Part shown: positions 1 to 64,000 of the stretch, piece after piece
Layout of the letters: each line of letters starts with the position of its first letter
How positions within the stretch are numbered: the first letter of the stretch is position 1
Assembly: GCA_036925085.1 (NCBI GenBank)
Contig: JAUPFP010000013.1
Location: 4,660,155-4,724,154 of the forward strand
Direction of reading: 5' to 3'
DNA: 64,000 nucleotides
From: Brachycybe producta
Taxonomy: Eukaryota > Arthropoda > Diplopoda > Playtdesmida > Andrognathidae
The notes under the pieces: model-generated
What the model was told of the DNA's origin: nothing
Database searches by the model: none
What the model saw: the letters and a program-made list of their open reading frames with translations, nothing else
Program-made: the position numbers and the translations under genes

Positions 1-943
1 ATGAAAGTCTGTCATCCTCGACTACTTCCTTACTTAGTGGCTACGAATCCCATCAATTACGGTCGTCCGTGTCAGTTATCTTGCGTCGAAGCGTTGGCTG
101 CGGCTCTAACTATTACAGGCATATCTCAAAGCTATGTAAATAATTAGTTTCAAATAAGACGTTTTTATAATTGTTTCTTTTAAGGTTTTCGCGACGTTGC
201 AGAGACATATCTAAGTAAATTCAAATGGGGTGTTGGTTTCTTGAAACTAAATGACGAGGTTCTAGATGATTACGTTCGATGTAAAAGCGGAACGGACGTT
301 GTGGCCGCTCAAACAAAATATTTAGAAAAAATAGATGGCGAAAAGATGCAAAGAGGTGAAAGAATTGTTTAATTTATGCAAGAAAATGAATTTGAATAGA
401 AATATTCGAAATGGTTATTCGGCATTTTCAAAGTGCCATTGAGTTTTCTATTTTAATTTATCGGTGATTAGTTTCTAAAACGATTTTTTTAAAAAGAATA
501 CAACAACAAAGCTTTTAAGGGTCACCCAAACCGTCGCGGGCGTCCAACATATGGCCGGAGATGGGACCAATAACGCTGCGTGCGGCACCGCCGGCAGGTG
601 GGCCCATTTCCCGCCAAATGTTGACCGTCCCGCGACCCCTTTCCCACTTCTGCTCCTGTGTTGGTTTGGGTGATCCTTTATTTCTATTACTTTGCGGATT
701 CACTTTAAATCATGCCTAATTGCTCCACTTTTAATGCATTTCTTAGGTAATTATGAACAATTGGACAATGGAACCAAGAGTTCCAACCCAAACGATCGAG
801 TCGGTTTGATGCCACCCTCAGAAAGGTTCCGACGAAATAAAATAGTTTGAACCACGTGTGAATTAAACCGTTTATGTTTCAGTTCTTCGGATGAGAGCGA
901 ACAGGAATTTGAACACGCACCGACAACAAACTTAAAGAAGTGA
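1..943 (+). CDS. TSR3: 18S rRNA aminocarboxypropyltransferase TSR3, 3' part
   Basis: Transfers the 3-amino-3-carboxypropyl group of S-adenosylmethionine to a hypermodified pseudouridine of 18S rRNA during late 40S maturation in the cytoplasm (family knowledge). Exons read: 1-118, 185-355, 747-825 and 883-943 (stop TGA 941-943). Exon 1 encodes [19 protein letters not shown], followed by the [11 protein letters not shown] block and, in exon 2, [12 protein letters not shown]; these are the conserved core of TSR3. The C-terminal tail is acidic and Ser-rich ([10 protein letters not shown]), as in animal orthologues. The ATG at position 1 is internal: the family has a conserved N-terminal half that must lie upstream of the window. 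The first intron appears to use a GC donor (ACAG/GC at 119), since this is what joins ITG to FRDVAE in frame; an ordinary GT at 136 breaks the family alignment. Intron 3 carries a small DNA transposon. Identification is firm; the first splice site is the weak point. Confidence 0.9.
518..677. mobile_element. MITE, 160 bp, TTA target duplication (PIF/Harbinger-like)
   Basis: GC-richer island in TSR3 intron 3. Ends are AGGGTCACCCAAACC (518-532) and its inverted partner GGTTTGGGTGATCCT (663-677), 14 of 15 matching, flanked by TTA at 515-517 and 678-680. Small size, TIRs and TTA duplication are the hallmark of PIF/Harbinger MITEs. No coding capacity. Confidence 0.8.
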
Positions 944-2137
944 TGAGAGATTGTTTTTTTTGTAAGTAATTTTAATACCTTTTGCTATAAATAAAAAAGA
1001 AAACATTACGTAAGACAAAAAAAGAAACCTCTCGAGAGAAAAAAATATTGAATTAAATATTTTCTTTTTTTACAAAAAAAAAATTAAATTTTCTTCAACT
1101 TTTAAAACAAGTTCTTTGAAGACTATATACATTTTGTTAAAAAAAATTAATTCAAACAAATCCTCGTAAACCAAACTGTCTTTTTTTCTCTCCTTCATAT
1201 TCGAAAATACTCACCGATGAACATAAATAATCGTGCATCGAAGAAGAGAAAACATATCAATAAAGAAGGGGTGAGAGGGGGACGGGTAGAGGGTACAAAC
1301 GCAAAACCTTTTCTTTCGATTATTGTTTCTAAAGATAATCAGGTAACAGATGGACTCAAATCACCAAGAAAAAAAAAACTGGGCGACGTAAAAATCTGGA
1401 ATGGAAGATGATTGCCTGACCGAAAAAGAAAAAAAAAAAACACCGCGAAAAAACAAAACCCAGGGTTGTGTCTCCTAAACATTTCACTATCCATGCCCGA
1501 CGATCGCCTCTTAAATGTCTTGTTTAAGTTCGATTTCAAAAAAAAAAAAACTACCAAGGAAAAAAAAAAAAAAGAAAAACCAAAAAGCCGTAACAAAAAC
1601 AAAAAAATTGCAGATGTCATTGTTCCTTCTCTCCAAAAAAAAAATCTCGACTTCACACACGCACTCGGAAAAAACAAACGATGAAATTCACAGTTTCTTT
1701 TGTAGAAAACGTAGGACGAATCACTGCAACAACTGAAGCTGGAAACGAAACTTTCTTTTTCTGATTAATTTTTAACATTTTTTTCTATCTTCCGAAGAAC
1801 CAGTTCATAAATAAGCAAATAATTTTTCCATACATCAGATGGACTTTTTAAATTAAACCATCGTAATCTAGTGGAAAAATTTTGCTCGATTCTCAAAATT
1901 AATTTTTAAAACAAGACCCAACTCGCGGGACTCTCGTTTGAAACCAAAGACAGACTCTTGTTGGATGTCGAAAAAGGAACTTCAACTTAAATTTGGATCG
2001 GAGAGAGATAGAGAGACGTATCACAAATTGGTAGTTAACGCAAATTCCCTCTTGGAAACCCTTTTTTGTATGGAAGTTGGTGGTTTTTTCTTTCTTTCGC
2101 AACAACATTAACAAATTTATCTTCTCTCTTCTGATTA
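944..2137. other. Convergent intergenic spacer between TSR3 and LENG8-like gene
   Basis: About 1.2 kb holding the 3' UTRs of two genes that converge. Between about 1200 and 1740 it is strongly A-rich on the + strand (Lys/Thr-rich spurious reading frames). No other gene or RNA recognised. Confidence 0.6.
989..994 (+). promoter_or_regulatory. Polyadenylation signal AATAAA of TSR3
   Basis: A canonical AATAAA lies 46 bases after the TSR3 stop codon, followed by A- and T-rich sequence. Position fits a short 3' UTR; the cleavage site itself is not visible. Confidence 0.5.
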
Positions 2138-5100
2138 TCAGAGAGCGTTGATTGCATTCAAACTTTGCTTGCAGTCAATGTTGCCACTACTTTCATCCCC
2201 ATTCTTGTCACCACCCACCATCATCAAAACCAACCCATAATTCCCTAAGAATTTTCTGCAATCCTCCGTACTGTCAAACGCAAGGACCCTTTCTACTAAG
2301 GACACTGGCAAAACTGGACGATATCTGAGAAACGTGGATAAACACAATTAAACATTTTTCGATTAAAACGTCTCTGAAAATAAAACAATAAGATGATTAA
2401 GGCTGAAATACAAGAAAAAACAAAACTCCCGATTACTCTCTCGATACTTACGGTGTCTCAAAGAGCCCCTAGACAAAAAATCTGATCAAAGTTGGAACAA
2501 CAAAACAAGAGAAACTCCCCAAAAAAAAAAAAAAAGGAAAGACTTAAATGTTTGTTGTACGTACGATTTGACCATGGCTTTGATGGCGGATTTTCGCACC
2601 CTTTCGACAAACCAATCGATAAGATAACCAGACATTTTGGGAGCCGTCTTATACAGCTTAAAGAATCTACAATAATTGGAGAGCGCCCAAGCTGAACGTA
2701 ACCGCAAAGCATGCAACACACACTCATTAGATTTATCCTCCTTCGTCAGTGTTGTCAAGATGGTCGTCAGATCTGAAATGGAGACCAAACTGTTTTAATG
2801 TTTGCTTTTAACGTGTAAACGCTAAAAAGAGGGGGGGGGGCCCTTCAAACTCTTGAAAATTAAACTAGAAGAGCAGCACAAAATCACTTAAGAATAATTT
2901 CATTTTGATATCTTTTAAAATAAGCTTTTTATAACAAGTTTGTAAATAAATTCAAACTTTTTTAAGTGTAAACGCGTCTTGAACTTTTGATTATTGTGTC
3001 TTTCAAAGTGGAAACTAGAAGGGTAGCTCAATCACTTAAGGGTATTTTCATGTTGATTATATTTTTCAAAATAAGCTTATGTAGCAGATGATATTTTTTT
3101 TGTCCATAAAAAGTTTATTTTAAAAGAAATCAAAATGAAAATACCCTCAAGTGATTGAGATAACCTTTTCTAGTTTCTAAAACACTTTCTACTTTATTTA
3201 ATCTCAGAATAATCAAAGTTCAAAAACCAGCTGCTCATAAACAATTATAAGCAGACAATTTTAAAATTTTATCTATAAAAAGTTCATTTTGAAATAGATC
3301 AATATGAAAATATTATTAAGTGATTGAAGCTACAGTTCTAGTTTCTAACACACTTTCAATTTCTCCTTTGCCGTTGCTTCTTCTGAAATCCAGAATAACA
3401 AAAGAGTTCTGAAAAATCAACTGTTCATAAATCGCACCTAACGTATTGGCTGTGAAGATGTAATACAGAATTCTGTACGCCGTAAACTCGAGACGATTCT
3501 CGCCTCCGATTTCAGAGTAAAGATTCTTCAACTGCGTCTGACACTGATTAAATTCTTCATGATCGACCTAAATTAGCGAGAGAAGAAAATGAAAACCACC
3601 GATCGAAGACGGGAAAAAAAAAACCACACTTGATCGCTCACGTACCTTTTCGAGTGCGATGCGAGCGTGCGTTTCGTAAACGTGAACAGTAAAATTGTTC
3701 CTTAAACACTGAACCGTCAAGTCTTGCCTGATCGACTTCAGTTGGTCGCATGCGTAACGATAATCTTGATTCTTAATCCAATGGGTTTTAGTCATCTGTA
3801 ACGACCTTTCCAAAACTTCGAGAGGACGAACAGTAGACGGGTCGGGTGCCTAAAATCACAAAAACGAACAGCAAAAATCAAATAAATGACGAAACTGTTG
3901 AACCGCAACAAAAAAGAATTACGGTCGTCAAACGAAGATAGGGTTTCTCGAGATCCTGACACGTCCCAATGATGGTAAAGTCTGACCAATCAATGTCAGT
4001 CTGTTCTTCGCCACTCTTAAAAGGTTAGAAGAAAAAAAAATTACAATTCAATATTGTTTTAATTATTTTCAATATTCCTCCGTTGAGATATTTTTTTTTC
4101 CTACATTGAAATTATTGATCATCATCGTTAGTTTTGTAGATTTAGACCTTTTTGCGGAAGACGATTCGTTATCTTGAAAGCGAGCGGCTCGTTTCTGCAA
4201 CCGCTCCGACGTAACCATTTCTCCTCCGTCCAGCGAAAACGAATCGTAAAGCCTTTAAATATAGAAGAAAAAAGATCGGCATTCAAGGTTCGGAAACAGA
4301 TTTTCATATTTGGGTCATCATTAACTCACTTCTTTTTAGCATTAGAAACAGTGCCGACAGTATTAGCATTCTGACTGTTCTTCTTTTTATTCTTTCTTTT
4401 CTTGTTCGAAGCGCTGATGTTACCCTTGTTACCTTCAACAAATGGACCCCCCTTTCCCCCCTTGAAACCCGTCCTCGTAACTGCGGGACTTATGATTCTC
4501 GAACTCAATTTCGGACCGCGATCCGAATCGTTGGAACTCGAACTGCAATTGTAAACGATCGTGATATAAGTCCAAGGAATTTGAGTTACAACTTAACAGC
4601 CTAGACATTCCAGAGTGCACGTGCCGCCGTAGACACTACGTAAGTTAAAATTTGACGTGTCTAAAACGTGATCTCGATTTCTAACAATAAGTTTCTCTTC
4701 AAACAGAGTTTTGAACAATCGTAGAAGCCGCAGTTAATTCAATGCCGTGGTCAGGTTTTACGGTCTTTTGGCTGCAAAATTCACAGGAGTTTTTATTTTA
4801 CGCCCTTTTGAATTATGCTAAATTGCTTGACCCATGACAAAGGGTCAATGACCTAAAAAAAAAAGTCCGTTTTGTTGATTACCATTTGTTCTCGTTTGTA
4901 TTTCAGTGTATTCCTTAATATGTTCCTCGAGTGCTATCGTTATTTTGTGTTTCGAATTACCGTTTGATTGCTAGAGAGCCATTTGAGTGAGTTTGGAACC
5001 GCCAAACTTACCAATGTGCAACATCGGAGTGTCTAGGCTCTCTTAACGAGATCGTAAAAACCAAATACCTGCTACGTCGTTTTCTAGAAATCGATTCACT

Positions 5101-7839
5101 ACGACGATGAAACGAAGAAGGTGGAGATGGAGACCTAGAATCGAGAGAGCGCGACTTGGACCTATTTCGATATGGAAAACGATTACGTCCCGAATGAGGT
5201 ACAATTTTCGATCCACTCGAAAACTGTGGAGACGGCTGTTGTTGTTGCTGCTGCGGCTGTGGCGTCGGTAGTTGTTGTTGTAGTCTTGGTCTAGGAGTAG
5301 AAATACTTGAAACTGGTTGATGATCTTTCTTTAAAGATTCACTGTAAACGCTGCAAAGTGAGATAAAAAAAACTTTAAACGATCCTCCATTTGTATCCGA
5401 TCTATCGATAACCAACCTTGGTAAAGGTTCTTCGTCCCAGTTCTTTGACCAAACCGTTTTATCCTGAAAAGATTTTGTAATCTTCCCCTTAAGAAAGATT
5501 TGAACTTGATCTTTGTCGACATCCATGATGCACTTGTCGAAAGCACGATGAACATACTGACGAAGGCTTTCGGGCCAAGTGTCTTGACCGGTCATTCCTG
5601 AACTCGCTTCTACTTGTTTTGCAGCGGCATTATTACTGTAAATACCAAAATAGAAAACGGTTCTTAGATTGAAGTTCAGATTAAAAAAACGAATCAAACC
5701 TTTGTCCCGAAGGTGCGTTCGACGTCTGAAAACCAGGAGTCGTCGGTTTAACTCCGTATTTTGCATTCGGAACCTCCAATTTCTGCATATCAGAGTCGGA
5801 ATCGACACCATTCAATTGGAAAGCCGATTCCTGTGTGCCACCAGCGACAGCATCCGAATTCTGAACCGGATTTCTTCTTGGCAAGTTGAATTTGATGCTT
5901 CCTGCACCCGGAGCTTCTAATCGGGGGAAAACCAAATTTTACTTTTAAGAACAAATTGAGAGAAAGCGCGGGAAACGCTTCGAATGAAACTAACGATTCG
6001 TTTTCTGTGGACGATAATTATGATTCTGATGCATGTTCTTGTAACTTTGTACTACGTAACTGTCGTTATTCATTTCTCCCATCTTAAGAGAGTTTATGAA
6101 CGCGTTCTTCTTGCCGACGATCGATCCAAATCCTCCTCCTCCGTTTGACGACGACACCGGTGGAGACGCAAACTGCTTACCTGTGGATCATCATGAAAGA
6201 AAGATCAAGATTAAAGGTCAAAAAGACGACCAACTGACGAGGTTAAAACCTGTGTTCTGCGGTCTGACTTCTACTGGAGGCGGAGGCTGAACTTTATTTC
6301 CAACGGTATTAGACGCGGGAGGAGGTGGGGGAGGAAATCTATTTGTAGGAGGTGGAATCTGTGGCGCAGTAGGAAACGCATTGTACGCGGTTTGCTGTAG
6401 ATAAATGTAATAATAAACAAACCACGTTAAAACAGAATAGAAAACTTGTACAGAGTTTGAAAATAAAATTATAATTAAAAATAAATATAAAAGTATGAAT
6501 TAAATTATTAAATTTAAATCGTACCTTTTTTAATTTAAACCAAAAAAAATCTATTTTGAAACTTCCAAAGTTTTAAACAAAAAATTGAACAAAATGGATT
6601 TTCTTGAAAGAAAAAAAAGTTTAAATTTATAATTTCAAATTTTTTTTAATTTTTTAATTAGAAAAAAATAAAATAACAACTAAATTAATTTTCTAATTTA
6701 TTTTATACATAATTTTCATATTTTATTTAATTATTATACAGGATGTGCCAAAAATGTATACACCATTTGGTTGTTAATAACTGCCATGTTCATTTTCTTA
6801 AATTTAATTTAATAATATTTATAATTATTAAGAGTAAATTTCACAATAAATATTAGATATAAACAGCATTGCATGTTTTATCTTTAAATGCGGCATTATC
6901 TCAAGTGTTCGAAATGTCACTCATTTTTTATCGAGGCGCATTTGCTAACTTCAGTTAAGAAATAAATCGACAAGCACACGTCACATGCAATTGTGCGACA
7001 ATTATCTTCAATTTCTTACCATAATTGTATTAAAAACAACAAGAAATTGAAAAGAATTGTCGCACAATTACAAGATATGTTTGCAGAAACAGTTTCTCAC
7101 CAATTGTCAGCAATGGAAATGGATGACATTTTGAAAACTTGAGATAATACATCATTTTAAACACAAAACATGCAATGCCATAAAATCACACTATAATTTT
7201 TTTTTTTTCAAGGCCATGTTTTAAGCATAGCTTTACTTTGAGTAAAGTTTCAGAATATAGAGCGAAAAAAAAAATACAAGAACAAAACTTGTCACTTGAA
7301 CTTGAAACCTCTGTCTGAACAGGATTCAAACAGTAAATAGACCAGGATTTTTCCATCTTGTTGAGATTTTAAGTTGAAGTTAAAAGTGCCAAGTTTCCAT
7401 CTTGAATTAGAACCAAAGTGATTTTAAAAAAAAATGTATTAACGTACGGAATATTGTCCCAGACCATACGACTGGTAGTTATAATTGTGATAACTAATTT
7501 AAAAAGAAAAACGAAAGAAATTCGATTAGAAGTCACAAGAATCAAGAACTTCCAATTCATTCCCGTATTTATTAATTACCTTCCCGGATAACCGTACTGT
7601 AAATTCTGTAATCCGTAATGTGAAGGATAATACGACGATAACATTTGTTGATATTGTGTGTGAGGATTGTAATTAGCCTGTAAAGGAACGTTAGAACCCT
7701 TTGGTGCTTCTTGTTTTGAAGGAATTTGTGTTTTTTCCAATGCTTTTCGTGCGTTTTCCCAAGCTAAATTCTTATCGCCGCTAGGGGCAGCACCAACAAC
7801 GCCTGCGTTATTTGCTGTAGAACTCACGCTTGTAGCCAT
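2138..7839 (-). CDS. LENG8: LENG8-like SAC3/GANP-domain protein
   Basis: Fourteen coding exons on the minus strand: 7839-7580, 7493-7448, 6394-6250, 6180-5995, 5916-5700, 5635-5417, 5350-5069, 4542-4330, 4252-4148, 4013-3923, 3849-3646, 3567-3438, 2772-2565, 2324-2138. They join in frame to 830 residues, close to vertebrate LENG8. The N-terminus ([13 protein letters not shown]) and Tyr/Pro/Gln-rich low-complexity stretch match the family; residues about 300-357 carry [14 protein letters not shown] and a Trp-Ser-x-x-Trp-like segment; about 400-530 is Ser/Arg- and Lys-rich, likely a nuclear signal. [10 protein letters not shown] (about 542) opens the SAC3/GANP/PCI-like domain, with [36 protein letters not shown] and [16 protein letters not shown], ending at 830. 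SAC3 proteins act in nuclear mRNA processing and export; the precise role of LENG8 is inferred from that family. Start chosen because it matches orthologues. Introns host palindromic MITEs. Divergently paired with the PKA gene. Confidence 0.94.
2801..3431. repeat. Nested copies of palindromic repeat family A (LENG8 intron 12)
   Basis: Contains the arms AAACTAGAAGGGTAGCTCA (about 3012) and its inverse near 3165 and 3335, with ATAAAAAGTTTATTTT-type centres. At least two copies are interleaved. The right edge reaches to within a few bases of the exon 12 splice donor at 3437. Confidence 0.75.
6866..7178. mobile_element. Fold-back element in LENG8 intron 2
   Basis: Left arm begins GCATTGCATGTTTTATCT and contains ATTATCTCAAGTGTTCGAAA; the right arm is its imperfect inverse ending ACATGCAATGC. 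A second inner inverted pair surrounds GTGCGACAATTATCTTCAAT near 6996 and its inverse near 7045-7065. No reading frame. Upstream, 6740-6765 reads ACAGGATGTGCCAAAAATG, which may be a separate transposon end. Confidence 0.65.
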
Positions 7840-8492
7840 TTAAACGCCTTAAAATACCTCTAAAATTAGAAAGAAATAACATTAGAATATAATGCAATCA
7901 TTAAATACGCGAATACACACGTTTTTCAAGACGAAAATAGCGACGAAGTGAAGATAAACCTGAAAAACAACTTACACTTATTAAAAAACAAAATGGCGAT
8001 TTGTCTTTTAAAAAAATTATGCGGAGGGATACAACAAAAAAAATTACAACTTTCATATATTGTAATTGGCGGCTAATTATAAAATGCGCCGATCAAGGTC
8101 AGAATTCATCAGCGTAAAGTTATTTATATTTTAGTTTGTTTTTTAATCATTTCTATAAAAATATAAGTTGCATTTTATTGTCTTAATATATAAAAATAAT
8201 TTTTTTAATCATAAATTGAATGAAATATAATAAACGGCGGATAGCAGCCGACTAAAAACTGCTTTACAGCTGAAAAAAAACAAGGTAACTCTCCAAATCG
8301 GAATGAAACACATCTTTTACAGCGCCACTGTTGGTAAACGCGTACTTTTCTTAATATTCATATTGATAAATTTATACGACTTGCTAAAAATCAACTATAA
8401 TTGTGTATTACAAAGTCTTCCTATATGAAGTGTCGCGTATCTGGCGCGAAAATAATAAGGCGTCTGCCTAGTTTTTACCTTAATAGGATATA

Positions 8493-8500
8493 TGACGTCA
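8493..8500. promoter_or_regulatory. Perfect palindromic cAMP-response element, distal
   Basis: TGACGTCA in the context TATGACGTCAGCAG, about 500 bases upstream of the PKA regulatory-subunit start codon. This is the full CREB/ATF consensus. Function inferred. Confidence 0.6.
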
Positions 8501-8758
8501 GCAGAAATGGGAGCGAATTATTTTTAGACACAAAATAGTCCTAGAATGTAAATATTAGTTTAAAATAAATATATCAGAACAAGTGAAATTTCTAATAAAT
8601 TATAATAGTTATTAAGCACGGCAACGTTTAATTGTTTTTAAATCAGCACGAAAAATGATAAATTAAGAATATAAAAATATTTACAAGTTACTTGAATACA
8701 GTCGGTGAAGCGGCTCTTAAGAGGAGAACGAGTAAGGGGAGGCGATTATGACGTCAGT

Positions 8759-8766
8759 ATTTTGAA
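8759..8766. promoter_or_regulatory. Perfect palindromic cAMP-response element, proximal
   Basis: TGACGTCA in the context TATGACGTCAGTAT, about 235 bases upstream of the PKA regulatory-subunit start. It shares the 11-base string TATGACGTCAG with the distal site. Confidence 0.6.
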
Positions 8767-8998
8767 GCTAATTATTGCTACAAAGATGTGTACTAATATG
8801 GCAATTTTTTTTCTTCTTATTATGTTATATGAGACAAGAAACGCCATGTTGGTTTATCTTTTAGTTTACATCAATAGGTTTTAAATAGTGCTTCATTATT
8901 TTGACTGCAAGGAAGTTACTAATGCCATCTTTTTCCCCTATTCATTTTAACTTTTTTTTTTAATACGATATTTCGTATTGTGTTAAAAGGTTTTCAAG

Positions 8999-11900
8999 AT
9001 GGCGAGCAACACGGATGAAGAACAGAGTCTTCGAGATTGTGAGGTTTACGTCCAACGACACAACATACAACAGATTTTAAAGGACTGTATTGTTAAATTA
9101 TGCGTCAGTAGACCTGAAAATCCGATCGCTTTCCTCAGAGAATACTTTCAGAAATTAGAAAAGGTAAAAATCGTCTTCCCTTTCAGTCATTATCTTCTTC
9201 TTGTCGTCCTTCTCCTCCTCCTCCTCCTCACCCTCCCCCTTCCCCTTTCGACCAATTTTGCTTACGAAATCCCATTGGAATTTCCGTTTTGAATGGGATC
9301 CACTCAAGAGATTCTTTCCATGACCTAAATTGCCTACTTATTATTATTGTTGCTCGTACTTTTTTAACTCTTTTAAAATCGTTTATTCTTGTTTAATTGG
9401 TGTTTTTTTTAAAAAAGTTCAAATGTGAGCAACTTAAAAACGTGCAAATTTGTAGGAAACTTTCAAAAGTAACGAAAATATCTTTGTTCAGTTACTCTTG
9501 TCTTACTGGTTTAACCTTAAATGACCAGTTTCTACTTGCTTTTCTACCCTGATATCATGATATGAACGAATACAGTTTTTTTTTTTTTATTATTAAATGA
9601 CTGAATTTGGTTGCTTTCTAGTCTTAAATAAAAGCGAATAAGGTTGTTTTCTAGTTAGGAATGTCTGAATGCTGGTGTTTTCTAGTCTGAAGTGAATAAA
9701 TATTATTTTCTAGTTTGAAATCAACCGAATGTTGGTGCTTTCTAGTCAATAAATGAGCGAATAAATCTGTTTTTTGGTTAGAAATGAACCGATTACAGTT
9801 GTTTTCTAGTCTGAAATGCATAAATACGGTTGTTTTTTTTTAAGTCTGAAATGACTGAATTTGTTTGTTATAAATGAACGAATTTGGTTGTTTTTTGTAC
9901 TGAAATAAACGAATTCTGTTCATTTATAACTTTTAAACGATAGAATTTTGTTTAAATATAAATGATTTCTTGACGTGAATGGATAAATTCAGTTATTTTC
10001 TAATCTTAAAGGAGCTATTTCAATTTTTTGTCTGTAAAGGACCGAACTTTAAATGCTCAATGTGGTTAGCTTTCAAGGGGAAATTAATTAAAGAGAATTT
10101 TGTAATTTCGTTTGTTCGTTTTTTTTTTTTTTTTTGGTCTGAAAATACAGGAAGCTGCTCTGAAAGCAAAACAACAAAGTGTAGCTACAACTCCACCGAG
10201 TGACGAACCGGAAGATCTTTCTCCGATGCCGACTCAAGTCGTGCAAAGACCGCGACGTGGAGCGTTTAGTGCCGAAACGTACACCGAAGAGGATGCGACG
10301 ACCTACGTCAAGAAGGTTTCGTTGTGGTACTGCAAGTCTTTTTGCTTAACGACGTTCGAACGCCATTTTTACTTTTCAGGTTGTTCCGAAGGATTACAAA
10401 GCGATGGAATCTTTGTCGCGAGCGATTGCAAAGAACGTTCTTTTCGCACATTTGGACGAAAACGAAAAAGGGTTCGAATTTTTTTGTTGTTTATTCGGAA
10501 AAAGTGTAAGATGTTATAAATTGTGTTGTTGTTGTTCTTTGTTGCTACATAGAGACATTTTCGACGCGATGTTTCCGGTTGTTAGTTGTGCGGGCGATAT
10601 CATCATTCAACAGGGCGACGAAGGAGACAATTTTTACGTCATTGATCAGGGCGAAGTCGATGTTAGTAACATTTGTTAAGACTTTTAAGATTCTTTTTTA
10701 AATGCATAACGCCTCTAAAATTATTGGTTATTCTGTTTTTTAGAAGCAACATTAAGAAAAACCTGAATGCGTTTTATAAACTAGAAGAGTAAGAAAATCT
10801 TTAAAAAAAAAAAAAGTAAAAATTTTATAGCACTTTGAAGAATGATCAAATTTTTAAGTTTTTTTTTTAATACTAGCAAATTCATTTTTAAAGTTATCAG
10901 TTCCATAAAAGTTTATTTTAACATGAAAATGACATGAAAAAAACATGAAAATCAGCCATAAGTGAGTTGTTTGCTCCTCTAGTTTTTAAAACGATTTTTA
11001 ACAATAGTTTCTCAAGCAGTAAGCTGTTTAAAACTATATGTTTGAACTGTTGGTTTTGTGTTTCAGGAGTAACTTAAAGAGAAATTGAAATTGTGTTAGA
11101 AACTAGAACGGTAGCAGAATCACTTGTTAAGATTTTTGTCTTGATATCTTTCAAAATAAACTTTTTATAAATAAATGTTTAAAAAATATTGTCTGCCTAA
11201 AGTGGAGCGATTTTTTAAACTGACACAAAAAGGTTATTTTAAAAGATATCATTATTAAAATACCCTCCAAATTAATTGAGTTGCCCTTCTAGTTTCTAAA
11301 ACACTTTGAAGTTTCTTTTAATTTTGCTCCTTAAAGACAGTTTAATTGGAGTTTGAGCGACATTTACACTGTAAAATCACCTTAACCGTTTTTCAGATCT
11401 TTGTAAACGGAGAATTAGTGATAACTATCGGAGAAGGAGGAAGTTTTGGAGAATTGGCTCTCATTTACGGAACTCCGAGAGCTGCAACCGTTCGGGTGAT
11501 GAATCATTACATTTCGACGGGTAACGAAATTGAAAGGATTCTCATCGAACGTTCGAAACTTTGTATTTTTCAGTCGAAGTCCGATGTTAAGTTATGGGCA
11601 ATCGATCGTGACACTTATCGAAGAATATTAATGGTTGTTATTAGATATTTTCGAAAGACTGTTTTGCCAGGCCAGAAATTTTAAGAAAGAAAATTTTGTT
11701 TTGTTTTTTCATATATATTTTAGGGTAGTACGATTCGAAAGAGGAAGATGTACGAAGAGTTTTTGTCTAAAGTATCCATCTTGGGTAGGTTTCGAGGGTA
11801 ATTTTCGTTTTGTGTCGAGTGTTTGTTTCGAGTGTTTTCGTCGTTTTATGCAGAGAGTTTGGATAAATGGGAGAGGCTGACAGTTGCCGATTCTTTGGAA

Positions 11901-13247
11901 CCGGTTTCTTTTGATGACGGAGCCGTGATCGTTAAACAGGGTGACGCAGGAGATGATTTCTTTATCATCTCCGAAGTAAGTTATTGCAAAGAGTGTTCAC
12001 TTTTCTTTTTATCTCATTCTCGTCATTTGTGATCTGTGTCTTCTGTTTGTTTTCTCCGAAGGGAACTGCGATTGTGATGCAGCAGAGGTCTGAAAACGAA
12101 TCTGCAATTGAAGTTGGACGACTAGGTCCATCGGATTATTTCGGTTAGTTCGTTTTTGTTAGCTTTTAGAAACTTAACATCACGCCATCACGCCTTGTTT
12201 CTTGTTAGACACTTTGAATTGAAAATACTTTTGTTTCATTGAAACTATATGAGTAATAAGAAGAGAATCAGATAAAACAATTTACAAATGACTTATTTCG
12301 AATGCGTTCGACTACAAAATGGGCCGATTTTCAAACTGTTGGAATTGGTTGTCATAAAATGTTTGTTGTAAAAACTATTTTGAAAGATACTTGCAATTGT
12401 TTGAGGTGGTTTTAAAGTGTATTCTAACTGTGAACACAGATTATTGGTTTTTAAAGATGAGTGTCCACTTGGTCGGTGACTCTGCACGGTTATGCATGTG
12501 AATGAATGGAGCCCCGTCCATTAGGCGAAGAGCCGAGAAGTGCGGCGTGGCACTGCTCTGGAAAAAAGTCTGGAACTTCTTTAAAGCTGAGTGTCCACTA
12601 GTTCGGTGACTCGGTGCGCCGTGCCACAAAGCGTCATCTACCTAATGGGACGCTCAGCTTAAAGGATCGAAATTAAGAAATAATTGAAAGTATTTTAGAA
12701 ACTGGGAGGGTGGGTCAATCACGAAAGGGTAATTTCATGTGTCCGTGTGTCATCTTTTAAAATAAGATTTTTATGTCAGTTTTAAAGTGTCCCCATTTGT
12801 TTAAGCAGACATTTTTTTTAAATTTTGTCTGTAAAAAGTATTTTGAAAGATATCAGCGTGGTTTAAAGACTAGAATAGTAGCTGAATCGCATAAGACATA
12901 CATCATGCTCTTATCTATTTAAATGAGCTTTTTTATGGCTGTTTTACAAATAGCCCAATTTTAATATACTTTGAAGTTTTCTCCTTAAAGAATCGGGATG
13001 TGCCTTTTACGGTCCTATGATGAATTTAACGTTGAGAATGTTCGATTTCTTTTTTTTTTTATTTTGTGTTTTAGGTGAGATAGCTCTTCTTTTAGATCGT
13101 CCGAGAGCGGCTACCGTGATTGCATCGGGATCTCTGAAATGTGTGAAGTTGGATCGTGCTCGATTCGAGCGTGTTTTGGGACCGTGTTCGGACATATTGA
13201 AGCGGAACATTACTCAGTACAACAGTTATGTATCACTGTCCGTTTAA
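8999..13247 (+). CDS. PRKAR1A: cAMP-dependent protein kinase type I regulatory subunit
   Basis: Binds and inhibits PKA catalytic subunits in the cytoplasm and releases them on cAMP binding. Exons: 8999-9163, 10151-10315, 10380-10471, 10553-10661, 11397-11495, 11574-11633, 11724-11784, 11854-11975, 12062-12143, 13075-13247; 375 residues, against about 381 in mammals. Residues 8-55 form the dimerisation/docking domain. The inhibitor sequence RRGAFSAE (90-97) has Ala at the phospho-site, so it is a type I pseudosubstrate. Domain A phosphate-binding cassette is [19 protein letters not shown] with Glu196 and Arg205; domain B is [16 protein letters not shown] with Glu320 and Arg329; all cAMP-contact residues are present. 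The C-terminus NSYVSLSV is nearly identical to mammalian. The vertebrate 1A/1B split postdates most invertebrates, so the symbol is by similarity only. Intron 5 (78 bases) is a multiple of three with no stop. Promoter has two CREs. Confidence 0.97.
9500..9960 (+). repeat. Degenerate tandem repeat in PKA intron 1
   Basis: About ten diverged units of roughly 40 bases, each with GTTTTCTAGTCTGAAATGA followed by CGAATACGG-like sequence. No coding potential. Confidence 0.6.
10690..11388. repeat. Palindromic repeat family A, two copies (PKA intron 4)
   Basis: A left arm at about 10730-10800 and a fuller copy about 11050-11388 with AGAAACTAGAACGGTAGCAG on the left and GCCCTTCTAGTTTCTAAAAC on the right. 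The right end reads TTTACACTGTAAAATCACCTTAA, the outer end also seen at other copies. It lies right before the exon 5 acceptor. Confidence 0.75.
12455..12659. mobile_element. Nested or partial TIR element in PKA intron 9
   Basis: AAAGATGAGTGTCCACTTGG (12455) and AAAGCTGAGTGTCCACTAG (about 12581) are direct repeats; the element ends with GGGACGCTCAGCTTAAAGG, the inverse of the latter. Looks like one short MITE beside or inside a relative. Confidence 0.55.
12660..12992. repeat. Palindromic repeat family A copy (PKA intron 9)
   Basis: Contains AGAAACTGGGAGGGTGGGTCA, AAAATAAGATTTTTATG and the central AAAAAGTATTTTGAAAGATATC of the family, diverged. Confidence 0.65.
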
Positions 13248-13520
13248 AGACCCGTTGGCAGCTGGTTGTTTGTTTTCCCTTTTTTTTCTGGTTCCTTTTT
13301 GTTTTTCTTCTTGCTCACCCCTCACACCCCCCTTTTTCCTCCTTTTTTTTCCGAATCTCTTATTTTCCTCGAACTTTTGGTTTTGGTCATTTCAACTATC
13401 TTAAGTGAAGAAAGAGCGGTTAGACTTAGGCCATTTTGCGCTGCGAAATCTGTCTCGCGCAACTTCTTGTCGTCATAAGTGGAGAGTGAAAGCTGGTTTT
13501 TTTTTTTTTGTAACCTCTTA

Positions 13521-13721
13521 GGGCGTTTACAGACGAGCGACTTTTAGTGATCCTGAGAATAACTGCAAAATGTCGTCGGCTTGTAGCCAAAACTGACATC
13601 TCGAATGGACTTTATAGAACCACTATTTGTAGTTCATTCAATTAAACAAGTACTAGGACCACTGAGAGTCTATTCGAGTGGTTGGTTTCGAACCCTAAAA
13701 ATCGCTTGTTTGTAAACGCCC
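13521..13721. mobile_element. MITE, 201 bp, TTA target duplication (family H1)
   Basis: TIRs GGGCGTTTACAGACGAGCG (13521) and its inverse CGCTTGTTTGTAAACGCCC ending 13721, flanked by TTA at 13518-13520 and 13722-13724. Related copies at 32437 and 33640. PIF/Harbinger-like. Confidence 0.85.
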
Positions 13722-14464
13722 TTATTGGTTTATTTTTATTTCTTTAGTAGCTAACGATCAGCTAAAATACATTTTCTCAAATGGTGTTTTGGTTGTTTTT
13801 ATCGATCGAAGTTTTAACTAAGGGTTCTCGATGTTTTACTTTTTTTTTTCGATTCGTTACTTTTGGATTCTCTTGTTTTTTTGTATGTTGATCATGGTAA
13901 TTTGGTAAACTTTGTTGTTTGTCGTTAGACGTTACGTGCCGTACCCTTTTGAACAACTAGACACACACTTTAGAATTAAAATGCTGTTTAGGTTTAGGTT
14001 TGGGTTTTGTTTTGAGTTAGAAGGAAGCATACCGGGACATGTCGGTCAAAATTATTATCTTTCTGAGAACTTTTATTTTAGTTTTGAAACTAGTCATAAA
14101 TTTGAAAGTGTTATGTTTTTTTTAGTTTTTAATTGATCGAAGCTGCCCGCTGCATCTACCCTCTTTGCACGCTTTCTCAATTTGTTAAACAGTAACGTCG
14201 TTTTAGAAAATGACGTTGTAGAAGAAAAAATTTGACAACAATTTTTTTTTTGTTTGAAACCATGATTCCGATAATCTTAATACCACCTCCGTTTAGATTG
14301 AATGTAACTTTTGTGGCCACAAAACCAAGGGGCAAATGTAAAATAATACAGAACCTTTGTTCGAACTCATGAGGTAACCATGTACTTTATGATAAAAATG
14401 GAGTAGCGTTAATTTCTTAACTCGGATGAAATCAGTCTGTAGGTAGGTAGGTAACCATGATTTA

Positions 14465-14780
14465 AGCCGCGAATAGACCAGGCTTACGAACCGCTCTAGA
14501 AGAGTTCACAAACAGAACCCGATTTAGACTGGAGCTGCCAGCGAACCGTTTGACAGTTCGCTCTCTAGGCGGTACATAAATAGGTTGGCTCTCGAACATC
14601 TGCCGAACAGAGAGCCCAGTCTATATGCGAGTGAGCTCGTCTCGCCAGTTGATATTTATTACAAACAAAACATCTTTATCGTTTGGTAGCGTCTTTACGA
14701 ACCAAAACTCTCCAGAGTTCATGTTCACCATGTGAACGCCCGAGCGGTTTGCAAACATCGAATTTTGGTCTAAACGCGCC
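14465..14780. mobile_element. MITE, 316 bp, TTA target duplication
   Basis: Ends AGCCGCGAATAGACCAGGC and TTTTGGTCTAAACGCGCC are inverted partners with mismatches; an ACCGCT motif is shared further in. TTA flanks at 14462-14464 and 14781-14783. GC-richer than its surroundings. Confidence 0.75.
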
Positions 14781-15159
14781 TTAAGATGTCGCCCAAATAA
14801 GTTTCAACTTGGAGGAGCCAACATTTCGGGACTTAGCTTTTGATCTAACTTAAAGTTTGATTTTTTCAGTAATATTTATTGCTTTACTTTTACTCTTCTA
14901 GTTTCAGAAGCTAAGTACCACCTCAATCTTAGGTACACACCTAAACCTTGTTGAAACATTTTCTCTTGATTTCATCTGATTGTTATGGCATAGTCACAAT
15001 TGTGAATATTAAAGCCAGGTTAATCCATTTTCAAGTAAGATATCAACTGTGGCTCACCCTCTATACCTTATACATTGTGGCATTTAACTAATATTGAATT
15101 TGCTGTCAAAGTTGCAATCACATTGGCTGATATTTACTGCAAGATTTTAATGTTATGTT

Positions 15160-15720
15160 TTCTTGAATAAAATTTGATATTTGTCAATGCGATAATACGC
15201 TTGCAAGACTTGTAATGGTTTCTTATACACTTGAATTTGGAAAATTACTTGGCAAACAGCCAAGAAGGCGGCTGAAGGCCTATGACAAAGGGACCCGAAT
15301 CCAAATGCTTGCAGAAAAACGCTAATCTTGGTTTGTGCTAGATTATTAACCACATTTCGTTCATTTTTTGTAGTAAATCTAGCATGAAGTTTTCTTCTAC
15401 ATTTTGCACGAAGGTTTCTCGTACATTTGAATTTGAAAAAATTACTACGCAAGTACCCAAGAAGGCCTGTGGCAGAGGGATAGGACTTCAATGGCTTATT
15501 GTAGTAAATGTTGCATTACGTTTTCTGTTTCTTGCATTAAAGTTTTTTTTTGCACATTTGTATTTGAAAGATCACTCTGCAAGCAATCAAAAAAGCCTGT
15601 GGCAAAGGGGCATGGGTTCACTTGTTTGCAGAAAAATGCCGATCTGTGATCTTTTTTTTTCTTAAGAAATTGAGATTTTCTGCAACATTTGACTCGTTAT
15701 TGGAAGTAAATCTTGCATTA
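15160..15720 (+). repeat. Tandem repeat, about 150-bp unit, three diverged copies
   Basis: Shared blocks: TTGCATTAAAGTTTT-type, ACATTTGAATTTGAAA, then GCAAGTACCCAAGAAGGCC and TGTGGCAAAGGG, recurring near 15230, 15420 and 15560 with a partial fourth at about 15675. Not coding. Confidence 0.65.
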
Positions 15721-16957
15721 AAAATAGTCAGTGTGATCGCCACTTAAAGCATTAGTTTGCAATGTGTCCCTTTATTTGATTTATTAACAATTCAAATTGC
15801 TATCTGATTTATTTCTTTTACCTCCCTTTGTATTTTCTTTTTTAAATGCAGCTAAAATATCTGCATTATTTTTTTTTTGTTTTGTTTTGATGCACGATGC
15901 CGGTCGTTGTGGTCATCTTATTATGTTTTTTTTTGACCTTATTTTTAGTGATAGGATTTAGATTAGCCTCACACACACACTGTATACATTACATAAAGTA
16001 CAATATCAGTATATAAACAAGTGTGTATGATTTTTTTCTGCGACACTGAGGTAGACTTATTCTCCTCCTGGTTTTTGGAAGGCTTTAAATTTAAAAATGC
16101 CGAAAAACTTTTATTATTAAATATTATTATTGTTTATATGACTGAAATAGGCCATATTTGTAAGCATTTTAGTTTTGAAAAACAATCACCGTTGTGTTAT
16201 TTTCCTCTCTCCTAATTTTAACATTTGAATTTAGTTTAAATTTTTCGTATTAATTTCTAAAAAAAATATATATATATTTTATTTGTAATGTGTGTTTGTA
16301 TATTATTTATCGATTTTGTTTCTTATCAAAAAACTGTTTTAATAGATTTTCTTTGTCGTTCAGTATATACAACAACCGTTTATTTTTCTGTCTCGACTAT
16401 TTTATTGATGTCGAATACAGAGAAAAAGAGAGAAAAAAAAGTGTTGTTCTGATGATTACTTTATTTAATAACACAGAAAACTGATCATAGTTTTAAAATT
16501 TTGTTTTAATAGTTTTGACTATAGTGTGTAATCTGATTTTTTTCAGATCGAAAATATCGAGAAGTAAAATCCGATTTCTTAGCAAAGATTGAAAAAAAAA
16601 AAAAGAAACGAATGGCATAATCAAATTTTGCAGAGTTTATTAGTTTAAAAAAAAACCGTTTTGATTTTTATGTTGTGAACAAAAAATTTTAAGTTTATTC
16701 TTTTTGGTGAAATAAAAAGAAAATTATAGGCTAGTTGAGCAGCATCTTTTATTGAATAGATATTTTTATGTTGTGAAAACTCCAATAAACACACCTTTGT
16801 AAACGTTTGTAATATTTGAGAATATGTTTACCATTATCGGTAGGTAATGGGTAAGGTGTGGTATACTTATATTTATTTAATAATTGAATATTTGTTGTCA
16901 TAAGTTATCTGAACTTTTCACCTAGAAATTAACCTTCATAAGTTTCTTATTAACATC

Positions 16958-17050
16958 ATGAGTTAAATGAATTCAAATTAAATGTGTTTATTTAAAAATA
17001 AGAAATTTGGCATTTGAAAGAGGACAAGCGCCCTGTTGCCCAGTATCTGT
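16958..17050 (+). repeat. Dispersed repeat fragment shared with 54195 and 63059
   Basis: CATGAGTTAAATGAATTCAA at 16958 recurs at 63059; the next part, AATAAGAAATTTGGC with GAAAGAGGACAA, recurs at about 54200. Suggests one element family with three partial copies. Confidence 0.5.
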
Positions 17051-17146
17051 GGGACGCCCATGGACTTGGCCAATACTGCATGTTATTTTATGCCAGTAAT
17101 TTTGGTTATGGAATCACTTTTGAAAATTCAATTTTCAATGACATTT

Positions 17147-17577
17147 AAAGCAGCCCACAGACCTGCAACATGGTTGCCAACTTATGTTGCAAACAGTGTT
17201 GAAAGTCTGTGGGATGGTTGAAGTTGCAATTTCAGGTTGCACCAATGGTTGCAGTGAAATCAAAAAGTTTAGATTTTTTGTGTGAGGAGCCTAATGTTGG
17301 CAACACTGTTGCGCCATCTGTAGTGGGGTTGGCAACTTGGTTGGAAACATTAGTATATAGCATAGAACGTTTTTTTTTACTTATTTTTATACCTGAGTAG
17401 TATGAAAATTTACAATTATACCAATAGCTAATTTAATTGTACACACAACAAACTACAGTAGATCTTCAAACAATGACTTCTATTTATATTCTGATGTTGC
17501 TGTAAAGGTTGCATTGTCTGTGGCAAACAAGTTTGCAACATGGTTGGCAACCAAGTTGCAGGTCTGTGGGCTGTTTT
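17147..17577. mobile_element. MITE, about 430 bp, with long TIRs
   Basis: Left end AAAGCAGCCCACAGACCTGC and right end GCAGGTCTGTGGGCTGTTTT are inverted partners; GGTTGCCAAC/GTTGGCAACC motifs repeat inside in both orientations. No coding frame. Confidence 0.75.
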
Positions 17578-17763
17578 AGTCAACTTTTACATATAATTTT
17601 TAAAATTATAATTATTTTCAAAATTCATTGTGGACTGCAAGATGGGAGTCGCAAGATCCGGTCTTCCACATGTTGTGCTGTCCTTGTCTAAGGAATAAGG
17701 AATAGATTTGGAATCGTTTTCTATACAGAGTAATTGGTCGCACTAAATCTAAACTGATTGTAA

Positions 17764-17914
17764 GGGTAGAATCACACATACTGAAAAAAAAAACATCAGA
17801 AAAATCTGAAGATTTCTATGGTCATTTGCACTGAAAGATGTATGACGTTTCTGCTAAAAAAAAAAAGAAGTGAAATTCCTTGGGATTTTATTATATGCGT
17901 GTGTGATTCTTGCC
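17764..17914. mobile_element. MITE of the GGG..AATCACACATAC family, copy 1
   Basis: Left end GGGTAGAATCACACATACTG preceded by TAA; right end GTGTGTGATTCTTGCC. A better preserved relative, 157 bp, sits at 56960. Confidence 0.6.
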
Positions 17915-18229
17915 AAAATATTCAGGTTTTTTTGGGACTGGTTGTTTTTAATCACTTTTTACGACCTTTTCTCTTATCAGAAAGACATGATTTTTTTTTT
18001 TTTTGATTTATAACATCCTGTAAATTTTATTAATTAATTTCTAAACGGTGCATTCGTATATTTATTACCTTGGAGACACCCTATTATATTTAACCTTCAT
18101 GCCAAGGTTAACAATTAATATTTTGATAATATAAAAATAATTTGAAGAAAAAAAGAACAAAAAGAAATAGCTGGTATTCCGGTGCCTTTTATATAATAAT
18201 TTAACCAAACTTTTATTTGATATTTAAAT

Positions 18230-21200
18230 TTAATTGGCATTTTTGTATATATAAAAGAAAAAGCAATATATATAAAATGCAAAAGGCAATGTACTGATCA
18301 AAACAATGAATTTAAATGAGAAACTGTATTCGGACAAACTTGTTGAAGTTTTGTATTCGTATCCTTCGTCTTGTAAACATGCAACTATTTCAGACAAATC
18401 ATTTGGTCGTGTCGGAATGTATCCAAGTTCACGAGTTGCTTTGGCATTGCTGAAATAATGTGTTGTCACCATTTTGGTTAGCTGTTCAGTGTAGACCATA
18501 AGTAATTAATGATTAGTTGTTGTAAAGAAAGTAGAAAAAGCAATAATAACGACACAATACCTCTGTTCTAGTCAATATCGTGGTAAATTCGATACATTCA
18601 TGAATAAATGTAGGCATCATTTCAACCAGATAAACTGAAATGATTACAAAATTATTACATTTTTTTATGTGAATTATGAATTTTCGTATATACAATAATA
18701 AACATAATTTTGTCACCTAAGAGCCATACAAAGAATACTGGAATTCTGTATTTGATGTTTGGATATCCAAGTTCTCTGGCCTAGAAATGCATGCAAATAT
18801 GGGTGAAATCGGAAAAAGTTAGAACCTATTCTTTTTTTAAAAAAAATTTCTTGAACAAGTTGCAGAAAAAAGCGGACAAGAACGATTTTTAATATCTAAA
18901 CTGGTTTAGTTAATTTTTTTAAAAAAATGCTACTAGATTATAACGAATAAAAAAAAATCACGTTAACCAAATTAAAACCAATCAGAAAATTCCCAGATAA
19001 TTAAATTAGACTCAACTCGTCAAACAAACTTTATGCTCTTTAGGAAAGATAAACGAAGCTGCAAGGTAGTTTTTTTAGAATTATTTTAAATTATATTCAA
19101 TATTCAATTTATCCTCCAGATGATGATTAATAATATTGTGCAATATCAAATATTGTACAATTTTATTGAGCGTCTAAGGGCAGCTTTAAACTTGAAAAAT
19201 AAACTTTTTATTACATCTTTTTTTTTAAAAAAAAAAGAGAATTTGTCAATATTTTCTTGTGTTTTTTTTATTTTTCTGCATCTATGTAAAATAAGAAAGA
19301 TTTGTTTTTGAATTTAGGCTCACTATGTTGACGTGGTATTCCCCATAGTTAATTGGTTTGCCATCACTGATAAAATAAGGATTTCCTCCCTGTTTATATG
19401 AATAATATTATCAACATTATTGTAAAAGACATTTATTACTTTTAAATGATTTTGATGTATTCGTACCACAATATCCCTTTTAGTTTTGTCCATTAATGCA
19501 TTTGATGCTAAAATATGACCCTTTACGGCGTTATGAATTAATATGTAGTCACCCACTGTATCTGTTGGCCAAAATCGTCCAATCAGTGTCCCACTTCGAT
19601 AATGGTTCTAATAAAAAAAAAAGAACACAGACATCTATTTTACATATTGTTTCTATAAAATAAAAGTCTTAAGCAAATTTTAAAAACTGCGTTTTTAAGA
19701 ACGTACTTTTGATTTTTACAACGTGTTTCAAAAATTATGTCTCAAAACACATTTTCAAAAATTTGTAAAAACTTTTTAGATCTTAAAATAAACAAAACTA
19801 GAAGTGCACCAAGCATCTCATGATGTGACGTTGTTCTTTGGGTCCTACAAGTCCAGCTAATCGTAAAGCACATGTGTGAAGATGTCCATTTCCATCAGAA
19901 ATTAATCTTCCATTTGATATTAAAATAAACTGTTCGGCTATGCTTTTTGTAAGAGAATAGTGATCTGTAAACTTTAAATAACAAAACATTTACAAATCAA
20001 TGAAAATGAAATTTATTGATAAATATAAAATAGGATGCAATTGAAAACTGAAGACTATTTCTTTATCTTGTAAAGAATCGATCTTTTTTAAATTTTAATT
20101 CTTAAATAAAATCGTATTTGATCTGCCTCTCGAACTCGATCTTCTTTTTATGGCCCTTTAAGAAGCAAAATCCAGAAAAAGTTGAAAGTGTTTTATAAAC
20201 TAGAAGCATTTTCATGTTGATATTTTTTTTAAAAAAAAAAATAAGCTTTTTTGTCAGTTTGAAAATGACCCAACTTTAAGCTGTCGATATATTTCGATTT
20301 TTGTCTATAAAAAGTTTATTTTGAAAGATTAACATGAAATTACCCGAAGTGATGGAGGTTAAGCTTCTAGTTTAACACACATTCGATTTTTTTTTCTTAT
20401 GGTTATATAGGTTATATGGTTATAAAATTTGTTTTATGTGGTAAATGACATTCTTGTGTGACAACTGTTGTTCCAATTAAAAATGTACCTTATGTAGAGG
20501 TGCATATGGTAGACTTTCATCTCCATTGCAAATTTCTTCCGATGCAAATACAACATTATGTGTGCTCGTGTAGACCAATGCTCGAACATTTTGAGAACAA
20601 CAAGCTGTTTATAGATTAGATAATTTTATTTTAGAATTTATTAATTTTTATATAAAGTCAGATTAAGAAAAAAAAATAAATTTCAAATGGTGTGTGTCAA
20701 ACCTTTGATTACATTTTTGGTGCCACCAACATTAATCTGTTCAATCTTTCTAGAAAATATTGGTAACTAAATATAGAAAATTGGTATCATTGTCAACAAT
20801 TTAAACATTACCAGGTAATTTAAACTTGAAACGAAATTCTAAAATACCTGATCCCGATTCGATAGACCAAAAGAGGCTGTGTGAATGACACAATCCACGC
20901 CTTTGAAAGCGGATTCCAAGTTTTCTAGATTTATGATGTCTCCCTTTTCAAAGAAATATTTATTTTGAATATTATTTACTTAAATTTATATATAATATTA
21001 TATAATAAATACGAGATGTGACCAATAAAAGCCAATAGTTTGCATAAAATGCGCAAAACGCATACTGAGAGTTAAACATCTTTTTTTTAGGGGGGGGGGG
21101 GGGATAGAATTACACCAATGATGCCATGTATGCAATAATAATTGCTTTAATCCAAAATAAAAGTACATAAAACTCACAAATGGCGTAATTTGGTTTACTT

Positions 21201-21405
21201 AATTAAGATTATACAAATATCTTTAGGTTTTCACCTGAATGTAAGTGAAGCCTTCAAGAGGATCCTCTTGTTTGAAATCCTTCCAGGCATTCAATGGTTT
21301 TAGTTTATCAAATAAGCGTACATTGTGCCCTTGTAATTTGAGCTCTTTACCAATGTGGTACCCTAAATATCCACAACCACCTGTTATGCAGTAGGACTTC
21401 TTCAT
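18230..21405 (-). CDS. SDR42E1: Short-chain dehydrogenase, SDR42E (3-beta-HSD-like) family
   Basis: NAD(P)-dependent oxidoreductase of the extended SDR class, related to 3-beta-hydroxysteroid dehydrogenase; substrate in this animal unknown. Ten minus-strand exons: 21405-21235, 20943-20848, 20766-20703, 20604-20489, 19971-19810, 19607-19467, 19389-19324, 18780-18717, 18634-18561, 18481-18230; 401 residues (human about 393). Rossmann motif TGGCGYLG at 8-15; catalytic YSLTK with Tyr154 and Lys158, preceded by TSTHNVVF; TCALRLAGLVGPKEQRH, YFISDGKPINYGEY, LTRTE and HYFSNAKATRELGY follow in family order. A hydrophobic Phe/Ile-rich stretch at about 372-397 is a C-terminal membrane anchor, as in SDR42E1, implying ER attachment. 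Start is the first Met before the nucleotide motif. SDR42E1 versus E2 cannot be decided here. Confidence 0.9.
20135..20400. repeat. Palindromic repeat family A copy (SDR42E intron 4)
   Basis: Left part GAAAGTGTTTTATAAACTAG, centre TCTATAAAAAGTTTATTTTG, right part AAGCTTCTAGTTTAACACAC. Sits between exons 4 and 5. Confidence 0.7.
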
Positions 21406-22552
21406 CTGAGTTTTTACCTTTTTTTAACTTTAGTTTTTTTTAAAATAAGTGTTGTTTTTAATGTCGATAATAAATGACATTAAAAATGAGAACAAATATA
21501 TGGGCTGTCGCGTTATTTAAGTATTTTGTTTGCTCTTTGATTGGTAATTGATGAAACTGATTTGCTCTTATCACACATAACATGTCGAGGTTACATACAC
21601 ATTTTGAATTGTAAGATCTATATGTATGTGAAATGAATTGAATAGAAATGGACAAAGTCTTTATTATGTCTGTTGTTGCCTTAGGTTAGGTTATTAATTG
21701 CCCTTAATTACCAACCAATAGTAATTACCTCGAGGTTGCGCCATGTTTAAATATGGACATAATTGTTTTTTAAAAAAATAGGTCGTGAAATAAATCTTTC
21801 ATTTATTTTATTATTTTATTATTTGTTGCACACTTCAAATTAGCATTTTTCATTACTTTTAAGTGTTTTTTTTTAAAAACATTTTTAAAAACAAATTAAG
21901 AAAGTGAAAAACAATAGCAAAGTTTTAAAGATTTTTTATTAAGTTTTGAGAAAAAAATAAATATGTTTAAATTTTTTTTAAGAAGTTCTGAGAAAAAATA
22001 AATGAAGTTTTTACCGATTTTGGTTCTTTCATAAAATACAATCATGCAGCCAGTCATTTATGTTAATTTTATGTATTTTATTGTCAAAAATATGTCGATT
22101 TACTGATATGAAAAAATTCAATTTTTAATATATAAATACATAATGTATAAGCCTATCTATACAGGACAGGTCAAAAGTCATAACCCATAGGCAATTTATT
22201 AAATATTTATTGTATGTTTCTGTGTATATTATACATCAGTATAGGCCTACATAAATAAATATACAGGCAAATTGCTTAGGGACGACATAGAAAATATAAT
22301 AAATAGAATTATATAATATAAAATATAATTACATAAATAATTAATATTATAATATATATATATTACTTAATTTAATTTGTTATATTATACTTTCTTCCTC
22401 TTTAACACTTATGAGCCGTTGTTGCATATTTTTATTTTAATTAATAATTATAATTAAATCATTTTTTTTTAAATATTTGTTTATAAAATGAAAACAAATT
22501 AATATTTGACTGTTTCCGTTGTTAACATTAGTATGAGAGATGGTTGACGTGT
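21406..22552. other. Upstream region of SDR42E-like gene
   Basis: The first part must hold the SDR42E promoter (minus strand). The rest is very AT-rich with short palindromic AT tracts at 22280-22400. No further gene seen. Confidence 0.5.
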
Positions 22553-22634
22553 GGTAGCGTGGCCGAGCGGTCTAAGGCGCTGGTTTAAGGCACCAGTCTC
22601 CTCGGAGGCGTGGGTTCGAATCCCACCGCTGCCA
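22553..22634 (+). tRNA. tRNA-Leu (anticodon AAG)
   Basis: 82 bases folding as a class II tRNA. Acceptor arms GGTAGCG and CGCTGCC pair, with discriminator A. Box A TGGCCGAGCGG and box B GGGTTCGAATC are intact. The anticodon stem CTGGT/ACCAG encloses loop TTAAGGC, so the anticodon is AAG (Leu, CUU). The variable arm TCTCCTCGGAGGC forms the long extra hairpin of tRNA-Leu. A run of T at 22635-22638 serves as the Pol III terminator. No intron; the encoded sequence ends at the discriminator A, so the terminal CCA is not encoded. Confidence 0.97.
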
Positions 22635-22639
22635 TTTTC

Positions 22640-23714
22640 TTTTCGTGTTTTTTTTCACTTAACTTTATTTTCTTAAACTTATTTGTATTTGTTGTTTGCT
22701 TAACTAATTTAATAGACATTTACGTTTTTCTTCTTCTACTGAATACTTTATCAGGTGACCTTGTAAAACCTGCAGCTCCTACAATCTATTGAGCCGAGTT
22801 CATATTGCTACAAAATCAGCCCCCCCCTACAAGAGTCATTACTTGTGCAGTAATTTACAATCCCGGTTAGTTCAACCGACAATTAAAAGATTTTTTCAAT
22901 CAAAAACACTTGTTAGAAACTAGAACTCTAGTTGACATATGATAATAACCAGACACCTGGCCTCTGACTGTCCTTTTTGATTAGAAAAAAGTTTAATTGA
23001 AGTTAGTGTAATGATGACGACCAGTTTATTACTTCATAATTGGCACTTAAGTGTTAGTTTGTTGTAATGTGTACTAGGATTTACAAAATAAAGATACCTT
23101 CAAGAATAATTATTATTATGCAACTAGTAATTGCATTGTTCTGATAATAAATTCAAATACACAAACGAAGTACAAAATATAATGATGTAAATTATAACAA
23201 CTTTATTGACTAGTCTAAAAAACCATTGCAATCTTATTTAGTACATATTTGTAACTCATGACCACATCCGATATATCCAAAAAATATAAATTTTTATCAA
23301 GAATATTAATATTATATAACAAATGAGGAGGTTTTTTTTTTTCAAAACACAAGAAGTCCAGTTACTCAAATTGTTTAGGATAGAAACCTTGAACTTGGAA
23401 GTGGCTTTTACTGTGGGTTTTTTCTACTTTGGGGGAAAAAAAAAAGATTACAGATATCGATTTAACTCTGATTAGCTGCAATCAAATAGGTTTGGTCAAA
23501 ATATGGACGTATGAAGTTTTGAAAAAAAAGAAGCTCCTCAAATATACTTATAAATTAAGTTTACAAAATATATATATTTTTCATGCAGTAATAATTAATA
23601 ATTCTGTGTATTACAAGGAATCATGGGGGAAAATATATATAGGTACGAGCGTAAGTTTATAAATTGGCATTCTTTTCATTTTTCTTCTGTTTTGTTTATT
23701 CTTTTTCAGGATTG
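22640..23714. other. Spacer between tRNA-Leu and SNX8 3' end
   Basis: AT-rich. A fragment TTAGAAACTAGAACTCTAG near 22914 looks like a family A arm. No gene recognised. Confidence 0.5.
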
Positions 23715-23720
23715 TTTATT
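23715..23720 (-). promoter_or_regulatory. AATAAA overlapping the SNX8 stop codon
   Basis: Minus strand reads TAATAAAC: the AATAAA hexamer overlaps the TAA stop (23721-23719). If used, the 3' UTR would be extremely short. Whether this or a later signal is used is not visible. Confidence 0.4.
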
Positions 23721-26700
23721 ATCGTGATGGATAAGTTATTAAAGATTCCGAGTTTGGAGATGTTGGTCGAGAGGTTTCGGGACTTTCGTTAGGAGTCTTG
23801 ACTTTTTCCGATTCAGGAAAAATTCCCTCGACGATCGGAATAATGTTACGCCAAACACGAGCAAGCTGAAATTTTTTTTTGTTTTTAGAAAAGTAACAAA
23901 AAAATTTTGTTTCTTAAAATGTTTTATGAATAGCTAATTCTCGTACTCTGGTTATTCTACATTTCATAAAATAATAATAATAACAATAACACTAAGGAGA
24001 AATTGAAAGCTATTTTCTAAAACACTTTCAAATTTATCTTACTGTGTTAGCTCATGAAAAACAAAAATATCCAGAGTTCGAGAGGAGTTTAAACTTTTAA
24101 AAAATGTCAACAAACAATAAATATTCCGCACCTCTGAATGACAACTTGCAAAAACTGTTGTCATATTCTGCAAAACACAATAGATCATATGCATCGAAAC
24201 GTGAACCAATTGCGTTTCCATATGAATACAGTAAAGCGCAAATTGGTTACGTCGTTCCATAACCTGAAGAGTTGATTCTTGCTGTAATTAGAAGTAGAAA
24301 AATTAAAACCATAAAAAAATAATAACGAATGATTATTTCTATCAACCTCTGAAATGCGATTCTCCAAATCGTCGGCGACATTGGCCTGAAAAAAAAAAGA
24401 TAGTCGTTTTATTTAATCTGGTTTCTAAAGTTTAAATGCTATTCAAACTCTGGTTATTATGTATTTCAGAAGCGAAATGAAGACAAACTTGAATGTGTTT
24501 TAGAAACTATAAAGGTAGGTCTATCACCGGTATCTTTAAAAATACAATTTTTATAGACACAAATTTAAAAAAAAATATTGTCTGCTAAAAGTTTGGCCAT
24601 TTTCAAACTGACGTTCAAAATTTATTTTGAAAATGAACCAACTTTAACCAGGTGATATTTTTTTTTTAAATTTTTGGTCTATAAAAAGTTTATTTTTAAA
24701 GATATCAACACGTAAATACTACACTAAGTGAGTCAGCTACTATTCTAGTTTCTAACACACTGTAAGTATATCTTCATATGTTGTTTCTGAAACGCAAAAT
24801 GACCAGAATTCGAAAATATCAGCTGTTCTTAAAACATGTTAATCAATTAATAAAATAATTACATCTGCCCCTTGATACGAAGCCTGATTCACTTTTTTTC
24901 TTATAGTGACTACTTTCGTTAAGACTTTCTGATGATCTTGTATTGCTCCTTTTTCTTGACGCTCGCATAAATGCTTTTTAACCACAACAACAACAATATT
25001 AACGTAAAAGAAAACGATTTCAAAACAATTCAATAGGCAAGACAAACACTATTATTACTATGTAAGATGTCAACAAGTCCAAAAACAAATTTAATTGATC
25101 GAGAATTTCTTCCTCTTGAAGAACAGTCTGAAAAACAAAACCAAAAACGTTTTGTATGATACAAATAGCACTATACTTTTTGTGTGCGAGCCATAACTAG
25201 CTAATTTTGCGCTCGAGGCACGAATAAAACTTGCGCCTCCTCATAGTATTTATGTTGTGCCCCTATTTTGGAGCCTATAAGCTTTGCGCCTCACTTGCCT
25301 CACCCTTAGTTATGGCTCTGTTTTTGTAACAAAAAAAAAACAAACCTGACTTGCTGTTCTGTCGGAAAGATTTCCAAAAGTGTGACTTAGTTCGCGAAAC
25401 CCTTTCTTTAGATGATTCCACGTATCGCAACCTCCCGTTGCCCACACTGAAGTGATATGTGGTTCGCACGAAAGCGCACTGATATAATATAATTAAAAAT
25501 CTTTTTTATTTCTCCGAAATAACTGTTCTCGAAATATAATTTTCAAATTCATTTTCAAATTCATTTTAGAAAACCTTAATTCTTTGTGAATATCAGACAC
25601 ATCCATCGCATAAGCTAAAAAAATAATTTATTTACAAAACTTAAAACACAAAATTGCAATCGAAAACGTGTTTTTTAAAAAAAAAAAAAGTTTCTCTAAC
25701 TCTGTGATCGTGTGATCATCCTTTGAAGAATCTCTTCGAAATGAGTTAAACTGATGTGAATGAATTTGATCTGTTCTCTACTAGTTGCCAGATGAACGTG
25801 ACTATCAACAGGTACGATATCTTTCTAAAGAATACACACCAAACAAAAAAAGAATGAAGAACGACGAGTTGTTTTCTCTCTTTTCTCTCTCTCTATTGAT
25901 AGATAATTTAGAAAGAAAAAAATACCCTCGATGCGAGTGCACTGAGCAAGAACTCGTCTGGAATGTTCCGAAATTGTTCTCGTATTTTGTACTGCATTTC
26001 CTGATATGCCACAAAACGAGAGAAAAAGACGTTGTAATTTTTTTTGTTGTGCTTTTAGGTTTTTTTTGTTTATTTCATTTTGAACTCACTGGTCCTTGAA
26101 ATGTGAAAAAAAATCTGACTATTTTATCGGTACTTAAGATTGGATGTCTGACGATCAACGTAAGATATCTAACGAGAGCCCGACGTCGCTGTTCGATGAA
26201 CCTCGCATCGGCTGAGAACGAAGAAAAATGTTAGACGTTAGATGTTACTTTCAGACGAGTTGATGACATTTTTTTATGGCTTGACTGGATACAGTGGCAA
26301 ACCGATTGTATTGGCGAGGACAGTTAGGGTTTTTAATATATTGGCATCAGTATAAGATTAATCATAAATTTAAACGATTTCTACTTTAACGTAAATATTA
26401 AACGATATTTTTTAAAAAGGGGTTTATCGTTTTTATTTGCAAAATAAATTTAAACAATTTAAATTTACTAACCGCCAACCATCTTCTTAGGCGGTAATCT
26501 CGGCACCATGCGATAAGGATACTTGATCGTGAGAAGGTCCTGCAAAGCTACGAAATCATTGTAACGTCGCCTCGCTTTACTCTTGAGTCGCTACATCGAC
26601 ACAACAAGTTTCAAACAATGTTACCCGCAAACTAATTAAGAAACCGGAATTGTTTTATACTTGACTGAAAACATCATATTCAACGTGTTTCAAGAAGAGT

Positions 26701-27521
26701 CCCTTTTTCTCTGGTACTAATTCCACTTTGACGACATCCATGTCGATCAGTTCTCGATATGTTACGGCCAATCGTGTCGGATTCTGTTCCCATCTAAGTC
26801 TCATACTCATTGTACGAAGATCGGAAAGATCTCCCATCTCGGGAATCGGCAACTCTGAATACGAAGACAAGAATTATAATAAAAAAAAAAAACTTTCTCC
26901 GCTCGTTCTAAAAATGGAGAAACCTTGTCCGCTGTAGTTTTCTAGAAGTTTGTCATTTGGTGGTTTTCCCTGTTGTGCCAATGACGTCAAGGCCAGTGCT
27001 TTATACAAACAGGTTCTTGTTAGAAGTCCCTGTTTGCAATCCAAAGTGTCCCAAATCTAGATGTTACGACAAGAGAAAAACTTAATCGATGATCTAAAAT
27101 GCAAAAATTGTCAAAATCTGCAAGTTTCTAGCAGTTTTCATCTAGTTTTCAATTTATTTCCAGAAGTTTTCTACAAGTTTCTTGAAAATTCAAAATTTTC
27201 GTGCAGATTTCTACAAGTTTGTCCTCTGTTTATCGGTACTTATACGAACCGCTCCGACTGTTTCGGGTAATAGATTTGTTTTGGCCCACAGTTTTATAAA
27301 AATGTCCTTGGTAACTTGGAATTCCGGGAACGGGAACACGATGGAATGCACTTGTCTGTAGAGAGGCGGAACCGTTCCTGCAACGTGTCAAATAACAAAA
27401 ATGTCATTCGATTATTTAGAAACTCAATTAAGAACATGACAGTCGGTAATTCCGATGAGAAACAGCGTAATTAATCGTTAATTACTGCGTTCTACTCACC
27501 GCAAAACAACTCAACAGCCAT
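23719..27521 (-). CDS. SNX8: Sorting nexin 8 (PX-BAR protein)
   Basis: Endosomal phosphoinositide-binding sorting nexin acting in endosome-to-Golgi retrieval (family knowledge). Fifteen minus-strand exons: 27521-27500, 27377-27250, 27056-26924, 26854-26661, 26590-26473, 26211-26090, 26000-25926, 25824-25701, 25614-25575, 25478-25346, 25127-25059, 24973-24863, 24385-24347, 24281-24132, 23865-23719; 534 residues, longer than human (about 465). Residues 20-95 ([30 protein letters not shown]) look like the EH/EF-hand-like N-terminal domain of Mvp1/SNX8 homologues. The PX domain (about 135-245) has [17 protein letters not shown], the lipid-binding RRYNDF (Arg167-Arg168-Tyr169) and LPPKK. The rest is the BAR region with LNLFLDLL and [18 protein letters not shown], then a Ser/Pro-rich tail. 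The first exon encodes only seven residues and a partial codon, so the start is less certain than the rest. Head-to-head with the IQCE-like gene. Confidence 0.95.
24435..24835. repeat. Palindromic repeat family A copy (SNX8 intron 12)
   Basis: Nearly full copy: ACTCTGGTTATTATGTATTT on the left, GAAACTATAAAGGTAGG arm, centre TATAAAAAGTTTATTTTTAA, CTACTATTCTAGTTTCTAAC on the right and ACCAGAATTCGAAAATATCA at the end. A partial copy also lies at about 23935-24080. Confidence 0.75.
25186..25319. mobile_element. Short TIR element in SNX8 intron 10
   Basis: GAGCCATAACTAGC on the left and TAGTTATGGCTC on the right are inverted partners; inner GCGCCTC motifs occur in both halves. About 134 bp, GC-richer than its surroundings. 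Confidence 0.55.
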
Positions 27522-27803
27522 TGCACTCAGCAACAAAAAAACAACTGACGACGTACGACGTGCAATTTGCCTCCTCCTTCTCCACTTATTATTATTTGTA
27601 TTGCAAATAATGGCATCATTTGATATATACGTCATTTTTCTGAAGCATTTTAGTGGCACATAAGGTGTACCAACATGGCGTACGTATTATTGATTAGTAT
27701 TAATTCAAGTAGCCATGTTTGTTTTCTCATTATACTGGTTGCCAAGATATGATTGGCTTAGGCCCTCTCTGGGATTAAAAGTCAAGAGTGTGGCAAGGCT
27801 ATG

Positions 27804-28001
27804 GGCCTTGGCACACAGGTAACTTTTGAAAGACGTTTCAACGACGAATGAAGTTGAAGGTAGCTGGACTGTCGTCGCAAGGCATTTTCTATAGAAGGTC
27901 GGCCTTGAGGATGGAACTCTTCGTACACAGGCGACTTTCAACTATGTGCCAATGGCCCAACGTTCGAGAAGTCTTTCAAAAGTCACCCGTGTGCCAATAC
28001 C
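27804..28001. mobile_element. MITE, about 198 bp
   Basis: Left GGCCTTGGCACACAGGTAAC with CTTTTGAAAGAC; right GTCTTTCAAAAGTCACCCG then TGTGCCAATACC followed by TTA. The inverted ends match over about 30 bases with few mismatches. Confidence 0.75.
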
Positions 28002-28077
28002 TTAATTTGTCTTGCATTTTTTGGTTGCATTTTGTAACCGGTTATCACGGTAAACCGGTTTTCTTAAAGGAGGAGTG

Positions 28078-28280
28078 TATGTACGGAACCCTAAAAAGGA
28101 CCATTATTTTTATTTTTATCAATTTTAATCTGTTGCAACAAATTAAGTATTCTCTTTCAATAAATTAATTAGTCTGTTGCAACGAATTAAGTAATCTACA
28201 GCATTGGATTAAGTAATTCGTTGCAACAAATTAAAATTGACAAAAATAAAATAAATGTTCTTTTTAGGGCTCCGTACATA
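28078..28280. mobile_element. Fold-back MITE, arms about 90 bp
   Basis: Left arm TATGTACGGAACCCTAAAAA ... TCTGTTGCAACAAATTAAGT; right arm is its inverse, ending TTTTTAGGGCTCCGTACATA. GTTGCAACAAATTAA recurs in both orientations. Almost the whole element is palindromic. Confidence 0.7.
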
Positions 28281-28795
28281 AGCGAACGGAACGAGATATT
28301 TTGAAGCATAAGGCGTGGCCTTAATAAATTATAGGGTTATACATTGAGTGGCCTAATATGGCGTCTTAAGTTTACGTCGTAGTTTATGTATATCATAGTG
28401 ATGTACGCCATGTTAGGTGTACCTCAACATAAAACTAAAATCGCCTTCATACATATGACATAATGACTTACTATATTATGTCTCTATTAAGCCCACATGT
28501 GTCGCCATTATATATTTGATAACATTTGGTTTTGATTTTTCATTGTCATTTTTCTCATTCAATTGGTTTGTTTGTGGTTCTCAATTTTTAGTTTACTTTT
28601 CGCCGGCTGTTTATAATTTGCTTTTATCTTCTTTGTTGCATGTTATTTTTTTTTAGAAATCTGATATAGAATTAAGAGAATAATAATTGTGTTTAGAAAT
28701 AGGTTAAAGAATATAGTTTGTTGAATCGGCGTCATTTTTTGTTGAGGTCGTTATTATTAAATAATAATAAGAATTATTACGTCATTTTTATTGCG

Positions 28796-31294
28796 ATGGC
28801 GTCGAATTTAGAAACCTGTGAGTTGGGTTTCAACTCACTTTCAAACTCGATTATAACTCTTGTTTTGTTTTTTTTGTTTCTTTCTTTTCTAGTTTCTTCG
28901 CCTGAATGTGGAAATTCAAATTTTCGACCGCCTAGACATACTTCTTCACCTAAATTAGACGATTTTACGACGAATAATACTTTGTTAACTTTGAATGAAC
29001 TGAGTAATAAAATACTCGTTCTGATCTGAAGATTATAATTTCATGTTTTGTTTTTTTTCTCGTTTGATTTATTAAATAAAGACGAGCCGAAGCCGACTAC
29101 AATGTCAACAAATGCCGGCGTTGGCAGCGGTGGTTCTGCTGCTTTGAATCAGACCAATAAGAAGGATTCTGGTGGATCGTCAAGAACCAGTCCAACGAAA
29201 CCGAAATATAATTTACTAAGTATGAAACTAAAGGGTTTTCTATCAATTAGGAGCCTTTTAGTTAAGTTTTTATGTAGAATCTCCTGCATGGAGGCTAATT
29301 GTGTTTTCAAAACGAGGAAAATACAAGACTTTTAAATGTTTTTTTTTATTCAGGGTTTTTAGTGGGTAAAATTTATGAAGAGTGAAATCGTTTTTTTTTT
29401 TCGGTTCTCGATACCGAAAAACCAGAATTTCAAAAGTTTATTTATAACTAGAAATGTAAAGAAATCCTCGAATGTCGTGACTTAAAAAATATATAAATTT
29501 TACGTTTTTAAAAACAAAAGAAAGTTTATTTTCAGATTGTGAAAGTAATTAATGGAATTTTTATTTTTTTTTTTAAAGTTTTAAGTAAAATTTGAAATTG
29601 GTTTTGCAGGTTGTTTTTAAAAATGACCTGAATGGTCTCATCATTTTTTCTTCTGTGTTATGGTTCAAAAATGAAGTTCATCAATGAGAAGTTAAAAGAA
29701 AAAAATGGGTTCTAATTTATATATTTATATTAAAAGTTGAAATGTATATTTTTGACCTTTTAGAAATTTATAATTTTAAATTACAACTTTAAATAATTAA
29801 TTACAGTGGGATGGATGGATTTAAATCGAGTTGATTTTATCTTGAGATTTTTTTTAGTTCTTTTTTTCTCTTTTGCGAAATTAACTATTATTAAATAATA
29901 TAATGTGCTTGACAGGTGAATAAACTGTTCGAATATTTTGTCATGCATGAATTTTCAGTTGATAAAAAATAAATCCGATTTAAATAAAAGATAAATTCGA
30001 TTTAAATAAAAAAAATAATTATATTTATTCATTGTTTATTGATTTAAATCACATTTTTTTATTTAATAAAAATCAAAATTCTGATTTTTATTTTTTATAA
30101 AAAAATGAAGAAAAATGTATACTTAATTATTTGTTATTATGTTAACAGCTTAGAAAATAAAGATTCATTACTTGCTTGAGCAATCAAAACTAAAGCTAGA
30201 TTTGAAAATGACAACATTTTTTAAAGAAATTTCTAAATTAAATAATAAACAATTAAAAGGGCACGGTTCTTAAAACTTGTAATTTTTTTTTATAAAAAAT
30301 CATAATTTGTATCTCATTTTAATTATAATTTTAAAATGTATATTTCGCGAAACGGTTTTTTTTAAGTTAGTTTTTTTTTTTCAACGTTCAATTCTTAAAA
30401 TTAGAAGTTTTGATTTTTTGTATAAAAAAATCTGATTTTTTTTGGTAATTATTTCGCTTTTTTCCTCCTCCTGATTTAGCTAAGAAGACGGCTAAATCAT
30501 CATTGCAGAATAAAACTCCAGATGAAGTTTATAACGAATTGATGGACCTCAAAAAGGTTTAAACTTTTTTTTTTTGATAGGAGAAAGTGGGATTGAATTT
30601 TCACTTTGCATATTGTTTTGTCTTCTTTTTTAAACAAAAAAAGGTCAATTCGAGTCTCGGCGATGAGAATGCGTCGCTGAAGAACAAATTGAGAAAAATC
30701 GAAGAGGAGCAGAGCAAAAGGGTGAGTTAAAAAATTTTTAAAACAAGTATGATTTCGGTTTCTGTCTGTTCTAAGATACGAGAAATATTTGCAGGAATAA
30801 GTTTTGTTTCAATTGTATGAGATGTTTCATTTATGAGCATGTCTGTCTTTATCTCGATGTTTTTGTTCGTTTCGTAACTTTCGTGTTTACGTTGCGGTCG
30901 AAAACTCGACTCGAGAAATAATGCTGACAATGCTTTGTTTATTCAACGAATTAACTTTTGTTGCAAATCACAAGATGTTGACAAGGTTTCAAAGTCTTGT
31001 TTTTCATCGTCGGAAGTAATAGGTGTAGGTTGTAGGTGGTAGAGAATCTCTCTTAAAAAAAATGATCGTGATGCAATTCGCACCTAATTTGTTAATTGTT
31101 TCCGCCTTTTTCAAGCTCTGCACGGAAGTCTTAAAGAATGAGAGAAAAAAAGGGACAGGTGCAACTTAGTTTGCAGTGCATTGTACTCAGGAGAGAGAAA
31201 GGGAGAGAAAAATAGAAGCACTTTCTTGACCCGATTTTCTCCATTCTGAAACAGAGAACGTTTGTTTGATGTCGAAATAACATGTTGTCAGTCT

Positions 31295-31350
<56 letters not shown>

Positions 31351-34300
31351 TGGAGAAGAAATTGCGTTAGTTAATTCCAACGTGTTATGGTGACTGCAGG
31401 TGCAATGTAAATATACTGCATTGTGATCAATGAAAGATTTTTAATTGGTTTTTGGTGACGACAAAAGGAATATCGATTCATTTTTAATTAAGGGCCATTG
31501 GATTTGGTAAATTGCTATTTTGACTTGATGCTAAAAGAAAAAAAGCTCTTTAAATGTTATGGCATAGTAACTAATAATGAAACGTTAGCGTTAGTATGTT
31601 TCATCACGTGGAGCACAGAATAAAGCCCAGTCCACATGCAACGTTTTGCCTGTGCAGGCAAAATTGTGTTAAAAAAAGTTGCAGTTCAGGGGTGTCCACA
31701 CAATACAGTTTATCATCACTCAGTTCCACGGAGTCCATCGAAATCATATTCTGCGAACACTGTTTTGGCAGTAAAAGTGAAGGAAAACTGTGCCGGTCGT
31801 AGACGACTGAGCTCTCGGTCTCAGTTTTTCATCTCAGTGTACCGTTTCTGTGCATTTCACATAATTGCACAGTTTTCCGGGCCAAACACACGCAACGCCT
31901 TGCTTGACTCAGCAGGCATAACAGTGTACAAAACGTTGCATGTTGACCAGGCTTTTAAGTATTTTGTGCAGCACAAAGTTATACTTCTAATTTTTGTAGT
32001 TTGTTTAATACTTGTTTTATCAATTGTAACAACAATCGTCTAAATATTTGCAAATGACAGTTTTACGTGCAGCAAGTCATTCATCATTAGTCTCTTTACA
32101 GGTTTAACCCATTTAAATGTTTTGAATTTTATGTTTGAACAGTCGTCTCACTTTTTTCTATTGTTTGCTTTGTGACTATTTTTATGATTGAAGTTATTAT
32201 TTTCAGAGTGAGATGGAGAGGACTTCAAATAACACGGTAAGTTAGCAAATTGTTCACAGTACAATTGTAGTTTTGTTATCTCGGCACTATTGCTAGTCTT
32301 TGTATAGTCATGGTGCCGTTTTTAGAGGTCTTCGACCCGGACTAACCCCAATATCTGTGGTCCATAACGACGGTACCACTCAGCCTAATTAATGTTAGCA
32401 TTAAAGGCTTTAAACTTTCGTAATTTTTCTGTGTCGGGGCGCTCATAGACGAGCGACGTTTTGGTCAAGATAAGACTGCAAAAAAGTGGCCGAAACCGTC
32501 CGCTCCAGTCGCAGTTCATTCAACTACGTTGGGACAACTTCCCAACTGCTTACAGTTGGCTTGAGTGGTCAGTTTGGGTCACACGCAGTCACGAGAACTA
32601 AAAGTCGCTCGCCTGTGAAAACCCTTAGACGCTTTGTTTGGGTTTGAATCGACTGGCGATGATGACGTCACAGCCGATATTTATATCGTCACTGTCAAAC
32701 TAATCATGAATATCTGGTTTTTGGAAGCAATATTATAAAACGAATTAAGTGTTAGAAACTAGAAAGGTAACTGGATCACTTAATGTCGTGTATTTTCATT
32801 CTGGTATTTTGCAAAATAAACTTTTTTTTAGACATAAGTTATAAAATATCATCTGCTTAAAGTTTGGTCGTTTTTATATGGACATAAAAAGTTTATTTTA
32901 AAAGATATCAACATAAGTTATTATAAGTGATTGAGCTACCCTTCTAGTTTCTAAAACACGTTCAAGTTTGTCTTAATTTGGCGCTCTCAAGCTTGTAGCA
33001 CACTACGTCTTATCGGAATGGAACGAATCGGAAAATTTTGATAACAAGTATTTCAATGGAGCCCCGCCGACGTGGTGTTCCGTTAACATGCTTGTTAGAA
33101 AAATATTCCGATTCGTTTCCGTTCCGATCGGATGTAGTATGCTACAAGCTTTAAAGACAAAATAATCATAGTTCGATAATCAGCTCTTTGTAAACAATCG
33201 TATTTTTTCTTCATCCTAATTTTCCTGAGTTCGAGGATCCGTTTACAGTACACTTTAAATCCACCTTAATAAACATTTTTTTCTTCTTCTAATAGCTGGT
33301 CAGTAATTTGAAACGGAAAGTTCTGCGTTTGGAAGAATCTATTAAAGAAAAAGATAACAATATAAAGTATAATATAATTCATATTTTAGTATGTTGTTGT
33401 CTTCATGTTATGTTTTGACGTCGTTCTTTAGGAAACTGCAAGCTGATGCTCGTGTGGCTAAACATGAAGCCAAGATTGCAGTTGATAGACAAGACGTACG
33501 TATTTGATCGTAACGAGTTCGTTTTGTGTGTTATTTTCAATCACAGTGTGTTTTTAATTTGAATTTTTAGAGTATTACTAAAAGGGGAATGACGGGACTG
33601 AAGGAAAATCCGAAATTGCAGAAGTTAACATTAACTTTAAGAGCGTTTGCAGACGAACGACTTTTTAATGATCGAGTTGGACTGCAGAAAGTAGGCAGTT
33701 GTTGCTCGTGTGTAGGGATGCGATAGGTGGTTGACATGTGGTTCGTGTGAAAACAAGAATTGCTTTCGTTTGTGGCGGGGATCGACCTCTGCCCGGCGAC
33801 TGTATTTCATCCGTGGTTGAGATGCCGCTTGGTTGAGCAATACATTGTCAACCACAGGGCAGCCACAACCAGTCGTCGTTTTTGATCACTTTTACATTCC
33901 AACTCTAACACTCTAACACTAAAAAGTCGCTGTTCTGTAAAGACCCTTAAGTTTCATTGTATTTGTTTGAACTTAAAACTAAATGAAAGATGATCTGGTT
34001 TTTGGTGGGGTTTTTTTTATTATCGAAGAACGATGACGAATAGCCGTAGTCCTGGAAGTCGTAGCGCCGAGGCCCGTTCTCCTACCAAAAGTTTGTTACT
34101 GGTCGATGAGAACAAGCAACTCAGAGAGAAACTTTATAAAGCACTTTCTATTCATGATCCTAACGTAATCGGTAATTTATGAAAAGAGAAACTGAAAGTG
34201 TCCTCTTTTGTATATTAAAAGCACTTTTGTTTTCTCCGTTAGAAAACTACAAAGATTTATCTTCAGACGAGCTCATTGCTCAGATTCTGCACTTGAAAGC

Positions 34301-35995
34301 GGTAATTTAAACGATGAACGTAACATTATTCGTGATTATGAACTTCACTGATATTTTCGTTGTGTGCAGGAAGTCGAAGTTTTGCAAAAAATCAAGACCA
34401 GAATGGACGAGAATAATCAGAATGGTGTTGCTGATATCGAAGTAGAGAAGTTGAATTCAGAAATTCATCATCTTAAGAGCGATAGATTAAGTTACTATGA
34501 AGAATCGGAGAAAAAAGAGTAGATTCGATAATTTTACTTTTAAAGGCCATTTGCGCGGAAAAATCTGAAAGTTTTTATCATTTAACAGTTTAGAGATAAA
34601 GAATTTAAAGGAGGAATTGGAACAAATTCGTAAAGAATTGTCTGGAAAAAATCGTACAATGTATGGAGCCATTCCAAAAGTTCCCTCTCAGGTGTCACAG
34701 AATGTCGAAACAAAGAGCAAAGTATGATTAATTCTCGTGGGTTTCTTAAAACAAGTTTGAGGTGTTTTTTCTTTTAATGTTGTGTTTAAAATAGATTCGA
34801 TCAAAGCTGGAAGTCTTAAAGAAAAGCTCTGCGACCACCACTTCGTCTTTCGAATCTTCTGCCAAAAAAACACTTACAATTTCGAAGCCGAAAGCAGCCG
34901 CTGCAGCAACTTCTAAGGTATACATTGTACTTCTGTCCAAAGCGCTTATTGTAAAGTCGCCTCACTTTAATTTAAAGCATGTGACGTCAAGAGGGTTTGT
35001 TTTAAAAGCTGTGATTGTGAAGTTTTGATCAAGGATCGAGGAGTTTAGTGACGTTTTTATATAGAAGTGTACTAATAATCGATAATTATGCATAGAATTT
35101 GGCATTGTCTGCTGTGACTCCACAAAATGGTGCTGCCGCCTCTAAATCTAAACAGAAAATTACGAAGGAAGTAACTTCTCCTGTCAGAAACGGTCACTCT
35201 CCGATCGTGGGTGCTGCTGCCGTCGCTAAGTCTAAGAGTGCCTCATCAAAGCAATCGCCAAAGGCTTCGCTAAAACAATCGCCAAAGGATCAGAACGAAG
35301 TCGAAAAGTTTCGACAAAACGTTGCTGCAAAGAAAATTCAGCAGAGTTGGAAAAGTCATCGTTCAGACGTACTTAATTTAAACCGCCGTTTTAAGCTTAC
35401 TGGTAAAAGTTTAACCGTTTGCGAGCGTCTCGTTACAGGTTATCGAGAACGGAAACAAAATCGAAGATAAACCGGCTGACAACAAAGAAAACCACAACGG
35501 AATTGAAGATAAACCGACCAACGGCGAAGAAAACTGCAATGGAGTTGAAAATAAAATGATAAACTTTGAAGGAAATAGAAATAACGATGATGATGAGCTG
35601 AAAGATTTGCAAGAGGTTTATCGTTAATATCACGTTTATAGTTGGCGTTGTTTACGATAACGTCTTCTTTCTCATTTTGTATTCAAATAAAAACGTTTTT
35701 TTCCTGTGTTTAGGCCGTAACTACAATTCAGTCTGTCGCTCGTGGAAATGAAGTTAGATCTGATCTTCTTTGTGGCGACGCTTTCGGCGAGACCTCGGTT
35801 GAAACGAATGAAATAACGAAGGAAGAAACGAGTGAATGTATGCATGATAGTACAAAAGATGTGGATGACAACGTAACTACGATCCAATCTGTCGCTCGTG
35901 CTCATCACCATCGCGAGGAAATTCTAAAAACATGGGAAACAAATGGAGATGCGATTGTTGTTTCAAGTACCGTCGGTGACGGAACCAACAATTAA
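28796..35995 (+). CDS. IQCE: IQCE-like protein (IQ motifs and coiled coil)
   Basis: Seventeen exons: 28796-28817, 28893-29003, 29082-29219, 30480-30556, 30644-30721, 32207-32236, 33296-33366, 33432-33495, 33571-33623, 34029-34171, 34243-34301, 34370-34518, 34589-34721, 34795-34917, 35096-35368, 35439-35615, 35714-35995; 660 residues, phase kept throughout. The strongest match to IQCE is residues about 104-195: DEVYNELMDLKK, LKNKLRKIEEE, LKRKVLRLEESIKEKDNNI, a coiled coil. A second coiled coil spans about 245-360. The C-terminus has three IQ motifs: AAKKIQQSWKSHR (about 494-506), TTIQSVARG (about 570) and TTIQSVARAHHHREEIL (about 622), with the last two sharing TTIQSVAR. IQCE acts with EFCAB7 at the base of the primary cilium in Hedgehog signalling in mammals; function here is inferred. 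Start is uncertain: exon 1 encodes only seven residues and a partial codon. Introns hold several transposons and a (GA) tract. Confidence 0.86.
31298..31347. repeat. (GA)n microsatellite
   Basis: About 24 GA units in IQCE intron 5, with a purine-rich GAGAGAAAG neighbourhood from 31140. Confidence 0.9.
31624..31955. mobile_element. MITE, about 332 bp, long TIRs (IQCE intron 5)
   Basis: Left end AGCCCAGTCCACATGCAACG continuing TTTTG; right end CAAAACGTTGCATGTTGACC continuing AGGCTTT. TAA flanks both ends (31621-31623, 31956-31958). The reading frame over 31636-32043 is a by-product of its base composition. Confidence 0.8.
32437..32624. mobile_element. MITE family H1, copy 2 (IQCE intron 6)
   Basis: GGGCGCTCATAGACGAGCGA on the left and TCGCTCGCCTGTGAAAACCC on the right, with TTA after the right end; same TIR family as 13521-13721 (GACGAGCGAC core). 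Confidence 0.75.
32700..33240. repeat. Palindromic repeat family A copy, interrupted (IQCE intron 6)
   Basis: GTGTTAGAAACTAGAAAGGT at about 32750, centre ATAAAAAGTTTATTTT, CTACCCTTCTAGTTTCTAAA at 32935; resumes after an inserted MITE with AAAGACAAAATAATCATAG and ends with TTTACAGTACACTTTAAATC, CACC. Confidence 0.8.
32989..33152. mobile_element. MITE, 164 bp, inserted inside a family A copy
   Basis: Left AAGCTTGTAGCACACTACGT and right CGGATGTAGTATGCTACAAG, CTT are inverted partners; the match continues inward through GGAACGAATCGGAA. Splits the family A element, so it is the younger of the two. Confidence 0.8.
33640..33946. mobile_element. MITE family H1, copy 3, 307 bp (IQCE intron 9)
   Basis: AGAGCGTTTGCAGACGAACG on the left, AAAAAGTCGCTGTTCTGTAA then AGACCC on the right; TTA flanks at 33637-33639 and 33947-33949. 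Starts 17 bases after the exon 9 donor. Confidence 0.75.
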
Positions 35996-36611
35996 TTCAT
36001 CGAGTCGTATTGTATCTCGAGGTCAAAGAGGATTTGTCTCGTTTATATTTCTCGCTGATTTTTTTTTTCTCTCCTCGTTATCCACTCCAAGTGCTTTTAT
36101 CGGATTATTTATAATATATAACATCCGACATTTTCTTCAATTTAATAAGTGTACCTTAGATAAAATCAAAAAAACCAAAAAATTTCACTTCTTTTTCGTA
36201 TTTCATTCGATTTTTTTTTTTAGAATGTCATAATTAGTAGTATTTTTTTTAAATATTTTTCGTTTATTTCGTTGTCTTGTCTCAATTTTTTTTTGAAAGT
36301 ATTTTTTTCTTAGCTTTTTTTTATTTAGATTAAAAAAAAAAATGAAAACTAACCATTCACCTTGTTTTAAAGAATTAACCATAATTTGCTGATGCATTTA
36401 ATTAGTTGTTGTGTTTGGATTCGTTGATATCTGATCAGAGGTTTTAGCCATGTGTGTTCTGTATGTTTATTTTTGTAAGTTTGTGATTCCAGTATTTAAT
36501 TAGATTGATCTCTTTATTATTTTTTTGGGGGGACCATTGTTTGATCTGTTAGTTCTCATTTAATGTGCCATAATATCGGTTGTTTCGTTCTTTTTTTTGT
36601 GCACAAATAAA
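35996..36611 (+). other. 3' UTR of the IQCE-like gene
   Basis: Sequence from the stop codon to an AATAAA at 36606-36611 that is followed by A-rich then T-rich DNA. Earlier hexamers are not obvious, so this is the likely end of transcription. Confidence 0.55.
36606..36611 (+). promoter_or_regulatory. Polyadenylation signal AATAAA, IQCE-like gene
   Basis: CACAAATAAAAATTTCTC context, about 610 bases after the stop codon at 35995. Confidence 0.5.
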
Positions 36612-36800
36612 AATTTCTCATAAAAAAAATTGTTGATTCTGTTATCTTGATTCGTTTAATCTATGTTTCACTAGAAATTGAAAGTGTTAGAAACTATAAC
36701 GGCGTATATTAACATGTAAATACTCTTCTAGTTTCTAAGTGTACAAACATTACAAAATATTTGCTTAAAATTGAGTCATTTTCATTTGCCCTTAAGTGGC

Positions 36801-37155
36801 TGAGCTACCCTTCTAATTTTTAAATGACTGAGCTACCTTTCTAGTTTTTAAATGACTGAGCTATTTTTCTAGTTTTTGTATGACTGAGCTACTTTTCTAG
36901 TTTCTATCTGAGTGAGCTATTTTTCTAGTTTTTAAATGACTGAGCTACTTTTCTAGTTTTTATATGACTGAGCTACCTTTCTAGTTTTAAATGACTGAGC
37001 TACTTTTCTAGTTTTAAATGACTGAGCTACTTTTCTAGTTTTTAAATGACTGAGCTACCCTTCTAGTTTTTATATGACTTGAGCTTTCTTTTCTAGTTTC
37101 AATCTGAGTGAGCTTTTTTTCTAGTTTTTAAGTGAGTGAGCTCATTTTCTAATAT
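36801..37155 (+). repeat. Minisatellite, about 28-bp unit, derived from family A end
   Basis: About a dozen units of TGACTGAGCTACTTTTCTAG plus TTTTTAAA. The unit matches the right arm of family A (TGAGCTACCCTTCTAGTTTC), and a family A remnant precedes it at 36675-36800. Confidence 0.85.
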
Positions 37156-37619
37156 CCCACCACTTGGGTTTGTTTTATTTAGTTAGTAAATTTGTCACTT
37201 GATGGCCTTTGTCTACCAATGTTTTCCTTTGCGTACAGTAAGTATATGGCCGAAATTTGAAAAGGGGGAGCTTGGCAAGGTTTGCAGGGTTTTTATTGTG
37301 TATCCTTGAACTTGGATTTTACATGTTTTTCTTGTATTTGGACCTTTAACTACAAGACACATGTAAGAATAATATAAAAGTCAATGTCAATTAAATATTT
37401 GCATTAAGTAAATACATTATGTTAAATGTAAATATAAGTTTAAACTGAATTGAATATTAAATTCGTCTTTAAAACTTATTTTTAATCTTAATTTGTACTT
37501 ATTTTAATTATTGCTGTTTTTACAGGGTGATCAAACTGAAACACAACCGATGTGAAATTTAAAATATAATGTATTTTGTATCACATCTTGTCGTCTAAAT
37601 GTTTAATTAACATTAACTA

Positions 37620-37770
37620 CAGTGGAAATCGTTTAAAACGAAAATGGAGAACATAAAAAATTAGATTACATAACGCGAATTAATTTTCTGTCCAGCCCTT
37701 TGAGATATAGGCTTTTTCTATGTACATTATTTAAATTCGTTTAAGACGAAAATTGCTTGAAAATATTTTT
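37620..37770 (+). repeat. Single copy of the TTAACACGAA-type repeat
   Basis: CGTTTAAAACGAAAATGGAG ... TTCGTTTAAGACGAAAATTG resembles the unit tandemly repeated at 48066-48600. Confidence 0.45.
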
Positions 37771-37854
37771 AACACAAAATAATTTTGGTCACAAGAAGAA
37801 TGCAAATTTACTCTTATTTTTTATACGTGAAATACAAATGAATGGCCTCACTGA

Positions 37855-38205
37855 ATCGGATCATTCTGTTTTTTAGGAGCAAAATTAAGAAAAATTAAGA
37901 AAGTGTTTAGAAACTAGAAGGGTAGCTGAATCCCGCTAATAATTTCCTGTTGGTATTTTTTTTTTAAATAAACTTCTTATAGACAAAAATTTAAAAAAAA
38001 AATATCGTCCGCGTATTAAAGTTGGGTTATTTTCAATCTCACTTAAAAAGCTTATCAACTCAAAAATAACCTTATGATTGAGCTACCCTTCTGGTTTCTA
38101 AAACACATTCCTGAAGATTTTTTTGTTGTTAATTTTGCACCCGAAAAACAGAATAACTAATGAAGAGTTCGAAAGGCCTTTACACTTTAAAACCACCCTT
38201 TTTAT
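37855..38205. repeat. Palindromic repeat family A, nearly full copy
   Basis: From ATTCTGTTTTTTAGGAGCAA through AGAAACTAGAAGGGTAGCTG, a short centre, GAGCTACCCTTCTGGTTTCT, then CGAAAAACAGAATAACTAAT to TTTACACTTTAAAACCACC. Good reference for the full extent of about 350-400 bp. Confidence 0.85.
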
Positions 38206-39104
38206 TAATTTTTAATGAGGTTGCATCACTTTTTTCTTTTAAAATAGCAAAATCATAAATTATGCTATTGGTTAAGAAAAAAAGACACCAATTCAATTTC
38301 GTTTGTGATTTTTTCTTTCTTTCTTGAATTAAAAAGAAAGGAATTAATTTATGCAAAATAAGTTAAAAATGAGAAGGTTAAATAAAGATAATTTAATTGT
38401 GTGTTGGCATGTATCACTAGGAGGCGCTTCTTCTTTGAGACATATTTAGGAATTTTGTATTTGCTTTTTTTGTGATACTGCAGTCTCAGTCAGTGTCTGA
38501 GTTGTGATGATTTGAGAAGAGTTGCCAAGGAGGCTGCAAACAACCAAGGGAGAAAAAAAAAACACAATGCATCATCATTACTATTGTTATTACTATTATA
38601 TTAGATTGAAAGTAATGTCGTGTCCTGTTTTATGTGCAGTTTATAGTTTATAAGAGATGCTCACAATTTTGTTTTTGAAAAAAAAATTATTATTTTAAAT
38701 GATAATTAAGTCTTGTTAAATTTATTTGAATTTAATAATTCAGACCTTCAGGTAAGATTTTTATACTTTTTGAAATCATTTTTATTTCGAAGTTATTATT
38801 TCTATCATTTAATTTTTGGGCTGATGTTATTAAAATTATATTTAGTTTGCGTTAAAAAAACAGCAACAAATATAACCAGGGTTGTTTAAAGGAATTTTAA
38901 TTGGTTAATGGTAAATGAAAAGATTTTTAATTCAAGACCATTGGTCACTGGTAACTTTAATCAGGAATGGAATGTTGGCAATGTTTCATTTTTAGCTTGT
39001 CATCAATACTTATCGCTATTGCCATAAAATTTGCTCTTATAAAATACAGAGCTCTAGTATTTTTATGGGTGGCCCGTACCCTTTTTTTTTCAATAGCATT
39101 TAAA

Positions 39105-39640
39105 GTAGTTTTAAAGTGTAACCGTTCCTTAAACTTTGTAATTTATTTTGTCTTTCAGGAGCAAAATTGAGAAAAATTTGAAAATATTTTAGAAGCTAGA
39201 AAGGTAGCTCAATCCCTTAAGAATATTTTCATGTTGTTATCTTTCAAATTAAACTTTTTATGTACGTTTGAAAAGGGACCTACCTTTAAGGCAGACAATA
39301 TTTGTTAAATTTTTGTCTATAAAAAAAATTTATTTTGAAAGATGATACCAACGTGAAGATACTCGTGATTAAGTAACTCTTCTAATTTCTAAAACATCTT
39401 CTCGTAATTTTTGCTTCTGAAAAACAGCAAATAATCATGAGTTCGACAATCAGCTGTTCATAAACCATCTCAAGGGTATTTTTATGCTGATATTGTTTAA
39501 AATGAGCATTTTGTGCGAGTTTGAAAATGACATAACTTTAATAAACGATATTTTTTTAATTTTTTTGTCTATAAAAAGTTTATTTTGAAAGACATGAAAA
39601 TTTTACGGAAACATAAAATAACCAGGGTTCGAAAAACACA
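39105..39640. repeat. Palindromic repeat family A, two adjacent copies
   Basis: Left end TTTTAAAGTGTAACCGTTCC, arm TAGAAGCTAGAAAGGTAGCT, centre TATAAAAAAAATTTATTTTG, right ACTCTTCTAATTTCTAAAAC; a second, shorter set follows to about 39640. Confidence 0.75.
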
Positions 39641-40854
39641 ATGAAAGAACGCTTTTTGTTTGAAGTAAATTCTGAAAAAAAAATTCATTGTTTGTTTATC
39701 TGAAACATGAAGAGTAAACAAAAGTGCATATTTGAGTTTTCTTTAATGTTATTTTTAAAAATAAACTTTTTTTAATATTTATGGCAGTTTGAAATAATGC
39801 TATTTTTGGTTTTCGCTTTTTTTTTAAAGTTGACCAATTTTCAGTTCAAAAGAAAAGTTTCATTTTTATCAAAGTAACTCTCAATAATAAGTTAAAAAAA
39901 TAGTCTTTTATGCACTTTGTTAGAAATAAATCAAAGAAAATTAATTTGTAAGAAAAAAAAAACGTCTTAATTGTTTTTCTTATTTATTTATTTCATAGCA
40001 ATAAATTACAAGTGAATTTATTACAACTAAAGATTGTTTTTTTTTAAATGTTAATATTTATTAGATTACAAAGGATTTTTAGACATTGTTCAGAATTCGA
40101 GCAACAAAATTATTTTGTGACTAAAATAGTCAGTTTGATGTTTTGTTTTTTAAAAAAAATTACCCACAAACCATTAGTGGGCAACTTTAAAACAATAACA
40201 AAAACTCACCAAAACCTAATTAGTATAATGGTAACATAAAATAATGGGACTCGTTTTTCAAAACGAAAAATATACAAAACAAAAACTGGCATTCTGAGTG
40301 AAATTAATTATTTAGGAAGCCTATCCATGTGTGTGTGTATATGGAACTAGTTTAGAAAAGATTTCATCCAACTGAAAAATGTACATACAGATTTTCAATT
40401 AAATTTTGTTATTTTATCTTCTCATCTTCATTTTTTTATTTTTCATTTGATTCAGAAACAAAAAATGAAATTTGTTGATTTTGTTTTTGTAAATATGAAT
40501 AATTGATTCTCGTATGTCAGTTTTTTTGTTTTGTCCCATATTATGTTGTTAAAAAATAACAAATAAACGCGCGCTGTAATCAAACATAACAGAAGATTGT
40601 TGCATGCAAATTCTTCTTGTACATAAAAATACAAACATCCAATTAATTTTAAAGTCGATTAAGTTTCTCATATCCCGTTTATTTTAAATTTATGTTAAAT
40701 AGTCTCGGGTATCTACCGAAAGTATGCACTAGGGCTTAACTTTATTCCGAAATATTGCCTTATTTTTAGGGTAAGATTTGATGAATCATTGCATTTTTAA
40801 ATAATGAAAATTTCATTTTTTTTTATTCAAGTTTTCATTATTTTCTTACGGTAG

Positions 40855-41745
40855 TTTTTAAAGTGTAATAGCTCTTTGAACTGTGGTTATTCTGTCTTTT
40901 AGAATTAAAATTTAGAGAACCTTGAAAATGTTTTAAAAACTAGAAGGGTACCTTACTCACTCGATGTTGATATTTTTTTAAAAATAAGCTTTATATGTCA
41001 GTTTAAAAAAGAATCCAACTTTAAGCAAAATATATATATATATATTTTTTTAAAAATGTTCACTATTAATGTATAGTTTGTTAAAGATACCAACAGGAAA
41101 ATTATACGAGCGTATTAAGGTGGCTGAATAGATATTTATTTCATTTTTGTCCTCCGGATTGCACCAATGTAGTGGCTATTACATATACGTTCTATATGAA
41201 GTCTCTTTACTCGCGGTTTTAAGAAAATTTTCATTTTTCAAGCAAGCGTTTTTCAGGAGAAACATTACGAAAAAAATCCAGAAAGTTTTATAAACTAGAA
41301 TAGTTGATGATGATGATGGGTATTCGTTTTATCGTGATAATATCTTTAAAAATAAACTTTTTGTGAAAGTTTGAAATAAGGCGAAAATAGTTTTTAATGA
41401 GAAACGATAACACGGGTAATTTTCAAACTGTTATAAATTGTTTAATTTTTTTTGCCATTCTAGTTTTGAATTCAATTTCGATTTTTTTTTTCTAAAAAGT
41501 TCGTTTGACGTTTTGGCGTCCAAATTTTCACAAAAATATTTAAGGAGCATATAGCATTAGTCACTGTAATGGCGGCGTCCGAAGAGACAAAAAGCAAAAA
41601 GAAATTATCTATTCAGTCCCCTTAAGTAGTTCAGCAACCTGGTCTAGTTTCTAAAAAAACTTTCAAGTTTTTACATAATGCAGAATAACACTTTTGAGTT
41701 CGAAAATCAGCTGTTGATAAAATAATAACTTAAGTTGAAAACTTT
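40855..41745. repeat. Palindromic repeat family A copy with a nested TTAA-flanked element
   Basis: Begins TTTTAAAGTGTAATAGCTCT, arm AAAAACTAGAAGGGTACC; resumes at 41622 with TTAAGTAGTTCAGC and CTGGTCTAGTTTCTAAA, ending GAGTTCGAAAATCAGCTG. Interrupted at 41119-41621. Confidence 0.75.
41119..41621. mobile_element. TIR element, 503 bp, TTAA flanks (piggyBac-like insertion)
   Basis: Ends GGTGGCTGAATAGATA and TATCTATTCAGTCCCC are inverted partners, each bordered by TTAA, and the element splits a family A copy at its own CTTAAG. It contains a diverged family A-like core (TTTATAAACTAGAATAG near 41291). No transposase frame. Confidence 0.7.
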
Positions 41746-43180
41746 TCAAAATGTATTTGAAAACATGATTGACTTATAATAATCGATTTATGCGTAAATT
41801 AATTATTTAAAATTAAAATTTGAATAATAATTTTTTTTAGTTAAACTAAATTTATGATTATATTTAACTAATTTAAAGCAAATAATAATTTTAAAACAAA
41901 TTACCGACTTAAATTTTTTAATGTTTAAAATTTTTTAAAAAAATTCTGTTTAAATCAAATCTGTTTTTTTGTTTAATTTTTTTTTGTGTATTTTCTTTTT
42001 ATTTATAAAAAAATAATCACTATTTTTTTTTTAAAGATCTTGTGCTTAAGGGACATGTTTTCGTTTGGGAAAAGAAAAGGAAAAGAAAGAGAGGGGGAGG
42101 GGGGTATAAAATCCAAGTAAATACATTTCTTATCTCATCTTTACAAGTATAAATTTAACATACAAAACAGTATATAGAATAAGTAATAAGTATATATAAG
42201 TTGCCTGGCAACAACCCTGTACTAGTAGAATTAAAAAAATAAAAGTTCCATTTTGCAAAAAAAAAAAAAAACACACCCTGTATTACAGTTTTATGTAAAT
42301 GAGATTGACTAAGATATCCGATTATTGTATCTTTTTTTAGACAATTTTTCTTTTGCTGTTTTTTATATAGAAATTTTCCATCTCTTATTATACAACTAAG
42401 ATGAAATTTCTTCTTTTTTTGTTAGTTCTAGTTAGAATAATAAAGAAAGTAAAGAAGATTCCCTTTTATTGGGTCTTTATGTGTTAAAGTGAAGGTTCGT
42501 TTGTGACTTTTCATCTTATAATCTAAAGCTTCTTTTTTTTTTGTTTCAGCAATGGTTTGGATTAACTTAGCCAAAGCAATTTGAAACTTTAATTTAGTAA
42601 TTCAATCCTCTTAACAACACTTGAGCTTCTTTTTCTATATTTCTCTTCAACTCTTTTTTTAAGCTTTTTTTTTTTCTTTTTCCGTTTATTGTCAAAAAAG
42701 GAAAATTGCTTTAATAAAGAAGAAAAAACCCAAAGAATATAGATTCATAGGTGTGTAGGGGGGGGGGAGTCTTATAAGTTTACTAAAATAAAAAAAATCT
42801 ATAGGTCTATAAAAAGTATTTTAAGATTTGATTAGAAATGGATGGTGGTAGCAAGGCTACTGTAAAAAAAATTTGTTGTTGTTAAAAGAAAGCTGCATTG
42901 TGTAATTAGTCTTAATTTGAAAGAGCTACTTAATTATAAATTAGCTCTTATTTTCATTAGCATTATAATTAGACGCAAAGAATACTTTTAAGGTAGTTGG
43001 TTCTTCTCCCTTGTGAGATAAAAAGAAAGAAGAGGGTCCTAAGTTTGAAAATGAAGGGCTAAAATGGTATTTTTTAAAAAAAATAGCCCCTACAGCAAGT
43101 AACTAGAACTGTAATTGTTAAAGTGCTGAAAAGAGTTTCAGATTCATTTATTATGCAAAGTATTTTTTATATATTATATA

Positions 43181-43219
43181 TTTGTTGTTGTTGTTGTTGT
43201 TGTTGATGATGATGTTGTT
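43181..43219. repeat. (TTG)n microsatellite
   Basis: About ten TTG or TGA trinucleotide units. Confidence 0.85.
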
Positions 43220-43714
43220 GTCGGAAAAGTGCTTTCGGACACGAATTGTCCATTATTTATATAAAAAAGAAAAGTATAAATGGACTATGTATTATGCATA
43301 GAATATTGGCCCTTTTTATTTTTTGATGACCGTGTTGAAAATGAAGCAAAAGTTTTGTATCTTTAAGATTTAAGACGAAATAAATCCGCAAGACATTATT
43401 TTTATACAAAAATTCCAAATGTTAGAGAAAGGTAACTCACAAATCTCCATGGGAATGTTCAATCTGTGTTGTTATATTTAAATATCATTGTCTTAAATTT
43501 TAACCAGAGGATATTTAAAAAAAGACATTTCAGATGTAAACAAAATTATTGAACTAATTTGCCTCCTGTCAGGCGGCAATCACTGCAAGCACTGTTAGTT
43601 TTGTTTTTCTAATATCTAGTGCTAATTCGTATCGGGTACTAAACTGTTTTTATGCAACTTTTAAAAAAAATTTAAGAAGCTACTATCACTAATTTGAGCC
43701 TGGCCTTAGAACAA

Positions 43715-43945
43715 CTTAAAAGCTTTTTAGAGCAACTTTAGAGCAACTTAAGCTTTTTAAAGCAACTTTAGAGCTTTTTAGAGCAACTTCAGAGCTCTAA
43801 AGAGCAACTTGGAGCTTTTTAGAGCAACTTGGAGCTTTTTAGAGCAACTTGGAGCTTTTTAGAGCAACTTGGAGCTCTTTAGAGCAACTTGGAGCTTTTT
43901 AGAGCAACTTTAGAGCAACTTTAGAGCTCAACTCAAGAACCGATT
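43715..43945 (+). repeat. Minisatellite, 20-bp unit AGAGCAACTTGGAGCTTTTT
   Basis: Ten or more units; the central six are near-identical while flanking units vary in length and carry TTTAGAGCAAC variants. Confidence 0.9.
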
Positions 43946-43956
43946 GATATTTATAG

Positions 43957-44125
43957 CCCTATCACACGAGTCATTTTTGGTGGTCGACTCGAATCGACTT
44001 TTTTTTTTGCAATTCACACAGCAACAGTAGGGACCACTTTCCAACCACCGCAGTCGACTTGAGTGGTCGGTTTTGATGATAGTCGGCTACCAAAAGTGTG
44101 GTTCGTGTGAATATTCTTTTAGAAA
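43957..44125. mobile_element. MITE with TCACACGA ends
   Basis: CCTATCACACGAGTCATTTT on the left, CAAAAGTGTGGTTCGTGTGA on the right, with inner GGTCGACTC / GTCGACTTGAGTGG inverted pair. Resembles family H1 in internal motifs. Confidence 0.6.
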
Positions 44126-44739
44126 TGTAGTTTTTCTTGTTTGATACATTGGGTGAATGAATAAATCTACATGATACTTTTGACAAAAATCTAGTCTTAC
44201 AATAAAATTGACATAAGACTTTGAAATAAACAGATACACAGATTGAGGAATGAAGTTTCTGAGTGATCGGAATTTGCGAAGAATCGCAGTTTTTAAATGG
44301 AAAAAAAAACTGATTTTCTTCCTCTTTTTAATGCACAGAATAATGCCTTTGGTTGAAAGTGATACTGTTCCCATTAACATCTATAGAACACATCCATAAT
44401 GATTTTTATATTTTATAAGTATCCATTTCCAAAATATGGAAATGTAGTAAAAAATAAAATGGAATAGAATTTGGTTGTTCAACATGTCACAGTTAGGATT
44501 CAGAAAAAAATTAATTAAAAGTTGTCTAAAAATTAGATGAGTAAACAAAGTCTCTTAAAAGAATTTTCATCTTCATATTATTTTAAATATTTATGGCAAT
44601 TTTAAAATACCATTTTTTTTTGTTTTGTTTTCCACTTTAAAATTGGAAGCATATAATTAATAAAACAAAAGGTCTATTAGGGTTTTTTGAACCCTTTGTT
44701 TGTATTTTCGCTGTTGTAAATAATTATGTTGGTGCAAAA

Positions 44740-45122
44740 CAGTGGCGGGTTTTTCATTTTGTTGCGTGGGGGGGGGGGGGGGCAAAAAGAATTTCAAGAA
44801 GGCCGCCGGGCCGTCAAATTTACTAATTTAGTAAATTCGTCAAACAGAAATAAAATAATTTTTTTTCAATTTTTGTTTGAAGACGATCATGATCCTATGC
44901 ACCTCTAAAGCCAAATGCCCCCGTGTTACAGTCCTGTGGCTATGTTAGTGCTGGTTTCAGTTTGTTGATGGCGAATTACTCGTGTTTATAAAAAAATATG
45001 TTGACAGGTTCCCGATGGCAGTGATTCATTATAGTTTGATATGTCTGTCCAGGGGGTGCCACATTTTCGAAAGAGGGGCGCGGCCCAGCTCCCCCTCACG
45101 CCTATAGCTGGATCCGCCACTG
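44740..45122. mobile_element. hAT-like MITE, 383 bp, 8-bp target duplication
   Basis: Ends CAGTGGCGGGTTT and GGATCCGCCACTG are inverted partners; CAGTGGCGG is a common hAT terminus. Flanked by GTGCAAAA (44732-44739) and ATGCAAAA (45123-45130), 7 of 8 matching. Contains a 15-base G run. Confidence 0.8.
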
Positions 45123-45352
45123 ATGCAAAACCCATAACCTCATATTGGTATTTTCATGACGATAATTTTGAAATTAAAAAGTTTTATGTAAGTTTTAAAA
45201 AAAAAAGATGATTCTAGTTTTTTTTAACTTTCAGTAAAGTGAATTTTTGTGCTTCAAATTGACGTGAAATCATACACTCAAGTATTATATATATCTTCAT
45301 GAAAATGTATAATAGAACTAGTGGGGTAACCCGTCATAAATGACGGGAGCAA

Positions 45353-45518
45353 AATTCACAGGCAATTGTGCCCAGCATTAGAATTTCCTTTTCTTCGCCC
45401 TTTTATGACGTCAGACCAAGTAACAAACCAATTAGAAATTGATGACGTTCATAAAAGGGCTGAGCCAAAAAAATTCGAATGCTAGGCACAGTTGCCTGTG
45501 ATAAATTCTAGTTTAATT
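45353..45518. mobile_element. Fold-back element, arms about 75 bp
   Basis: Left TTCACAGGCAATTGTGCCCA, GCATTAGAATTT; right AATTCGAATGCTAGGCACAG, TTGCCTGTGA. Near the apex CGCCCTTTTATGACG pairs with ACGTTCATAAAAGGGC. Confidence 0.75.
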
Positions 45519-45760
45519 TTGCTACTATTATCCCGTCCCCTTTTTATAGTTGAAAGAGAAAATGAATTTTTCATTTTCACTGCTGTGCGCATGCGCGTCG
45601 TTTGTTCTTTTTTTTTACTAATTTCATTTCAATTTCAGTCACCCTCTCCCACTTTTTCCCCCTCCACGTTTCTCTCTCCCCGCTCTACACTTTCCAACCT
45701 TTTCCCCCTCTAATTTAATATCATAGGGTTCTTGGATGGGGAGAGCGCAACATATAGTAG

Positions 45761-45840
45761 ACCTTGAGAAAAAAAGCGGTTCATTTATTCATTTAAATTT
45801 ATATAAATTCCGACGTGCTTCAAGGTTTGTACAGCGTTAA

Positions 45841-45896
<56 letters not shown>

Positions 45897-46905
45897 CTGG
45901 CTTAATATATAAATAATAATTCCGGATGTAATTTCGAAATTGACTGTTACGTTTTATAGTATCCCGATGCGCGAGATTAGGTTTAGGTCGTTTTTAATTT
46001 TTTTTTGGCGCATAACGCTAATATTCTAAAGGCGCACGCCAATGCGAAACGTCTGTAGAAGAAGGCTGTAACGGTTTTTTTTTTGTGAAGATTAATTGTT
46101 ATATATAGTATTTTGCTTAAATTAAAAAATGATTTGCAATATAAGATTGGATCTTGAGACCTCGCGCTTCTGAGACAGAAATATGAGCCATATAAATGAA
46201 TTATCTGTAGCGGGATACCGCTAAGGAAGGGTCAATTCAAACCTATTCCTAGAATTATTTTCCTCGTTTATTTTAAATTAAATTTTGAACATCTTTTAGA
46301 AATTCCTTCAAAAAAAAAAAGCTAAAGACATCATCGATCGAATATAAAAGTAAAATAAGCTCCGGTTACATTTTAAGTTCGATATTAAAAAAAATGACAT
46401 CCTCCCATATTTGTATTTAAATTGTATGCATATCAGCAATCTGGAATTTTGGCCTAGGCGCTCACGGCGCCTAGGGCTACCTATATTTTTATGGGCATCA
46501 AAAAAATCAAAACTTCAGTCAAGTATTTATTAATATAATGGAATTGGCTCCGAATTCCCACAGCGCCTGAGGGACTCCTAAATAAATATATAGGGTGTCT
46601 ATAAAGTCCTTATGTAGTTTGAATTTTTAATAACTTTAGTTCTATTATAAGATTATAATATATATATATACAGTATATACAGTCTGTGAAATGCAACTGA
46701 AAGGAAAACAAACACAACATCACTCCTCTAAGCCAATGATTCCCAAAAGGTGTGCCGTGAATTTTGCCAATTGTGCCAAACAATGTTGAGTCATATGGTG
46801 ATATATGATTTAATACAAACAAAGACAAAAACCTTGAAGCACGTCGGAATTTATATAAATTTAAATTTAAATGAATAAATGAACCGCTTTTTTTCTTAAG
46901 GTCAA
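45761..46905. mobile_element. Element of about 1.15 kb with about 75-bp terminal inverted repeats
   Basis: AAAAAGCGGTTCATTTATTC followed by ATATAAATTCCGACGTGCTT CAAGG at the left recurs inverted at 46827-46905. The interior holds a (CA)n tract and no long reading frame, so it is non-autonomous. Confidence 0.7.
45841..45894. repeat. (CA)n microsatellite
   Basis: About 26 CA units inside the 45761-46905 element. Confidence 0.95.
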
Positions 46906-47324
46906 GGTGACCTTGGTGACCAGTGCATATCGCCAAAATGAGAGAGAAAATGTTTTGATTAAAAAATACTTGAAAAAGTCACAATTTCCGCACGTGTTCA
47001 TGTGTGACTTTTGCGCTACTGTGTTTACACAAATGTAAACAAAATTCTGAGAGATAATGTTTAAAAATAAAATGGCAACATTTTCAAATAGGATGACAAG
47101 TCGATTGCATATATAAACGTAGCATCAAAGGGTGAATCTCTGAATTTGCGCACATCTTTTGTTTTCCATTATATTGGTAAATTGTTATAAATCTAAAATT
47201 GGATGATGATGTCCTGCGGTGTTGTTTGTTATGGTGACACTCACCTTTAACTCCTGTTTTATTAGCAGATCTTTGATATAGATCTCTGTAATGAAAACGT
47301 TATTTGTTGTAAATACAATGTGTA

Positions 47325-47327
<3 letters not shown>

Positions 47328-47357
<30 letters not shown>
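47328..47357. repeat. (ATT)n microsatellite
   Basis: Ten ATT units. Confidence 0.9.
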
Positions 47358-47813
47358 TGCTATCTTTTTTTTGATATTTAATCCTAGCTGTCAAAATTCC
47401 AGCATTCATTTTTTTATGATCTTGGAATTTTTTTTAATATATTCTATCCATATTTTTGTTGCTTATTTGTTATGCAAATCATCCAACTGTGAATATATTT
47501 TGGTTATGTCTTTATGTAGAGGATTTTTTTTCTGTCTCAATTTTGGAGGGTTTTGCTTATTTTGACACCTTGAGGCTAAATTGCGAGTGTGGGTTTTTTT
47601 CCCCCTTCATAAACCTCAGAAAAAAATTTTTTTAGAACGAATTGATGCATAAATTTGCGTAGAAAATTTTTATAAAAAAGGTGCAATATTACTGATCATA
47701 CGAGAGCAGCCTTTTAAGGATCTTATTTTATGTAAAATGTGTCTGAAGAAAAAATCCCTTTAAATTTGACACAAGATCTACTTTTGAATTTAGTTTTTGT
47801 TTTTCGTATATAA

Positions 47814-48600
<787 letters not shown>

Positions 48601-49275
48601 TTTTGTATTATTATGAAAATAAAAATCTACCTAAAATATTTTTCTTATCACAAAATAAAATCAAGGCTTTGTTTTTTAAAAAAATAAAATTCACTTTGAG
48701 GTAGTATTTATGTGAACCCATTTTTTATACACGAAAAAAAAAACACTTAAATCAGTGGCCGAGTTTCCACGAATTCGCTTCGTTTCCGGATAACAAAACT
48801 ACAATGTCAACGAATATTGTAACCATAAAACATTACTGATTTTTTTATTAAAAAAATGGGCGATGTTTTAAATGTAAATTTTACATATTAAAAAAATATT
48901 CGCATTATGATATGTTTTATGTTTTTGTTTGCCGTATATTCAACCTTATTGTGACATTGTAGTACCATAAAAATATAATACGTTTTTTTTTTTTAAAAAA
49001 AGAAAGTTTTTAACACGAAAACATATTTTGATCTTTTCCATTTCGTGTTAAACGGTTTAAACTGTAATAAATAAAATTTAATACAAACTTTTAGTCTGTA
49101 ATTGCACGTGTGTTAAGCATTGTGATTATAATGGCCACATTAGTAGGAGAAAAAAACAACGTATTCTTAACACGAACTTCAAAAAAAAAAATTGCAAATA
49201 CAATGCAATTTCTTTTGTTACTAACGGAAAGTCTGGATCCATTTTTTGTTTGTTTGGTAATCTGACAAAAGTGGA

Positions 49276-49322
49276 TTTTTTTTTGTTTATTATTATTATT
49301 ATTATTGTTATTGTTATTGTTG
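49276..49322. repeat. (ATT)n / (GTT)n microsatellite
   Basis: Trinucleotide run giving Ile- or Asn-rich spurious frames on the two strands. Confidence 0.9.
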
Positions 49323-49532
49323 TTAAAAAGGGGTTTATAGAAAACGGCTTTTGTTTGTGTCATAATTATAACTGCAACCTTTGTTTAGAGTTCTTAGGAG
49401 AATTACTTTTCTTCTTGTGTGTTTGTCATTCTTTGTTGTTGTTTTTTCTACTGTAATTAGTGTAATTATCTCGTCAATCAGATATGTAGTCAAGTGGTAG
49501 CTCACTAGGTGGCAAAATAAAAAGTGGCTGGA

Positions 49533-50083
49533 AGGTGGCGGAATAGTTATTTATTTTTTTTTGTCTCCTCGGACGGCGCCACAGCTGCTGTCGCTGAAGT
49601 TCAACATTAATCACTACATTTTTTTTTTTTGTAAAATTTGGACGCAAAAACGTCAAAGGAACGTTTTTTTTTTAGAAACAGCATTACGAAAAAATGAAAA
49701 TTGTTTTCAAAACTAGAATGCTAAAGGCTTATGCTAAAAGTGTTTTCATCGCCAATATCTTTAAAAATAAACATTTTGTAGCCATTTTTGAAAAATAACC
49801 CGTTTTTTGGGTTTTTTTTTTTCATTGACATTTCTTTAAAAAAAAAACTATTTTCGCATTTTGTCAAACTGTCATAAAAAGTTTATTTTGAAAGATATCA
49901 CTATAACATTATCATTAACTAATCTAGTTTCTAAAACACAAACTCTAAAACTCGCTTGAAAAATATATTTATTTTCAAAACCGGAGGTTGAGAGTGAAGA
50001 GACCTCCTATAGAAAATAATGATAGCCACACAGGCGCGCCATCCGTCGGGATAAAAACAAAATAAATATCTATTCAGCCACCA
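49533..50083. mobile_element. Second copy of the GGTGGCTGAATAG element, 551 bp
   Basis: Ends GGTGGCGGAATAGTTATTTA and AAATATCTATTCAGCCACC; same TIRs as 41119-41621 and likewise containing a family A-like core (TTTTCAAAACTAGAATGC near 49704). TTAA flanks not preserved. Confidence 0.7.
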
Positions 50084-50544
50084 TAAGTTTAGTTTTTGTT
50101 TGGAAATTGAGTGTTTGTCTGTGTATTAGAAACCTTTTTTTTTTTGCATGTATTTGTATGCACTTAACGTGTTGTGTGGTTAATGCCATTTGAATGTCTG
50201 TTTTCATGTATGTCATATGTATGTGAGTGTTTTTTGTAATTTGTGTCACTTCTGTGTTGTTGTTGTTGTTGAGCATGTGATGTGTTTTGAATAAAGTATA
50301 TTTGTTGTGTGTGTGTGATGTAGTTTAGATGCAGTGTGTTTGGTGCATAATGGATTTTGAATAAAGTGTGTTTTGTCAGCATTTGGTGCGTGTTTTGTGT
50401 TTGGACGATGTGTGTATTTTCTTGTGTCTGTGCGTATTTATTTGGGTGGATGATTGTGTTTTCTATAAAGTTTGTGTGGATGTTGTATTTGGAATTCCAA
50501 TGGGTTTGGTATATATATAATGATTTCTAAATAAAAGTGTATAT

Positions 50545-50680
50545 TTTTATTACTCGCTTTTATTTAACTTCATATAATTTGTTTGTCCAATGACACCTTC
50601 TGAAATATTTGAAAATAATCCACACTGCAAGGGATTGAAGCCGAGGCCAGCATGGGCTGAGACACTAATCACTACATCAA
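50545..50680 (-). repeat. Candidate tRNA-derived SINE, copy 1
   Basis: On the minus strand it reads GTAGTGATTAGTGTCTCAGC, then CTCGGCTTCAATCCCTTGC, resembling tRNA box A and box B regions with normal spacing, followed by a unique body and an A-rich AAATAAAAGCGAGTAATAA tail. Confidence 0.5.
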
Positions 50681-50704
50681 TAAGACAAGAACAGATTATA
50701 TTTT

Positions 50705-50830
50705 CTTTTTTACTCGCTTTTATTTAACTTCAAAATTTGTTTATTTATCGACCGCCACCTTCTGAAATAGTTGAAAATAATCCACACTGCAAGGAGTTGA
50801 ACCCATGACCAACATTAACATGGGCATATG
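50705..50830 (-). repeat. Candidate tRNA-derived SINE, copy 2
   Basis: Same body as copy 1 (TTGCAGTGTGGATTATTTTC) with box B-like GGGTTCAACTCC and tail AAATAAAAGCGAGTAAAAAA; the head is diverged. Confidence 0.5.
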
Positions 50831-51489
50831 GGACCTTTTTTATATATAAAAGTGAGTGTGACAAAAAACAAAACATGTTTTTTGTTTAATTTTCTTGTTT
50901 ACTATTTTGTAGGATGTTTGCTAGCGTCTGTATGTCTGTATTTGTGCGTTTGTTTGATGTGTATTTTGGATTTACAGTACATGTATTTGGTCCATAATGA
51001 ATTTTGAATAGTGTGTGTTTTGCGTAATGTATTTTTAATAGTATGTGTGTGTGTGTTACATAATGTGTGTATGTGTATGATGATGTATGCCCTACAGTAA
51101 AAACCAGTTAACATGAAAACAGATAACAAACAAATCTGATAACACAAAATATATTTTCAGTCGGATTGCTTACACAGGCTTCTTGTGCAGGGTTTTAAAA
51201 TCATGATTTATTATTTTTAAACTAGAATTATTTAGTTTTCAAATACTATACACTAATTGTGTACAATTATAATGTGCACATTTAATAAACAATAGCATTA
51301 AATCATTTATACGCTTGTAAGTTTAAAAACTTTAAACTGAAATTGAATTTCAGAATAGCTATGATTTTGTGCCACTTCCTGTTTGGTTTCACTTGTTATT
51401 AAATAGTTTTGCATTTTGTGGAAATTTTCATTTCTCATTCAGTCAAAAATTGAGTTCTCTCACAATTCTGTATGTTGTTTGTAGGCTAA

Positions 51490-52130
51490 ATAGACCCCAA
51501 TGTTAAAGAAAAAATGTTACTTTTTAAAATAGTTTATTTTTTCATATTTAAAGTTGTACAATTTTGATGGTTCGAAGTGCAATATGCACCTTAAATACAT
51601 GCTGATCTAGTGATAGAATGACAAAAAATTGGCAAGTATGCTTCTATTTTTAAAAAAGTATTTCAAAATCGCGAATTTCTAACTCTTATGTTAAACTCCA
51701 TTGAGTACGCCCAAATAAGAAAAAAAAACTTCATTAAAATGCTCGTAAAAAATACCTAGAAATAATTTAAAAAATAAACACAATTACACCACAGTGAAGC
51801 CAACACATTGGTGCACGTACTGATTTTTTCTCTGGTTTTTAAAATTATGTTTACGTATTTTTACGTGTATTTTAATAGATGTTTTTTTTCTCAATGGAGT
51901 TTAACATAAGAGTTAGAAATTCGCGATTTTGAAATAGTTTTTTTAAAATAGAACCGCACTTACCAATTTTTTGTCATTCTATCACTCGATCAGCATATAT
52001 TTAAGGTGAACATTGCACTTTGAAAATTAAATATCTTGGCAACTTTAAATATGAAAAAAAAAAACATATTGCTGCCGCGACTGTGTATTTTAAAAATTTA
52101 ACGTTTCTTCTTTAACATATCGGGTCTATG
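51490..52130. mobile_element. Large fold-back element, arms about 215-240 bp
   Basis: Left arm 51490-51705 and right arm 51891-52130 are inverted copies around a 185-bp centre. Inner edges TAACTCTTATGTTAAACTCC and GGAGTTTAACATAAGAGTTA match perfectly; outer edges AATAGACCC and GGGTCTAT. No reading frame. Confidence 0.9.
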
Positions 52131-53196
52131 GACTCAGTAGAAAAATGATGCTAGCGCTCTTTGCGGAAATTTGTCGAAGTCATTTTTGTGATGTAGTCTC
52201 TTTAACGCTGTTCTACTCACTGCCTTTATTTTGAATAAAGTGTTATTTGTGTGCATCTCATGTATACACTGTATATTCTAAGTGGTCAAAATATTCACTT
52301 CCTTAACGGTATAGTCGTTTATGATCAATATTTTCTGAAATGATATTTTTTTTTCTTCCTACTGCTACAAAAATTCATATTAGATTGTTAAATTATACAA
52401 GATCATTTGAAAAAAAAACCATAAGGTTTTTTCCTTCAAATGTTAGTATAGTTAAGCCCTATGTAATACATATTGAAATATATATTTTTCTCAACTGTTT
52501 TCAGGTAACTATTTCTAGCCAATTAACAAACATTCTTATGTTTGTTACATAAACAATTACATCAACTAATGTAATTGTTATGAGCTTGTGATTTTTTTAT
52601 AATGACTTTTGCACAAAAAAAAAAAGTCGTTGACAGAGATTTTATTTAAGAAATTAAAAAAGAAGAGGGAAAGTGTCACATTGTGAAAAAAACAAAAAAA
52701 ACAAACGCAACAAAATATGAGTAGGTCTTGTTTCATGAAGGGGTTAATCTATTGTAACAGTGAAAAGACACTCAATGACAGGTGTGCGCGCGCTAAGGGT
52801 TTATCAGATGATTTATCACTGACGTCATAGTTGAGAAAATAATTCAGTTTCTATAAGAATTTCAGCGAAAACAAGAATGGCGCCATCTATGGTTTTTTTT
52901 TGAATTGCCGCAAAACTAAAGTGGCCTCTTGTTTTTGATCATGTTTTATTCAACACTTCACTTCAGTGGTCATAAATTTGACCCTAAAGTGTGCTTAGAA
53001 TAGTTAGAATGTCATTTTCGTTTCTTGTTAAAAAAAAAAAAAAAAAAGACACAAGAATAATTTCCTATTTCTATGTTGAGTTTGATTTGAAATGAAAAAG
53101 ATGGAGAGTGTGTTGGAGAATATTTTTGTTTTAGAGGGAGTGGATTATACCTTTAGGGTGGTTTATATAACTGGTGGCGCCTTCATATTCTCAACA

Positions 53197-53327
53197 ATCA
53201 GAGCAACTGGAGAAAATATGCAACACATTTAAATAACCCAACCAGCAACTTTAAATTGTTATGTCAACTTAAAGTTGCTGGTTGGGTTATTTAAATTAGC
53301 TGCATATTTTCCCCAGATCTGTTCTGA
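53197..53327. mobile_element. Fold-back element, 131 bp
   Basis: Perfect inner pair AATAACCCAACCAGCAACTT and AAGTTGCTGGTTGGGTTATT about a 16-base loop; outer parts AGAAAATATGCA/TGCATATTTTCC and CAGAGCAAC/GTTCTGA also pair. Confidence 0.85.
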
Positions 53328-54194
53328 TTTTTAAGTATAATATATAGGCATCATGCAGACATACCAGCTGCATACACATACCATTGCTATTTAAGAGAAA
53401 ACATCAATTTCTAGGCAACTGTGGTGTGTTCTGCAACCAAAGTAGGCCTACTTTATTTCAGTCACCATAAGGTGCTGAAGGTGGTGATTGGTGCCATGTG
53501 GTGGGAATACATTTGTATTACTTTTCACCTTGCACATTTATTTACACCAAGCATGTCAAACTCAAAGGCCAAATAAACAAGGTCTTAAGTTTTTGTGGGC
53601 TGCAAAAAAAAACTTAAATTTTTATAGAAACTTGAACTCTCTGATCAGGGTGCCAATATAGAAATATCTCGTTAAAAGTACTAAATAAAACAGGGTGTTT
53701 ATGCACTCGTGTTTTAATGATGTTCAGATAATTCAAGTTGAAGTTGGTGTTTGCAGGATTGTCTTAAAGGGAGGAGTGCAAGTGACAAAATGACTGTCTC
53801 TACAATGGGCAGAAAATAGTATGAAATTCATTCAAGCTTGCCAAAGTAGAAGAATTGAACTGGCGCCCCTTAGTATTATCGTCCTAATTATTTTGCTACT
53901 TTTGTACTCCTGAGCTTTGCGACCGAGGCAGATGCCTTACTCACCTTGCGGTAATTACGGCTCGGAGGCTTGGTTACATATTGATAAACGACATGTTATA
54001 CCTCGACTATTGTTCTGTCTTTTTGCCACTGAGTTATCTAGTCTAGTAAATAATATTTCCTCTTTAAAAGATTGCATTTAAAAAAAATTTCTGCCAGCGA
54101 AGCGAGTCATAAAAATAAAAGCCATTTTCTAATATCACATAGAAAAATGGCTCGCACACATTTATTTTTTTTAAAAAATATATATTTAATATAT

Positions 54195-54270
54195 ATATTA
54201 AAATAAGAAATATGGCTTTGAAAAGAGGACAACAAACACCTCCTTGTCAACATGTGGCAGAGGCGCCCGT
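54195..54270 (+). repeat. Dispersed repeat fragment, relative of 16990-17050
   Basis: AAATAAGAAATATGGC and GAAAAGAGGACAA with GCGCCC nearby correspond to 16998-17055. Confidence 0.45.
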
Positions 54271-55546
54271 GTAAAGCTTCGTTTTTGAATTTTTTAACCC
54301 TAATATGGCTACCTAAACACCATTTGGTTTTTCATAAGTTGATTGAAAAACTTTTTTTTTCATCTGTTATACATTTATTTTTTATATATTTTGGAGGGAG
54401 GGTGATAACAAATATGAAACATAAGCAAGTTACTGGATAATCTTTTAAATTTTTCCTTTGTTGTTTTGCTCTTTTTTATTTCTTTCTACCGTTTTATGGG
54501 TGTTGTCTTCTAAGAAATAAAATTTATTGAAAGTGTACGCAATACTTATTTACACTTGGGGAGGTTTTCTAAGATAAATATAGCTGTTCTAGTTTTTTTT
54601 TTTTTTACTTCATCCTATTTTTTTTTTTGCAAACTTAATATCTCTTTATATGTCTTCACGAGTTTTTTTTTGTTGTTGTCTCAGTTTGCTTTTTTTTTGT
54701 TGAAATTTATATATAAAAAACGAAACAACATTGATGTGTGTGTGTGGGGTTTGGAGTTTTAGAGTTTGAAAAATGGTCACCCCTTTGATAGGTTTTCACG
54801 GCATTCTCTTATCATCATCATTGCCTTTCATTTTCTTGGTGTTTTTTGATCACCTTTACTTTTTTTTTCTTCTCCCCTTCCTCCTCCTCTCCTCCTCCTC
54901 CTCCTCCTCCAATGGACCCTTTTTCTTACTTGGTTCCCTTCCACCCCCAATTTTCTCTATATACTTGTGTCTCTTGAGACCCTTAATAAAAGCAATCATT
55001 TTGTTCTATTTGAGTATCTTTGATGATGAAGGTGATCAATCCACCTAAAGATGGATAGATAGATAAAAACGAAATGGCCCCAACCGTTGAGATATATACT
55101 AACAGTATATACTGTATATATGGGAATTTTTTTTTGTCATTGTTGATAAGATGAGAAAAAAAAATTCTTTTCTTGTTCTCATTATCTTTGAACTGATGTT
55201 GTTGTCCATCTTTTTTTTTTCTTCTTTGGGTTTGGTTTGAAATATTTCTTCTATGTAATGGGCGTTACATGTTGTGATTTCCGAGTGCCTCTTTAAATTG
55301 TCTCAATGTTTTCTAGAAGTACACATTTGATCATTTTTATGTCGTTTGTTAAAATATATTCAGTCTACATTTTTGCTGTGTTGTTAAATTGTACAGGGTG
55401 TGTGTGTACAAGTATTATTGGGCCATTTGTATTCAATGTAGAGCCAGGACTTTTTTATTTTAGTGCCCATTTTGGACACAGATTGTGCACTTGCAATTTT
55501 AAAGTGTGCTGCACTTGGAAAGATTTCTTACAATTAGACATGTTTT

Positions 55547-55729
55547 GTCAATCTGTGGAATCAGTCAATCTGTAGATTGACTAGGCAATCTTCGAAACAA
55601 CGAAACTGCTAGTGAATCTGCTAAATTCTACCCCTAAAATGTATTGAATTTTGCAAATTCACTATAGCAGTTTGGTTGTTTCGAAGATTGTCTAGGCGAT
55701 GTGCAGATTGATTGATTCCACAGATTGAC
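55547..55729. mobile_element. Fold-back element, 183 bp, arms about 75 bp
   Basis: GTCAATCTGTGGAATCAGTC at the left and its inverse GATTGATTCCACAGATTGAC at the right; AATCTTCGAAACAACGAAAC pairs with GTTTGGTTGTTTCGAAGATT. Confidence 0.85.
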
Positions 55730-56036
55730 AGTAACAGACCTGCAACTATAGTTTAACTCAAGAAGCATTAATTAACGGACCATTAGTTGAACTCAAATTT
55801 TAAGCTGGTTATAAAATGTAAAACGCACCTCCAACCCAGATTAATTCTGTCTTTAAGAGCCTAGATCCACGTCCATCTTGTTGTTTTGAGCAGACGACAA
55901 CAAGACAAATGAGTGTTCTTATATAGTGTTACTAAAACTGAAAGAAATCGCCTCACAATCGCTCAATTCCAATACAGTAAAGCGCAAAATGCAATAAAAA
56001 CTATTGTTCTTCATGTGCTCGATTTATATAATTTTT

Positions 56037-56595
56037 GAAAAGGTCTTTCTATTTTTAAACAAGGTTCAAAGTCGTTCGTTTTTTTAACCCCATGTTAAAT
56101 CCCATTGGACCAAAAACCGTCCCACAAACATTTGAAAAACTCTCGTTAAAAACGATTTAGAACAATAACAAAATAATTAGCACATACATTCATGTATTGG
56201 CTTCACGATGTTTCCTTTTTATAGATGTTGAAAAGGTCCTTCTATTTTTTAATAACGTTTAAAATCGTACGTTTTTTAACTCCATGTTAAGTCCCTTAGG
56301 ACTAAAACAGAACTCTGATTAAAAATGATTTAGAGCAATCAGAAAAATTAGCACGTACTTACATGTGTTTATTGCCTTCAGGATTATTCATTTTTCTAAA
56401 TTTTAAAAGGGCTTTCTATTTTTAAATAACATTTAAAATCTTACGTTTTTTTAACTCCATGTTAAGTCCCATAGGAGTAAAAAACCGTCACCCAAACACT
56501 TGAAGAACTCCCGTTAAAAACGACATAGAAGAATCACACAAAAATTAGCACGTGCATTAATCTATTGGCTTCACAATGTTTCCTTTTTATAAGAT
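56037..56595 (+). repeat. Tandem repeat, about 180-bp unit, three copies
   Basis: Each unit has TTTCTATTTTTAAA, TCGTACGTTTTTTAAC, CCATGTTAAGTCCC, AAAACGATTTAGAACAAT, TTAGCACGTACAT and GGCTTCACGATGTTTCC in the same order. Copies start near 56037, 56223 and 56405. Confidence 0.85.
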
Positions 56596-56794
56596 TAGCA
56601 CGCGAAATTATTTTTCTATTAATTATTATGTGACTTCGAACCGGGAGAAAAAACGTTAAAAAACCGTTTTTCAATCAACAACGATCGCAGCGCCTACATT
56701 CGGAGAAATTTTGAACTAAACGATGTATCTAGCCTCTTAAGAAATAAAATGAAAAACTTGAATGATTGCATTATCAGAAAAGGAGCTCCGTCAG

Positions 56795-57225
56795 CTAGAA
56801 ACTAGAGGGGTAGCTCAGTCACTTAAGGTGCAATGAAAATGAACCAACTTTAAGCAGATAATATTTTATAATTTTCGTCAATAAAAAGCTTATTTTGAAA
56901 GATAACAGCATGAAAATACACTATTAAGTGATTCAGCTACCCAATTCTCTAGTATCTAAGGGAATCATCACAGAATCCTAATGAAATCCCATGGAATTCT
57001 ACTTTGTAAGGAATTTTAACAGAAGCGGCCATATATCTTTCAGTGCAAAGAACTTTTAAGGGATATACAGTATAAGGACTATTTTCTGTTGGTTTTCAGT
57101 ATGTGTGATTCTTCCCTAATACACTTTGAATTGCCAACTGAATGTTTCTCCGGAAACACAGAATAACCAGAATTGAAAAAGCAAACTGTTCATAAAACAT
57201 CTTAAGAGTTAACATTTGAAAATCA
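56795..57225. repeat. Palindromic repeat family A copy, interrupted
   Basis: AGAAACTAGAGGGGTAGCTC at 56799, centre AATAAAAAGCTTATTTTG, CTACCCAATTCTCTAGTATC; continues after an inserted MITE with TACACTTTGAATTG and ACAGAATAACCAGAATTG. Confidence 0.8.
56960..57116. mobile_element. MITE, 157 bp, TAA target duplication, inside family A
   Basis: Ends GGGAATCATCACAGAATCC and CAGTATGTGTGATTCTTCCC, flanked by TAA at 56957-56959 and 57117-57119. Relative of 17764-17914. PIF/Harbinger-like. Confidence 0.8.
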
Positions 57226-58199
57226 ATTACAACTAAATCCCATTTGCGCTATGCTGTATGTTAGTATGGTACCATGATGGGGGGTCTTGGATAAAATCCA
57301 AAAATGGTACCCACAGTTTCAGTTATTTTGCACAAATATTGGAAACGTAAATCCTAATTTCTAATTAGAAATATGTAATTTATACAATTACAATGGTTTT
57401 TTTTTTTCAAAATAATTCTTTTTTTTGCTATTTTCTACTTTATATTACTGTATGACATCAACTTAATAACATTTTTATACTATGAGACGCTTTAAAATGG
57501 CTATGTTCTGGACAGCAGCTACCCAATCTCCCCTGTTGTGCATGTGTTCAACTGTCAAAGACATTACTACATTCCAGTATTATTTTTTTTTGGTTCTTTT
57601 TTAGATTAAAGTAACTCTTAAAAAACCAACAAAAAATTACTTGGAATGTGTATGTGAGCGAACCGTAATTTGACTTCTTAACATGGTTAACGTTTTTCAC
57701 AAAATAATTTAATGAAACAAAACTATTTTTACATATTTTAAAATAAAACATTTGTATAGCAATGAGAATTTTTTTTTTCTTCGGTAAACTTTTAATAACA
57801 AAAAAAAAAACACACGCAAAATCTGGATCCATTTCAAACTACCATAAAAAGTTTATTAAAATATTTATAACATTATCGTTTGTAATTCTAGTTTTTAACA
57901 AGTTTTGATTTTCTTCTGTTGCATCTGAAAAACGTTTCTTTTTTCTGCACTTGTGGCTGAGCCTTTTGTGACCAATATGGAGGGCCGTTCATGGCGAAAT
58001 TGCCCAATTTTATCTATCCATAATTCAGTTATGGATTATCTACAATTTAATTGTGAATATGCATAATTAAATCGTGCATATATGAATGTTCATAATTGAT
58101 AATTTTGACTTGAATGGCTCTTCATAGTGGTTCGACTACAAATGCAGAAAGAAAAAAACGCTTTATATATCCAGAAATTACTGTATAACAGGGTAACGG

Positions 58200-58324
58200 T
58201 ATTATTATAATTATAATTATTATCATTATCACTATTGTTATCTCTAATATTATTATTATTATAATTATAATTATTATTATCATTATCACTATTGTTATCT
58301 ATATTATTATTATTATTATTATTA

Positions 58325-58423
<99 letters not shown>

Positions 58424-58430
58424 TTAATAT
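58200..58430. repeat. (TTA)n-rich compound microsatellite
   Basis: ATTATT and AATAAT runs in alternating orientation, and a duplicated ATTATCATTATCACTATTGT block at about 58219 and 58275. Confidence 0.9.
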
Positions 58431-59638
58431 ATCCCAGAAATTATGAAATTTACATTCAAAAATCAAAATTAAGATTACTTTTTTACTAATTTTTATTATT
58501 TCTAGTACAAAGTTCTACATTTTCATATATTTCTAGCAATCAACTGGTATTTTAAATTATAAACGATTTAGCAGTGCCATTATATTTTGGTACTGTGGTA
58601 ACAAAATCTAGCATTGGTAGTATGGCCATAGAATGATAATGGGATGATGCACAAACCACTTTTTGAACACTTTTCGACTTCAAAATAAAGTCGAAGGTGG
58701 GTTGGCCTGTTGTGGTTGCAACATGCAATGTGTTTTTCTTTGGAAAAAAAAAAAAAAACTCAAATGTGGTCGGTCGGTCGGTCGGTTTTGGCGACAATCC
58801 GACTTCCTTTTGTAATCGAAAAGTGGTATGTGTGCCAAGGGCACATAAGGGATTTCAACTTTGAAAACGTTTACGTTCATACATTTTGTATATCAAAGTC
58901 TATTGCAAAGTTATTGAATTTTTTCTTTTCTCCTTTTTTTTTGTAGTTTTTTCTTTTCCTGGGCAAATGTTAATGGTCAAGGAAAAGTTGCGATGTTTAT
59001 CGTCGTGGTGGCTTTTTTCATCTCTTCATCCAACTTCTGAGTACAACGTAAAGAAAAGAGACAAAATCCAATGATTGTATGTGTGTGTGTTGGTTACATT
59101 TTCACTTAAAGAATGTGGAGAACCAACGGACTTTTTATATATGTACTTGTACATATAGTACTGTCTATTCAATATACAATATGTACATGTATATAATATA
59201 TAGCCAACATGTTCGTCGTTAGTTCTCGAATTCAATCACTTTTACATCCAACTTCTATTATCTGAAAAAAAAAATACACATGAGAAATTCTTTTAGAGAA
59301 TTTTTCTTCTCTAAATTTGTTTTCATCTCAAAGGACAACTTCGCAACTTATTTAATGACAACAATAAGCAGCAGCAACAACAACACTAAAAAAAGAGTAA
59401 ATGTCAAAATTTACAAGAAATGTCACTTCCACCGTGGGGTGTTTTTTTTCGTCTTCTTCTGGTGTTTACTATGATGTTATTGTCTAGACTAGAAAGAGTT
59501 CAATAACTGTTTTTAATGTTCACTACCAAATAAATAAACCAATTTTCTATCGGTGAACTGTTGATCCAGAGACACATCCAGTACGTGAACAGATACTACA
59601 ACCACCAATATACAAAAAAAAGGCACTTTAGATCGAAA

Positions 59639-60055
59639 ATGGTCTGTCAGTTCTCGACTATCGCAATCACCACCTGCCTTTTGGTGGTGCTTCTCTCGTC
59701 CACCTATGGATCTGGATTTTCCGGGTCTTCGTCTGATCCCGATTCCACTGGTGAGTACTATAGGCATTTAATAATATTCTGTCTTCTTTGCAGTGATCAT
59801 TTCAATATTCAAATTTGTTAGATGATCTGCTATTATTATTTTTTTTAAATTCAGGTTCAGATAAACGTGGAACGACCCTCACAATTGGAGCTGTGTTGCC
59901 ACATTCTTGGTATTTGCTGAGGACTTATCAGAAAGTGCTCAGATTTCCAATGCTCGACTATAAAAAAAATCGAACTGTTGTCTATAACTTTCCAAATTTC
60001 TTTCCAAAAATTAATTATGAATTGGTGCCAATGCCACTCAATCCCAGCCCAACTG
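59639..60055 (+). CDS. Secreted/type I membrane protein, N-terminal exons, possible receptor ectodomain
   Basis: Two coding exons, 59639-59750 and 59855-60055, with consensus splice sites (GTGAGT, GTAAGT) and matching phase. Exon 1 encodes a signal peptide: a short N-terminus, a hydrophobic core ITTCLLVVLLSSTYG, then a Ser/Gly/Asp-rich linker. Exon 2 encodes LTIGAVLPHSWYLLRTYQK and, later, INYELVPMPLNPSPT; a strand-helix-strand pattern starting with IGAVLP is typical of the first lobe of periplasmic-binding-like (ANF receptor) ectodomains in receptor guanylate cyclases, ionotropic glutamate receptors and class C GPCRs. One N-glycosylation sequon (NRT) is present. The receptor class cannot be decided from about 100 residues. 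Exon 3 and beyond were not found in the remaining 3.9 kb, so the next intron is long. Confidence 0.55.
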
Positions 60056-60239
60056 GTAAGTTTTTTTTTTTTATTATGGCACTTTTTATGGCTTTATGGT
60101 TTGTGTCGTGTTTTGAGTATTGTGGGTTTATGTTGTGGGCTTTTGCTGCTTGTCGTGTGTTTGTGTCGTGTATTGCATGTTGTGTATGTTTACACTGTGT
60201 TGTGTGTTGTGCCATTTGTTGAATCAACTTGAATGTTGC

Positions 60240-60925
60240 GTGTCGAGTGTCGTGTGTTGAATGTTATGTGCGTGTTGTGTGTCGCTTGTTGAATGTTGTG
60301 TGTGTGTTGTGTGTCGCTTGTTGAATGTTGTGTGTGTGTTGTGTGTCGCTTGTTGAATGTTGTGTGTGTGTTGTGTGTCGCTTGTTGAATGTTGTGTGTG
60401 TGTTGTGTGTCGCTTGTTGAATGTTGTGTGTTGAATGTTGTGTGTTGTGTGTCGCTTGTTGAATGTTGTGTGTTGAATGTTGTGTGTTGAATGTTGTGTG
60501 TTGAATGTTGTGTGTTGAATGTTGTGTGTTGAATGTTGTGTGTTGAATGTCGTGTGTTGAATGTCGTGTGTTGAATGTCGTGTGTTGAATGTCGTGTGTT
60601 GAATGTCGTGTGTCGTGTGTTGAATGTTGTGTGTTGAATGTTGTGTGTCGTGTGTTGAATGTTGTGTGTCGTGTGTTGAATGTTGTGTGTCGTGTGTTGA
60701 ATGTTGTGTGTCGTGTGTTGAATGTTGTGTGTCGTGTGTTGAATGTTGTGTGTCGTGTGTTGAATGTTGTGTGTCGTGTGTTGAATGTTGTGTGTCGTGT
60801 GTTGAATGTTGTGTGTCGTGTGTTGAATGTTGTGTGTCGTGTGTTGAATGTTGTGTGTCGTGTGTTGAATGTTGTGTGTCGTGTGTTGAATGTTGTGTGT
60901 CGTGTGTTGAATGTTGTGTGTCGAG
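60240..60925 (+). repeat. Minisatellite with three unit types, receptor-like gene intron
   Basis: Starts as about 30-bp units (GTGTCGCTTGTTGAATGTTG plus TGTGTGTGTT), becomes about 14-bp GTGTTGAATGTTGT, and ends as a long run of 21-bp units GTGTCGTGTGTTGAATGTTGT minus one. Begins 184 bases after the exon 2 donor. Confidence 0.95.
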
Positions 60926-61725
60926 TGTGTTTCTATCTTATAAGCTTATGTGCGTGTATTCTTTTTGTCTGGCTCCTTTGTCTTGGTTGTGTTTGTATAT
61001 CATTTGTGTTATCTCTCTCACATAACACAACACACACTTAACACCTTCAATCTCTAGATTGACAGTAAAAATAGAAGAAAAGAGGCTTCACCCTTTTTTT
61101 TTTTTCATTTTTATGAAATATTAAACGTATGCGGGAAGCGATGATGCCACCTTTTCTTTATATAAAAAAACACGACAGGCAAAACGCTCTCAGAGTGATT
61201 ATTACAATATAATGCACATTACTACTGTACATTCAGTCTATATAAAATAATCAATCTACTTTTCTTCACCAGTTAGTTAGTTAGTTATTTACATACATGT
61301 TGTATATAAAAACCATATTCATGCAGAGGTTTGCGAGCCAAAAATGGGCTCTTTATTAAGCAATAAAAGTGTGTGACGCACGCACATTCTTATGTCCATA
61401 ATACAATTTTATAGTTGAGTAATAAATATTCATTTTTTTTTTCACTATAAATTCTGTCTTTTGTTATCAGTGAACCTCTTTATCAAAAATTTGAAAGAAA
61501 GAAACAATATTCATATTTCTTTATTATTTTTGTCTTATCTAGTCTAGTCTTATATATAGACTTATTTTTGTTATAGTTTGTAATAATAAAGTAATAAGGA
61601 TTTCTTTCAGGACAAGAGTATCTTATTTAAAAAAAATCCCTTTAAGCAAGTCACTAACACATTTTTTCTCGATATGAAATTTGTGACTTGGTTATTTATT
61701 ATTATGTATATAAATAAATATTAGT

Positions 61726-61976
61726 GATGCAATAACAAGCAAATGTTTCTCAATTTGTGGCCCAAGTGCCAAATGGGAAGTAATCATTAGAGCAAGTCCA
61801 ATTATGCTTTTTCTAATAGGCTGGTTAGTTGCTAAATTTCTGGTTACTGTCAGTTTTTTTACGAGTAACTACTAGAGTTCTAGCCTCTAACCAGTATTAA
61901 CCAGTCTAAACTGGATTGTTACTTCATATTTGGTTCATGGGCCACAAATTGAGAAACATTTGCTTGATATTGCATA
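61726..61976. mobile_element. TIR element, 251 bp (hAT-like ends)
   Basis: GCAAATGTTTCTCAATTTGT GGCCCA on the left is repeated inverted at 61939-61964, and the match extends outward through GATGCAATAACAA. TTCTCAA...GTGGCCC-type ends are common in hAT MITEs. No clear 8-bp duplication was found. Confidence 0.65.
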
Positions 61977-62159
61977 AAAATCCGAGCCCTAGTAATGATC
62001 ACTTTAGGTTTCAATAAAAATAACAATAATAATAACAAACATATGGCGTTTCAATGAACACTATGATTCTGTAATATTTTTTTTTTAGAGTCGGGATATA
62101 AATTTATGCTTCCTTATATTAGTTTTAAGATGGATTCTTTTTATGAACAGCTGATTTCC

Positions 62160-62640
62160 AAGCTTATTTCTCTAAAGAGAAATTGAATGTTAGAAACTAG
62201 AACGGTAGCATGTTTGTATCTTGGAAAATAAATGTAAAAAAATATTGTCTGCTTGAAGTTGGGTTCTTTTTCAGACTGGCATAAAACGCTTATTTAAAAA
62301 AAATAGGCCTACTCTTAAAGTGATTGAGCTAGAGACCTACAGAAAGCCCATGCGATGGTGGGCATTTGGGCTGGGCTGGGCTTGGATTGGCATATTTATG
62401 TTAAAGGTCCATGGGCCAGGTGGGCTTCGTGGGTCTGGTGGGCTTCGTGGGTCTGGTGGGCTTCGTGGGTCTGGTGGGCTTCGTGGGCTTTATGGGCCTG
62501 GTGGGCTTGGCCCAGCATAAAGTCTCATGGGCTGGGCTGGGCTTCAAATTTTTACTCAATGTAGGTCTCTACATTGAGCTACCCTTCTAGTTTCTAAAAC
62601 ACATTCAAGATTCTTCTATATGGGTTTAATGTGTAAAAGC
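62160..62640. repeat. Palindromic repeat family A copy, interrupted
   Basis: TTAGAAACTAGAACGGTAGC at about 62190 and GAGCTACCCTTCTAGTTTCT at 62576, separated by an inserted element at 62331-62572. Confidence 0.8.
62331..62572. mobile_element. hAT-like MITE, 242 bp, 8-bp target duplication, with internal minisatellite
   Basis: Ends AGAGACCTACA and TGTAGGTCTCTAC are inverted partners; ATTGAGCT flanks both ends (62323-62330, 62573-62580) and is the family A target sequence. Inside, an 18-bp unit GGGCTTCGTGGGTCTGGT is repeated three to four times. Confidence 0.85.
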
Positions 62641-62950
62641 CACTAAAACTCTTGATTATATTCTGTCGATCAGGTGGCAAAATGAAGCGAAACTTGGTTT
62701 TGTTTTAGAAACTAGAAGGGTAGTATTTGTTTTAAAATAAGCTTTTTATGGAAGTTTGAAAATAAGTCAACTTTAAGTAGACAATATTTTTTTTTTTAAT
62801 TTTTGTCTACTAAAAGTTTATTTTAGAAAGATATCCAGATGAAAATTTCATTAAGTGATTGTGTTTACCTTTCTAGTTTGTAAACCACTCGAGTTGCTTT
62901 TTTATTTTGCATCTGAAAAACAGAATAATCGAAATACTAAAATTTGAATA
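62640..62950. repeat. Palindromic repeat family A copy
   Basis: TAGAAACTAGAAGGGTAG at 62707, centre TCTACTAAAAGTTTATTTTA, TTACCTTTCTAGTTTGTAAA at 62865 and TGAAAAACAGAATAATCG after it; directly follows the previous copy. Confidence 0.8.
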
Positions 62951-63058
62951 AATAAACATAAATAATCGTAATTTTTTATTCAAGACAGACAAACAAAAAG
63001 AATCGAGAGTTTGAGGAACCCGTTTTACAATTCTAAACCACCTTATACCTTGTATACA

Positions 63059-63093
63059 CATGAGTTAAATAAATTCAAATTAAATGTGTTTAA
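63059..63093 (+). repeat. Dispersed repeat fragment, relative of 16958
   Basis: CATGAGTTAAATAAATTCAA then ATTAAATGTGTTTA, 34 of 35 bases as at 16958-16992. Confidence 0.6.
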
Positions 63094-64000
63094 GGTGAAT
63101 TATACAGAATCCAGTTAAGGACATGAACCAAATAAAAATTGACTTTATTATTAATATTTTAAATTGAAATACTAAATCAATATTTTGTCAATAGTTTATA
63201 TAAATTATATTTAAAAGTATTAACTCAATAATTTTGAGATTATTAACTGCATAAATTGAATTCGACATATTGTTTTTTGTCCTTCACGGGGCTCTGTAGA
63301 ACACATTTATTATTTAAATGCATTTAAATTATCAGGTGTGTACTAGGTATAAGGTATGAATTTATGTATAGTTGCAGGTTGTTTAGATTTCTGCTATTTA
63401 TAGATTTGTATATTCAATAGAAATCATTTTGTATATAAAATCTGCCAAAATATTTTTTGTCGTTAGAAAAATTGAGCAAATTATATTGGATTGCGTGGAT
63501 GGATGAATGTGATGCTATTATAATATTTTGATAGATAAATCCAATTTTCTAAAAAAAATAAATTAAATGTCAGAGTTTAAATTGGAAGTTTTTTTTTCGT
63601 TTCGTCTTTTGTGTCCTTTTTTTTTTTGTAAAAAAAAAAAAGATTTATTATAATATAGTTGTGTTTGTCTTTTTAAACTCAAGTGAATGAGTGATGGGCT
63701 GAATGAAAGATTTGATTAAATACTTGGAAGGCCTCCCAAAAAAAGGATTCTTTTTATATAGTTTTCAATCTCATTGATTTGTCTTTAGTTGTCCATCATT
63801 TTGAGTTTATTTTAGATTTGGAAGTTGTAGGTTTTAATATTTGAACAGTTAGGGGGGGGGGGGTCTTTTTTGATACTTAAAAAAGGGGTTCCGACATGAA
63901 ACATGCCTTTTGATTCAATTATTCATAGAGAAAAGTGGTTGTCCACTTTGTTGATTATTTACATTGAGAGAGAAAGAGAGATTTTTTAATGCTTTTGTGT
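63094..64000. other. Unannotated intronic or intergenic tail
   Basis: AT-rich with A, T and G homopolymers (G run at about 63852). Probably within a long intron of the receptor-like gene; no exon recognised. Confidence 0.45.

Follow-up and report, generated by a model that had tools for sequence, protein, structure and literature searches.

Genes and Family Copies in the Window

The window, by which we mean the whole 64,000-nt stretch of Brachycybe producta DNA that was analyzed, includes a LENG8-like gene on the minus strand (PF03399), a gene for a PKA type I regulatory subunit, and a tRNA-Leu (AAG) gene (22552–22635, plus strand). Copies of a palindromic MITE lie within and between the genes. 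The initial annotation had placed this family at 12 positions, and a profile of the family matches all 12. In total, the profile identifies 28 nonoverlapping, nonredundant matches that cover 5,768 of 64,000 bases (9.0%), with the qualification that training and test loci overlap: the profile was built in three rounds from the window, which was selected for the earlier report, and from 40 fetched stretches, which were selected for the arm or end of the element. No profile matches were present in the reversed window or in one simulated window. Beyond the positions already named, there are matches at 24.0, 39.5–39.9, 41.2–41.7, and 49.6 kb, and weak ones at 36.7, 39.7, 57.1, and 57.8 kb.

In the LENG8-like gene, a cluster of the family fills most of intron 3437–2773 (cluster at 2799–3437; profile matches at 2862–2958, 2959–3242, and 3257–3433, with 2799–2861 assigned by eye). 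Intron 10662–11396 of the PKA gene holds one copy at 10696–10998 and a nearly full copy on the minus strand at 11041–11381 (fold z −7.2) whose TTAA (11382–11385) stops 11 nt short of the exon, and a later intron of this gene has degraded matches (12660–12987). Further along are a copy at 20123–20401 (fold z −3.9), a minus-strand fragment at 24010–24101, two abutting part-copies at 24422–24835, and a copy at 32692–32990 with an outer end at 33,250–33,269, past a nested palindrome. This palindrome, AGCTTGTAGCA...TGCTACAAGCT, sits inside the MITE copy at 32990–33150. A weak match at 36674–36852 extends into a tandem array. Full copies are located at 37844–38197 (minus strand; fold z −7.3) and 39105–39466 (plus strand, running from a G-type to an A-type end), the latter followed by part-copies at 39469–39866, the second of which is weak. 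Copies at 40854–41102 and 49642–49940, the second one absent from the earlier list, flank a pair of matches within 41248–41721 (41248–41490 and 41616–41721). A core copy (56796–56959; fold z −7.4) and weak fragments at 57116–57197 and, on the plus strand, 57785–57933 precede two final copies. The first (62140–62617) is divided by a GGGCTTCG array (62,412–62,508), such that by eye the matches at 62.2 and 62.57 kb are a single interrupted copy, and the second is at 62621–62932 (profile match to 62,931; fold z −8.9). The interrupting GGGCTTCGTGGGTCTGGT array (62412–62508) is bordered by GAGACCTACA/TGTAGGTCTC. A separate array of 700 bp (60229–60928) has units of 7/14/21 bp and a strong strand skew.

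Genome-Wide Abundance

The family is not confined to the window. Its 21-base arm has 18 matches in the window at three or fewer mismatches, where 100 shuffles predict 0. Across the assembly (295.3 Mb in 442 contigs), the exact 21-mer occurs 3,588 times (1,799 and 1,789 on the two strands; control 0). When up to three mismatches are allowed, the arm occurs 30,732 times (15,255 and 15,477), compared with 0 and 2 for a reversed-pattern control. Arm patterns are absent from the viral and prokaryote contigs searched.

A satellite, a SINE, or a local duplication could in principle give rise to a recurring arm, and tandem arrays bearing the arm do exist. Seven of the 18 arm matches in the window sit in one 28-bp array of 12.9 units (36,792–37,151; arm matches and tandem-repeat scan). 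Arms were present in 8 of 211 tandem-repeat rows from 21 scanned stretches; these include rows in L036 and L037 with periods of 251, 104, and 208 plus a 19-bp row, and two 25-bp arm units in L048. Arms thus sometimes expand to tandem arrays. The arm is nevertheless dispersed across the genome rather than gathered in one long local duplication, its copies have defined ends and TTAA duplications, and the sole Rfam match in the window is the tRNA gene at 22.5 kb. For the main body of copies these explanations are refuted, and we regard their probability as close to nil.

For a first measure of the share of the genome occupied by the family, the profile was run on the flanks of 20 fetched stretches of 9.9 kb each, where it covers 17,207 of 172,000 bases (10.0%). 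Arms are denser in these flanks (256 per Mb) than genome-wide (∼104 per Mb). Because the 172 kb of flanks are enriched in arms, the estimate of 10% was lowered to 3.3–5.2%, obtained by multiplying the genome-wide arm count by the number of profile bases per arm. By extrapolation, therefore, roughly 3–5% of this animal genome, or several per cent, consists of one short element, which lies in introns as well. The element is short, consists of inverted repeats, and has a high copy number, as is characteristic of MITEs. Three diagnostic strings of the MITE were found nowhere in the full-text literature searched, in which sequences are rarely printed in full. Altogether, the earlier claim of a palindromic MITE family is borne out, and the family is real and very abundant; it looks like a new family of a known kind of transposon.

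Structure, Age, and Folding

The consensus is 365 bp, near-palindromic, and noncoding. When it is aligned to its own reverse complement, 330 of 381 columns match, but the profile drew on matches of both strands, and the symmetry of the consensus is consequently exaggerated above that of any copy. The earlier description of copies of 350–400 bp that are almost wholly self-complementary therefore fits the consensus, but copies in the window are decayed. Among 81 copies matching at least 250 positions, median identity to the consensus is 86.6% over ungapped columns, which indicates that the spread of the family is old or was long drawn out. Conservation is slightly higher in the arm (0.91) than in other 20-base blocks (0.79–0.90, a range that omits the last block of 5 bases, which is represented by two copies). 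Each arm also contains a sequence resembling a 3′ splice site (TTCTGTCTTTCAG, at about consensus positions 41–53) that could favor exonization.

The two ends differ in their outer ∼20 bases, with GGTGGTTTTAAAGTGTAAACG defining a G-type and GATGGTTTATGAACAGCTGAT an A-type. In the whole assembly, the G-type end together with TTAA occurs at 1,143 places at one or fewer mismatches (control 0), and the A-type end at 942 (control 0). For 12 G-type ends with a good partner, the partner is A-type in ten and G-type in two, implying that a typical copy consists of a palindromic core bounded by left and right ends that differ from each other. An outer end reported previously, TTAAGGTGGATTTAAAGTGT, is present once exactly in the window (33,250–33,269, minus strand) and three times at two to three mismatches.

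It had also been predicted that pre-mRNAs would hold hairpins. We folded 20 of the 28 matches in the window, eight being too short, and compared each with 30 dinucleotide shuffles. Seven have z-scores of −4 or lower and one has −3.9; the other 12 are weaker or positive, so that 13 do not reach −4. Only some of the copies can thus plausibly form hairpins in pre-mRNA. In Xenopus, Kolobok-T2 elements are described as contributing 50.2% (Xenopus laevis) and 38.7% (Xenopus tropicalis) of A-to-I sites in annotated repeats (PMC10636886). By analogy, hairpins of the family described here may be edited in the same way, which would provide a second system for testing Kolobok-type MITEs as main substrates of A-to-I editing.

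The Target Site Is TTAA

The initial annotation had noted no clean target duplication. This is overturned by three kinds of evidence for a TTAA duplication: flanks of copies, filled and empty copies of a host repeat, and self-insertions. The first comes from 40 exact TTAA plus G-type ends, 22 of which have a candidate partner end and 12 a good one; because the G-type end was preselected for an exact TTAA, the partner end alone is a test. The four bases past the partner end are exactly TTAA in 6 of 12 copies and differ at one position or fewer in 11 of 12. At four control offsets in the same 12 copies, the corresponding counts are 0, 0, 1, and 0 for exact TTAA and 1, 2, 2, and 1 for one or fewer mismatches. 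In a set of 36 ends found at three or fewer mismatches, an exact TTAA was the criterion for fetching 20, and 7 of the other 16 have one as well. There is no base preference directly outside of TTAA in this set.

The second kind of evidence comes from another repeat in which three copies (L020, L044, and L039) occupy the same site, with both flanks recognizable. Locus L020 reads CGTG-TTAA-element-TTAA-ACGAATTTCGTG, with one additional T preceding the right TTAA, and the right junctions of L044 and L039 read -TTAA-ATAAAATTTCGTG and -TAAA-ACGAATTTCGCG, respectively. A fourth copy, L038, has only the left flank in common. At an empty site (L041:7946), found by motif listing, the host repeat lacks the element and has a single TTAA. 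Both orientations of the element are represented at the site, indicating independent insertions or a hot spot. The host repeat, into which the MITE has inserted recurrently, is itself palindrome-like, with the motif AACACGAAA...TTTCGTGTTAA; it is present in the window (48162–48489 and 49043) and in L020, L025, L028, L038, L039, L041, and L044.

Lastly, 13 of 85 TTAA-flanked ends are embedded in the family itself. Seven are exactly at an internal TTAA of the consensus, three are within 1–6 bases of one, two are at an outer TTAA, and one fits none. TTAAs within and next to the family's own copies are thus among its insertion sites, a pattern that chains of units in L025, L026, L027, and L036 also fit.

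Copies in Introns of Host Genes

An intronic copy had been reported for most complete host genes, and this holds for both genes examined, the LENG8-like and the PKA regulatory-subunit genes. Intron 3437–2773 of the LENG8-like gene is 665 nt long, and 639 nt (∼96%) lie between the outermost element ends. Splicing at TTAG|GT...CAG|ATC yields a protein of 178 residues that aligns without gaps to human LENG8 across the junction. The donor, TTAG|GTGC (3434–3441, minus strand), lies at the A-type end of an element, where the profile match reaches position 362 of 363 at 3433. One MITE copy therefore appears to have become a splice site of the LENG8-like gene, and the intron offers a chance to test, in a conserved gene, whether the end of a transposon has turned into a splice donor.

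Such an arrangement raises the possibility of an introner, a transposon family that creates new introns by means of a splice site that it carries. The location of the donor at the element and the filling of nearly the whole intron by the element are as expected of one, and introners with 4-bp duplications are described as likewise carrying the 5′ splice site and taking the 3′ site from the target (PMC9860276). Several features argue otherwise. Only one of three copy-bearing introns examined is built in this way, and the others have host donors; in the PKA gene, the donors are host sequence. The acceptor of the LENG8-like intron is 22 nt past the TTAA of the element, and GT is missing at the donor position of the A-type consensus end (GATGG). 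Since the neighboring intron is 78 nt in length, it is simpler to suppose that the element inserted into a short intron that already existed, and we consider creation of the intron by an introner very unlikely. A broader scenario, of an animal introner in the making, also strikes us as improbable: the end of a TTAA transposon would serve as donor, as TTAAG|GTGG at a G-type end or as TTAG|GTGC in the LENG8-like intron, insertions within or next to introns would remake intron boundaries time and again, and the palindrome would load pre-mRNAs with editable hairpins.

Superfamily and Candidate Transposases

The superfamily had been left open by the initial annotation. Duplication of TTAA is shared by Kolobok and piggyBac elements, and the combination of a TTAA duplication with 5′-RR ends is described as the mark that distinguishes Kolobok from piggyBac (PMC9587614 and PMC6004289). 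Ends of the MITE start with GG or GA and hence conform to the 5′-RR...YY-3′ pattern of Kolobok. Judged by its target and termini, the MITE is probably a non-autonomous Kolobok-type DNA transposon. A Kolobok-superfamily transposase, of the type that combines THAP, DDE, and H2CH, would be encoded elsewhere, bind both ends, excise the MITE, and paste it into TTAA. Many such sites would be available in AT-rich introns and spacers, TTAA within and beside old copies would lead to self-nested and chained copies, and well-preserved copies would form hairpins when transcribed within introns.

Searches of the whole assembly for piggyBac, THAP, and PF20700 domains linked no transposase to the ends of the MITE. 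The places compared with MITE ends were on C1, C6, and C13 for piggyBac, C1 and C3 for PF20700, and C1, C6, and C9 for THAP. By eye, none of these intact places on large contigs is closer than 10 kb to any of the exact MITE ends listed, of which each end type contributed its first 100 places. The assembly has 106 matches to THAP, a domain that is not specific to Kolobok. Nor was a partner recognized by eye among the 25 longest frames listed from L009–L072, of which the frame in L042 looks like a reverse transcriptase. Two candidates were rejected by eye: the portion of a long THAP frame in L073 has no likeness to a transposase, and in L043, where a G-type end seemed to lead into a longer element, neither a second end nor a frame resembling a transposase was seen.

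A piggyBac transposase would likewise duplicate TTAA, and the genome has 93 matches to PF13843 with several intact copies. But the MITE has RR (GG/GA) rather than YY ends, and in the top piggyBac family the right end reads TTAA-CCCTTTAAAGG inward (TTAA-CCC; one family, one end, two copies), unlike that of the MITE. We therefore view mobilization by piggyBac as unlikely. Another resident transposase, for example that of PF20700 elements (Pfam "Mutator"), is a candidate with 53 matches in the genome, the 11 best of which are long and free of stops. Typical Mutator elements make 8–11-bp duplications, whereas the MITE duplicates TTAA, and a mover of this sort seems to us decidedly unlikely. A Kolobok-type mover remains the preferred reading.

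Some of the domain matches are of interest in their own right. The 11 stop-free PF20700 frames (686–980 codons; on C107, C259, C49, C134, C47, C119, C385, C148, C1, and C3) are possible active transposons. Contig C7 has four successive THAP matches with a spacing of ∼1.1 kb (2962745–2966279). On contig C1, the middle 13 Mb (5.5–18.5 Mb) holds every piggyBac match of this contig and 4 of 24 exact MITE ends, both among the matches listed (binomial P = 3e-5, a value affected by the choice of the interval after the piggyBac places were seen).

Comparison with Known Systems

Each of the known systems compared shares some features with the family. MITEs derived from piggyBac have the TTAA duplication in common but differ in having YY rather than RR ends. 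Introners resemble the LENG8-like intron, in one gene, in that an element end is at the donor and the element forms most of the intron; in introners, element ends recur as the boundaries of many introns, whereas here an element end is at the boundary of one of the three introns examined. KolobokP of marine animals is described as having TTAA, RR ends, and multimers with common TTAA-type junctions, all in line with the MITE, and as differing by long terminal direct repeats, a transposase, and a His-Me nuclease, none of which was linked to the MITE (PMC9587614).

The T2-MITEs of Xenopus (Kolobok, including Xmix and Xstir), as described, likewise combine a TTAA target and RR ends with a very high copy number and long life, and have an internal segment amplified as tandem repeats, Xmix/Xstir being a similar birth of tandem repeats from a MITE segment (PMC6004289). 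Compared by description, their ends are AGGRR (PMC6004289), in contrast to GGTGG and GATGG here. Copies of T2-MITEs are reported to be capable of forming long double-stranded RNA (PMC10636886), and well-preserved copies of the family described here are predicted to fold. Two fates of Xenopus T2-MITEs, mass spread and the birth of tandem repeats, are thus repeated in this genome, and the third, edited double-stranded RNA, may be common to both.
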